Shown here: in pieces, positions 1 to 64,000 of the stretch | Layout: the number at the start of each line of letters is the position of its first letter | Position numbering within the stretch: the stretch's first letter is position 1 | Source of the DNA: Diadema setosum | Taxonomy: Eukaryota; Echinodermata; Echinoidea; Diadematoida; Diadematidae | DNA: 64,000 bases | Assembly: GCA_033980235.1 (NCBI GenBank) | Contig: CM067065.1 | Location: 28,150,655 to 28,214,654 of the forward strand | Direction: 5' to 3' | Translations under genes and position numbers: made by a program | The notes under the pieces: generated by a model | Told to the model about the DNA's origin: nothing | Database searches by the model: none | The model's input: the letters and a program-made list of their open reading frames with translations, nothing else

Positions 1-1742
1 AAAATTCTGTGTAGAATATAAATGAAAGATATTATAGTTTGAGTAGGAATAAACCCTTGGAAAACATTTCCTTTTATAAACCATTTAGATATTTGAAAAG
101 TAGAGATATTGGCCTCTCCAGTGATATAATTATGTGGTATGTTGGAGCAAAACTTCTGAATCTTACTGTTAAGGGAGAATCCGCGGTGATCACTCTAATG
201 TGAATAGTCATAACACAGTGTACGTATAGGCATTTGTCATTGTGCATAAACAGTGCGACATTAGACATTAACAGAAAAAGTTCGAGTAGGAATAAACCCT
301 CAGACGACATTTCTTTTTGTTAACCGTTTACATATTTGAAGAGAAGAGATATTGCTCTTTCCCATGATATATGTGGCATGCTGGAGCAAAACGTCAGGGT
401 CTTACTGTTAAAGGTAGAATGCAGTGTTGTACAGAACGGAAATACTGTGTAAAAAAATAAATGAAAGATATAGTATGAGGGGGAATAATCATTTTGAACG
501 ACATTTCTTTTTAGAAACCATTTAGATATTTGAAAAGTAGAGATATTGGCCTATCCAGTGATATGAGGCATGCTGGAGCAAAACTTCTGAATCTTACTGT
601 TCAAGGGAGAATCCGCGGGCATCACCTATACAGTGTGCATAATACTCATAGCACAATACTTATTATAGGCATTCGTCATCGTGTGTAAAGAGTGCGACAT
701 TAGACATTAACAGAAAAAGTTTGAGTAGGAATAAACCCTCGGACGACATTTCTCTTTTTTAACCGGTTACATATTAGAAGAGAGGAGATACTGCCCTTTC
801 CCATGATATATTGGCTTGCTGGAGCAAAACGTCTGGATCTTACTGTTAAATGTAGAATCAAGTGTTGTACAGAAAGGAAATACTGTGTAAAAAATAAATA
901 AAAGATATAGTTTGAGGAGGAATAAACATTTGGACGACATTTGTTTTTATAAACCATTTAAATATTTGAAAAGTAGAGATATTGGCCTTTCCAGTGATAT
1001 ATGTGGCATGCTGGAGCAAAACTTCTGAATCTTACTGTTCAAGGGAGAATCCGTGGTCATCACCTACAGTGTACATACTCATACACAGTGTATAGTATAG
1101 GCATTTATAGTGTGTGTAAAGAGTGCAACATCAGACATTAACAGAAAAGGTTTGAGTAGAAATAAATCTTCGGAAGATATTTCTTTTTGTTAACCGGTTA
1201 CATATTTGATAAGAACAAATACTGTCCTTTCCCCTGATATATGTGGCTTGCTGGAGCAAAACGTCTGCATCTTACTGTTAAAGGTAGAATCCAGTGTTGT
1301 ACAGAACGGAAATACTGTGTAAAAAAAGTAAATGAAAGGTATAGTTTGAGGAGGAATAAACATTTGGAAGACATTTCTTTTAATAAACCATTTAGATATT
1401 TGAAAAGTACAGATATTGGCCTTTCCAGTGATAAATGTGGCATGCTGGAGCAAAACTTCTGAATCTTACTGTTCAAGGGAGAATCCGCGGTGATCACTCT
1501 ATTATGTGTACTCATAACACAGTGAATACGTATAGGCATTAGCCATTGTGCGTAAAGAGTGCGACATTAGCGATTGACAGAAAAAGTTTCAGTAGGAATA
1601 AACCTTCGGACGACATTTCTTTGTGTTAAACGTTTATGTATTTGAAAAGAACAATTTTTGACCTTTTCTGTGATATATGGGTATGCTGGAGCAAAACGTC
1701 TGGATCTTACTGTTAAAGGTAGAATGCAGGGATGTAGAAGCA
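1..1742. repeat. 1,742-bp higher-order repeat, copy 1
   Basis: Four A/B dimers (eight monomers) form the unit. GGAATAAA-type monomer starts lie near 45, 285, 480, 725, 915, 1155, 1350 and 1590, giving spacings that alternate near 240 and 195. The same phase recurs at 1743 (AAAATTCTGTGTAGAATATA at 1 and 1743). Confidence 0.93.
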
Positions 1743-3484
1743 AAAATTCTGTGTAGAATATAAATGAAAGATATTATAGTTTGAGTAGGAATAAACCCTT
1801 GGAAAACATTTCCTTTTATAAACCATTTAGATATTTGAAAAGTAGAGATATTGGCCTCTCCAGTGATATAATTATGTGGTATGTTGGAGCAAAACTTCTG
1901 AATCTTACTGTTAAGGGAGAATCCGCGGTGATCACTCTAATGTGAATAGTCATAACACAGTGTACGTATAGGCATTTGTCATTGTGCATAAACAGTGCGA
2001 CATTAGACATTAACAGAAAAAGTTCGAGTAGGAATAAACCCTCAGACGACATTTCTTTTTGTTAACCGTTTACATATTTGAAGAGAAGAGATATTGCTCT
2101 TTCCCATGATATATGTGGCATGCTGGAGCAAAACGTCAGGGTCTTACTGTTAAAGGTAGAATGCAGTGTTGTACAGAACGGAAATACTGTGTAAAAAAAT
2201 AAATGAAAGATATAGTATGAGGGGGAATAATCATTTTGAACGACATTTCTTTTTAGAAACCATTTAGATATTTGAAAAGTAGAGATATTGGCCTATCCAG
2301 TGATATGAGGCATGCTGGAGCAAAACTTCTGAATCTTACTGTTCAAGGGAGAATCCGCGGGCATCACCTATACAGTGTGCATAATACTCATAGCACAATA
2401 CTTATTATAGGCATTCGTCATCGTGTGTAAAGAGTGCGACATTAGACATTAACAGAAAAAGTTTGAGTAGGAATAAACCCTCGGACGACATTTCTCTTTT
2501 TTAACCGGTTACATATTAGAAGAGAGGAGATACTGCCCTTTCCCATGATATATTGGCTTGCTGGAGCAAAACGTCTGGATCTTACTGTTAAATGTAGAAT
2601 CAAGTGTTGTACAGAAAGGAAATACTGTGTAAAAAATAAATAAAAGATATAGTTTGAGGAGGAATAAACATTTGGACGACATTTGTTTTTATAAACCATT
2701 TAAATATTTGAAAAGTAGAGATATTGGCCTTTCCAGTGATATATGTGGCATGCTGGAGCAAAACTTCTGAATCTTACTGTTCAAGGGAGAATCCGTGGTC
2801 ATCACCTACAGTGTACATACTCATACACAGTGTATAGTATAGGCATTTATAGTGTGTGTAAAGAGTGCAACATCAGACATTAACAGAAAAGGTTTGAGTA
2901 GAAATAAATCTTCGGAAGATATTTCTTTTTGTTAACCGGTTACATATTTGATAAGAACAAATACTGTCCTTTCCCCTGATATATGTGGCTTGCTGGAGCA
3001 AAACGTCTGCATCTTACTGTTAAAGGTAGAATCCAGTGTTGTACAGAACGGAAATACTGTGTAAAAAAAGTAAATGAAAGGTATAGTTTGAGGAGGAATA
3101 AACATTTGGAAGACATTTCTTTTAATAAACCATTTAGATATTTGAAAAGTACAGATATTGGCCTTTCCAGTGATAAATGTGGCATGCTGGAGCAAAACTT
3201 CTGAATCTTACTGTTCAAGGGAGAATCCGCGGTGATCACTCTATTATGTGTACTCATAACACAGTGAATACGTATAGGCATTAGCCATTGTGCGTAAAGA
3301 GTGCGACATTAGCGATTGACAGAAAAAGTTTCAGTAGGAATAAACCTTCGGACGACATTTCTTTGTGTTAAACGTTTATGTATTTGAAAAGAACAATTTT
3401 TGACCTTTTCTGTGATATATGGGTATGCTGGAGCAAAACGTCTGGATCTTACTGTTAAAGGTAGAATGCAGGGATGTAGAAGCA
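1743..3484. repeat. 1,742-bp higher-order repeat, copy 2
   Basis: At every point I compared this copy is identical to 1-1742, including private variants such as GGGGGAATAATCATTTTG and the same A-run lengths. Near-perfect identity implies very recent amplification or gene conversion, or an assembly duplication. Confidence 0.93.
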
Positions 3485-6400
3485 AAAATTCTGTGTAGAA
3501 TATAAATGAAAGATATTATAGTTTGAGTAGGAATAAACCCTTGGAAAACATTTCCTTTTATAAACCATTTAGATATTTGAAAAGTAGAGATATTGGCCTC
3601 TCCAGTGATATAATTATGTGGTATGTTGGAGCAAAACTTCTGAATCTTACTGTTAAGGGAGAATCCGCGGTGATCACTCTAATGTGAATAGTCATAACAC
3701 AGTGTACGTATAGGCATTTGTCATTGTGCATAAACAGTGCGACATTAGACATTAACAGAAAAAGTTCGAGTAGGAATAAACCCTCAGACGACATTTCTTT
3801 TTGTTAACCGTTTACATATTTGAAGAGACGAGATATTGCTCTTTCCCATGATATATGTGGCATGCTGGAGCAAAACGTCAGGGTCTTACTGTTAAAGGTA
3901 GAATGCAGTGTTGTACAGAACGGAAATACTGTGTAAAAAATAAATGAAAGATATAGTATGAGGGGGAATAAACATTTTGAACGACATTTCTTTTTAGAAA
4001 CCATTTAGATATTTGAAAAGTAGAGATATTGGCCTATCCAGTGATATGAGGCATGCTGGAGCAAAACTTCTGAATCTTACTGTTCAAGGGAGAATCCGCG
4101 GGCATCACCTATACAGTGTGCATAATACTCATAGCACAATACTTATTATAGGCATTCGTCATCGTGTGTAAAGAGTGCGACATTAGACATTAACAGAAAA
4201 AGTTTGAGTAGGAATAAACCCTCGGACGACATTTCTCTTTTTTAACCGGTTACATATTAGAAGAGAGGAGATACTGCCCTTTCCCATGATATATTGGCTT
4301 GCTGGAGCAAAACGTCTGGATCTTACTGTTAAATGTAGAATCAAGTGTTGTACAGAAAGGAAATACTGTGTAAAAAAAGTAAATGAAAGGTATAGTTTGA
4401 GGAGGAATAAACATTTGGACGACATTTGTTTTTATAAACCATTTAAATATTTGAAAAGTAGAGATATTGGCCTTTCCAGTGATATATGTGGCATGCTGGA
4501 GCAAAACTTCTGAATCTTACTGTTCAAGGGAGAATCCGTGGTCATCACCTACAGTGTAAATACTCATACACAGTGTATACGTATAGGCATTTATAGTGTG
4601 TGTAAAGAGTGCAACATCAGACATTAACAGAAAAGGTTTGAGTAGAAATAAATCTTCGGAAGATATTTCTTTTTGTTAACCGGTTACATATTTGATAAGA
4701 AGAAATACTGTCCTTTCCCCTGATATATGTGGCTTGCTGGAGCAAAACGTCTGCATCTTACTGTTAAAGGTAGAATCCAGTGTTGTACAGAACAGAAATA
4801 CTGTGTAAAAAAAAGTAAATGAAAGGTATAGTTTGAGGAGGAATAAACATTTGGACGACATTTCTTTTTATAAACCATTTAGATATTTGAAAAGTAGAGA
4901 TATTGGCCTTTCCAGTAATATATGTGGCATGCTGGAGCAAAACTTCTGAATCTTACTGTTCAAGGGAGAATCCGCGGTGATCACTCTATTATGTGTACTC
5001 ATAACACAGTGAATACGTATAGGCATTAGCCATTGTGCGTAAAGAGTGCGACACTAACGATTGACAGAAAAAGTTTCAGTAGGAATAAACCTTCGGACGA
5101 CATTTCTTTGTGTTAAACGTTTATGTATTTGAAAAGAACAATTTTTGACCTTTTCTGTGATATATGGGTATGCTGGAGCAAAACGTCTGGATCTTACTGT
5201 TAAAGGTAGAATGCAGGGATGTAGAAGCAAAAATTCTGTGTAGAATATAAATGAAAGATATTATAGTTTGAGTGGGAATAAACCCTTGGAAAACATTTCT
5301 TTTATAAACCATTTAGATATTTGAAAAGTAGAGATATTGGCCTCTCCAGTGATATAATTATGTGGTATGTTGGAGCAAAACTTCTGAATCTTACTGTTTA
5401 AGGGAGAATCCGCGGTGATCACTCTAATGTGAATAGTCATAACACAGTGTACGTATAGGCATTTGTCATTGTGCATAAACAGTGCGACATTAGACATTAA
5501 CAGAAAAAGTTCGAGTAGGAATAAACCCTCAGACGACATTTCTTTTTGTTAACCGTTTACATAATTGAAGAGAAGAGATATTGCTCTTTCCCATGATATA
5601 TGTGGCATGCTGGAGCAAAACGTCAGGGTCTTACTGTTAAAGGTAGAATGCAGTGTTGTACAGAACGGAAATACTGCGTAAAAAATAAATGAAAGATATA
5701 GTATGAGGGGGAATAAACATTTTGAACGACACTTCTTTTTAGAAACCATTTAGATATTTGAAAAGTAGAGATATTGGCCTCTCCAGTGATATAATTATGT
5801 GGTATGTTGGAGCAAAACTTCTGAATCTTACTGTTTAAGGGAGAATCCGCGGTGATCACTCTATTATGTATACTCATAACACAGTGAATACGTATAGGCA
5901 TTAGCCATTGTGCCTAAAGAGTGCGACATTAGCGATTGACAGAAAAAGTTTCAGTAGGAATAAACCTTCGGACGACATTTCTTTGTGTTTAACGTTTATG
6001 TATTTGAAAAGAACAATTTTTGGCCTTTTCTGTGATATATGGGTATGCTGGAGCAAAACGTCTGGATCTTACTGTTAAAGGTAGAATGCAGGGATGTAGA
6101 AGCAAAAATTCTGTGTAGAATATTAATGAAAGATATTATAGTTTGAGTAGGAATAAACCCTTGGAAAACATTTCTTTTTATAAACCATTTAGATATTTGA
6201 AAAGTAGAGATATTGGCCTCTCCAGTGATATATTTATGTGGTATGTTGGAGCAAAACTTCTGAATCTTACTGTTAAAGGTAGAATCCAGTGTTGTACAGA
6301 ACGGAAATACTGTGTAAAAAAAAAAGTAAATGAAAGGTATAGTTTGAGGAGGAATAAACCCTTGGAAGACATTTCTTTTAATAAACCATTTAGATATTTG

Positions 6401-9235
6401 AAAAGTACAGATATTGGCCTTTCCAGTGATATATGTGGCATGGTGGAGCAAAACTTCTGAATCTTACTGTTCAAGGGAGAATCCGCGGTGATCACTTTAT
6501 TATGTGTACTCATAACACAGTGAATACGTATAGGCCTTAGCCATTGTGCGTAAAGAGTGCGACACTAGCGATTGACAGAAAAAGTTTCAGTAGGAATAAA
6601 CCTTCGGACGACATTTCTTTGTGTTAAACGTTTATGTATTTGAAAAGAACAATTTTTGACCTTTTCTGTGATATATGGATATGCTGGAGCAAAACGTCTG
6701 GATCTTACTGTTAAAGGTAGAATGCAGGGATGTAGAAGCAAAAATTCTGTGTAGAATATTAATGAAAGATATTATAGTTTGAGTAGGAATAAACCCTTGG
6801 AAAACATTTCTTTTTATAAACCATTTAGATATTTGAAAAGTAGAGATATTGGCCTCTCCAGTGATATAATTATGTGGTATGTTGGAGCAAAACTTCTGAA
6901 TCTTACTGTTTAAGGGAGAATCCGCGGTGATCACTCTAATGTGAATAGTCATAACACAGTGTACGTATAGGCATTTGTCATTGTGCATAAACAGTGCGAC
7001 ATTAGACATTAACAGAAAAAGTTCGAGTAGGAATAAACCCTCAGACGACATTTCTTTTTGTTAACCGTTTACATATTTGAAGAGAAGAGATATTGCTCTT
7101 TCCCATGATATATGTGGCATGCTGGAGCAAAACGTCAGGGTCTTACTGTTAAAGGTAGAATGCAGTGTTGTACAGAACGGAAATACTGTGTAAAAAAATA
7201 AATGAAAGATATAGTATGAGGGGGAATAAACATTTTGAACGACATTTCTTTTTAGAAACCATTTGGATATTTGAAAAGTAGAGATATTGGCCTATCCAGT
7301 GATATGAGGCATGCTGGAGCAAAACTTCTGAATCTTACTGTTCAAGGGAGAATCCGCGGGCATCACCTATACAGTGTGCATAATACTCATAGCACAATAC
7401 TTATTATAGGCATTCGTCATCGTGTGTAAAGAGTGCGACATTAGACATTAACAGAAAAAGTTTGAGTAGGAATAAACCCTCGGACGACATTTCTCTTTTT
7501 TAACCGGTTACATATTAGAAGAGAGGAGATACTGCCCTTTCCCATGATATATTGGCTTGCTGGAGCAAAACGTCTGGATCTTACTGTTAAATGTAGAATC
7601 CAGTGTTGTACAGAACAGAAATACTGTGTAAAAAAAGTAAATGAAAGGTATAGTTTGAGGAGGAATAAACATTTGGACGACATTTCTTTTTATAAACCAT
7701 TTAGATATTTGAAAAGTAGAGATATTGGCCTTTCCAGTAATATATGTGGCATGCTGGAGCAAAACTTCTGAATCTTACTGTTCAAGGGAGAATCCGCGGT
7801 GATCACTCTATTATGTATACTCATAACACAGTGAATACGTATAGGCATTAGCCATTGTGCCTAAAGAGTGCGACATTAGCGATTGACAGAAAAAGTTTCA
7901 GTAGGAATAAACCTTCGGACGACATTTCTTTGTGTTTAACGTTTATGTATTTGAAAAGAACAATTTTTGACCTTTTCTGTGATATATGGGTATGCTGGAG
8001 CAAAACGTCTGGATCTTACTGTTAAAGGTAGAATGCAGGGATGTAGAAGCAAAAATTCTGTGTAGAATATTAATGAAAGATATTATAGTTTGAGTAGGAA
8101 TAAACCCTTGGAAAACATTTTTTTTTTATAAACCATTTAGATATTTGAAAAGTAGAGATATTGGCCTCTCCAGTGATATAATTATGTGGTATGTTGGAGC
8201 AAAACTTCTGAATCTTACTGTTTAAGGGAGAATCCGCGGTGATCACTCTATTATATGTATACTCATAACACAGTGAATACGTATAGGCATTAGCCATTGT
8301 GCCTAAAGAGTGCGACATTAGCGATTGACAGAAAAAGTTTCAGTAGGAATAAACCTTCGGACGACATTTCTTTGTGTTTAACGTTTATGTATATGAAAAG
8401 AACAATTTTTGGCCTTTTCTGTGATATATGGGTATGCTGGAGCAAAACGTCTGGATCTTACTGTTAAAGGTAGAATGCAGGGATGTAGAAGCAAAAATTC
8501 TGTGTAGAATATTAATGAAAGATATTATAGTTTGAGTAGGAATAAACCCTTGGAAAACATTTCTTTTTATAAACCATTTAGATATTTGAAAAGTAGAGAT
8601 ATTGGCCTCTCCAGTGATATAATTATGTGGTATGTTGAAGCAAAACTTCTGAATCTTACTGTTAAAGGTAGAATCCAGTGTTGTACAGAACGGAAATACT
8701 GTGTAAAAAAAAAGTAAATGAAAGGTATAGTTGAAGAGGAATAAACATTTGGACGACATTTCTTTTTATAAACCATTTTTATATTTGAAAAGAAGAGATA
8801 TTGGCCTTTCCAGTGATATATGTGGCATGCTGGAGCAAAACTCCTGAATCTTACTGTTCAAGGGAGAATACGCGGTGATCAGTCTATTATGTATACTCAT
8901 AGCACAGCTAGTGTAAAGGCATTCGTCATTGGGCGTAAAGAGTGCGACACTAGACATTAACAGAAAAACTTTGAGTAGGAATAAACCCTCGGAAGACATT
9001 TCTTTTTGTTAACCGTATACATATTTGAAGAGAAGAGATACTGCCCTTTTCCGTGATATGTTTCATGCTGGAGCAAAACTTCTGAATCTTACTGTTCAAG
9101 GGAGAATCCGTGGTCATCACCTACAGTGTACATACTCATACACAGTGTATACGTATAGGCATTCATATTGTGTGTAAAGAGTGCAACATCAGACATTAAA
9201 AGAAAAGGTTTGAATAGAAATAAATCTTCGGAAGA
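3485..9235. repeat. Satellite block with mixed higher-order structure
   Basis: The first 340 bp continue the 1,742-bp unit. The copy then departs: AGACGAGAT replaces AGAAGAGAT at 3828, an A is lost in the A-run near 3935, and AATAAACAT replaces AATAATCAT. Dimers after this are recombined versions of the same monomer types. Examples are monomers with ATTAATGAAAGATATT and the GTTGAAGCAAAAC variant near 8634. No gene is seen. Confidence 0.85.
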
Positions 9236-12200
9236 TATTTCTTTTTGTTAACCGGTTACATATTTGATAAGAAGAAATACTGTCCTTTCCCCTGATATAT
9301 GTGGCTTGCTGGAGCAAAACGTCTGCATCTTACTGTTAAAGGTAGAATCCAGTGTTGTACAGAACGGAAATACTGTGTAAAAAAAGTAAATGAAAGGTAT
9401 AGTTTGAGGAGGAATAAACATTTGGACGACATTTCTTTTTATAAACCATTTAGATATTTGAAAAGTAGAGATATTGGCCTTTCCAGTGATATCAAATGTG
9501 GCATGCTGGAGCAAAACTTCTGAATCTTACTGTTCAAGGGAGAATCCGCGGTGATCACTCTATTATGTATACTCATAACACAGTGAATACGTATAGGCAT
9601 TAGCCATTGTGCCTTAAGAGTGCGACATTAGCGATTGACAGAAAAAGTTTCAGTAGGAATAAACCTTCGGACGACATTTCTTTGTGTTAAACGTTTATGT
9701 ATTTGAAAAGAACAATTTTTGGCCTTTTCTGTGATATATGGGTATGCTGGAGCAAAACGTCTGGATCTTACTGTTAAATGTAGAATCAAGTGTTGTACAG
9801 AAAGGAAATACTGTGTAAAAAATAAATAAAAGAAAGTTTGAGGAGGAATAAACATTTGGACGACATTTGTTTTTATAAACCATTTAAATATTTGAAAAGT
9901 AGAGATATTGGCCTTTCCAGTGATATATGTGGCATGCTGGAGCAAAACTTCTGAATCTTACTGTTCAAGGGAGAATCCGTGGTCATCACCTACAGTGTAC
10001 ATACTCATACACAGTGTATACGTATAGGCATTTATAGTGTGTGTAAAGAGTGCAACATCAGACATTAACAGAAAAGGTTTGAGTAGAAATAAATCTTCGG
10101 AAGATATTTCTTTTTGTTAACCGGTTACATATTTGATAAGAAGAAATACTGTCCTTTCCCCTGATATATGTGGCTTGCTGGAGCAAAACGTCTGCATCTT
10201 ACTGTTAAAGGTAGAATCCAGTGTTGTACAGAACGGAAATACTGTGTAAAAAAAGTAAATGAAAGGTATAGTTTGAGGAGGAATAAACATTTGGACGACA
10301 TTTCTTTTTATAAACCATTTAGATATTTGAAAAGTAGAGATATTGGCCTCTCCAGTGATATAATTATGTGGTATGTTGGAGCAAAACTTCTGAATCTTAC
10401 TGTTTAAGGGAGAATCCGCGGTGATCACTCTATTATGTATACTCATAACACAGTGAATACGTATAGGCATTAGCCATTGTGCCTAAAGAGTGCGACATTA
10501 GCGATTGACAGAAAAAGTTTCAGTAGGAATAAACCTTCGGACGACATTTCTTTGTGTTTAACGTTTATGTATTTGAAAAGAACAATTTTTGGCCTTTTCT
10601 GTGATATATGGGTATGCTGGAGCAAAACGTCTGGATCTTACTGTTAAAGGTAGAATGCAGGGATGTAGAAGCAAAAATTCTGTGTAGAATATTAATGAAA
10701 AATATTATAGTTTGAGTAGGAATAAACCCTTGGAAAACATTTCTTTTTATAAACCATTTAGATATTTGAAAAGTAGAGATATTGGCCTCTCCAGTGATAT
10801 AATTATGTGGTATGTTGGAGCAAAACTTCTGAATCTTACTGTTAAAGGTAGAATCCAGTGTTGTACAGAACGGAAATACTGTGTAAAAAAAAAAGTAAAT
10901 GAAAGGTATAGTTTGAGGAGGAATAAACCCTTGGAAGACATTTCTTTTAATAAACCATTTAGATATTTGAAAAGTACAGATATTGGCCTTTCCAGTGATA
11001 TATGTGGCATGCTGGAGCAAAACTTCTGAATCTTACTGTTCAAGGGAGAATCCGCGGTGATCACTCTATTATGTGTACTCATAACACAGTGAATACGTAT
11101 AGGCATTAGCCATTGTGCCTTAAGAGTGCGACATTAGCGATTGACAGAAAAAGTTTCAGTAGGAATAAACCTTCGGACGACATTTCTTTGTGTTAAACGT
11201 TTATGTATTTGAAAAGAACAATTTTTGACCTTTTCTGTGATATATGGGTATGCTGGAGCAAAACGTCTGGATCTCACTGTTAAAGGTAGAATGCAGGGAT
11301 GTAGAAGCAAAAATTCTGTGTAGAATATAAATGAAAGATATTATAGTTTGAGTAGGAATAAACCCTTGGAAAACATTTCTTTTTATAAACCATTTAGATA
11401 TTTGAAAAGTAGAGATATTGGCCTCTCCAGTGATATAATTATGTGGTATGTTGGAGCAAAACTTCTGAATCTTACTGTTTAAGGGAGAATCCGCGGTGAT
11501 CACTCTAATGTGAATAGTCATAACACAGTGTACGTATAGGCATTTGTCATTGTGCATAAACAGTGCGACATTAGACATTAACAGAAAAAGTTCGAGTAGG
11601 AATAAACCCTCAGACGACATTTCTTTTTGTTAACCGTTTACATATTTGAAGAGAAGAGATATTGCTCTTTCCCATGATATATGTGGCATGCTGGAGCAAA
11701 ACGTCAGGGTCTTACTGTTAAAGGTAGAATGCAGTGTTGTACAGAACGGAAATACTGTGTAAAAAATAAATGAAAGATATAGTATGAGGGGGAATAAACA
11801 TTTTGAACGACATTTCTTTTTAGAAACCATTTAGATATTTGAAAAGTAGAGATATTGGACTATCCAGTGATATGAGGCATGCTGGAGCAAAACTTCTGAA
11901 TCTTACTGTTCAAGGGAGAATCCGCGGGCATCACCTATACAGTGTGCATAATACTCAAAGCACAATACTTATTATAGGCATTCGTCATCGTGTGTAAAGA
12001 GTGCGACATTAGACATTAACAGAAAAAGTTTGAGTAGGAATAAACCCTCGGACGACATTTCTCTTTTTTAACCGGTTACATATTAGAAGAGAGGAGATAC
12101 TGCCCTTTCCCATGATATATTGGCTTGCTGGAGCAAAACGTCTGGATCTTACTGTTAAATGTAGAATCAAGTGTTGTACAGAAAGGAAATACTGTGTAAA

Positions 12201-15200
12201 AAATAAATAAAAGATATAGTTTGAGGAGGAATAAACATTTGGACGACATTTGTTTTTATAAACCATTTAAATATTTGAAAAGTAGAGATATTGGCCTTTC
12301 CAGTGATATATGTGGCATGCTGGAGCAAAACTTCTGAATCTTACTGTTCAAGGGAGAATCCGTGGTCATCACCTACAGTGTACATACTCATACACAGTGT
12401 ATAGTATAGGCATTTATAGTGTGTGTAAAGAGTGCAACATCAGACATTAACAGAAAAGGTTTGAGTAGAAATAAATCTTCGGAAGATATTTCTTTTTGTT
12501 AACCGGTTACATATTTGATAAGAAGAAATACTGTCCTTTCCCCTGATATATGTGGCTTGCTGGAGCAAAACGTCTGCATCTTACTGTTAAAGGTAGAATC
12601 CAGTGTTGTACAGAACGGAAATACTGTGTAAAAAAAGTAAATGAAAGGTATAGTTTGAGGAGGAATAAACATTTGGACGACATTTCTTTTTATAAACCAT
12701 TTAGATATTTGAAAAGTAGAGATATTGGCCTTTCCAGTGATATCAAATGTGGCATGCTGGAGCAAAACTTCTGAATCTTACTGTTCAAGGGAGAATCCGC
12801 GGTGATCACTCTATTATGTATACTCATAACACAGTGAATACGTATAGGCATTAGCCATTGTGCCTTAAGAGTGCGACATTAGCGATTGACAGAAAAAGTT
12901 TCAGTAGGAATAAACCTTCGGACGACATTTCTTTGTGTTAAACGTTTATGTATTTGAAAAGAACAATTTTTGGCCTTTTCTGTGATATATGGGTATGCTG
13001 GAGCAAAACGTCTGGATCTTACTGTTAAATGTAGAATCAAGTGTTGTACAGAAAGGAAATACTGTGTAAAAAATAAATAAAAGAAAGTTTGAGGAGGAAT
13101 AAACATTTGGACGACATTTGTTTTTATAAACCATTTAAATATTTGAAAAGTAGAGATATTGGCCTTTCCAGTGATATATGTGGCATGCTGGAGCAAAACT
13201 TCTGAATCTTACTGTTCAAGGGAGAATCCGTGGTCATCACCTACAGTGTACATACTCATACACAGTGTATACGTATAGGCATTTATAGTGTGTGTAAAGA
13301 GTGCAACATCAGACATTAACAGAAAAGGTTTGAGTAGAAATAAATCTTCGGAAGATATTTCTTTTTGTTAACCGGTTACATATTTGATAAGAAGAAATAC
13401 TGTCCTTTCCCCTGATATATGTGGCTTGCTGGAGCAAAACGTCTGCATCTTACTGTTAAAGGTAGAATCCAGTGTTGTACAGAACGGAAATACTGTGTAA
13501 AAAAAGTAAATGAAAGGTATAGTTTGAGGAGGAATAAACATTTGGACGACATTTCTTTTTATAAACCATTTAGATATTTGAAAAGTAGAGATATTGGCCT
13601 CTCCAGTGATATAATTATGTGGTATGTTGGAGCAAAACTTCTGAATCTTACTGTTTAAGGGAGAATCCGCGGTGATCACTCTATTATGTATACTCATAAC
13701 ACAGTGAATACGTATAGGCATTAGCCATTGTGCCTAAAGAGTGCGACATTAGCGATTGACAGAAAAAGTTTCAGTAGGAATAAACCTTCGGACGACATTT
13801 CTTTGTGTTTAACGTTTATGTATTTGAAAAGAACAATTTTTGGCCTTTTCTGTGATATATGGGTATGCTGGAGCAAAACGTCTGGATCTTACTGTTAAAG
13901 GTAGAATGCAGGGATGTAGAAGCAAAAATTCTGTGTAGAATATTAATGAAAAATATTATAGTTTGAGTAGGAATAAACCCTTGGAAAACATTTCTTTTTA
14001 TAAACCATTTAGATATTTGAAAAGTAGAGATATTGGCCTCTCCAGTGATATAATTATGTGGTATGTTGGAGCAAAACTTCTGAATCTTACTGTTAAAGGT
14101 AGAATCCAGTGTTGTACAGAACGGAAATACTGTGTAAAAAAAAAAAGTAAATGAAAGGTATAGTTTGAGGAGGAATAAACCCTTGGAAGACATTTCTTTT
14201 AATAAACCATTTAGATATTTGAAAAGTACAGATATTGGCCTTTCCAGTGATATATGTGGCATGCTGGAGCAAAACTTCTGAATCTTACTGTTCAAGGGAG
14301 AATCCGCGGTGATCACTCTATTATGTGTACTCATAACACAGTGAATACGTATAGGCATTAGCCATTGTGCCTTAAGAGTGCGACATTAGCGATTGACAGA
14401 AAAAGTTTCAGTAGGAATAAACCTTCGGACGACATTTCTTTGTGTTAAACGTTTATGTATTTGAAAAGAACAATTTTTGACCTTTTCTGTGATATATGGG
14501 TATGCTGGAGCAAAACGTCTGGATCTCACTGTTAAAGGTAGAATGCAGGGATGTAGAAGCAAAAATTCTGTGTAGAATATAAATGAAAGATATTATAGTT
14601 TGAGTAGGAATAAACCCTTGGAAAACATTTCTTTTTATAAACCATTTAGATATTTGAAAAGTAGAGATATTGGCCTCTCCAGTGATATAATTATGTGGTA
14701 TGTTGGAGCAAAACTTCTGAATCTTACTGTTTAAGGGAGAATCCGCGGTGATCACTCTAATGTGAATAGTCATAACACAGTGTACGTATAGGCATTTGTC
14801 ATTGTGCATAAACAGTGCGACATTAGACATTAACAGAAAAAGTTCGAGTAGGAATAAACCCTCAGACGACATTTCTTTTTGTTAACCGTTTACATATTTG
14901 AAGAGAAGAGATATTGCTCTTTCCCATGATATATGTGGCATGCTGGAGCAAAACGTCAGGGTCTTACTGTTAAAGGTAGAATGCAGTGTTGTACAGAACG
15001 GAAATACTGTGTAAAAAATAAATGAAAGATATAGTATGAGGGGGAATAAACATTTTGAACGACATTTCTTTTTAGAAACCATTTAGATATTTGAAAAGTA
15101 GAGATATTGGCCTATCCAGTGATATGAGGCATGCTGGAGCAAAACTTCTGAATCTTACTGTTCAAGGGAGAATCCGCGGGCATCACCTATACAGTGTGCA

Positions 15201-18200
15201 TAATACTCAAAGCACAATACTTATTATAGGCATTCGTCATCGTGTGTAAAGAGTGCGACATTAGACATTAACAGAAAAAGTTTGAGTAGGAATAAACCCT
15301 CGGACGACATTTCTCTTTTTTAACCGGTTACATATTAGAAGAGAGGAGATACTGCCCTTTCCCATGATATATTGGCTTGCTGGAGCAAAACGTCTGGATC
15401 TTACTGTTAAATGTAGAATCAAGTGTTGTACAGAAAGGAAATACTGTGTAAAAAATAAATAAAAGATATAGTTTGAGGAGGAATAAACATTTGGACGACA
15501 TTTGTTTTTATAAACCATTTAAATATTTGAAAAGTAGAGATATTGGCCTTTCCAGTGATATATGTGGCATGCTGGAGCAAAACTTCTGAATCTTACTGTT
15601 CAAGGGAGAATCCGTGGTCATCACCTACAGTGTACATACTCATACACAGTGTATAGTATAGGCATTTATAGTGTGTGTAAAGAGTGCAACATCAGACATT
15701 AACAGAAAAGGTTTGAGTAGAAATAAATCTTCGGAAGATATTTCTTTTTGTTAACCGGTTACATATTTGATAAGAAGAAATACTGTCCTTTCCCCTGATA
15801 TATGTGGCTTGCTGGAGCAAAACGTCTGCATCTTACTGTTAAAGGTAGAATCCAGTGTTGTACAGAACGGAAATACTGTGTAAAAAAAGTAAATGAAAGG
15901 TATAGTTTGAGGAGGAATAAACATTTGGACGACATTTCTTTTTATAAACCATTTAGATATTTGAAAAGTAGAGATATTGGCCTTTCCAGTGATATCAAAT
16001 GTGGCATGCTGGAGCAAAACTTCTGAATCTTACTGTTCAAGGGAGAATCCGCGGTGATCACTCTATTATGTATACTCATAACACAGTGAATACGTATAGG
16101 CATTAGCCATTGTGCCTTAAGAGTGCGACATTAGCGATTGACAGAAAAAGTTTCAGTAGGAATAAACCTTCGGACGACATTTCTTTGTGTTAAACGTTTA
16201 TGTATTTGAAAAGAACAATTTTTGGCCTTTTCTGTGATATATGGGTATGCTGGAGCAAAACGTCTGGATCTTACTGTTAAATGTAGAATCAAGTGTTGTA
16301 CAGAAAGGAAATACTGTGTAAAAAATAAATAAAAGAAAGTTTGAGGAGGAATAAACATTTGGACGACATTTGTTTTTATAAACCATTTAAATATTTGAAA
16401 AGTAGAGATATTGGCCTTTCCAGTGATATATGTGGCATGCTGGAGCAAAACTTCTGAATCTTACTGTTCAAGGGAGAATCCGTGGTCATCACCTACAGTG
16501 TACATACTCATACACAGTGTATACGTATAGGCATTTATAGTGTGTGTAAAGAGTGCAACATCAGACATTAACAGAAAAGGTTTGAGTAGAAATAAATCTT
16601 CGGAAGATATTTCTTTTTGTTAACCGGTTACATATTTGATAAGAAGAAATACTGTCCTTTCCCCTGATATATGTGGCTTGCTGGAGCAAAACGTCTGCAT
16701 CTTACTGTTAAAGGTAGAATCCAGTGTTGTACAGAACGGAAATACTGTGTAAAAAAAGTAAATGAAAGGTATAGTTTGAGGAGGAATAAACATTTGGACG
16801 ACATTTCTTTTTATAAACCATTTAGATATTTGAAAAGTAGAGATATTGGCCTCTCCAGTGATATAATTATGTGGTATGTTGGAGCAAAACTTCTGAATCT
16901 TACTGTTTAAGGGAGAATCCGCGGTGATCACTCTATTATGTATACTCATAACACAGTGAATACGTATAGGCATTAGCCATTGTGCCTAAAGAGTGCGACA
17001 TTAGCGATTGACAGAAAAAGTTTCAGTAGGAATAAACCTTCGGACGACATTTCTTTGTGTTTAACGTTTATGTATTTGAAAAGAACAATTTTTGGCCTTT
17101 TCTGTGATATATGGGTATGCTGGAGCAAAACGTCTGGATCTTACTGTTAAAGGTAGAATGCAGGGATGTAGAAGCAAAAATTCTGTGTAGAATATTAATG
17201 AAAAATATTATAGTTTGAGTAGGAATAAACCCTTGGAAAACATTTCTTTTTATAAACCATTTAGATATTTGAAAAGTAGAGATATTGGCCTCTCCAGTGA
17301 TATAATTATGTGGTATGTTGGAGCAAAACTTCTGAATCTTACTGTTAAAGGTAGAATCCAGTGTTGTACAGAACGGAAATACTGTGTAAAAAAAAAAAGT
17401 AAATGAAAGGTATAGTTTGAGGAGGAATAAACCCTTGGAAGACATTTCTTTTAATAAACCATTTAGATATTTGAAAAGTACAGATATTGGCCTTTCCAGT
17501 GATATATGTGGCATGCTGGAGCAAAACTTCTGAATCTTACTGTTCAAGGGAGAATCCGCGGTGATCACTCTATTATGTGTACTCATAACACAGTGAATAC
17601 GTATAGGCATTAGCCATTGTGCCTTAAGAGTGCGACATTAGCGATTGACAGAAAAAGTTTCAGTAGGAATAAACCTTCGGACGACATTTCTTTGTGTTAA
17701 ACGTTTATGTATTTGAAAAGAACAATTTTTGACCTTTTCTGTGATATATGGGTATGCTGGAGCAAAACGTCTGGATCTCACTGTTAAAGGTAGAATGCAG
17801 GGATGTAGAAGCAAAAATTCTGTGTAGAATATAAATGAAAGATATTATAGTTTGAGTAGGAATAAACCCTTGGAAAACATTTCTTTTTATAAACCATTTA
17901 GATATTTGAAAAGTAGAGATATTGGCCTCTCCAGTGATATAATTATGTGGTATGTTGGAGCAAAACTTCTGAATCTTACTGTTTAAGGGAGAATCCGCGG
18001 TGATCACTCTAATGTGAATAGTCATAACACAGTGTACGTATAGGCATTTGTCATTGTGCATAAACAGTGCGACATTAGACATTAACAGAAAAAGTTCGAG
18101 TAGGAATAAACCCTCAGACGACATTTCTTTTTGTTAACCGTTTACATATTTGAAGAGAAGAGATATTGCTCTTTCCCATGATATATGTGGCATGCTGGAG

Positions 18201-18899
18201 CAAAACGTCAGGGTCTTACTGTTAAAGGTAGAATGCAGTGTTGTACAGAACGGAAATACTGTGTAAAAAATAAATGAAAGATATAGTATGAGGGGGAATA
18301 AACATTTTGAACGACATTTCTTTTTAGAAACCATTTAGATATTTGAAAAGTAGAGATATTGGCCTATCCAGTGATATGAGGCATGCTGGAGCAAAACTTC
18401 TGAATCTTACTGTTCAAGGGAGAATCCGCGGGCATCACCTATACAGTGTGCATAATACTCAAAGCACAATACTTATTATAGGCATTCGTCATCGTGTGTA
18501 AAGAGTGCGACATTAGACATTAACAGAAAAAGTTTGAGTAGGAATAAACCCTCGGACGACATTTCTCTTTTTTAACCGGTTACATATTAGAAGAGAGGAG
18601 ATACTGCCCTTTCCCATGATATATTGGCTTGCTGGAGCAAAACGTCTGGATCTTACTGTTAAATGTAGAATCAAGTGTTGTACAGAAAGGAAATACTGTG
18701 TAAAAAATAAATAAAAGATATAGTTTGAGGAGGAATAAACATTTGGACGACATTTGTTTTTATAAACCATTTAAATATTTGAAAAGTAGAGATATTGGCC
18801 TTTCCAGTGATATATGTGGCATGCTGGAGCAAAACTTCTGAATCTTACTGTTCAAGGGAGAATCCGTGGTCATCACCTACAGTGTACATACTCATACAC
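9236..18899. repeat. About 3,252-bp higher-order repeat, three tandem copies
   Basis: The marker variant GATATCAAATGTGGC recurs at about 9,490, 12,741 and 15,992 (spacing 3,251-3,252). Whole blocks match at that offset: about 9,248-12,498, 12,499-15,750 and 15,751-18,899. Copies differ by few bases, for example the A-run after ATACTGTGT near 10,886 versus 14,138. The third copy ends at a junction near 18,900, where GTGTTTACGTATAGG replaces GTGTATAGTATAGG. Confidence 0.9.
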
Positions 18900-20319
18900 A
18901 GTGTTTACGTATAGGCATTTATAGTGTGTGTAAAGAGTGCAACATCAGACATTAACAGAAAAGGTTTGAGTAGAAATAAATCTTCGGAAGATATTTCTTT
19001 TTGTTAACCGGTTACATATTTGATAAGAAGAAATACTGTCCTTTCCCCTGATATATGTGGCTTGCTGGAGCAAAACGTCTGCATCTTACTGTTAAAGGTA
19101 GAATCCAGTGTTGTACAGAACAGAAATACTGTGTAAAAAAAAGTAAATGAAAGGTATAGTTTGAGGAGGAATAAACATTTGGACGACATTTCTTTTTATA
19201 AACCATTTAGATATTTGAAAAGTAGAGATATTGGCCTTTCCAGTAATATATGTGGCATGCTGGAGCAAAACTTCTGAATCTTACTGTTCAAGGGAGAATC
19301 CGCGGTGATCACTCTATTATATGTATACTCATAACACAGTGAATACGTATAGGCATTAGCCATTGTGCCTAAAGAGTGCGACATTAGCGATTGACAGAAA
19401 AAGTTTCAGTAGGAATAAACCTTCGGACGACATTTCTTTGTGTTTAACGTTTATGTATATGAAAAGAACAATTTTTGGCCTTTTCTGTGATATATGGGTA
19501 TGCTGGAGCAAAACGTCTGGATCTTACTGTTAAAGGTAGAATGCAGGGATGTAGAAGCAAAAATTCTGTGTAGAATATTAATGAAAGATATTATAATTTG
19601 AGTAGGAATAAACCCTTGGAAAACATTTCTTTTTATAAACCATTTAGATATTTGAAAAGTAGAGATATTGGCCTCTCCAGTGATATAATTATGTGGTATG
19701 TTGAAGCAAAACTTCTGAATCTTACTGTTAAAGGTAGAATCCAGTGTTGTACAGAACGGAAATACTGTGTAAAAAAAAAGTAAATGAAAGGTATAGTTGA
19801 AGAGGAATAAACATTTGGACGACATTTCTTTTTATAAACCATTTTTATATTTGAAAAGAAGAGATATTGGCCTTTCCAGTGATATATGTGGCATGCTGGA
19901 GCAAAACTCCTGAATCTTACTGTTCAAGGGAGAATACGCGGTGATCAGTCTATTATGTATACTCATAGCACAGCTAGTGTAAAGGCATTCGTCATTGGGC
20001 GTAAAGAGTGCGACACTAGACATTAACAGAAAAACTTTGAGTAGGAATAAACCCTCGGAAGACATTTCTTTTTGTTAACCGTATACATATTTGAAGAGAA
20101 GAGATACTGCCCTTTTCCGTGATATGTTTCATGCTGGAGCAAAACTTCTGAATCTTACTGTTCAAGGGAGAATCCGTGGTCATCACCTACAGTGTACATA
20201 CTTGTACTCATACACAGTGTATACGTATAGGCATTCATATTGTGTGTAAAGAGTGCAACATCAGACATTAAAAGAAAAGGTTTGAATAGAAATAAATCTT
20301 CGGAAGATATTTCTTTTTG
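18900..20319. repeat. Satellite junction block, re-use of the 8.2-9.2 kb segment
   Basis: From about 19,310 the sequence matches 8,240 onward at an offset of 11,066. It shares the rare variants GTTGAAGCAAAAC, GAATACGCGGTGATCAG and ATTGGGCGTAAAGAGTGCG. The offset becomes 11,072 after a 6-bp insertion (ACTTGTACTC) near 20,200. This is a segmental duplication inside the array. Confidence 0.85.
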
Positions 20320-23300
20320 TTAACCGGTTACATATTTGATAAGAAGAAATACTGTCCTTTCCCCTGATATATGTGGCTTGCTGGAGCAAAACGTCTGCAT
20401 CTTACTGTTAAAGGTAGAATCCAGTGTTGTACAGAACGGAAATACTGTGTAAAAAAAGTAAATGAAAGGTATAGTTTGAGGAGGAATAAACATTTGGACG
20501 ACATTTCTTTTTATAAACCATTTAGATATTTGAAAAGTAGAGATATTGGCCTTTCCAGTGATATCAAATGTGGCATGCTGGAGCAAAACTTCTGAATCTT
20601 ACTGTTCAAGGGAGAATCCGCGGTGATCACTCTATTATGTATACTCATAACACAGTGAATACGTATAGGCATTAGCCATTGTGCCTTAAGAGTGCGACAT
20701 TAGCGATTGACAGAAAAAGTTTCAGTAGGAATAAACCTTCGGACGACATTTCTTTGTGTTAAACGTTTATGTATTTGAAAAGAACAATTTTTGGCCTTTT
20801 CTGTGATATATGGGTATGCTGGAGCAAAACGTCTGGATCTTACTGTTAAATGTAGAATCAAGTGTTGTACAGAAAGGAAATACTGTGTAAAAAATAAATA
20901 AAAGAAAGTTTGAGGAGGAATAAACATTTGGACGACATTTGTTTTTATAAACCATTTAAATATTTGAAAAGTAGAGATATTGGCCTTTCCAGTGATATAT
21001 GTGGCATGCTGGAGCAAAACTTCTGAATCTTACTGTTCAAGGGAGAATCCGTGGTCATCACCTACAGTGTACATACTCATACACAGTGTATACGTATAGG
21101 CATTTATAGTGTGTGTAAAGAGTGCAACATCAGACATTAACAGAAAAGGTTTGAGTAGAAATAAATCTTCGGAAGATATTTCTTTTTGTTAACCGGTTAC
21201 ATATTTGATAAGAAGAAATACTGTCCTTTCCCCTGATATATGTGGCTTGCTGGAGCAAAACGTCTGCATCTTACTGTTAAAGGTAGAATCCAGTGTTGTA
21301 CAGAACGGAAATACTGTGTAAAAAAAGTAAATGAAAGGTATAGTTTGAGGAGGAATAAACATTTGGACGACATTTCTTTTTATAAACCATTTAGATATTT
21401 GAAAAGTAGAGATATTGGCCTCTCCAGTGATATAATTATGTGGTATGTTGGAGCAAAACTTCTGAATCTTACTGTTTAAGGGAGAATCCGCGGTGATCAC
21501 TCTATTATGTATACTCATAACACAGTGAATACGTATAGGCATTAGCCATTGTGCCTAAAGAGTGCGACATTAGCGATTGACAGAAAAAGTTTCAGTAGGA
21601 ATAAACCTTCGGACGACATTTCTTTGTGTTTAACGTTTATGTATTTGAAAAGAACAATTTTTGGCCTTTTCTGTGATATATGGGTATGCTGGAGCAAAAC
21701 GTCTGGATCTTACTGTTAAAGGTAGAATGCAGGGATGTAGAAGCAAAAATTCTGTGTAGAATATTAATGAAAAATATTATAGTTTGAGTAGGAATAAACC
21801 CTTGGAAAACATTTCTTTTTATAAACCATTTAGATATTTGAAAAGTAGAGATATTGGCCTCTCCAGTGATATAATTATGTGGTATGTTGGAGCAAAACTT
21901 CTGAATCTTACTGTTAAAGGTAGAATCCAGTGTTGTACAGAACGGAAATACTGTGTAAAAAAAAAAAGTAAATGAAAGGTATAGTTTGAGGAGGAATAAA
22001 CCCTTGGAAGACATTTCTTTTAATAAACCATTTAGATATTTGAAAAGTACAGATATTGGCCTTTCCAGTGATATATGTGGCATGCTGGAGCAAAACTTCT
22101 GAATCTTACTGTTCAAGGGAGAATCCGCGGTGATCACTCTATTATGTGTACTCATAACACAGTGAATACGTATAGGCATTAGCCATTGTGCCTTAAGAGT
22201 GCGACATTAGCGATTGACAGAAAAAGTTTCAGTAGGAATAAACCTTCGGACGACATTTCTTTGTGTTAAACGTTTATGTATTTGAAAAGAACAATTTTTG
22301 ACCTTTTCTGTGATATATGGGTATGCTGGAGCAAAACGTCTGGATCTCACTGTTAAAGGTAGAATGCAGGGATGTAGAAGCAAAAATTCTGTGTAGAATA
22401 TAAATGAAAGATATTATAGTTTGAGTAGGAATAAACCCTTGGAAAACATTTCTTTTTATAAACCATTTAGATATTTGAAAAGTAGAGATATTGGCCTCTC
22501 CAGTGATATAATTATGTGGTATGTTGGAGCAAAACTTCTGAATCTTACTGTTTAAGGGAGAATCCGCGGTGATCACTCTAATGTGAATAGTCATAACACA
22601 GTGTACGTATAGGCATTTGTCATTGTGCATAAACAGTGCGACATTAGACATTAACAGAAAAAGTTCGAGTAGGAATAAACCCTCAGACGACATTTCTTTT
22701 TGTTAACCGTTTACATATTTGAAGAGAAGAGATATTGCTCTTTCCCATGATATATGTGGCATGCTGGAGCAAAACGTCAGGGTCTTACTGTTAAAGGTAG
22801 AATGCAGTGTTGTACAGAACGGAAATACTGTGTAAAAAATAAATGAAAGATATAGTATGAGGGGGAATAAACATTTTGAACGACATTTCTTTTTAGAAAC
22901 CATTTAGATATTTGAAAAGTAGAGATATTGGCCTATCCAGTGATATGAGGCATGCTGGAGCAAAACTTCTGAATCTTACTGTTCAAGGGAGAATCCGCGG
23001 GCATCACCTATACAGTGTGCATAATACTCAAAGCACAATACTTATTATAGGCATTCGTCATCGTGTGTAAAGAGTGCGACATTAGACATTAACAGAAAAA
23101 GTTTGAGTAGGAATAAACCCTCGGACGACATTTCTCTTTTTTAACCGGTTACATATTAGAAGAGAGGAGATACTGCCCTTTCCCATGATATATTGGCTTG
23201 CTGGAGCAAAACGTCTGGATCTTACTGTTAAATGTAGAATCAAGTGTTGTACAGAAAGGAAATACTGTGTAAAAAATAAATAAAAGATATAGTTTGAGGA

Positions 23301-23469
23301 GGAATAAACATTTGGACGACATTTGTTTTTATAAACCATTTAAATATTTGAAAAGTAGAGATATTGGCCTTTCCAGTGATATATGTGGCATGCTGGAGCA
23401 AAACTTCTGAATCTTACTGTTCAAGGGAGAATCCGTGGTCATCACCTACAGTGTACATACTCATACACA
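20320..23469. repeat. Fourth copy of the 3.25-kb higher-order repeat
   Basis: This block matches 15,751-18,899 at an offset of 4,569, and the match continues past the unit end: both copies share GTGTTTACGTATAGG (18,901 and 23,470) and the following monomers. The last amplification unit here was therefore about 4.57 kb, one 3.25-kb repeat plus about three dimers. Confidence 0.88.
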
Positions 23470-24930
23470 GTGTTTACGTATAGGCATTTATAGTGTGTGT
23501 AAAGAGTGCAACATCAGACATTAACAGAAAAGGTTTGAGTAGAAATAAATCTTCGGAAGATATTTCTTTTTGTTAACCGGTTACATATTTGATAAGAAGA
23601 AATACTGTCCTTTCCCCTGATATATGTGGCTTGCTGGAGCAAAACGTCTGCATCTTACTGTTAAAGGTAGAATCCAGTGTTGTACAGAACAGAAATACTG
23701 TGTAAAAAAAAGTAAATGAAAGGTATAGTTTGAGGAGGAATAAACATTTGGACGACATTTCTTTTTATAAACCATTTAGATATTTGAAAAGTAGAGATAT
23801 TGGCCTTTCCAGTAATATATGTGGCATGCTGGAGCAAAACTTCTGAATCTTACTGTTCAAGGGAGAATCCGCGGTGATCACTCTATTATGTATACTCATA
23901 ACACAGTGAATACGTGATAGGCATTAGCCATTGTGCCTAAAGAGTGCGACATTAGCGATTGACAGAAAAAGTTTCAGTAGGAATAAACCTTCGGACGACA
24001 TTTCTTTGTGTTTAACGTTTATGTATTTGAAAAGAACAATTTTTGACCTTTTCTGTGATATATGGGTATGCTGGAGCAAAACGTCTGGATCTTACTGTTA
24101 AAGGTAGAATGCAGGGATGTAGAAGCAAAAATTCTGTGTAGAATATTAATGAAAGATATTATAGTTTGAGTAGGAATAAACCCTTGGAAAACATTTTTTT
24201 TTATAAACCATTTAGATATTTGAAAAGTAGAGATATTGGCCTCTCCAGTGATATAATTATGTGGTATGTTGGAGCAAAACTTCTGAATCTTACTGTTTAA
24301 GGGAGAATCCGCGGTGATCACTCTATTATATGTATACTCATAACACAGTGTACACGTATAGGCATTAGCCATTGTGCCTAAAGAGTGCGACATTAGCGAT
24401 TGACAGAAAAAGTTTCAGTAGGAATAAACCTTCGGACGACATTTCTTTGTGTTTAACGTTTATGTATATGAAAAGAACAATTTTTGGCCTTTTCTGTGAT
24501 ATATGGGTATGCTGGAGCAAAACGTCTGGATCTTACTGTTAAAGGTAGAATGCAGGGATGTAGAAGCAAAAATTCTGTGTAGAATATTAATGAAAGATAT
24601 TATAGTTTGAGTAGGAATAAACCCTTGGAAAACATTTCTTTTTATAAACCATTTAGATATTTGAAAAGTAGAGATATTGGCCTCTTCAGTGATATAATTA
24701 TGTGGTATGTTGAAGCAAAACTTCTGAATCTTACTGTTAAAGGTAGAATCCAGTGTTGTACAGAACGGAAATACTGTGTAAAAAAAAAGTAAATGAAAGG
24801 TATAGTTGAAGAGGAATAAACATTTGGACGACATTTCTTTTTATAAACCATTTTTATATTTGAAAAGTAGAGATATTGGCCTTTCCAGTGATATATGTGG
24901 CATGCTGGAGCAAAACTCCTGAATCTTACT
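23470..24930. repeat. Right end of the main satellite block before a transposon insertion
   Basis: Ordinary A and B monomers continue to GAATCTTACT at 24,921-24,930 and stop mid-monomer. The monomer resumes in phase at 26,331, so the break is an insertion and not the array end. Confidence 0.9.
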
Positions 24931-26330
24931 CAGTCAGACCGCAACGCTGCTGTTAATGAGCTCAAATCAAAAATTTATCGTACGCGCAGGTTTTTGCGCA
25001 TGTCCTTCTCAGCACCCGAGATTTTGCGAGATAATTCAGAGACAAAGTGCATGGTCTACGAGATTCACTTATTGGCGACATGAAGATCTACTATCCGTGA
25101 CTAATGGACATGGTTTGTGAATATTTGAAATAAATCACACCTTTTAATGCTTACATTATACAAAATGAGCTTATGATATCATTATTCATATCTCTGCATT
25201 ATATCGATATTTTCCAAACGACCCTGAGACAAATTAGAACAAGGCTTTCTATTTATTGCCAACCCGACCCGTTCATAGGTTGAATCACCACATGAATGAT
25301 AGTCAACGTTTTAGATATACCTGTTATAATAGCACACTAAGAACTGAATTGGTCCCTCGCTTAGAAAACAATAAAAATTGAAAGTCTCGTCGAGTAAAAA
25401 TCATAGTGTGGCAATTTGAGATACATGCGCTCCCAGGGTATCATTAGATAAATTACTCAGCGATGTATACAGTGGATTAATAAGGAATAATTATTCTAAT
25501 ACCAAAAAGAGAGCCCCAAAGAACTCATGTGTGCAAACACAGTGCTAGATCTTTTATTATTGATTTGTATGCTACTTATTAATGCACTCTACTCTTATCT
25601 AGTTGTGCCGGCAAAAAAAAAGTTCAAGCCAAAGTTGAGCTGTCGATCAGAGTGGAGTGTTGTTCTTGTTGTTTACGTGGAGATCTTACACCAGCTGCAG
25701 TTGCCTGAACCTGAGCGCGTATACACACATTGTGCGCGCGCACACACACTCACCATAGGGTCCTACACTGTCATCTACACACAGTGTATTACTGTTATGT
25801 AGACTTTACTGTCATTCCGCGAGGTGCGTTCAACTCTCCACTCAGAGGGAATTAACCAATCAGAAATGCGTATTCGCGGCAAACTGAAATCTCGTCAAAA
25901 ATTAACTGTACAACGCAATGATTTATTCGCCAACCTGACCCGTTCATAGGATCAGTCCACATAAAGTCATTATGTTTTCATAGAATGATATTTCCTCTTT
26001 CATTTTATACCTCTTCCATTTTGGTCCACCTTAATTTCGTCGGTCTAGTGTACCCCTTAAGAAGAATGAAAAATATGCAAATTTTGTGTTTTATAACTTC
26101 CTTGTTCAGTATATTTTATATGTCATAACCTTTCAAGTGGTCGAATTTCATCAAAGTACAACTCTTCAGCTTTTTATCGTTATATAAATCATGAAGATTG
26201 ATAATGTCGTTTAGATTTACAGACACTCTAAAAATGTGGTCTCCCAGCTCATTACGTATTCATGTCCGCGAGGTCCATGCATACGCGTACGATAAATGCG
26301 AAGGCTTTTCAGGACGTTGCGGTCTGACTG
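24931..26330. mobile_element. 1,400-bp non-autonomous DNA transposon in the satellite
   Basis: The element starts CAGTCAGACCGCAACG (24,931-24,946) and ends with its exact reverse complement (26,315-26,330). The flanking TACT (24,927-24,930 and 26,331-26,334) is a 4-bp target duplication, because the uninterrupted satellite reads CTTACTGTT. A second inverted pair, ATTTATCGTACGCG at 24,973-24,986 and 26,284-26,297, lies inside the ends. Internally a CCAACCYGACCCGTTCATAG motif occurs directly twice (about 25,260 and 25,930), and an alternating GTGCGCGCGCACACAC tract lies near 25,731. Short reading frames here (for example 25,527-25,802) show no domain I recognise, so it probably depends on a transposase made elsewhere. 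The superfamily is undetermined; a 4-bp duplication rules out Tc1/mariner (TA) and hAT (8 bp). Confidence 0.9.
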
Positions 26331-29300
26331 TACTGTTTAAGGGAGAATACGCGGTGATCAGTCTATTATGTATACTCATAGCACAGCTAGTGTAAAGGCA
26401 TTCGTCATTGTGCGTAAAGAGTGCGACACTAGACATTAACAGAAAAACTTTGAGTAGGAATAAACCCTCGGAAGACATTTCTTTTTGTTAACCGTATACA
26501 TATTTGAAGAGAAGAGATACTGCCCTTTTCCGTGATATGTTTCATGCTGGAGCAAAACTTCTGAATCTTACTGTTCAAGGGAGAATCCGTGGTCATCACC
26601 TACAGTGTACATACTTGTACTCATACACAGTGTATACGTATAGGCATTCATATTGTGTGTAAAGAGTGCAACATCAGACATTAAAAGAAAAGGTTTGAAT
26701 AGAAATAAATCTTCGGAAGATATTTCTTTTTGTTAACCGGTTACATATTTGATAAGAAGAAATACTGTCCTTTCCCCTGATATATGTGGCTTGCTGGAGC
26801 AAAACGTCTGCATCTTACTGTTAAAGGTAGAATTCAGTGTTGTACAGAACGGAAATACTGTGTAAAAAAAGTAAATGAAAGGTATAGTTTGAGGAGGAAT
26901 AAACATTTGGACGACATTTCTTTTTATAAACCATTTAGATATTTGAAAAGTAGAGATATTGGCCTTTCCAGTGACATATGTGGCATGCTGGAGCAAAACT
27001 TCTGAATCTTACTGTTCAAGGGAGAATCCGCGGTGATCACTCTATTATGTATACTCATAACACAGTGAATACGTATAGGCATTAGCCATTGTGCCTAAAG
27101 AGTGCGACATTAGCGATTGACAGAAAAAGTTTCAGTAGGAATAAACCTTCGGACGACATTTCTTTGTGTTTAACGTTTATGTATTTGAAAAGAACAATTT
27201 TTGGCCTTTTCTGTGATATATGGGTATGCTGGAGCAAAACGTCTGGATCTTACTGTTAAAGGTAGAATGCAGGGATGTAGAAGCAAAAATTCTGTGTAGA
27301 ATATTAATGAAAGATATTATAGTTTGAGTAGGAATAAACCCTTGGAAAACATTTCTTTTTATAAACCATTTAGATATTTGAAAAGTAGAGATATTGGCCT
27401 TTCCAGTGATATATGTGGCATGCTGGAGCAAAACTTCTGAATCTTACTGTTCAAGGGAGAATCCGCGGTGATCACTCTATTATGTATACTCATAACACAG
27501 TGAATACGTATTAGGCATTAGCCATTGTGCCTAAAGAGTGCGAGTTAGATATTTGAAAAGTAGAGATATTGGCCTTTCCAGTGATATATGAGGCATGCTG
27601 GAGCAAAACTTCTGAATCTTACTGTTCAAGGGAGAATTAGCGGGCATCACCTATACAGTGTGCATAATACTCATAGCACAATACTTATTATAGGTATTCG
27701 TCATCGTGTGTATAAGTGCGACCTTAGACACTAACAGAAAAAGATTGAGTAGGAATAAACCATCGGACGACATTTCTCTTTTTTAACCGGTTACATGTTT
27801 GAAGAGAGGAGATACTGCCCTTTCCCATGATATATGGCTTACTGGGGCAAAACGTTTGGATCTTACTGTTAAAGGTAGAATCCAGTGTTGTACAGAACGG
27901 AAATACTGTGTAAAAAATAAATGAAAGATGTAGTTTGAGGAGGAATAAACATTTGGACGACATTTCTTTTTATAAACCTTTTAAATATTTGAAAAGGAGA
28001 GATATTGGCCTTTCCAGTGATATAATGAGGCTTGCTGGAGCAAAACTCCTGAATCTTACTGTTCAAGGGAGAATACGCGGTGATCAGTCTATTATGTATA
28101 CTCATAGCACAGTGTATACGTATAGCATTCGTCATTGTGCGTAAGGAGCGATGCGACATTAACGATTGACAGAAAAAGTCTGAGTAGGAATAAACCCTCG
28201 GACATCATTTCTTTTTGTAAACCGTTTATGTATTTGAAGAGATATTGCTCTTACCCATGATATATGTTTCACGCTGGAGTAAAACGTCAGGATCAATCCA
28301 ACGTTCTACAGAACGGAAATACTGGGTAAAAAATAAATGAAAGATATAGTTTGAGGAGGAATAAACATTTGAACGACAATTCTTTTTATTAACCATTTAA
28401 ATACTTGAAAAGTAGAGATATTGGCCTTTCCTGTGATATATGTGGCTTGCTGGAGCAAAACGTCAGGATCTTACTGTTAAAGGTAGAATCCAGTGTTGTA
28501 CAGAACGGAAATACTGTGTAAAAAAGTAAATGAAAGATGTAGTTTGAGAAGGAATACACATTTGGACGACATTTCTTTTTATAAACCATTTAAATATTTG
28601 AAAAGTAGAGATATTGGCCTTTCCAGTGATATATGTGGTATGCTGGAGCAAAACTTCTGAATCTTACTGTTTAAGGGAGAATGCTGGAGCAAAACTTCTG
28701 AATCTTACTGTTTAAGGGAGAATCCGCGGTGATCATTCTATGATGTAATAGCAAAGTGTACATACGTATGGGTGTTTGTCATTGTGCGTGAAGAGGGCGA
28801 CATCGAACGATTGACATAAAAATTTTGAGTAGGAATAAACCCTTGGACGACATTTCTTTTTGTAAACCATTTACATATTTGAAAAGTAGAGTTATTGGCC
28901 TTTCCAGTGATATATGTGGCATACTGGAGCAAGCAAAACTTCTGAATCTTACTGTTCAAGGAACCGTTCGCTAGGAATAAACCCTTGGACGACATTTCTT
29001 TTTACAAATCGATTATATGGCGTGCCGGAGCAAAACGTCTGAATCCTACTTTTAAAGGCAGAATCGAGTTAAGATAGAGACCGAATATACCAGGCAAAAA
29101 TGAATTTTGATAAACATTATTTAAGTAAGAATAAACCGTTAGATTTACATTTCTTGTCGTAAACCCTTTACATTGTTTAACAGAGGAGATATTGTATTTT
29201 TCTATAGTGAGATGAGTAATGATGCAGTTTCAATTTTTAAGGTAAAATCGAATGTTATATAGAGCAAAATCACAATGGAAAAATGAATTTTTGAGAGAAA

Positions 29301-29372
29301 AAGATTGAGTAGGAACAAGCCATTGAACGACATTTTTTATCTTTTGCAATTCGTTTACATATTAAACAGATC
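26331..29372. repeat. Satellite array beyond the insertion, increasingly diverged
   Basis: The monomer resumes exactly where the transposon cut it and matches about 19,918-20,700 at an offset of 6,413, including the 6-bp ACTTGTACTC variant. Rearrangements increase rightwards. There is an internal deletion joining GAGTGCGA to GTTAGATATTTG near 27,542. A short duplication of GCTGGAGCAAAACTTCTG lies at 28,683. Monomers after 29,000 have many substitutions. Confidence 0.88.
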
Positions 29373-29555
29373 GGGGGTGTTTCATAAAGCAGTTCGTAAA
29401 GTTACGAACGAATTACGAGCGACTGGTGATCAGTTCTTGTGCTGAATTATGGAAATTCTGATAGGTATAGCAGTACTATTAGCACATGAGAACTGATCAC
29501 CAGTCGTTCGTAAGTTGTTCGTAACTTTACGAACAGCTTTATGAAACAGGGCCCC
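29373..29555. mobile_element. 183-bp palindromic MITE in diverged satellite
   Basis: The left end GTGTTTCATAAAGCAGTTCG and the right end CAGCTTTATGAAACAGGGCC are inverted copies. The match continues through GTAAAGTTACGAAC and CTGGTGATCAGTTCT for about 70 bp on each arm, leaving a short central loop. It carries no reading frame. The target duplication is unclear because the host monomer is degraded. Confidence 0.8.
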
Positions 29556-29694
29556 AAATATCGCCTTTTCCAATGATGTATGACTTGCCATGCCGTAGCA
29601 AAACGTCTGGATCTTACCGTTGAAGGTAGAATCGTGTGTTATATAGACCGAATATACCATGCAAAACTGAATTTTGAAATACATTATTTGAGTA
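29556..29694. repeat. Diverged satellite monomer
   Basis: Landmarks are still visible: CCTTTTCCAATGATGTATGA, GTAGCAAAACGTCTGGATCT and GTTGAAGGTAGAATCG. It is the right half of the monomer split by the MITE. Confidence 0.7.
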
Positions 29695-30091
29695 ATGTAC
29701 TATACATGTACATAACTGAGTCAAAAAAAAAAAAATTGACTCTCGCGAAAGTCGCATTTTTTCATACCCGAGAGCTTCGACTCGTGCGAGGTTTGCTGTG
29801 TGTGCAACATTTGCCATAGCCTTTAGCTCGTCACATATTTTCATACTCATTGTTACCTCTCCTTTGAGGAATATCTCATGTCAATATTGTCATGGGAACT
29901 ATTATTATGTTTTCGTTGTTTTTTGTGTTTGTGTTTGTGATGTAATGTATTTTGTAAGGCAGCTCACCACAAGCTTTGCTTTTTTGAGGTTCTGCCTTCC
30001 TGTACAATAATTTCATGCATGTGATTTCCTACATGAAAAAAAAAAAAGATGGAAAATAAATGTTATACAAACTTGAACTTGAACTTGAGTA
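29695..30091 (+). mobile_element. 5'-truncated LINE 3' end with ACTTGA tail
   Basis: A T-rich non-coding segment ends in AAATAAATGTTATACAAACT followed by three ACTTGA-type units. TTGAGTA occurs before it (29,688-29,694) and at its end (30,085-30,091), consistent with a target duplication in the satellite. Short tandem units at the 3' end, without a poly(A) tail, are typical of CR1/L2-group LINEs. Confidence 0.6.
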
Positions 30092-30742
30092 TTTATAAGC
30101 CGTTGAATGACATTTTTTTTATATTTACTTTTTTTAAGAACACATATTGCTTTCCCTTTCCATATAGATTATATAAAAGACATATCGGAGCTAGATTTGT
30201 GAATCTTACTGTTTAAGGAAGAAGCCGGTATGGCCCGTCAATGATGTACTCCAACAGCACAGCGTCTTTATAGGCATTTGTCCATTTCTGTGAAAAGTGC
30301 AAGGCTAAATTTGACAAAAGGTGGTTCAGGTCAAATAACCCACTGGAAGACATATCTATCTTGAACTGTTTTATGAGGCGATTAATCATAATTACAATGT
30401 ATTAGCCATTTTGCGTAGAAACCTTTAAAGAATGAGTTTGAGGTCAAATAAAGCATTGGGAGACACTGTAATTTCAAATTTCTGCAACAGTTAATAATAA
30501 GAAAGGACATTCATACTGCAAAGCTACTAAAATGATATACTCTACTGCGTATTGACTATGCAGTAATAATGACATCCATAATTCATTAACTGTAGCTGCT
30601 TGCAGAAACAGAGGGTCGCTTTTGATACCCAGTTGTTCGACCCCGTGAACTTCGGAAATGGGGAAATATTTGAAACGATGATTTCAACAGTAAAAATTCA
30701 AAACCGCCGATACCGCGCTATCTATAGTTATGTGTTTGACAT
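30092..30742. repeat. Decayed satellite remnants
   Basis: Recognisable pieces include AAGCCGTTGAATGACATTT, GAATCTTACTGTTTAAGGAA, TATAGGCATTTGTCC and CACTGGAAGACATATCT, in monomer order but heavily substituted. From about 30,490 to 30,740 I see little beyond an occasional satellite-like word. Confidence 0.6.
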
Positions 30743-31816
30743 GCCGGAGCTAACGCCTATATACTTCGTGTCACACCTTTCCTGGCAAGCTAAGCGGGCT
30801 TCTTGCGAGTAAAAATTTTCCAGCACGCAGGAGAATTTTCTGCGGGCGGACAAGAATGTTTGCTAGTTTCACACTTGTGTCTTATACCTGCTAGGTGCGT
30901 GCTACTTACCTTCTACTTGCGTGTATTCTGTGTGGCCTGCGTGAGATCTTTGAAACCGATCCGTTTTCTGTTACGAACGACTTACGGGTACTTCGAAGTA
31001 CCTGCGTTGGAGTTGCCTGCGAGGTGCTGCTGGTAAGTGTCTCCTACAGGTGTTCTGCGTGAACCCCCTCGACTCACTCGGAACAAGTTTTGGGCATTCT
31101 CAAGGCTTTGTCATACCGTATCTGGGGAAGTTTTGCGGGTTGACTTACGGGGAAACAGTTGTTCCGCACCTGACAGTACCTAGCGCGTATCTCTCCCGTA
31201 GTTGCCCGGAGGTGCGCACGAAATTCCGATTTACTCGCAGCGAAGTTTGAGCATGACCAAAACTTTTCCGGGTGAGTTGCGGGGATTGTCCGCAGAGGTC
31301 CACGCAGAACGCCAGTAGGAGGCCTTTAGTGGATACTCCTCGCAGGCAACTCTCACGCATATACTTTGCAGTCCCCGTATGCGGCCAAGATAATGACATT
31401 TTGGGGGACTTCTGCCATTTCTTTAGAGGAATTCATTCATTCGCCTGGGACACAGGTCACACAGTATACCCGCAAGTAGAACTTAAGTAGAACGCCTCCT
31501 GCAAGTAATACGCATGCACTGACTTGTCTGCCCTCAGAAATACTAGTAAACTATTGTCCGGTATGCTGGAAAATCCCCACACGCAACAAGCCCGCGTAGC
31601 TTGCCCGGAAAGGTGTGACAGGGCCTAAACATGGTTGCGGGTAGAAATATTTGAATGCACACCTCCTGGCGACTGCGGGTGAGATACGTGCTATGTACTG
31701 TCATATGTGGGTCATCTGCGGGGACCTCCAGGTAGTAAAAATTTTTCTTCGCAAGGCTCGCCCGGAAAGATGTGAAACAGCCTTTAAAGTTTATACGTTA
31801 GCTCCGGCTTTCTCCG
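30743..31816. mobile_element. GC-rich foldback element
   Basis: The outer arms are inverted: GCCGGAGCTAACG near 30,744 and CGTTAGCTCCGGC near 31,800. Inside them, GTGTCACACCTTTCCTGGC (about 30,769) is inverted to GCCCGGAAAGGTGTGAC (about 31,603) and again to GCCCGGAAAGATGTGAAAC (about 31,753). The interior is rich in GCGGG words and has no recognisable protein. The 31,150-31,325 part recurs at 45,495-45,665, and one end recurs near 37,012, so this is a dispersed family. One reading is an older element nested at the end of another. Confidence 0.6.
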
Positions 31817-31885
31817 TATTCTACCGTTAACAGTAAAGATTTAGTCTGTCTGTCAACGGTAGAATCAAGTAATATCATATCATAC
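31817..31885. repeat. Satellite remnant
   Basis: GTCAACGGTAGAATCAAGTA resembles the monomer words TGTTAAAGGTAGAATCAAGT. It shows that the foldback element and the LINE tail on either side sit in old satellite. Confidence 0.45.
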
Positions 31886-32546
31886 ATTGATAATAGGACT
31901 CGTTACTATAGCTGTATTTAAATATGAACTGAAACTGATATAATTGTAATCTCGAATTATTATTTGAGTAATAATTCCAGGAAAATTGTTTGTCTGTGTT
32001 CAAAACCATCAAGCAATTGTATTAATTTTGTTCCATGCATTTGAAGGACGGTACCAGTTCTTAAGTATTTTATATCTTATTCTTCCTGTCTCTTTTCTCA
32101 ACTCCCGTCTCTATTTTCTAAGTAAATTTAAGTTTGTAGTGGTTGTGTTCGTAGTCTAATGGTACATACAGTAGGTCTGTCTACAATATCATCTATACCT
32201 GCCTATCTGTATCATACATGTTTGTAAGCCTCATCTTTGATTGATTTATGCAATCCTGCACAGTTTGAAATTAGGTACTGATGAATACAGCTTACTTTGG
32301 TCGAGATTTACATTTGTGTGCGGATATTGTATCTGAATGGAATAATATTGTATAAAAAAACTACGTTTTTTAAACGGTGGGACTCCACATCCATCCACCA
32401 AAGTACTGATTACTGCAATGTTGTACTTGCGTTATCATGTTAACATTTATTTCGTTTTTGTTGTGTTTTATGTACGTCATTATCTTTTTATCATTCATTT
32501 CAGAGAAGGGGAAAAAATTCATACTTGAACTTGAACCTGACCCTGA
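31886..32546 (+). mobile_element. LINE 3' end with ACTTGA-type tail
   Basis: AT-rich non-coding DNA ends in CATACTTGAACTTGAACCTG, the same tail type as the element ending near 30,090. No reverse transcriptase remains. The left border is approximate. Confidence 0.45.
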
Positions 32547-32800
32547 GTAATTAGAGCATGATTAGGTCTACAGTGTACATCAACCATTCGTGATAAATGT
32601 GTGTCGACGAAATTGCGATCCTGACTTTTGAAAACAGAGAGTGTCAAGTGGAATAAAACAGCAGATGACATGTTGACTTTTAACAAAACTATGAGAAAAG
32701 AGCAGATATTGACCGTTTTACATAGTGAAATATCAAGGGGACACCCTTTCGTCAACCTCAGGTTCATCATCCACCCACCAATCATTCAATCACTGAATTC
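32547..32800. repeat. Decayed satellite remnant
   Basis: Monomer order is still traceable: a TCTACAGTGTACATC-like piece, TCAAGTGGAATAAAACAGCA, GATGACATGTTGACTTTTA, then AGAGCAGATATTGACCGTTT. Divergence is high. Confidence 0.5.
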
Positions 32801-33336
32801 ATTATTATGTAAAGAAGTAGCCATCACTATCCTTGCTCAGCTGCATGCAGCTCCAACTCTATGAAGCATATTCCGGCTCTACCATCCCCTGTTCCATTTC
32901 CCTTGTTCAGCGTGTAGGCATTCTCTCATTCTCTCTTTTTCTTTCTTTCCTTCCATGCTTTTCATCTATTCTGGCAAGTTGTGTCATGTTGTTGTGTTTC
33001 TTCTGTTTTGTCCCGTCCTGTCGTATATCATATTTGTCACAAGTGTTTGAAAATAGGTAATTCATAAATTTTATGAGTGGTTCACAATCTATAGTGGACC
33101 TCTCTATTTTTTCTTCCTTTTTTTTTTTGTCAACTGAAGCATTACTTTGTATTATTATTATTTTTTTTTGCCAGTATGCGCTCTTATGTGTATCGATATC
33201 ATTTATTTATTGCAAAGGCAAATGTTTTTTGTTTATGATGTAATACCTGATTTATCTTGTGTAATGTTTGTGTTGAAAGAAAAAAAAAAGAAGAATTAAA
33301 ATAAATGAATTGAATTGAATTGAATTGAATTGAACC
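32801..33336 (+). mobile_element. LINE 3' end with GAATT tail
   Basis: A pyrimidine-rich 3'-UTR-like segment ends AAAATAAATGAATTG and then repeats GAATT to about 33,334. Degraded satellite lies on both sides, so it too inserted into the array edge. Confidence 0.6.
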
Positions 33337-34643
33337 CTAGCAAAATGACTGGATCTCACTGTTAAAGGAAATCAAAGCCAAAATATATCTGGATATAGTG
33401 AAAATAACAATATTAGTAGAACGCATCAGAGAAAGTTTAAGGAAAATTGACAATCAATTCAAAAGTAATGAATTTTACAGTTTCTTGTTGGATAAGGAAA
33501 CGACCAAACTTCTTCCAGCTGAATTCATAATGTCTATCAATAATGTCACAAAGACAGTGGCCCAGTCTGCATGCGTATACATTTTAAAGATTGTTGGATG
33601 ATTAAGTAAGAACAAACACCCCCCCACCAAAAAAAGAAGAAGAAGAAGAAAGAAACAAAGCAACTTTCATTTTTAGTTTTACTTCATTTCTGCATGCTTT
33701 TATGAAAATCCTATACGTAATATTACTTACTCTATATATGCCCAACATGTACAATGTGCTTTGATAAATAATGCAAATCATTAAGTCACATCAGTACAAT
33801 AACAATCACGATTATCATTACAATATCTGAACAGTTACAATGAAATCAGCAATACGCTTATACTTCTAATTTGAAAGAGAACAAATGCAGGAGTCTAGCT
33901 GCCATATTAATCACATGTGTAATAATGACGGCAGCCTTAGGAAAAAAGGACAAAAGAAACATACACAGAAATAGACATTTGCAATTGAAACTTGTTTTGT
34001 ACTAACTTAATGAATCCAACAATGAAAGCAAGTAGGAGAGGGAATAATGAGAAAAAGATGCAACGTGAGAGGCCAATTGTACAAAGTGGTTATAGGTGCA
34101 ATAATGTGCCTATAATCATGGCTATAATGAGAATGTTACACGAGTAGACATAATTATGCATCTACGTGTTGCTTAGGCATGTGTGAGTGATCGCGTGTAC
34201 GCATGCTGTTAAAGTATTACTTCTTATATCTTCAGAGAACATGTACATATTCTTTATATCATCTGCGCACAACGTCTAAAAGACTATAAATACCATTATA
34301 AACTCAAATAAAAATAGTCCGGAGTAGCAAAGTAACCACAACCCCCCCCCCCCCCCCCCCTCCCCCACAACCTAGACGCATGCATGAATAAGAAATACAC
34401 CGTAACATTCTTTTTCAAAACTTGGCGAAGTGAGAGTTTGGTCAACTGTAAAACATTATAATTTATTTTCATGTACATATTGTACTGATATAACTGACGA
34501 GCAAACATTCCAATGGACAAGCGTTTAATCATCTCCACCGACATCTCCCGGGGGTTATTCTCCTTTATTTTGTCTGGTCATCCAGTAACAGCGTTTGTCG
34601 GTTTATGGTGGTCACTCTTGTGGGAACTTGGCCAGTTGCTGCC
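33337..34643. other. Array edge and unassigned flank
   Basis: CTAGCAAAATGACTGGATCT and CACTGTTAAAGG (33,337-33,368) are the last satellite words I see. The rest holds an AAG-type run near 33,636, a 19-C run at 34,342-34,360 and otherwise nothing I recognise. Reading frames here are short and lack family motifs. Confidence 0.5.
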
Positions 34644-34767
34644 TAGCCTTTTGTCAAGGCCCTCTCGCTGTATGGTGAAGAGAGCCCAGCTGAGTGGGGT
34701 TGCTATCGCGGTCGGCTGGGCTCGCTTCGCTTTCCCATTTCAACGAGAGGACCTTGACAAAAGGCTA
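34644..34767. mobile_element. 124-bp MITE with 9-bp target duplication (MULE-like size)
   Basis: The element begins TAGCCTTTTGTCAAGG and ends CCTTGACAAAAGGCTA. Inverted similarity continues inwards (CCTCTCG and CGAGAGG, GAGCCCAGC and GCTGGGCTC), so it can fold on itself almost completely. GTTGCTGCC flanks it directly on both sides (34,635-34,643 and 34,768-34,776), a perfect 9-bp duplication. Nine bases is the usual length for Mutator-like elements, though Merlin-type elements can also give 8-9 bp. Confidence 0.8.
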
Positions 34768-34776
34768 GTTGCTGCC

Positions 34777-35119
34777 ATGCCCAGTAACCGCGGTTTAGCG
34801 CATTTAATATATATGTTACAACAGTGATCACACGCTGTTTTGTTCTAATTATGTATACAACAACAACAACAACAACAAGAACAAATCAACCCGAATACAA
34901 TCTCAACAGTGTATTATCAGGGAGGTGGTTTTCATGGGGTGCTAATGTGTCTTACACAGGATTTAACCATCATTCAGATTGATCCCATGGGTATCGAGGG
35001 AACCCGATGATGGACAGGAAACGAAGAGTAAAACAATCGCACCCCTCCCCCTACTCAAGGAGAAATAGTGGTAGAAGAAGAAGGAGAAAGAAAAAAAAAG
35101 AAGAAAAACAGCATTCCAG
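34777..35119. other. Unassigned DNA upstream of first recognised exon
   Basis: It contains a CAA microsatellite (about 34,859-34,878) and a purine-rich AGAAGAAGG tract (about 35,071-35,110). I find no start codon or promoter for the downstream gene, so earlier exons probably lie elsewhere. Confidence 0.4.
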
Positions 35120-35285
35120 TCCCAGATAACAGAAACGGTTTCAACGTGGTCAGATCATGGACATGGTCCATCGTCAGATGATGAAACTTTCTCCCAAGAT
35201 TCACTCGAGCACATATTGCTTTGCCGAATCATCCGATTGCTGAGACCAAGGCACAGACGCTTTATTTACTGCACCTTACTGAGAG
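35120..35285 (+). CDS. Exon A (5' border uncertain), SGNH-PHD-transposase gene
   Basis: The frame is open from about 35,075 to a strong donor (GAG then GTAAGC) at 35,285. It encodes a segment with an acidic stretch (SDDETF) followed by a leucine/arginine-rich part (RIIRLLRPRHRR). No Met occurs in frame, and a stop lies at 35,072, so this is an internal exon. The acceptor could be the CAG at 35,117-35,119 or a nearby AG, and the preceding tract is purine-rich, which is weak. It leaves phase 1, which joins exon B in frame. I recognise no domain. It belongs to the gene only by splice phase and strand, so the assignment is tentative. Confidence 0.45.
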
Positions 35286-36395
35286 GTAAGCATTATTATC
35301 AAAAATAAGCAATATGACTGTTTAGAATGTTCGATCATATTGTAGACATGGCTGATGTAGATGTTTTAAAAAGATGGGAAAATCGGTTTTCTGTGTCTGT
35401 AAATTTGTATGTACTTTCGTGAATGGATCAAAGTCATTTTTTGCCCATCGATCGGTAGCTTTAGAGGTTTAGAAGTTAGAAGGCCCACAAAACCAAGCTT
35501 GTAGGACGTTGGACACTGGAATGAAATCAACGACAGCACCAATATTTAGCAGTCCCTTCATTCCATTTCCAAAAATTTCTTTCTGAGTATACAATATTTT
35601 AGTGATGTATCATTTATTTGTATCTATGTTAATAATTTACCCGTGTCTTTATTACATGTTATTACATTCTTCACATTATTGTACTGATTTCGTTGCATTA
35701 TTTGTATACGCGAACATTTCATTGCATCCCGAATTTGTTGGAGATGAAATAAATCAAATTGAACTTAAACAAAAATTAAAGTCAGAAGGCCCATATCTCG
35801 CGAATCCCGCGCCCTAAGCGCGATGTCGACTACTGGCGGTTAGCGGTTACAGTGTTCTCACAGGCTGCGAATAAAGCGTGTTTGCGATTAGACCACGTTT
35901 TCTCCAAAGCGAATTTACTATCCATTATCTCTATAATAGTAGAGTAATTTCAGTACCGTTTGCATCTAGAAGTAATGAGGAATTGGTTATGACACCATTG
36001 TAAATATTTAATGATAAACCCGTTCTTTTTTATGTTATTTCAGTAAAAATTGTAACTGATATTTGTGTGCTTGTGAAATATAAATAATGACAAGTTATCA
36101 TAACTTTATTTAGTTTCTACAGTGGAAGTTGTAAACAATATTGCTGTTTATTCAATGAGGATTGACGAAGATTTTGCTCACAGTTTGATATATGTTTCAC
36201 ACATTGGCAGTTGGGGATGTGTGACACGCAAAGACAATAGACTTTAGTACATGTAATAATATGTAAGGTACTATTTTGGGAAAATTGTTTATCTGCAGGC
36301 ACATTTTCATTTTCAATCACGATTTACTCTTTTTCTAGATATCTCAAGGTTAACAAAGCTTTTGTGTATTGCACTTTTTTTTTTTTTTAATCAAG
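35286..36395 (+). other. Intron between exons A and B, with a LINE-like tail
   Basis: AGAAGGCCCA occurs at about 35,478 and 35,785, bracketing an AT-rich segment that ends GAAATAAATCAAATTGAACT. This looks like a small LINE 3' end with a target duplication. The remainder shows nothing I recognise. The intron ends in a T-run and TTTTTAATCAAG, a good acceptor. Confidence 0.45.
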
Positions 36396-36544
36396 ACTTT
36401 GTCCCACAATGCCGACAACCACTACGTCATGGAGGATCAGCTCAGGGGAAAGATGCGGCAGCGCATCAGCATTTGGAGAGTTATTCGCCAGACGAGGAAC
36501 GGGACGACGCAGCAAGGCAGAGACTTGGGAGACAGGTGTCAGCG
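36396..36544 (+). CDS. Exon B, linker before SGNH domain
   Basis: The exon follows a 16-base polypyrimidine tract and AATCAAG. It begins by completing a GAC codon from exon A and reads about 49 codons rich in Gln, Arg, Asp and Ala (for example SPDEERDDAARQRLGRQ), probably disordered or helical. The donor GCG then GTAAAC at 36,545 leaves phase 0, which matches exon C. A second GT at 36,592 would leave phase 2 and break the frame into exon C, so I prefer the first. All three frames are fairly open here, so confidence rests on splice sites and phase. No domain is recognised. Confidence 0.5.
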
Positions 36545-36670
36545 GTAAACAGAACAGATCTGCGATCGAAGTCCCAAGATACGAACGACCGGTACAGTCA
36601 CTCATTTTTTTTTTTATCTGCGATATAAATGAATAGAAACAACGGCAAATAATTCTTGAATTCGTCAAGA

Positions 36671-36715
36671 TTGAATTGCCTTTTGGACACACTCTCTGTC
36701 CAAAAGGCAATTCAA
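36671..36715. repeat. Perfect 19-bp hairpin
   Basis: TTGAATTGCCTTTTGGACA (36,671-36,689) is followed by a 7-base loop and its exact reverse complement (36,697-36,715). It may be the remnant of a very short foldback element. Confidence 0.85.
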
Positions 36716-36796
36716 ATTATACGCATGAGCATTTTCGAACAAAATTTCAGTGATATCAGGTTTATGATAAAGGCACTATAATTACATTTGCTCTCA

Positions 36797-36862
36797 GTCA
36801 CATGCAAAGAGTATAGAAGCGCACGCACACTGCGTGTGCTTCTATACTCTTTGGTCACATGT
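36797..36862. repeat. Imperfect long hairpin
   Basis: GCAAAGAGTATAGAAGCGCA is inverted as TGTGCTTCTATACTCTTTGG, with CACATG at both outer ends. The loop is short and contains the GCACACTGCG core. No reading frame. Confidence 0.8.
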
Positions 36863-36920
36863 GAAGATGATTTTGCTAAAATAAAGGTGGACATCCCTCC
36901 GAGAAACATCTATACAAAGG

Positions 36921-36997
36921 TAGTCTGGTTTCCAGACCCTTTGCCAACTGGACTCCGCGGCAAAATAGTATGGACAGAGGGTCTGGAAGCCAGACTA
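36921..36997. mobile_element. 77-bp TA-bounded palindromic MITE
   Basis: TAGTCTGGTTTCCAGACCCT at the left is mirrored by GGGTCTGGAAGCCAGACTA at the right. The ends are TA on both sides, as expected if a TA target was duplicated (Tc1/mariner/pogo type). The superfamily call is inference from the ends only. Confidence 0.65.
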
Positions 36998-37413
36998 ATA
37001 TAAAGGCCCTGTCAATGTCACACCTTTCCGGGTAAGCTATTACGCGAGCTTGCTTTTATCAGGGAGGTTTGTCTCACCTCCCTGCTTTTATGTACTGCAC
37101 ATACACTACATACACATGACAGTCAGCATTGACACGACTTGCACGCTTGATGTGGATCTGGATGGCGATTATACTGTATAACATGTCAAACATACAGGAG
37201 ATTTACAATTATTACTGTGGAATGAAGAGGGTGGTGGCAGAGGAAGTGAGATGAACAGGTGGTGGTGTTTATGAAAGGTGATGAAGCATGGTGGTGGCTG
37301 GAGAAAGGAGTGTCAGGTTGACCAGGGTGGTGGCCACCTCCATGGGTTGACCGTGAGGACAGATCGAGTGACCAAAGCTATGGAATATGGAAGCAGGAGC
37401 CCCGTCAAAAACA

Positions 37414-37735
37414 GGGACATACGTCGCTTAGCAATTCGAATTGCTACACGACGTTAACGATTACATGATATGAATTATTACGCGACGTAATTATTTGCGT
37501 CGTGTAGCAATTCGAATTACTACACGACGTAATTCCGAATTACTGCTCAACGACTTAACGTCCCAACATGGAATGAATAGGTGTCATGTTGCAATTCCTA
37601 ATGCTACACGACGTAAATGATTACGTCGTGTCCTAATTCCAATTACTATACGTGACGCAAATAATTACGTTGTAAAGTATTAAAAGTAATTACTGCACGA
37701 CGTAATTCCGAATTACTGCACAACGACTAGCAAGG
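37414..37735. repeat. Cluster of ACACGACGTAAT-type palindromic motifs
   Basis: TACACGACGTAAT and its reverse complement ATTACGTCGTGTA, with small variants, occur about nine times, separated by AATTCGAATTAC-like palindromes. Blocks such as TGCACGACGTAATTCCG recur directly. A related fragment (GTAATCATTTGCGTTGTGTA) lies at about 43,840. Confidence 0.75.
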
Positions 37736-37836
37736 CGAAGTATAATAGCGTAGCGACGTTAAATCGACCAATGAAATCGTTCGTTATTTGTTCAGTGATG
37801 TGTGACAGTGCACGTGCCAAATGTTCCCCATTGTAG

Positions 37837-37864
37837 ACCATGGACCCTATGTAGGGTCCATGGT
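37837..37864. repeat. 28-bp near-perfect palindrome
   Basis: ACCATGGACCCTAT is followed directly by GTAGGGTCCATGGT, with 13 of 14 pairs matching. Nothing links it to a gene. Confidence 0.8.
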
Positions 37865-39135
37865 TAGTTAGTGGCTCATCAAGAGTATCTTGGGAGATTG
37901 GCCTGAGCCGGGATTTGTTATAGGCCTAAAACGCCGGGAAATGTTTTAAAAAAAAAACAGTTATATATTGCCGGGAAATGTTGCCGGGAAATGTTAAAAT
38001 CATGTACATGTACTTCAAAGTTAGGAGATGATCTCGATGTCTAACAAAACTGCTTATGAACCTTTACCGTTTTCATTTTCTTGTTAACCCCACTACGGAT
38101 TTTTAACAAACTTGGCAGATAGCATCTTCATAGTGATATGATCTTATTTGTTTTAATGAGTCCCCCTCCCCCTCCTCCCCCAAGGAGGAGGAGGATGAAG
38201 CCTCAGAGTCCATAAACACTGTAATTTTTTTATCTACTTCTGCCGAACCGAAAAAAAAAATAAAGCTGAGTAAGTGCTATGAAGACATTCATAACTGAAA
38301 TTTCAGTTTGATTATGGCGGAATCAGGGGTGCCCTGATATGGGGGGGGGGGGGGGGGGTAAGGGGGATTTTCCACTTTTTTTTTCATCTTCTTGAAAAAT
38401 CTGTGGCGGATTTTCACCAAACTTGGCAGATATCATATTAATGATGATACCATCTGCCCGGCAAAAAAAAAAGGGGGTGTTAAAGCCCCAAAGTCCCTGT
38501 ATTCTGATTTTTTTTTTTTGTATCTTCTTCTGTCGAACCGAAAAAGATAGAGCTAAGTTAGTGCTATGAAGACATTAATGACTGAAATTTCACGTTTGAT
38601 TTTATGGCGCATCCAGAGGTGCTCTAATAATAGGCTGGGCGGGAGGGGGGAGGGAGGGAGGAGACGGAATTTTCACTTTTGCAACATCTTTTTAAAACAA
38701 GTATGAAAGATTATCCCAAACTCTTGAAAGCGGTTCCTTTAAACCATCCCCTGCCCCCTCTTTTCACCCCTCCCCCATAGATTTAGTGACCTTTAATTCG
38801 AAGAAAATGGGATTCTCTTTTCCTATATGCTTTGGTGAAAAGCCCATTAAATCTTTCAAGAACCTACAGAAAATGTGGAACATCCCCTCCTTCACCTCAC
38901 CCCCATCAGTACACCCCTGAATCTGCCATAATCAAATACACTAGTATGAAATTTCATTCATATAGCACTAACTTAGCTCTCGATTCGACCTAAGAAGATG
39001 GAAATAATTGTAGAGTTTCGGACTCTGATTATCAACTCCTCCCTCCCCCCCCCCTCCTTCGGTCGTGAAGGGGGGGGGGGGGAGCTATATCACCATAAAG
39101 CTGCTAACTGCCAAATTTGGTGAAAATCCGTCAAA

Positions 39136-41160
39136 TTTTTTTTTAATTGTTCTATATTCCACATTTCAACAAATACATAAAACATAAACATCACAATACA
39201 AAAGCCTGGATGAATTGTCAAGTACAGCTTATAAGACAATAAAACATGTGAAATATGAGGAATCTACATAGAAGCATTGTTTGTAGGGAGTAGATCCCCA
39301 GATGCGGATGTGAGATTATTTCTTACTTGGTATATGTAATTAAAGGAATGACAATTTGTGAATTGGAGAAATATAAACGCCAAAAAGTAAAAAGAAAAAG
39401 AAAAAACAAAGAAAACAATGTCCGCGGCACAAGACTTCTTGAGAGTTGCGTGATCACCCGAGCGAGGTACAAGTCAGATGCAGTGTACAATAGCAGAGAT
39501 ACAAAATGTGTACAAAGGAAGTTCAGGAGATAATACAGAAATCACGAGCGAGGCACATGTTACATAATCGATAATGTCAGTAATGTGAAGTATGAACAGA
39601 GAATGTCGAGGAGGATTGAAGAATAGCTATAGATATGAATTCAGAAAAACTAGTTTAAGTTTATGCTTAAATGAATAAAAAGACTGAGATTGGATTATTT
39701 CTCTATCCAACTCATTCCAAAATTTAGGTCCTGTAGTGGTTATTGTTTTTAAAGCAGATACGGTCCGTACAGGAGAAAGATGAAAGAATATTTTTGTCTA
39801 GTAGGGTAAGAATGAACTTCGGTATTTTTGAAAAACATCGAAGAAAACACATCAGGGAGACTACCTGAGTTTAATTGATACATAAATGACCCGATATTGA
39901 AATGATATAAATCCTGGATCTTAAGTGTTCTACTGGAAAAGAATAAGACATTAGTGTGTTCCAAAAATGTGGCGAAGTTAATTATCCGTATAGCTCTTTT
40001 CTGTATCAATAATAAAGAATTAAGTCTAGTTGTACAGCAGTTTCCCCCATTCCAGGATTCCATAACCTATATAAGGCAAAAATAGAGCAGAATACAATGA
40101 ATGCAGAACATGTTTAGGAAAATACTGTTTTAACTTATACATAACACTTACATTTTTTGATAGTAATTTACATGAACTTTCCATGTCAACTTACAATCAA
40201 TATAAAGACCAAGGAATTTTATATATTCCACCTGGTTCAATTCCACGTCGTTTACAACCAACTTTCCCAGTAAAATATTGATTGTATTGCTAAAAACCAT
40301 AAATTTTGTCTTGGTCAAATTCAATGACAATTTATTAGCCTGAATCCACTTAGATACTGATTTTAATCCAGTATTAATGGTATTCAGTAAAACATGAGGG
40401 TTTCGATATTAATAAAAAATGCTGGTGTCATCGGCAAAAAGTAGAAAATAGAGCAGAGAGGACAAACTGCAAAACTCATTCATATAAAGAATAAACAATA
40501 AAGGACCTAAAATGGATCCTTGCGGTACCCCACAAGTTATAGGCTGTGAGCTGGACACATGGCCATTCAAACTAACAAATTGAGTTCTTCCAGTAAAGTA
40601 ACTTCTAAACAACTCCAAGGCCCTTCCACGAATCCCATAGTGTTGTAATTTGTATAATACTATTTCATGGTTGATTGTGTCAAAGGCCTTGGAGTAGTCA
40701 AGAAAGATACCTACTGTGTGACACTTGGCATCGATCGCTTTGACAATTTTCTCTATCATTAGTAAAATAGCATGAATTGTGGAATGCTTTTTACGAAATC
40801 CAAATTGATTATCATTTATTACATTACAGTCATTTAAGAATCTGAATACACTCGTGTACACAATCTTTTCAAGTAATTTAGAAAAAGAAGTTAATAACGA
40901 TATTGGTCGATAATTTCCCAGTTCATCCTCTCGGCCCTTTTTATATATCGGGATAACTTTAGTGACTTTCATCCTAGGCACTACATATATGGGCGAGAGG
41001 TACAACAATCTCATGTACAACATATTTCAGAAGGTAATTAGAAATTCCATCATAACCAGTACTTTTTTTGGCTTTAAGATTCTTTACAATGTCAACAATT
41101 TCGGATTCTAATACAGACATAAAAAACAAAGATTGATTATTGCGATGACTTAAATAAATT
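39136..41160 (-). mobile_element. 5'-truncated CR1/L2-like LINE
   Basis: Reverse-strand reading frames give, in order, the start of a reverse transcriptase (KSTGYDGIS region near 41,070), its core (40,409-41,023), a thumb-like part with EYIKFLGLYID (about 40,205-40,240) and a C-terminal part with QKRAIRI (about 39,970). Endonuclease sequence is absent, so the copy is 5'-truncated. It lies inside the inverted-repeat complex and therefore inserted after it. It is antisense to the SGNH gene. Borders are approximate. Confidence 0.8.
40409..41023 (-). pseudogene. LINE reverse transcriptase fragment
   Basis: The 204-codon frame carries the RT blocks YRPISLL, QFGFRKKHST, FLDYSKAFDTINH, GVPQGSILGPLLF and LLFADDTS. 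The FADD tetrad is the catalytic aspartate site. A frameshift near 40,985 separates it from the upstream KSTGYDGIS block, and a stop follows soon after FADD, so no full ORF2 can be made. The order and wording of blocks fit the CR1/L2/Jockey side of the LINEs. Confidence 0.85.
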
Positions 41161-42399
41161 TTTCAAGAATATTCAGATAAATAGTGGAAAATCATCCTCC
41201 TCCCCTCATCCCCCTTCTCTCATCAGTACACCCCCGAACCCTCCATAATCAAACATGAAATTTTAGTTAATGTCTTCATATAGCACATACATATATCGGT
41301 TCGACAGATAACAAAAAACAGAGTTTATGTACTCTGAGGCTTCAACTCGGTGGCGGCGGGGGGGGGGGGGTTGAGTCATTTAAACAAATTCAAATCATAT
41401 CGCCAAAAAGATTTTGGTGATAAACCGTTTTGGGGTTTACAAGAAAATAAAACGGTAAAGATCCATGAGCAGTTTCGTTAGACATCGAGTTCATCTATAT
41501 AGGCCTATACCGTCGGTACGTGATACCGTTGAAGTGGGCCTACATGTACATGTTTTTAACATTTCCTGGCAGCGTTTTTACATTTCCCGGCAAAATTGAA
41601 CTTTTTTACATTTCCCGACGAGACGTTGTTACCTTTCCCGGTGATGCAATTTTCGAGCTTTTCACATTTCCCGGCGTTGTTACAAATGCCGGCGGTACTT
41701 CAAATTAGGGCCCCACAATCCCTCCCTTGTATGGAGCCGGGATTTTAGTAACAACGCCAGGATTTCTGTAAACATCTCGCTGGTATTCAGTACGCCGGGA
41801 AATGTAATGCTGTCTCATCGGGAAATATAAAAATCCTGAAAATTGTCATGTTCCGTAAAAAAAATCTATCATAGATCATTTTCTAAGACAGTGCAAAAAA
41901 AAGAAGAATGATAACGTGGAAAAATCCCCTCCCCCTTCTCCCCCCCCCCCCCCCCCCGATCAGGGCACCCCTATCTGAATTAGCCATTATCAAACATTAT
42001 AATAACAGTCATGAGTGCATGTCTCCATGGCACTAACGTATAATAGCTCAACGGTTTTTCCTTTTCGACAAGATTTTTTTTTTTTTTTTTTTTTTTTATC
42101 CAGGGATTAGGGACTCTAGGGCTTCAAAACTCACCCATCCCCATCACATTCCCATAAAGATGGCGCATGTTGGATAAAAAATGATATGGTTGAATGTTTA
42201 TTGTGATTGATAGACAAGAGGTCCTTGATGAATGACATAAATGTGCAGTTTCGATTGCTAACTAGTTTGAATTGCTTTGGGTTATTATCATAGCATTAAA
42301 ATAACACTTCCTTTAAATTCTATCTGAATGCAGATCGAATTGTGTAGTGTTGGATTACCTGCTTGTTCAAATGAATTGTGCTGTGCCCAAAGGGTAAGG

Positions 42400-43454
42400 G
42401 TGTGATTTCACGGAGCACGGGAACGATTTGCAAAGGACGCGAATGGCAAAATCCAGCGTTCGTATTTTAGTCTGCAAAAGATCGCCAAACGAACGTGAGG
42501 GTTCGGAAGCGTCGTCAATTGTTCGCGAATGTCGTTTTTACTTAGGCGAGAATTTCAAAAAAGTTTGAAATTTTTTGCGAACCTTTTTACGCACACTTGG
42601 TCGTGCTTTGCTCGTGAATTGTTCTCGAAAGTGTTTTTAAAGCCTCGTCATATGCGCAAGACCATCAGAAGACACGCGCGACTTTCGCAAAATGTTCGTG
42701 AAACCCCAAACAGACTCCGAAACTTTGGAGAATATCTCGCGTATGTTACGTTTTTCCGATCATTTTACGACGTAATCGCAAACTGTTCACGTACCTTTTG
42801 AGACATTCTCGCGAACGTTTAGCGCACGTTTGGGGATGTATGACCTATACGTTTTCTACAAATAAAAATCTTAGCATACATCTAAACATCAAACAATTAT
42901 TAACAACTATAGTAACAAAAGTAATTAAAGACTAGCAAAGAGAAAGAAACGTTTGATATCCAAAAAAATCGCAGAATACACTTAAAATTAATCTAAAGTA
43001 TGTAAAATTTCATTTGAACTGTAGATATTATGTGCTGGAGGAACTGCAAAAAAAAAATCAAATGCTTTACTAGTGGAAATAGGTCATAGGAAAAAAATGT
43101 AGGCAAGCACACGATAGAGAAATGAGAGAAAAAGAAAGGAGAAATAGAGGAAAGAAAAAAAAAAATCAACAGACAGCTTCCACCTCTCCTTGGGTACATT
43201 TTCTCCCATGATTACTGAAAATTTTTCGTTGTTCGCATTTCCGTCGCGTGTTCTTCGTGTACGAAACATGCTGTACACTTTAGCAATGACGCACACGACA
43301 TTCGCACATACGTCGTGGAAACTTCGCACAAATTGCGCAAGAATAGTTTTCGGCTTCTTTGTCGGAACACATTCGGAGAAAAAAACTTTTCCGAATGTTG
43401 AATTTTGTCATTCGCGGCCTTCGCAAATCGTTCGCGTGCTCCGTGAAATCACAC
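42400..43454. mobile_element. 1,055-bp foldback transposon with long imperfect arms
   Basis: GTGTGATTTCACGGAGCACG at the left (42,400) is mirrored by CGTGCTCCGTGAAATCACAC at the right end (43,435-43,454). The arms match imperfectly for well over 100 bp (for example AACGATTTGCAAAGG and CCTTCGCAAATCGTT). Both arms are full of TTCGCGAA-like words, which look like subterminal repeats. The centre (about 42,840-43,200) is A-rich. I find no clear target duplication and no protein. Confidence 0.75.
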
Positions 43455-43537
43455 ACTATAGACTCAGTCCTTACTGCGTGTTCGTCTTAGAAGGTACCTT
43501 GAATACATATTTTCTGATACATGTTATATACCAGTAG

Positions 43538-43830
43538 GTTTCATTTCATTTATTTCATTTCATTTATTTCATTCTTTCTCTCTTTTTCGGCAAACATAAC
43601 ACGAAATGAATCAGAAGATATAACATACTATAGGCATCTAATTCGACTTTACGGGGTAGATAATAGTTAACAAATACAAAATTATACATGCATACCGGCA
43701 AAATACAAAGCTATGTCTGGAGAAAAAAAGAAGAAAGAATTGAGAGGTCCACTGAATAGCATGCTTGTAAATTGTGGACCACTCAATAATAATAAAGGTT
43801 AATAAACATTCCGTAAGATTGATCTGTTAA
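43538..43830 (-). mobile_element. LINE 3' end, reverse orientation
   Basis: On the reverse strand this ends in repeated GAAATGAAATAAAT words (43,540-43,575 on the + strand as ATTTCATTT). The adjoining AT-rich DNA contains a GTGGTCCACAATTTAC-like 3' UTR. No coding sequence remains. Confidence 0.55.
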
Positions 43831-43849
43831 CTAAATGATGTAATCATTT

Positions 43850-44047
43850 GCGTTGTGTAACACTATGCGAACCGCGAGTGATTTTTACTTAATATATCGC
43901 GACTCTTTTTATCAACGATCTATTCTTTACAGTGGTCCTACTCTGTGGAATTCTCTTTCCTCTGTAATACGCAATGCTAACTCTTTTGATATATTTACAT
44001 CTGGTTATAAAAAATTCTCCTCAATAATTACAACCAAACTTATTTAA
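43850..44047 (+). pseudogene. C-terminal fragment of a LINE ORF2
   Basis: The frame contains SILYSGPTLWNSLSSVIRN followed by a lysine-rich end and a stop at 44,047. The Y-GP-WN-LP-like motif followed by a short basic tail is the usual C-terminus of CR1/L2-type ORF2. Everything upstream is missing. Confidence 0.7.
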
Positions 44048-44178
44048 GTTAAGAACATCAGATTTTATCCTTTCTGTTATATAGACGTCAGAGACAAATT
44101 GCCCTACATCGACGTATATAAGCACTGAATTGATCAGTGTTTTAGTAGTAGCCATGATAAAAAAATCATGGGCGTACA

Positions 44179-44250
44179 TACTCGAGCAGGATTCGAACCT
44201 ACGACCTCCTGATCACCGGACAGGCGTCATCTCCACTAGACCACCGAGCT
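44179..44250 (-). pseudogene. tRNA-like segment (reverse copy)
   Basis: The segment matches the + strand copies described at 44,646. It retains the A-box- and B-box-like words. A further reverse copy starts at 44,446 and is cut at 44,493. Confidence 0.6.
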
Positions 44251-44645
44251 TTCGCCCGACAGCAAGTGTTGGTTCTAGTCCTTATAGCATGCAGCGGGTA
44301 CTGCTTTGTTATTCAAATTCATGAAATTCTTCCGTCGAGATGTTTTCATTGCAACTGATTGACAAATTGCCCTACATCGACGTAAATAAGCACTGAATTG
44401 ATCAGTGTTTTAGTAGTAGCCATGATAAAAAATCATGGGCGTACATACTCGAGCAGGATTCGAGCCTACGACCTCCTGATCACCGGACAGGCGATCAATT
44501 CAGTGCTTATTTACGTCGATGTAGGGCAATTTGTCAATCAGTTGCAATGAAAACATCTCGACGGAAGAATTTCATGAATTTGAATAACAAAGCAGTACCC
44601 GCTGCATGCTGTAAGGACTAGAACCAACACTTGCTGTCGGGCGAA

Positions 44646-44717
44646 AGCTCGGTGGTCTAGTGGAGATGACGCCTGTCCGGTGATCAGGAGGTCGTAGGTT
44701 CGAATCCTGCTCGAGTA
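44646..44717 (+). pseudogene. tRNA-like segment, copy 1
   Basis: TGGTCTAGTGG fits an RNA polymerase III A box and GGTTCGAATCC an exact B box. A 5-bp T stem (GTAGG/CCTGC) and a 7-base T loop form, and the acceptor arms pair mostly. The anticodon stem has a T-T mismatch, and position 33 is C instead of the near-universal T, so a working tRNA is unlikely. Confidence 0.6.
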
Positions 44718-44912
44718 TGTACGCCCATGATTTTTTATCATGGCTACTACTAAAACACTGATCAATTCAGTGCTTATTTACGTCGATGTAGGGCAATTTG
44801 TCAATCAGTTGCAATGAAAACATCTCGACGGAAGAATTTCATGAATTTGAATAACAAAGCAGTACCCGCTGCATGCTATAAGGACTAGAACCAACACTTG
44901 CTGTCGGGCGAA

Positions 44913-44984
44913 AGCTCGGTGGTCAAGTGGAGATGACGCCTGTCCGGTGATCAGGAGGTCGTAGGTTCGAATCCTGCTCGAGTA
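44913..44984 (+). pseudogene. tRNA-like segment, copy 2
   Basis: As copy 1, 267 bp downstream. GGTCAAGTGG replaces GGTCTAGTGG in the A box. Confidence 0.6.
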
Positions 44985-45179
44985 TGTACGCCCATGATTT
45001 TTTATCATGGCTACTACTAAAACACTGATCAATTCAGTGCTTATTTACGTCGATGTAGGGCAATTTGTCAATCAGTTGCAATGAAAACATCTCGACGGAA
45101 GAATTTCATGAATTTGAATAACAAAGCAGTACCCGCTGCATGCTATAAGGACTAGAACCAACACGTGCTGTCGGGCGAA

Positions 45180-45251
45180 AGCTCGGTGGTCTAGTGGAGA
45201 TGACGCCTGTCCGGTGATCAGGAGGTCGTAGGTTCGAATCCTGCTCGAGTA
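45180..45251 (+). pseudogene. tRNA-like segment, copy 3
   Basis: As copy 1, with an intact A and B box. The upstream sequence has ACACGTGCTGTCGGG in place of ACACTTGCTGTCGGG. Confidence 0.6.
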
Positions 45252-45494
45252 TGTACGCCCATGATTTTTTATCATGGCTACTACTAAAACACTGATCAAT
45301 TCAGTGCTTATTTACGTCGATGTAGGGCAATTTGTCAATCAGTTGCAATGAAAACATCTCGACGGAAGAATTTCATGAATTTGAATAGACGTAAGATATT
45401 TTGTTATTTGTCGTTGTATGTTCATTGTCATGTCTTAGTCTTGTTCCTGTTATTTCTTATTATATCAATTATTCAATTTTTGCTACCCGGACCT

Positions 45495-45665
45495 CCCAGC
45501 AGTTGGTCCGCACATGACAGTACCTAGCGCGTATTTCGCCCGTAGTTGCCCGGAGTTGCGCAACAGGTTCGATTTACCCGCGGCCAAGGTTTGAGCATGA
45601 CTATTTTTTTTTCCCGGATGAGTTGCGGGGATTGTCCGCAGAGAACCAGTAGGAGGCCCATAGCT
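45495..45665 (+). repeat. Fragment of the GC-rich foldback family
   Basis: ACAGTACCTAGCGCGTAT, CGTAGTTGCCCGGAG, AAGGTTTGAGCATGAC and GAGTTGCGGGGATTGTCCGC match 31,168-31,300 in order and orientation. The ends are missing. Confidence 0.75.
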
Positions 45666-45831
45666 GCGATTTCACCAACATACACGTTTAATCTATACAA
45701 ACAAGATTAACGTGGATGTAGGGCAATTTGTAAATCAGTTGCAAAGATAATTGTGATTACTCAATAGCCTGAATGCTATTGAAAACTAAGAGATGACTGC
45801 ATTTAAAGAACATTTTCAAAGCTTCTTTAAA

Positions 45832-45837
<6 letters not shown>

Positions 45838-45867
<30 letters not shown>

Positions 45868-46060
45868 ATTGCGATCGGTCTTCGTCCGGCGTCCGTCGTG
45901 CGTCGTCAGTCGTCCGTCGTGCGTAAACTTTTTACATTTTCATCTTCTTCTCGAGAACCCAAAGACCGATTTTCACCAAACTTGGCAGGTAGCATCCCTA
46001 GGGGGATAGGATCTCAATTTGTTCAAATGGGCACCATGGCCCACGAAGGAAAGGTAAGTC
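45838..46060. repeat. AGCTCACCTGAGC palindromic repeat with CACCAAACTTGGCAGG unit
   Basis: AGCTCACCTGAGCC, AAGG and GGCTCAAGTGAGCT form a hairpin, followed by GGCGTCCGTCGTGCGTCGTC and then a GATTTTCACCAAACTTGGCA block. The last block is also a unit of the inverted complex at 37.9-42.2 kb, so the two families share sequence. A purine-rich AAGAAG tract follows to about 46,160. Confidence 0.65.
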
Positions 46061-46779
46061 GAGGAGAGATGAGACTATGTTGAGAGAAGGGAGGGGGAGA
46101 GAGAAAGGGGGAGAGAAAACAAAGAAAAGAAGAAGAAGAAGAAGAAGAAGAATGAAATTCAAGAAGTAAAGGAGAGGGGGCTTGGGGGATCCTACAAATA
46201 AATGCTGCAGAGGAGGAAACAAAAATGGAGAGGAAAATTGATGACACTTAAATCCTGGAAAAGGTTACTGTGGAAGAAATGCAAAATGAGAGATTAAAAT
46301 AAGGCTAAAGTGTTGTCCTGAGGGGAGAAGGCAAGAGGAATAACCTGTGAAGAAAACTGTAAATTATTTATACAAGTTGTCCCGAAACGGACCGTTGGGT
46401 TGTATGGAAGGAAGAAAAATAAAATGAAAAAGAAAAAAAAGAAGAGAAGAGAACAGAAAAGAAAATATAAGATAAGTAGCGTAGAAAAAAAAACAATGGT
46501 GTAGGAGGGAGAGGAGAGAATTAAAATACTGAGTAAAAAGTGCTAGCGAAAGAGCAAGAAATGTACTATGTCAAAAAAACGTTACACGACTGTGAGCCTA
46601 TACAGAATTGAGTGCAAATAGTTCACATGAAATACATGTACCAGCAGAGTTTGTTCAGAAAAAAAAAGATAAGATACAAGTCCTCTTTCTCTCAAATGGA
46701 TATATAGTGTAATTTTAGAAAACTCTGACTGCTAGCGGCACTTAGAGGGTGTGTAAAGTTCTGGTTGAGGTGAGGATTT

Positions 46780-47070
46780 AGCTTTCATCGTTTTGCGAGA
46801 TATTCCGAAACCACTCTATGAGATATCAAAGAGCATGCAATTCTAACTGGTCTCAAAAGTTTACTTGGTGAAAGTCGGTTTTGAAATGGCTGAGATATCC
46901 AAAAACAAGGTGAAACAAAGAGATCCTAATAAAAGGCGTGGCCTGTGGTCTTTTATTATTATCACTTTTTTTGTGGATATCTCAGCCATTTCAAAACCAA
47001 TTTTCATCAAATAAAAGTTGAATCCTTCTTAAAATTACATGCTCTATCTAATTTCATGAGAGGTTTCTCA
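46780..47070. repeat. Palindromic repeat centred near 46,930
   Basis: The left arm has GGTTTTGAAATGGCTGAGAT and the right arm its inverse ATCTCAGCCATTTCAAAACC. Similarity extends outwards (AGAGCATGCAATT and AAATTACATGCTCT) and the loop is about 80 bp. A related single arm lies at 53,500-53,535. Confidence 0.75.
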
Positions 47071-48660
47071 CTATCTTGGGAATGTAGAAAATTGAATACC
47101 AACCTCAACAATTACTATACAGCCCCTTTAAAAGTAAAGTTAGAAACGTGTCTTTCTATATCTCGGTCACGTTAATTAATTCCAGTGAATCCAGCCCCGT
47201 AACGAAATTCTCAGTAAAATACCTTTAATTACATTATCAAAATGACGTGCGAAATTATTACATAATTGATTTCTAAAGCTGCTACTTCTTGTAAATTCTC
47301 GACAGAAATGGAAAATTTAACACTGATTATTCCCCTTACAGAAGGCGGGGCTGCAAAGAGAAGAACGCATCGGGGCCATCCCACAATATTAAGAAATATG
47401 CAAATTATTAACACACGTGCACATTTGGAGTAGCCATGCATAAGGATATCATTGCATATGTCTCATTATTTTTGCAGTTACTTTCATAAGTGCAAAAAGG
47501 AAAGGATACAAGGATACCATTGTGCTATTAGGAAGTGAATAAAACCTGTGCAATTTTGTGTGCAAAAGAAGATAAGAACGAAGTTAAATTACCAGTGGGT
47601 CTCTATACTTCATGAAGTCTTACTATAATATATCAAATTAATCTGCATAATATTTTACAAATTATATTATGGTCGACAAAAAACAATGTTACGAAGCCTA
47701 ATGAAAGACAATGAAAGTACCATAATTCCAGTATCTTATTTTAGTACACACCGGCTATATTATACCATTGTGCTTTTTTGCAAGCGTTTTAAGCCTTGTT
47801 GCTTTAAAACTGTTACTATACTGAACAAAATGTAATACATGCGTAGGTTACAAGACAGTTTCCTGTACAGTTTAACTTATCATCATGGCATCGTGTACGT
47901 CGCAGCCAAATATGCAAATTAGCAACTCCAGGAACATTGTGGATTTAGTGAATGCAGACACACTTGTGAAACGCCAAGTTGAAAATTTGATGTTCGCTAT
48001 AGATCAACACATGTTTGTTCTTTTTTAGGGGGTCGCGTATGTTGGGGACATACTTTGGGCACCTATGCCTTGGAATGTGGAAGCGTACGTGTCACATCAC
48101 AGACATTCTAAAGGGAGCATGCCTCCTCTACTTTTAGTTCCGTTTCACTTCATAAATGGAAAAGTGTGTTTGCTATATGGCCGGAAAGCGTTAAATGGAC
48201 GTACTCTTTGATTAATATGAGGCGTTTTGTGTATAGGGTCCTTGTTGTGGTTGTGGTAACTTACAACTTTTAATGTGCGTCCTTTTTGATGAATTAAGCA
48301 ATAAATAGAACAATGAATAGAGCCATGTTTTCTGCATCTGTACATTCAGAGAGAGGTATATATTACATATATGGAGAGAAACATTTAAGTAGGCCAAAGT
48401 TGTAAATCATACGGGTACCACCTTAGTACAAATTTGATTTACTTTCACCATTCATCGAAATCTGACGGACAAGAGCGATTATGGGAGATAGGGGATAGAA
48501 AGTGAAACAGAGAATAATATGAGAAAGGGGGAGAGAGGAAAAATGGTTATGGTTTAGAATGAAAGAAGAAAGAGGAGTGCAAAAGCTATTTAGCTATATC
48601 ACACAAACCCATGGAGATCACGATAATATTTCTTGTTTTTCATTCATCTCTATCTATCAG

Positions 48661-48936
48661 GTTGCGTACATCTTTGGCGATAGCCAGCTGCGTCCAATAG
48701 TGCAGTGTGACGTGAAGATTCCGCAGGGGCCGATCCAACTGATCGTCAACTGTACCCCAGGTGGGACCTGCCAGGACGTGGAGCAGGAGCTCGTTGATTT
48801 TACCTGGCACCACCAATCAAGCATTATAGTGTTGGCAGCAGGTGGCAACAACGTGGACTGGGGGGCATCATCGCTTGATGAGGCATGTGCCCAGTTTCGA
48901 GGCCTCCTCTGTACGGCACGAAGAATGACAAAAATG
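48661..48936 (+). CDS. Exon C, SGNH hydrolase N-terminal half (Ser, Gly, Asn blocks)
   Basis: A pyrimidine-rich acceptor (CATCTCTATCTATCAG) is followed by 92 codons and a donor (ATG then GTATGC), phase 0 on both sides. The exon begins VAYIFGDSQLRP: the GDS serine (codon at 48,682) is the SGNH block I nucleophile. NCTPGGTC offers the block II glycine, and LAAGGNNVDWG the block III Asn. SGNH enzymes cleave esters or similar bonds; the substrate here is unknown. GC content and codon use are clearly higher than in the flanking repeats. A Met at 48,559 is in frame just upstream, so an alternative start without splicing cannot be excluded. Confidence 0.85.
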
Positions 48937-49029
48937 GTATGCTTTGCTTGAATTATTTATAATTCTTATTTACATATCTAATAAACCTAACTAAAGACAG
49001 ACATTCCGGGCAATATATTGCCATTGCCA

Positions 49030-49610
49030 AAAGATATCATGACGATGTTTCATAACTTCTTTCTTTCGAGTCTCCAGCATCTTTTGACACCAAAATTTGT
49101 GACGCCTGGGACCGCGTTTTCGAAGTCACGCATGAATAATAAGTATACATGTGTATCGGCGAAAAATTGCTCGAATTAAAATTCGAAATTCGAAATTGCT
49201 GAATTAAAGTACAACTTCAATGTGCCTTCAGTCAAATCTCATGAAAACATGATTTACTTTTGCGTTAACTGATTGAAATCAATGATTTATGATAGTTTGA
49301 CTCTCGGAGCAAATTTCATTGTAAGAAATTGTAACAAACAAAAAAGTCGATTAAATTCTGTTAATAGATTTTTTTTTGCAATGAATACAAAAAAAAATAA
49401 AAGCAAGCACATTTAGTGTTTCGTAGCTATATAGTCTGTTTTCAGGCATACGTATCTGCATAAAGTGTATAGCATTAATAATAATCTGCAAGAAATTAAT
49501 TCCACAGTTTTGTACATTACGTCGCACTTTTTGTACCGTTTTCCGTTGCGATCGAAGGCCGAGATGGGGGGGGGGGGGGGGGCGGAGCCCACATGGCTTT
49601 ATCATCGGCC
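49030..49610 (+). repeat. Diverged copy of the 56.5-kb piggyBac-like family
   Basis: TCGAGTCTCCAGCATCTTTT, GACACCAAAATTTGTGACG and CGAAGTCACGCATGAATAAT match 56,650-56,730 in order. The far end has GATCGAAGGCCGAGATG and a 19-base G run, as at 57,230. The terminal repeats are lost. Confidence 0.65.
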
Positions 49611-49859
49611 TAAATAACCGGCATAGATGTTGTTCCACTGTCCACTGCCTAGTACGTGTAGCACAAGTGTTAGCTTCTTAAAGAAGTTCATTTTAGGTAT
49701 TGTATATATTTTTGTTGTGTTTTCGTTCTGTGTTTGATATGTGTTATTGTAAAAGCATTTTGTCTTCACTTCTCTCCCGAATTTTCTCCCCTCTTTCTGC
49801 CTTTTTCCTAACAGTGATCTGGACAAAAGAGTTCCCATTCTTCCTCATTTATACTTACC

Positions 49860-52800
49860 TAATTCACAACATTTTGGTGTATTCCAATACACAATATGGA
49901 TTTTGATCATGATGTATGCAACCGAAATGTTGTAAATCATTCGTGTGATTATTAGACAATAGAAGAATTCAATAAGTTTAATTTTTTACATGATCAGAGA
50001 TATTCAGATATTCCAAACGATGCAAATAGACATTTTTCGAAATGTTGCAGTTTAATCCACATAAATTCTAGAAGTCTTAGTAAAAATTTTGATTTTGTAG
50101 AGTTACTGCTGTCATCCGTAAAAAAAAAAAAAAAATAAATCCTTTTCGTTTATAGGGATAACAGAAACTTGGTTTAACGCAAATTCATCTCCTTTATCTA
50201 GTATTCCACAATATCAGTGTTTGCGTTTGGATCGCCGTCACGGGAAGGGGGCGGTGTTGCGCTTTACTTTCATTCTCAGCACTGCTCAGTATGATTTTAA
50301 ATTAAGAACAGATTTACAGATAGAGAACAGTGAATCTTAATTTATTGAAATACTACAAAAAACATAAAAAGAATATTGTTTTAGGAATGATATAAAGACC
50401 ACCAAGTAATTCTGTAGATACTTTTTTTGATAAATTTGAATTATGTTTAGATAATATAACACGCGAAAATAGGTTATGTTTATTTGATGGGTGATTATAA
50501 CATTGACTTACTGAAATGGATGCAAATACCTCACAAAAATTTGTTGGCATCCTTAATTCGTATGCTTTCTGTTCCCACATCTCTACAGCCACTCGCATTT
50601 AGACAACATCACAAACACTCCTTGACAATATATTTTCAAATGCACCTCATGACACCTCGTCAAATGGAATTTTGCATTATGATTTTTCAGACCATTTACC
50701 GATATTCACTATCATTGACCAGCTAAATTTTACGTCGTCTATACCCCAACTTAAGAAAATGTATAGGAAGAAACTCCCATGAATATTGAATTATTAATTT
50801 CTGATTTGATAAATGAAGACTGGTCAGAGGTGTTTCATCAGTCTAATACAAATAAGGCCTATGATATATTCATATCTATGTTAACGGACTTATATGAGAG
50901 AAATATACCGTTAGCCCTCACAAAAAGAAATAGAAAAAACAGAAAACATTGGGTAACCAAAGGTATACTACAATCTATAAAAACCCGTCATAAATTATAT
51001 GTATTAGCACTGAAGAGTGAATCGAAATCTCAATATTCAAAATATCGTTTTTATAGAAATAGACTTACCTCAGTGATACGACTTTCCAGAAAACTTTATT
51101 ACTCACGGAAAACTGAATCACATAAAATTGATATAAGTGCGCTTTGGAATACAATAAATGTTTTACTGGAGAAAAAAATCTCATAACGACAAATGTAATT
51201 TATAAGTTGATGATGAGCTGGTAAACGATCCACTCAAAATCGCAGAAGAATTTAATAGGTATTTCGTTGAGATGGGTCCTCGTCTTGCCTTCGGATTCGG
51301 GAAATGCTCATTTTACACAATACTTACCGTCATCTCTCGAAAATTCTTTATTTCTTATGCCCAAAAATCGTTATGAAATTATTAAAACAGTCAAAGAAAT
51401 TAAGACTAGCCATTCCAAAGGCTATGATGGGTTTAGCGTTAACCTTGTTAAGCAGATAATACACTCCACAGCCGACCCGTTTTCTCATATTCTTTAGTTT
51501 ATCGCTTTCTCCTGGTCAATTCCCAAACGCATTAAAAATAGGCAAAGTTATACCGATATACAAGAAAAGTGATTCGTCTCAATTATCGTCCAATTTCGTT
51601 GCTTCCTGCCTTATCAAAAGTTTTAGAAAAGATTGTACATAGAAGACTTTATGGGTTTCTGAATGATAATGCATTATTAGTTCCTAGTCAATTTGGTTTT
51701 AGGAAAAAACATTCTACTGATTATGCAAGTATTCAATTACATGATCAACTCATTGAATCGTTTATGACAAAGTCGTGTGTTATCGAATTTTCATGGATCT
51801 GAGCAAGGCATTCGATACCATAGATCATATTATCTTATTGTATATAATGCAGAAATATGGTATCCGCGGCCAAGCACTAAACTGGTTTAAAGGATATTTA
51901 CATAACAGAAGGCAGTATGTGTTTTATCAATCGACAGAGTCTAATAAACAAAACGTTCTCTGTGGTGTCCCACAAGGATCAATCTTAGGACCTTTGTTGT
52001 TTTTATATATATATATATCAATGATTTAGTGTAGTCATCTTCGTTATTTAACTTTATTTTGTTCGCAGATGACACGAGCACCTTTTTTTTCCCATAAAAA
52101 AACAACCTACATACACTAACTACAGTTGTTAATTCAGAATTATTAAAGGTCTCAACGTGGTTTAAGTGCAATGAATTATCATTAAATATTGAAAAAAAAA
52201 ACCGAATTATGTTCTCTTTAGAATAGCCATACACCAATGGACGATATCAGGTTATATATTGATGGCAAGCAATTGGATCCAAAGTCCTGTGTAAAATTCT
52301 TGGGGTTATCTATCGATTCACACCAAACATGGTCCGATCATATACACCAAGTTTATTCAACAATTTAAAAAAATATCGGGATCCTCTGGAGAATACCTTA
52401 CCAAACATACCCTTCAAATTCCTTATAATTCACTCATATTATATACCCCATATCACCTACTGTAATATTGTATGGTGGAATTGCGGTGTTAACAAAGCAA
52501 AGTCGATATTGTTATTACAAAAACGTGCTGTAAGACTTATTACCGGTTCACACTACTTAGCACACACTGAATCTTTGTTTTATGATTTAAATACTCGTAG
52601 AATTTCCGACATACATACATGGCAGCAGCAATATTTATGTATAAATATACTACCACTCAGCTCCCTGATTTGTTTAAAGATACGTATATTTCAAATTATA
52701 GCATTCATTCAATCTACCCGTCATGCAACAGATTAACATTTGGAAAACCCTACACTCATTGTAGCTCAAAATTCATGGTCCCGATGTATGGAACTAATTG

Positions 52801-53150
52801 AATGATGACCTCAAACGCAGTTCTTCTTTACAATGTTTTAAATCATCTTATAAAAATATTCTTCTCGCCATGTACCACTCGAATTAGAAATTACGCTTTT
52901 TGTTTCATAGTTCCCAACTCCTGAACACTGTATCTCATCGTTTTTCTTCTCTTCTCTCTTTCCTCTACTCTTCCTATTCGGGTACCTCATTTTCGGGCTT
53001 TGTGTTATTTTATTTTGTTTTGTCCTTCTTTCGTCCTTACACATTCCACCTTGTATTGTCCTTTTTCGTTAAATGACATCTAAAATACTTTAAGGATTTA
53101 CTCTATTTGTTCTATGTGTGTATAATTGTTCCGTTCCTTCCTTTAGTTAA
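49860..53150 (+). mobile_element. Long broken CR1/L2-like LINE
   Basis: The + strand carries, in order, an endonuclease start (HINSRSLSKNFDFVE near 50,056 and GITETWF near 50,156), an ORF2 middle (50,779-51,186), the RT (about 51,360-52,080) and a C-terminal part with LLLQKRAVRLITG near 52,510. Many stops and frameshifts break every domain. It ends in an AT-rich 3' UTR and ATAAAAAAAAAATTG. It is old, lies in the intron and is sense to the gene. Confidence 0.8.
51360..52080 (+). pseudogene. LINE reverse transcriptase, frameshifted
   Basis: KTSHSKGYDGFSVNLVKQ, YRPISLLPALSKVLEK, QFGFRKKHSTDYA, DLSKAFDTIDH and CGVPQGSILGPLLF lie in several frames, and FADDTS follows at about 52,067. Frameshifts near 51,500, 51,570, 51,780 and 52,010 separate the blocks, so no active enzyme can be made. 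Confidence 0.85.
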
Positions 53151-53159
53151 ATAAAAAAA

Positions 53160-53415
53160 AAATTGTTATAGGGAATGTTATGTTCAGAGGCCGTTGTCCA
53201 AGTCAAGCGTTTTGCTTATTGATAACGGTCTCCTCCACCTGTACACTTAAAGATCTGAAATGATATTTATGTATAATTCCACATGATTATATATTTGTAA
53301 TGCGACATTTTGTTTATATTTTCATGACTTGTGAATAATATGTTTGATATTGTCATACTTATCTTCTGTTACCTACAAGTGGAGAAATAAAACTTACTGA
53401 AACTGAAACTGAATG
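53160..53415 (+). mobile_element. LINE 3' end with ACTGAA tail
   Basis: A 3'-UTR-like segment ends GAAATAAAACTTACTGAAAC and repeats ACTGAA three times. It directly follows the previous LINE and may be its continuation or a separate insertion. Confidence 0.55.
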
Positions 53416-53569
53416 ATTTGGCTTTTCGTTACATACTTAGAGACCATTTATACTAAATATTAAAAAGCTTACAATATGAAGAGGAATAAAATTTTTTTTT
53501 GGATGAAAATTGGTTTTGAAATAGCCGAGATATGTACATGTACAGCAACAACAATGTTTCAAAGAAATC

Positions 53570-54290
53570 CATGAGTACCCCACTCGACATTCCAATGAAT
53601 TCCATTTACCTCTTTTACGAACGATTTGTGCCAATAACACACTTATTTATACTGACCCAACTTATTGGAATTCTCTGAATAATGATATGAAAAATGCCTC
53701 CTCCATATATTCATTGAAAAGGAGATTAAAGTCCTTTTTATTGCAATTTTATGATCCCACAGAATTGAATTAGCCTGTTGGCTTATTTTAATTCCTTGTC
53801 GTAGAACTTGGATTACAAATAAACTGTCACGTATTTTCTCGTCCCCGTTGTCCTGTACACTTACAAAGTAGATTAGATTTTCTTACTTCTGCATCTATTT
53901 CTCTCTATTTCCGTATCCTTTTCGCACATCCCATTATTTTTTTTTCGATATAACTCTGTCGAGGATCGCTGGATCTGTTTTGCCTTTCTTTCCATTGTAT
54001 TGTCTTCCTGTTATGTTAGTATTGTCTCGTTCTGTCTTGTCTTTTAGTCCCCCTTTATTACTGTCGTCGTCCCAGTCTCGTTTTATGTTTATTCGCCTGT
54101 GTATGTGTGTCTGTTTGTTACTCTGTCTTGATAATGGGCTTCCAGACTTATTTCTAGACTTTTTTCCTGACTTTTTTCCCAGCAATTTACTTTGCTTTGT
54201 TTACGCAATCTTATTCTCTGTTACCGGAGAAAGTAAAATGTTTATGTTCTTTCGAAAAATTAAATAAAGTTTTAATTGAATTGAATTGAA
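53570..54290 (+). mobile_element. LINE ORF2 C-terminus and 3' end with AATTG tail
   Basis: From about 53,572 the frame reads a Y-TD-TYWNSLNNDMKN motif and a basic SLKRRLKSFLLQFY end before a stop near 53,772, the typical CR1/L2 C-terminus. A pyrimidine-rich 3' UTR follows and ends AAATAAAGTTTTAATTG with AATTG repeats. Confidence 0.7.
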
Positions 54291-54958
54291 TATCTTAAAA
54301 CAAACTTGACCTGATAAAAGGTGGGGCCACCTTCAAATCGGATGTTCTTTACTCTTTCATAAAAGTGGTTTCTAATTATCTGACAAAAAAGTTACAACCT
54401 GAATCTCCATCTCAGTCAGAACTGTATCATCCCTTTAAAAAGGAGAAATCCACTCTATAAAAAAAAAGAAAAAAAATCGGATAAGAAATACGGACGAAAT
54501 GTTATTCTGAAATGTCACATTTCTTTGGAAAATATCTCTTGAACAGTCCTTATGAATATTCATTATTGAGCGACATCATGATGACATGCTAGCACATTTT
54601 TTTTTTTTTTATGTACCAGTACGTTATATGAAATTAAATGGCATTATCATTTTTAGCTGATACAATTAAAGTATATTCCCATCAGGTGACCAAAATATAT
54701 TAGAATTAACATCCGTTCCTTTTAACTTGGGTGGTTTTAAGGCAAATTTTATGTTCATTATAACATAATATCATATTATCTTGTTTTGTAAAGTCTGTGA
54801 AATACATACAGTGTATGTAACATAAAAAAACGTCATTCCATTGCGGCGATAACAATTATTCGATATACATCGTTAAATGTCGTTTAAAATTAATTGATAA
54901 CGAACTTTGATTAAATTTCTTTCCAAGTTTCTTTAACAATTTGCATTTTGATAATCAG

Positions 54959-55290
54959 GTTATTGCCACGAGCATCGTTCCTCGCCTCGACTCCAAAGGA
55001 GACCTTGTTGACAAGTACAATGAGGCATTCTCAGCAATCTGTAGAGAAGAAAGAGTATACTGGTTGAATGTAACCAGCCATTTCCCGACTGAGGACAAAC
55101 GTTTGTGGGCAAGAGACGGGTTCCACCTCAGCGAGTGTACTGGTCTTCCTCGCCTACTCACTGACATCTACCGCCGGATGGCAGACATCCTATTTTGGCC
55201 TGATCATGGACCTACCACATGGTCTGATCCACCCCCAATTCAATCTCCACCCCATGGGGTCTCCACAACATCTAGTCTCACCCATGCAAG
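54959..55290 (+). CDS. Exon D, SGNH hydrolase C-terminal half (Asp-His block)
   Basis: The exon enters in phase 0 and leaves in phase 2 (AAG then GTAACT). VIATSIVPRLDSKGD resembles the central strand and loop of SGNH folds. RDGFHLSECTG supplies block V: Asp (codon 55,115) and His (55,124) spaced DxxH, as in active SGNH enzymes. A helix (LLTDIYRRMADIL) closes the fold, and a Pro/Ser-rich tail starts the linker. Together with exon C the domain has about 175 residues, in the usual range for compact SGNH enzymes, with all catalytic positions present. Substrate and compartment are unknown; no signal peptide is visible. Confidence 0.85.
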
Positions 55291-58200
55291 GTAACTCGCG
55301 TCATACAGAGGCTGACTTTTTTACCCAGGGCTCGAATAACACGTCGAGGACATCAAGTATTGTATCATAAAGATAAACTTAACACAGATTGTTTGCATCG
55401 TTAAAATTTCAGTTTTAGTCATTATCTTTTGCTATCGTAGGGGAGTAGAATAGAACTCATTGACAGATGGTTATTTCTCACCCAATCTGGTATCGCTTTA
55501 ACGGGTACTCCGTTTAATTGGGTAGTAATGTCAAAATCAGTTCCAATGCACATTAAAATCACCTGATGATTGGGTCGTCTCTCCGCATATATGGGTAAAT
55601 AATTTTCTTCTTATCTTATATCAGTATTTAATTTGTCCATAAAAAGAGTGTAAATTATTTCTCGCGACTGAGGAAGTGTAAGGTATGTATAATGTGCCGT
55701 GCAAGCACGCGTGTTAAGCATACAGTGTAGGTATTTGGTGCAGTGTACAATGCATGTACATACACACTGTGTGTGTCAATGTGAATGAGACGTGTCCTTC
55801 TGTTAATCGGGTACTCCGCTTAATCGGGTAAGAAACGCTCTGCCCGAGCCTATACCCAATTATGCGGAGAGTACTGTAATAAACAAAGCATCCACTATCA
55901 AACAAACTAAATGAGTGGGTGTCAAAGTTGTAATAAACACACTGTAGTAGAAATTGAATTTATTGATCACCTTCTTCGTGTTAGGGTTAATACTTGTTAA
56001 ACCAAGACCTGCCTGCATGGCTCTTCCAACTTCATAGCAATGATGCCAACAAGAAAAAAGAAATATGATCGAACATCAGGGTATAACGTTATCCACTTTA
56101 TCCAATCAATAAGAGAAGAGGGCGACAAAAACTCCAAGTTCGTGCTTCATAGGTCACAACTAATGTATCAGTAACGAATTATTGCAGCTCACAGTCCATT
56201 CCTATACTAAGAGTGTCCACGAACGAAGACTAGTCAGCATCTGCGTTGTGTCGACTGGAGGGGGGAGGGGGGATGTCCTAAAGACCGTTACTCTAAGGCT
56301 TGCTGAAAATTCTGCATACCGGCTCCACAAAGTAGTCATTCAATTCCTGCATTAAATCAAGGCATGGTTCCACAACATACAGGAAAGAGTTCATGTGATT
56401 TTATAGCCAGTGTTTACCATAAGCAACAGTGATTTGAAAAAAAAAAAAAGATTGAGTTCACATTTGATGCATGGGCGTATATTTTGTGTGGGTCAGTTGT
56501 CCCACAAGAAAAAAAAAATCATATTATATCTTTAACCCTATTCTAACTGGGGGGGGGGGGGGGATCAATTTGACCCCCCCCCCCCTCGACATTTCGCGTC
56601 GCGATTCCGCAACGCGCAAAGATTTGCCACGTCGTTTCATGACTTTTTTCTTTGAAGTCTCCCGCATATTTTGAGACCAAATTTGCGATGTCCGGGTACA
56701 CCGTTCTGAAGTTACGTAATGTTTTGCGTATGCATGTCAACCCGAAAACAGCTCAAATTCATGATATCGTGTGCAAATCCAATGCAAAGTGTGTTTTTTT
56801 TTTTGGTTAAAATGACATAAATTAGATTATTTCAACTTTTAACCATTGAAATTAATCAATTTTAACGTAGATAAGCTTGAGAAAGTGAGTGCAACAAATT
56901 TTGGCCAAAAAAACAATTGAAAACAAAAGGGCAAAAAACAAACAAATACATAAGAAATTAACTAAACAATAGAAAACAAAAGAAACTGATTTTTATTGTA
57001 CTATTTTTTTTACAAGAAAATTGTTCAATTTGTCTTGAGGAACTTTTACACAAAAATTTAGCAATCATTCAGTCTTGTTAATGGAGTTATAGGTGAAAAT
57101 ATGATTTCATGCGTAAATTTGGATAATCAATTTACTAAAAATAGAAAATCAAAAATTTTCCTTTATATGACCATGCAATCTTGTAGTTGACATCCAGCTC
57201 TATGTTCAGGCAAAATTTTGCGGCGATCGCGCGATCGGCGGCCGAGATCTGAAGGGGGGGGGGGGTCAAATTAACCCCCCCCCCCAGTAAAAACTTGGTC
57301 TTAAATAGCCCAGTTAGAATAGGGTTAAATGCTTCGCAATAAAGCCTAAAATTGAAGATGTCATTATTTTTCTCAGTAAACCGTAACGGTAGACGGTTTG
57401 TTCTAGAAAAATGAAATCTGTTGTTCACATTTTGTAATTTAGCAGTACCTACCGGTCGCTAACACAGTTATATACTGATTGACATTTTTAAATTCGTTGT
57501 TTCTATTCCTATTTTGAAGCAATACGGAGGTGTTGTTTTTATTTTTTTGTTTAATCTGCAAATGGTATATCGTGCCTTTATAAAACAGGAAGAGCTTCAA
57601 ATGGACAACAAAGAATTCATGAAATACCGACTCTCAAAGTCAAATAATTTTCAATGGGTAAAGTCCAGTTTTCTACCCATAAAAACATTAACAGTAGAGT
57701 GGTCTTGCAGTTGTTCCATCACCTTACCCAACTGGATATCTCGACATCAAAATATTCAACTACAGAGCAGAACATGGTTTACTAGCCTTTGTGAATGAAC
57801 AAACAGTATAAGGACCAAAATAAAATCGTTTGAGTTGCGAAATAAGTTCATCAGGATGGTATACAGGTAAAACAGGATGATTGATTAAATACTGAATACT
57901 TAGTTCGCTAAACACATCTACATTGTATTTACCTGTCATTTGATTTCAACAAAACTGCCAAAGAGAAATACAACCATGGAATAAGAATAATGATAACCTA
58001 GTAATGATAATAATATTATATCAATAATCAGGTCTCCTTTATCGTGGAGAATCTCTTCAGTTTTGCTACAACTCGAGAAGAGGACTCTGAGTTGTTATTA
58101 CAGTAGACCTATTTGTATAGACACTTGGGTCAAGAGGGACTAGGTAAAAACATCTCGACGAATGACGTAGCACTGATGGGCGGGATTTAAAATCGGGTCC

Positions 58201-58737
58201 TCCGACTAAGAGGTGGAAGTCCTATCCATTATTCCAGAACAACCCCCCCCCCCCCCCCACGTGTTGACAAAATTAAATACTCCAAATCGTTTAAAGATCC
58301 AGGATGAAGCAGATTAAAAAATGCGTGGAATATAACCACACCCGAAGGCTTGAACTCTGCCTATTCCATTCAGGCAAGATCGGGAGGAAAGAAATTATGT
58401 AGTACATTGTATTAACAAGGAGGTGCTAGGCTCGCCGATATAGTACCTTTGTTGTATTAGTATCTTGTACATTTCCATTTCGTCTTGCTGAAAATTGCTT
58501 TGTGATGCAGGTGACAGCAACAGTAACTTTAAAATCGAATAAATTGAATAATGAGTGGCAAAAGTAAAAGAGTTCCTCTCAGATAACTTGAGTGGCGATG
58601 AAGTTTGTTTTTAAGTTCAACTCATGTAATCATTGAAATACTTGCTTATTATGATACAGCCATGTGTATATACATATTATGCTCCATAATGTAATAATGC
58701 CTGTAATTTCTTTCATTAATTCCCTCCATGAATCCAG
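55291..58737 (+). other. 3.4-kb intron between exons D and E
   Basis: It holds inverted GGGTACTCCGYTTAATYGGG words (55,504, 55,808, and inverted near 55,855), suggesting a small MITE. It also holds the piggyBac-like element at 56,536 and a C run at about 58,242-58,258. Beside that run is a weak reverse-strand tRNA-like segment (58,175-58,240). The rest, including 57,330-58,130, shows nothing I recognise. Confidence 0.6.
56536..57324. mobile_element. 789-bp piggyBac-like non-autonomous element
   Basis: The ends CCCTATTCTAACTGGG (56,536-56,551) and CCCAGTTAGAATAGGG (57,309-57,324) are exact inverted repeats, flanked by TTAA on both sides (56,532-56,535 and 57,325-57,328). A CCC start next to TTAA is the piggyBac signature, although Kolobok also uses TTAA. 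Near each end lies a G run, TCAATTTGACCCCCC-type sequence and a C run, again inverted. There is no transposase. Confidence 0.8.
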
Positions 58738-58965
58738 ATCAGCGGATGTGCCAAGTCATCCCCCTGGGTCTCCTTCACCATGTCAATCCCGATCTGTAAA
58801 GTCAACCAGGAAAGTCTCTTCCCCGAATAAATTCAGAACAGTCTCTTCCCGTGGTCAATCCAGGACTAATTCCTCTCTAACTCAATTCAGGGATGTATGT
58901 GAGGGATGTCCATCCAAGACGGTATCTTCGCCTTCTGATGTCATAGTTTCTATTGAGCATCTAAT
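58738..58965 (+). CDS. Exon E, Ser/Pro-rich linker
   Basis: The acceptor (TCCATGAATCCAG) completes an Arg codon split after exon D. About 75 codons follow, rich in Ser, Pro, Arg and Lys (SHPPGSPSPCQSRSVKSTRK and similar), with one CEGC motif. The donor (AAT then GTGAGT) leaves phase 2, matching exon F. It looks disordered and basic, compatible with a flexible nuclear linker. No known domain. Confidence 0.75.
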
Positions 58966-59118
58966 GTGAGTAACCCTTCTTCGACATACTAGCTTCAGGC
59001 GGCACATAGTTTGCTTTTGCTGTGTTTTGTACTTTGTTAATTATATTATTTGAGCATTTTAGTCTTCTTTTAATATATTGTAATGAATCCCCTAGTACTT
59101 TTGTTTTTGTTTTTGCAG

Positions 59119-59278
59119 AGAACCTGTCTTCATTACCGGGACATCAGCGTGTGGTCATGCGTCCTGTGAAATTGTTTCAGTAACCAGCAAGCGCAACTCT
59201 GGATGGTACTCAAGCGACTCACTGCTTGGAGTCAAGAGTTACTGTGAAAGGAATGCTGACAAGTGCGAAACAAAGAAG
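59119..59278 (+). CDS. Exon F, short Cys/Ser-rich segment
   Basis: After a long T/G tract and TTTTTGCAG it completes an Ile codon from exon E and reads 53 codons: EPVFITGTSACGHASCE, then a NSGWYSSDS region and CERNADKCETKK. The donor (AAG then GTTGGC) is weaker than the others, phase 0. The Cys and His spacing is not a zinc finger I recognise. The 153-bp intron before it is the shortest in the gene. Confidence 0.75.
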
Positions 59279-60667
59279 GTTGGCCTAAATAAAATTACTA
59301 AAACTAGCTGCAGTGCCAAAGATAAGTTGAAATTGAAAGAAGTGTTAGTTTCTTATATTGCGTTTGAAAGTGATGCAATTAAAACTTTGTTATAACCGAA
59401 TAAGTAACACCAGGATAAAGGGTCTATCAATAAAATTCAACATGTTCCACGTGTCATCTCTTAAACTCAAAGAGATCACCATAAAACCAAAAACTTTCTT
59501 GGAGTAGCAGCAAAGATTTATTCCTCTACTCGAGCGCCCAGTGGCGTATCTGGGGGGGGGGGGGGGGGGGGGGGGGGCAAGGGGGGCCCGTGCCCCGGGC
59601 GCCACTCCTTGGGGGGGGGGGGGCGCCAAAAACGAAAAAGAAAAAGAAAAATCGCCCGGACGGTGGGAGGGGGAGAATGGGGAAGGGCATAAAACCAAAC
59701 CAAATAAGATTAAAAACAAAACATGATGATGACGCGTACAAAATGGCAATGTTTATTGTGTTCACACAAGAATTCCATGTTTTGTAAGCTGAAAATTTTG
59801 GCTCGCTCGCCAAAATTTATAGATATAAAAAAAGAAGATAAGAACAACACGTGACGAAGACGCGGACAAAATGACAATGTCTATTGTGTTCACACATGTC
59901 ATTTTATATTTAGCAGGCATAATGTTACACAAAGCAGCGGCTGCAATTTCTTTCGCTCTGAAGCGATCGCCGAATGGATAGAGGACGCCAACGGTTTCGA
60001 ACGTACGGGGGGGGGGGGGGGGGCAACCCCCTCCCCCCCCCAAAAAAAAAAAATCAAAGAAGATAACAACAAAACGTAACGATGACGCGGAAATATACAA
60101 ATTTCGGCTCACTTGCTCGTAAATCTAGAGTGTTTTTTCAAGTCCTCCGTTTGTTGGTATAAATCGTTATCTTTAGAGCCGTCACTATATCTTGATTAGA
60201 ATTGTAAGATTTGATAACCCAAAATGACAAGAATTCCATGTTTTGTAAGCTGAAATACAAACATTTATTACATTAAAGTTACCCTCAAATGACCCCTTAA
60301 AGTTAAGTGCTTGAAAAAACATGCTAGAATCATATGGATTTTTTTTTTAAGTCCCTACCGGGATGGGGTTGGGGTTGAACACTTTTTCAGAAATTAAGGG
60401 CGCAATTTTGGCGCTTTCCCCTTTCGCCGTTTTCCCTATAGGTACGCCACTGTCAGCGCCATAGTGCCAAGAGTCTCGAATCTTCCTCTGCCCCACTTGA
60501 GTTGAACAGCTTATACTTACTTTACATAAATGCATATTCATAACATTAGATTATGCACTATGAAAAATCTGAGGGAGAAAAATTACTTTTGCACAATCAC
60601 AACACTTTGTTGAGTCATGTATTTATCCCATTATTCGTTATTGTTCATATATCTTATACTTTCTCAG
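59279..60667 (+). other. 1.4-kb intron with hAT-like element
   Basis: The first 250 bp are AT-rich. The element at 59,539-60,452 fills the middle. The tail ends in TTATACTTTCTCAG, a strong acceptor for exon G. Confidence 0.7.
59539..60452. mobile_element. 914-bp hAT-like non-autonomous element
   Basis: It starts CAGTGGCGTATC and ends GGTACGCCACTG. The 8-bp flanks CGAGCGCC and TCAGCGCC agree at six of eight bases, a decayed hAT-type duplication. The left end is followed by a G run of about 26 and GGCAAGGGGGGCCC. Inside, a unit with TGATGACGCGTACAAAATGG and TTTATTGTGTTCACACA repeats about 160 bp apart, and GAATTCCATGTTTTGTAAGC recurs at 59,770 and 60,230. The proline-rich frames across the G runs are artefacts. 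Confidence 0.65.
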
Positions 60668-63600
60668 GTCTTGGAGACAAAAAAGAAGAAGGGACAAGAC
60701 AGGAAGATACTTGGTGGGGCACCAGAGGGCAAGAAACGTTTCGTTAGGGGTAAACACGCCACACTTGACTTCGATGAGATTGCTGAGGCAATGGCAGCAG
60801 TGATCAATGATTCAAACATACCCGTCCTTTCCACTTCATTCTACCAAACTGTTGCCAATAGACTTGGTTGGCCGACTTCTCGTCACAAGAAGTCAGTCAC
60901 ACAACTGAGACGATATTGGAATGGAAACAGAGAGAATACCAGAGATAAAGTCCAAGCCCTCCTATCACCAACGGGTTTTCGTAGAGTCGCGGGACTTCAC
61001 AGCAATGAACCCGAAGTCCATACCGACCGCAAAACAATTATTCAGCACAATCTAGGCCGTAGACAAAAGAAGCAAAAACGCTTTTCAGGGAATTGGGTCG
61101 TAAATGACAGCAAACCAAAGTCACTGATCTGTGTTTGCCAAAAGAAATACGACAAGAAATTGCAGTACATAAGGTGTGATGGTTGCAAGCAGTGGTATCA
61201 TTATTCTTGTATGAACATTCCTGAATCAGTCGAAAATGGTCGAGGAGTCACATTCTACTGTGGAGAAGATTCATGCAATCAAGGGAAATATTCACTTACA
61301 GTGAAATCTGTGAATGTAAAGACTGAAGACATAGGGGATGCGGTTAGTACTGTTAGCAGCAGCTGTAGTAAATATGGTTCAGACATTGACAATAAAAGAA
61401 ATGATTCACAAGGGACAAGAGAAAAACCAATGAAGCAAATGTCGTCCATTACATCTTCTTCAGCTAAAACACAAACAGATGCTGTTATTAATCTAAAATG
61501 GGGGGATGGGGTTGAAGGAAAAGCAGGTAACACAAACGACTCATTCACCGTAGTTTGCATTCAGGACGATAAAGATACTGAGCAGTTACAGCGCAAGTCA
61601 TGTTTTGAACACGCTGAAAGAAATACTGAAGTTTACAACAGTTCTTCGCCTAGTCCAGGGACAAGTTTCCATGAAAGTATATCTACCGATAAAGATAATT
61701 CAATTAATGATGATTCAAATTGTCAAAACTTGTCAAATGAGGAAACACAAAGTCGGCAACCACCGTCCTCAACTGCATTGAAATCTAATGGCATGTCTGA
61801 TATCGTAATAGCTGATAAAGATACATTAGTTCCTGGAAACCCAAGTATTGTTGCAAAGGACAAAAGAACTCATCATCGTTCTGTACGTCCTCATAATAGT
61901 ATTACAACTGATAGCAAAGTTGAAGATTTCTTTACCCACGAATTACCTCGGCAATCAAACTTTATTTTTCCGCAGGTCGAATGGAATAAACTGAAAGCAA
62001 ATCAGAAAGGACGGCAATTTCAACGTAATGAATGGGAACACATAGTAATGCAAGGCATAAAAGACAGTAATCCGTTTTGTGTTTTCGCATTCAAACACCA
62101 CAACGTGACAGTGGCAGCCACAAGGATTCCTGATGTTATATTTCGCGCCCATGCATATTGTAAATTTGAGAGCTGTGGGATACGAGTTGACGTTGCTATC
62201 CATAAATCGTTTAAAGCAACGGCAACATACAGCGGTAATGTAAAGCATCACAGAAACGAAATCGAGAGTAGAAATATTTCAGGCAAATTGAGACGGGATT
62301 TACGAAAACAATTTGGCTTGGGTTGCCTGCCTATGAAGTTGTACATAGACAAATACAGCGAAATGGAAGAAAGCGTTTGGGATTCGGGGAACAGAGACGC
62401 CACTGGATGTAACCTTCACGTCCTTCAAAAAATTTCAAGCGAAAGTAGGACGAGTTTAAGGAAAGACAGGAATGAGCTTGAAAGCCTTATGAAGCTCAAA
62501 TTTGACATGGCAAAAGAATACCTTGGAATAATTCCAGGTGTTATCCAGAAAATTTCAGCAAAGCCTTTTTACGTTATATGTTTTACTGAAGAAGGTGTTC
62601 GCAATTTTCATAAACGAGCAGGAAATGAGGTACTATTTTGGGATGCAACTGGTAGCTGTGTCACTTCATCATTGAATGATAAAAGGCTATTATATTATGA
62701 GCTCTGTATTGGTCCGAAAGGCGGGAAGGGTCATACTTTGCCACTGGCGTGGATGATTAGTGAAGAACATTCTGAACCCATCATATTGGATTGGATGAAT
62801 GTTTTTAGGGCTGCGGAGAAGAAAATCTACGGTCATTCTAATCTCTGCGTGCCTATGGTCATATGCAGTGATAGAGCATGGGTGTTTCTACTCGGCGCAA
62901 TAAAGATATTCAATGTTGACAATTTGCACACATTCATGGCAAGAGCTTGGAGAATCGTCAATGGACGAGGAACTGCTGAAGATTTGAGGCAAATAACTAT
63001 CCCACATGCATGTACTAGTCACTTCATGAAAAATGTAACAAATATTTGTAAGTCTTCCACTTCACGTTCAAGGTTTGTGATATACGCCTTGAGCTTACTA
63101 GTTAACGCTATATACTGGGAAGAATTTGTGTCAATCTTTTCGAGTTTGATAGTAGTGCTTCTGTCCACTTACAAAACTAATCTATTCATGATTAACGCTA
63201 AAGGTCTGCACGATGCAATCGGCAATCTAGGGGACATAAGTTATGATTACAGACAAAAGTGCAGCAACTCTACCCCATCTATTGATGTAAGTGCTGGAGA
63301 CACCGAAGAGGTCTCATATGTTACGACAGAAAAGGAATATTTTAACGCTATACCGTCTCCATTCAAGGATTTCTTTTCATCTACCATAGAAAAGTACAAA
63401 AATATGGTTTTTGAGCAGGATCGTACCCATCCACACGTACTAGCAATAAATCCAGACAAAAATGAAAGTTTGCTTTTCAAAATTGCGAATGACCTTCTCC
63501 CAACCTGCGTGATTTGGTCTAATATAATGCTAGGAGACCTTTCAAGGTACACATCCAACAATGATAACAAGTCCTATGGTGAATTCAGGGCGGAAATTAT

Positions 63601-64000
63601 GTCTCTTCCCAAAACAACTGGACATGCAGAGCAACGAATGGGAGTATTGAAAAATATACAATTAGCAAACAAAAAAATAAATCGCGTTGATGAGTTCATT
63701 TCAATTGTGGCTCATGATATAAAAGGAATCCAGAGAAGTCACAACGATCAAAATACAAGGATGTCTCGCAAAAGAAAGCGCACACAGCTGAAGCATGACG
63801 CGGCGGATGATAAACAAGAAGTGTCTCTAGCCCAAACCCGACATGATTCGCCAGTTTCCAAACAAACTAACAGTGCGAATGAAAAGTTACAGGATGATGG
63901 AGATTGCGTGTTAGTGTCAAAACGCTCAACGGAGACAATCAAAGAGGAATGGAACAAAAAAAGTCATAGGAAAAAAGTAGGCATATTTCAGAAAGCACCC
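60668..64000 (+). CDS. Exon G (partial), PHD finger plus MULE-like transposase
   Basis: From a clear acceptor the frame is open for 1,111 codons to the window edge. Residues 1-150 are basic and helical. A C4HC3 PHD finger lies at residues 155-203 (61,130-61,276): CVC, RCDGC, WYH, SC, then C and C. PHD fingers read histone H3 tails. A Ser/Asn-rich stretch follows (about 210-420). At about 498 YCKFESC with a later KHH may be a WRKY-GCM1/FLYWCH-like zinc motif, which MULEs often have. The transposase core follows: FWDATGS (Asp 659, codon 62,642), CSDRAW (Asp 735, 62,870), IPHACTSHFMKN (63,002) and IYWEEF (63,110), the order of MULE DDE enzymes with their H-C-H insert. A basic tail (SRKRKR) resembles a nuclear signal. 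The 3' end is missing. Confidence 0.85.

Follow-up and report, generated by a model that had tools for sequence, protein, structure and literature searches.

In plants, the KAONASHI MULEs carry an Ulp1 domain and thus resemble the locus considered here in combining a MULE with an Ulp1-type protease, and to our knowledge they contain neither a PHD finger nor a USP. Two-gene MULEs also exist and offer a possible precedent for the pairing of an accessory gene with a transposase gene. The Rehavkus DNA transposons, which are MULE-related and catalogued in Repbase, likewise place a PHD finger in a MULE-like transposase of animal hosts, are reported in the cited account only from insects and annelids, and have a minisatellite ahead of the 3' TIR; a word search of the main text of that account returns no mention of USP, Ulp1 or SGNH (PMC6446971). 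Phantom and other animal MULEs share the succession of a WRKY/GCM1-like finger and a MULE-type DDE core, but in the table of the same source their finger is absent or of the FLYWCH or SWIM type, with no PHD (PMC6446971). Echinoderm RAG1L/RAG2L transposons, in the passages cited, are DNA transposons that similarly pair a DDE recombinase with a PHD finger (PMC7204232). Texim SGNH hydrolase genes are related to retrotransposon esterases and are present in sea urchins; their partner in fish is a Helitron and not a MULE, and they are likened to the present case by description only (PMC4021074). The sequence-only reading of this locus had found no described system with an SGNH hydrolase, a PHD finger and a MULE-like transposase together: the union of PHD and MULE proves to be known from Rehavkus, and the literature searched contained nothing joining PHD, MULE, USP, Ulp1 and SGNH.

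The locus lies in Diadema setosum (GCA_033980235.1, CM067065.1, 28,150,655-28,214,654, forward strand), and the window is this whole stretch of 64,000 nt. It had been read as a single gene of seven + strand exons, lettered A to G; the window locus is lettered C7 and a paralogous locus, which lies on contig C1, is lettered C1. The explanation that we prefer, with a probability of about 0.6, is that exon G makes up the greater part of a Rehavkus-like MULE gene and that the SGNH module (exons C and D) has been inherited with it as one unit, in which the module would supply either 5' exons of the transposase gene or an adjacent partner gene. The features are given below, with codon scores referred to stop-free intronic stretches (90th percentile 0.029, 99th percentile 0.159).

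48661..48936, + strand: exon C, first half of the SGNH hydrolase (GDS, G and GxN blocks), from Pfam PF13472 over C and D and the P0006 alignment
54959..55290, + strand: exon D, second half of the SGNH hydrolase (DxxH block), from the same profile and alignment
58738..58965, + strand: exon E, weak candidate linking exon, codon score 0.027, just below the 90th percentile (0.029)
59119..59278, + strand: exon F, candidate upstream coding exon of the transposase gene, codon score 0.229 in the claimed frame, above the 99th percentile
60668..64000, continuing to 66364, + strand: exon G, with N-terminal domain, PHD, WRKY-like finger and DDE core, from Pfam, homology and the genome ORF
61130..61264, + strand: PHD finger, PF00628, E 2.2e-7
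61943..62398, + strand: WRKY/GCM1-like zinc finger, C-X4-C-X23-H, three of the ligands recognised
62468..63751, + strand: RNase H-type DDE core, D659, D735, CxxH 782-785 and E988 in exon G numbering

The PHD finger claimed for exon G is borne out by the profile match above, and PF00628 is over its cut-off also in the C1 paralogue and in P0001, P0004, P0007 and P0011, the closest solved PHDs being those of Spp1, PHF2 and BPTF. Exon G aligns with the database protein P0001 at 61% over 764 columns. PHD finger and DDE core occupy one uninterrupted frame and are found together in homologues too, which bears on the possibility that the SGNH domain and PHD finger are remains of the ORF1 of a CR1-like LINE, the transposase being separate. 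Kapitonov and Jurka are said to have described, in 2003, a CR1-like LINE ORF1 with esterase and PHD; in such a LINE a single ORF, free of introns and placed ahead of EN-RT, holds both domains, and pieces of LINE reverse transcriptase do occur within the putative introns here. The frame shared with the DDE core led to rejection of this origin for the PHD finger, and the SGNH domain is split by an intron conserved between paralogues, so that we regard the LINE origin as highly improbable.

The MULE-like nature of the transposase is upheld by a predicted fold comprising a WRKY-like finger and an IS256/P-element-like RNase H core, obtained from a structure model of 11 sequences with a pLDDT of 77.7 (an earlier model of 6 sequences was poor, at 50.6). 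The features of MULE membership that are present are the RNase H-like D, D, E core and the CxxH motif, both conserved in the family, with the C of CxxH in 10/11 rows and its H in 11/11; in MULE transposases the CxxH motif sits between the second D and the E. An N-terminal finger of the WRKY-GCM1/FLYWCH type is a further MULE feature, for which the candidate here is the finger with three recognised ligands. The profile search proposed with the original reading succeeded in part: SGNH and PHD were recovered (E 4.8e-8 and 2.2e-7), and the Pfam MULE profile PF10551 left the window core unmatched and reached one of the 11 family members, at E 2.6. In its own genome the frame of exon G remains open past the window to coordinate 66,364, and this continuation adds a UCH (USP) domain (E 2.3e-27) and an Ulp1 C48 domain (E 1.8e-11). 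Both lie outside the window, and so were absent from the first account.

Exons C and D together encode an SGNH/GDSL hydrolase, with a match over cut-off to Lipase_GDSL_2 (PF13472). The Ser, Gly, Asn and His blocks read GDSQ, GGNN and DGFHLS in the window and SDSQ, GTHN and DGFHLS in C1, where PF13472 is also over cut-off, and the claim of an SGNH domain with its catalytic blocks therefore stands. Residue 1 of the database protein P0006 aligns at 48661, the start of exon C, and a Lytechinus pictus protein spans the junction of C and D, at 44% over 186 columns. Comparison of the SGNH sequence with solved structures gave no significant match.

The association of this module with the transposase is best judged at C1, which among the matches listed is the closest complete paralogue of exon G (52% over the core). 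There, a 2,381-codon PHD-DDE-USP-Ulp1 frame is preceded, at a distance of about 8 kb and in the same orientation, by two SGNH pieces (C1:33450307-33450531 and 33448859-33449113), and the C/D intron has the same position and phase as in the window. Exon G of the two loci agrees in 40% of residues over 1,823, with codon positions 1, 2 and 3 identical in 52, 63 and 35% of cases, and the SGNH parts agree in 30% over 179 residues, with 42, 55 and 27%; this pattern, as read from the alignments, is one of protein-level constraint on both G and SGNH. SGNH sequences of this kind occupy at least five loci in 886 Mb (four found with P0006 as query, and one fragment with the window as query) and PHD-MULE sequences at least about 13 places. 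By chance, another same-strand SGNH in the 15 kb upstream would be expected about 4e-4 times, a value for which the 15-kb limit was picked after the distance had been seen and the locus counts are lower bounds; counting all GDSL-type places (40 listed plus the SGNH loci) raises the expectation to about 5e-3. The recurrence of the association at a second locus makes it more than chance, and SGNH and PHD-MULE therefore appear to have been inherited together. Elsewhere, no SGNH was found at the distant C8 copy (2.6-12.6 kb upstream), at the C20 copy (0.3-10.3 kb upstream) or within the 30 kb surrounding the C17 fragments, nor, by coordinates and among the matches listed, near other genomic copies.

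These comparisons make it unlikely that a host SGNH gene merely neighbours an unrelated transposase gene, the two joined only on paper. Such a reading would account for the lack of SGNH in the database homologues of the transposase (0/10), for the Lytechinus SGNH relative, whose gene model joins an RsmB/F-type rRNA methyltransferase instead, and for exon phases that are uninformative, but it leaves the same arrangement at C1 to a coincidence of the rarity just given. The search for homologues with the same domain order, also suggested at the outset, accordingly had a divided outcome, with SGNH upstream at C1 and in none of those ten database proteins.

Within the preferred reading of a jointly inherited unit, it must be asked whether SGNH and transposase form one gene or two. 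All seven + strand stretches are present with AG/GT borders (for exon G, which runs past the window, the acceptor only), the junction phases 1, 0, 0, 2, 2, 0 are as originally given, and the joined frame stays open. Exon support is uneven: C, D and G are supported by homology or Pfam and F by its codon score, and A and B are without support. Exon A has a codon score of 0.039, placed between the median and the 90th percentile, and a purine-rich acceptor (5/17 pyrimidines); exon B scores 0.161, at about the 99th percentile, with near-equal values in three frames (0.163, 0.139, 0.161), all open. A Pfam search with A and B gave no match, and the supposed intron between B and C contains four tRNA-Thr-like genes and a LINE reverse transcriptase. 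The region of B shows, in a frame other than that first proposed, a weak similarity to sequence upstream in C1 (score 55 vs a reversed-control top of 43), which is incompatible with the phase of exon C.

Between D and G, 96 two-exon paths satisfy a donor score of at least 6/9 and an acceptor score of at least 10/17; the mean of 20 Markov controls was 42 (range 3-113), and other thresholds give 857, 21 and 0. Since chance gives as much, the phase match along D-E-F-G is no evidence. That the SGNH exons are spliced to exon G, as first proposed, is something that we entertain tentatively; the resulting single protein would exceed 2,200 residues. Order and strand are alike at two diverged loci, with similar spacing (5.4 kb in the window, 8 kb in C1); a phase-0 acceptor stands just ahead of the conserved GGAP motif in both, and in the window the first Met after it falls beyond that motif; the donors of D and E match at 8/9 positions; and F looks coding, with an acceptor of 14/17 pyrimidines and a donor of 6/9. 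Set against these are the D-E-F-G route, which is one of the 96 equally good paths, the failure to find any single database protein with both SGNH and PHD-MULE, and the absence from C1, in the interval from D' to G', of anything corresponding to E or F. The top C1 matches for E and F were discarded as a repeat at 56.6 kb common to both loci, the DNA of which also matches, and low-complexity stretches. An upstream coding exon is, moreover, not strictly required, given an ATG at 60617 in the open frame of exon G ahead of the acceptor and a Met that precedes the GGAP motif in C1.

The same possible starts favour a unit made of two neighbouring genes, one an SGNH accessory gene and the other a transposase gene, a reading to which we give somewhat less than an even chance. 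The linkage recurs at C1, possible poly(A) signals follow exon D at 55552, 55878 and 55932, and SGNH genes have been mobilised with Helitrons, as Texim in fish (PMC4021074). MULEs characteristically end in TIRs and duplicate a target of about 9 bp. In C1, however, no poly(A) signal was seen in the kilobase after D', and TIRs were found around neither pair, in searches of window coordinates 30001-60668 vs 66365-83500 and of 16.2 kb to the left vs 6.6 kb to the right at C1. A pair at 46746-47075 and 67376-67051 (88%), flanking SGNH and G, was rejected, as it proved to be a dispersed palindromic repeat of which further copies exist. Beyond the stop of exon G lie a two-copy 82-bp repeat at 2.7 kb and a 436-bp array at 10.5 kb, with no TIR by which to place them. 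As no TIRs were found and a single close complete paralogue was seen, an active transposon and the alternative of an old low-copy element or domesticated pair are equally likely.

In the jointly inherited unit, the transposase runs from an N-terminal domain through PHD finger, WRKY/GCM1-like finger, DDE core and ubiquitin-specific protease to an Ulp1 SUMO protease. Its PHD finger may dock it on H3K4-methylated chromatin, and the chromatin targeting first suggested is plausible in view of its closest solved PHDs; the WRKY-like finger would bind the element ends, the DDE core would cut and join DNA, and USP and Ulp1 might strip chromatin, or the transposase itself, of ubiquitin and SUMO and so oppose silencing or degradation by the host. 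Least certain is what the SGNH esterase does; its nearest precedent is the lipid-related role that has been suggested for the esterase of non-LTR retrotransposons. It is doubtful that SGNH esterase, H3K4-methyl reader PHD, WRKY-like finger, MULE DDE, deubiquitinase and deSUMOylase are united in one animal protein, over 2,200 residues long and retained by two diverged paralogues; such a transposase would be predicted to read chromatin and, by enzymes that it carries itself, to remove two marks of silencing or degradation. Even without SGNH, a histone reader, USP and Ulp1 in a transposase frame suggest the undoing of ubiquitin and SUMO control at the target. If SGNH belongs, a further class of mobile element joins LINEs and Helitrons in having an esterase partner, and what esterases do in transposition, as yet unexplained, becomes open to comparison. 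No match was found in a phage collection, nor DNA relatives in collections of viral contigs and genome contigs; the best viral structure match is a bracovirus protein (E 2e-8).

The SGNH/GDSL hydrolase of exons C (48661..48936) and D (54959..55290) has a counterpart beside a related transposase elsewhere in the genome. A search of the genome, 886 Mb in 96 contigs with the window at C7:28150655-28214654, from which the best candidates were listed, gave one complete diverged paralogue of exon G (from 60668, encoding the PHD finger and MULE-like transposase) among those matches, on contig C1, with 52% identity over the core and 40% over 1,823 aligned residues, and with PHD, UCH and C48 domains by Pfam. 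About 8 kb upstream of this transposase frame and on the same strand lie SGNH-like pieces which, when joined, match PF13472 (E 1.1e-9) and share 32% identity over 168 columns with the SGNH of the window, the active-site blocks being kept. The intron between the SGNH halves has the same position and phase 0 at both loci (its C1 donor was picked manually from the sequence), and the C1 SGNH has one further intron; at both loci exon G opens with a phase-0 acceptor followed by a common GGAP motif. Codon positions compared between the loci show the pattern of protein-level constraint in both SGNH and exon G.

An SGNH of this type is apparently rare in the genome: P0006, a Lytechinus pictus relative, retrieves four loci as a query, the window SGNH adds a fragment on C14, and the C1 SGNH matches only itself, missing even the window SGNH, and so has short reach. 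With about 13 transposase places, a second SGNH on the same strand and no more than 15 kb upstream would be expected by chance about 4e-4 times for this subtype, or about 5e-3 times counting all GDSL places, by our own arithmetic with a distance chosen after seeing the data and place counts that are lower bounds. From the recurrence at C1, this rarity, the chance expectation and the constraint we conclude that SGNH and PHD-MULE are probably inherited together. A broader PF13472 search listed 40 places, none near other transposase copies by coordinates. Those copies comprise distant open ones on C8 and C20, interrupted ones on C14 and C12, two fragments on C17 (some pieces with stops; their DNA is 88-94% identical to portions of 60463-61538) and further small pieces. 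Since no SGNH was found in the 10 kb upstream of the C8 copy (2.6-12.6 kb) or the C20 copy (0.3-10.3 kb), or in 30 kb around the C17 fragments, the association is, as far as examined, confined to the window/C1 branch.

The SGNH assignment of the sequence-only reading is borne out by a PF13472 match of C+D (E 4.8e-8), and P0006 aligns across the C/D junction with 44% identity, so this splice is real. In P0006 (LOC129276577) the same SGNH type precedes an RsmB/F-type rRNA methyltransferase, which we take to be NOP2-like, and the transposase is not there; the join is either a true fusion or a merged gene model. The PHD finger was likewise recovered in exon G by Pfam. The exon G region is 61% identical to its homologue P0001 over 764 columns and runs stop-free past the window to coordinate 66,364 (1,899 codons when counted from its acceptor and including the stop), the part beyond the window encoding UCH (E 2.3e-27) and Ulp1 C48 (E 1.8e-11) domains also present in P0001 and two further homologues, P0007 and P0008. 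Database searches gave ten homologues (five, then five more), with PHD above the Pfam cut-off in four and slightly under it in a fifth (P0008), UCH in eight and Ulp1 in five. Pfam detected SGNH in none of the ten, several of which have truncated N termini and most of which come from metagenome sources with probably unspliced calls, so that upstream exons could be missing. Unlike P0001, P0007 and P0008, the Holothuria leucospilota homologue P0004 has its USP domain ahead of the transposase core, in the order PHD-UCH-DDE.

Ulp1 is known in MULEs of plants. A PHD finger with a MULE-like transposase, as in exon G, characterizes Rehavkus, reported in PMC6446971 only from insects and annelids, and fish have SGNH genes that are associated with a Helitron and have relatives in sea urchins (PMC4021074). 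The searches of open-licence literature found no transposase that combines USP, Ulp1 and PHD, and no MULE that is accompanied by SGNH.

The borders proposed for the seven exons are present, their joins are open and the phases are as claimed. Phase agreement alone says little: D can be linked to G by 96 two-exon paths whose splice sites are comparable, against a mean of 42 (range 3-113) in 20 Markov controls, and support must therefore come from homology and the rest of the genome. We tentatively favor two adjacent genes, SGNH and transposase (probability about 0.44). A single gene holding the SGNH exons and exon G is a rather doubtful alternative; order is conserved and spacing similar in the window and C1, the acceptor before GGAP is conserved, exon F (59119..59278) looks coding by codon score, and the donors following D and E (58738..58965) each match at 8/9 positions, but the open frame of exon G contains an ATG at 60617 from which it could start alone, a Met precedes GGAP in C1, no counterpart of E or F was found there, and database searches found no protein with both SGNH and transposase. 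Possible poly(A) signals following D also speak against a single gene, though none was seen in the kilobase following its C1 counterpart.

The gene model is better off without exons A and B, because neither has a Pfam match, the A acceptor is poor, B is open with similar scores in three frames, and tRNA-like genes and a LINE lie inside the intron.

Repeats and tRNA-like genes of the locus
1-28723: long arrays of an approximately 436-bp minisatellite, larger blocks repeating partly every ~3.25 kb
40409-41026, minus strand: LINE reverse transcriptase remnant (Pfam)
44177-45253: four tRNA-Thr-like genes, anticodon GGT, three on a 267-bp tandem repeat
46746-47075: MITE-like, palindromic dispersed repeat; in the extended locus, more copies at ~67.0-67.4 kb and at ~79.5-79.9 kb
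51542-52026, plus strand: LINE reverse transcriptase remnant (Pfam), in pieces and surrounded by LINE-like ORFs (50.4-53.8 kb), within the SGNH intron C/D
56530-57330 and 59547-60041: two MITE-like repeats with long runs of G and C at their borders; the second lies ahead of exon G
~76.8-78.5 kb, beyond the window (L010:3336-4995): shorter array of the same ~436-bp period, with short matches in inverted orientation

The anticodon GGT is unusual for tRNA-Thr in animals, and DNA resembling the tRNA-Thr-like array is also present about 3 kb downstream of the C1 paralogue.
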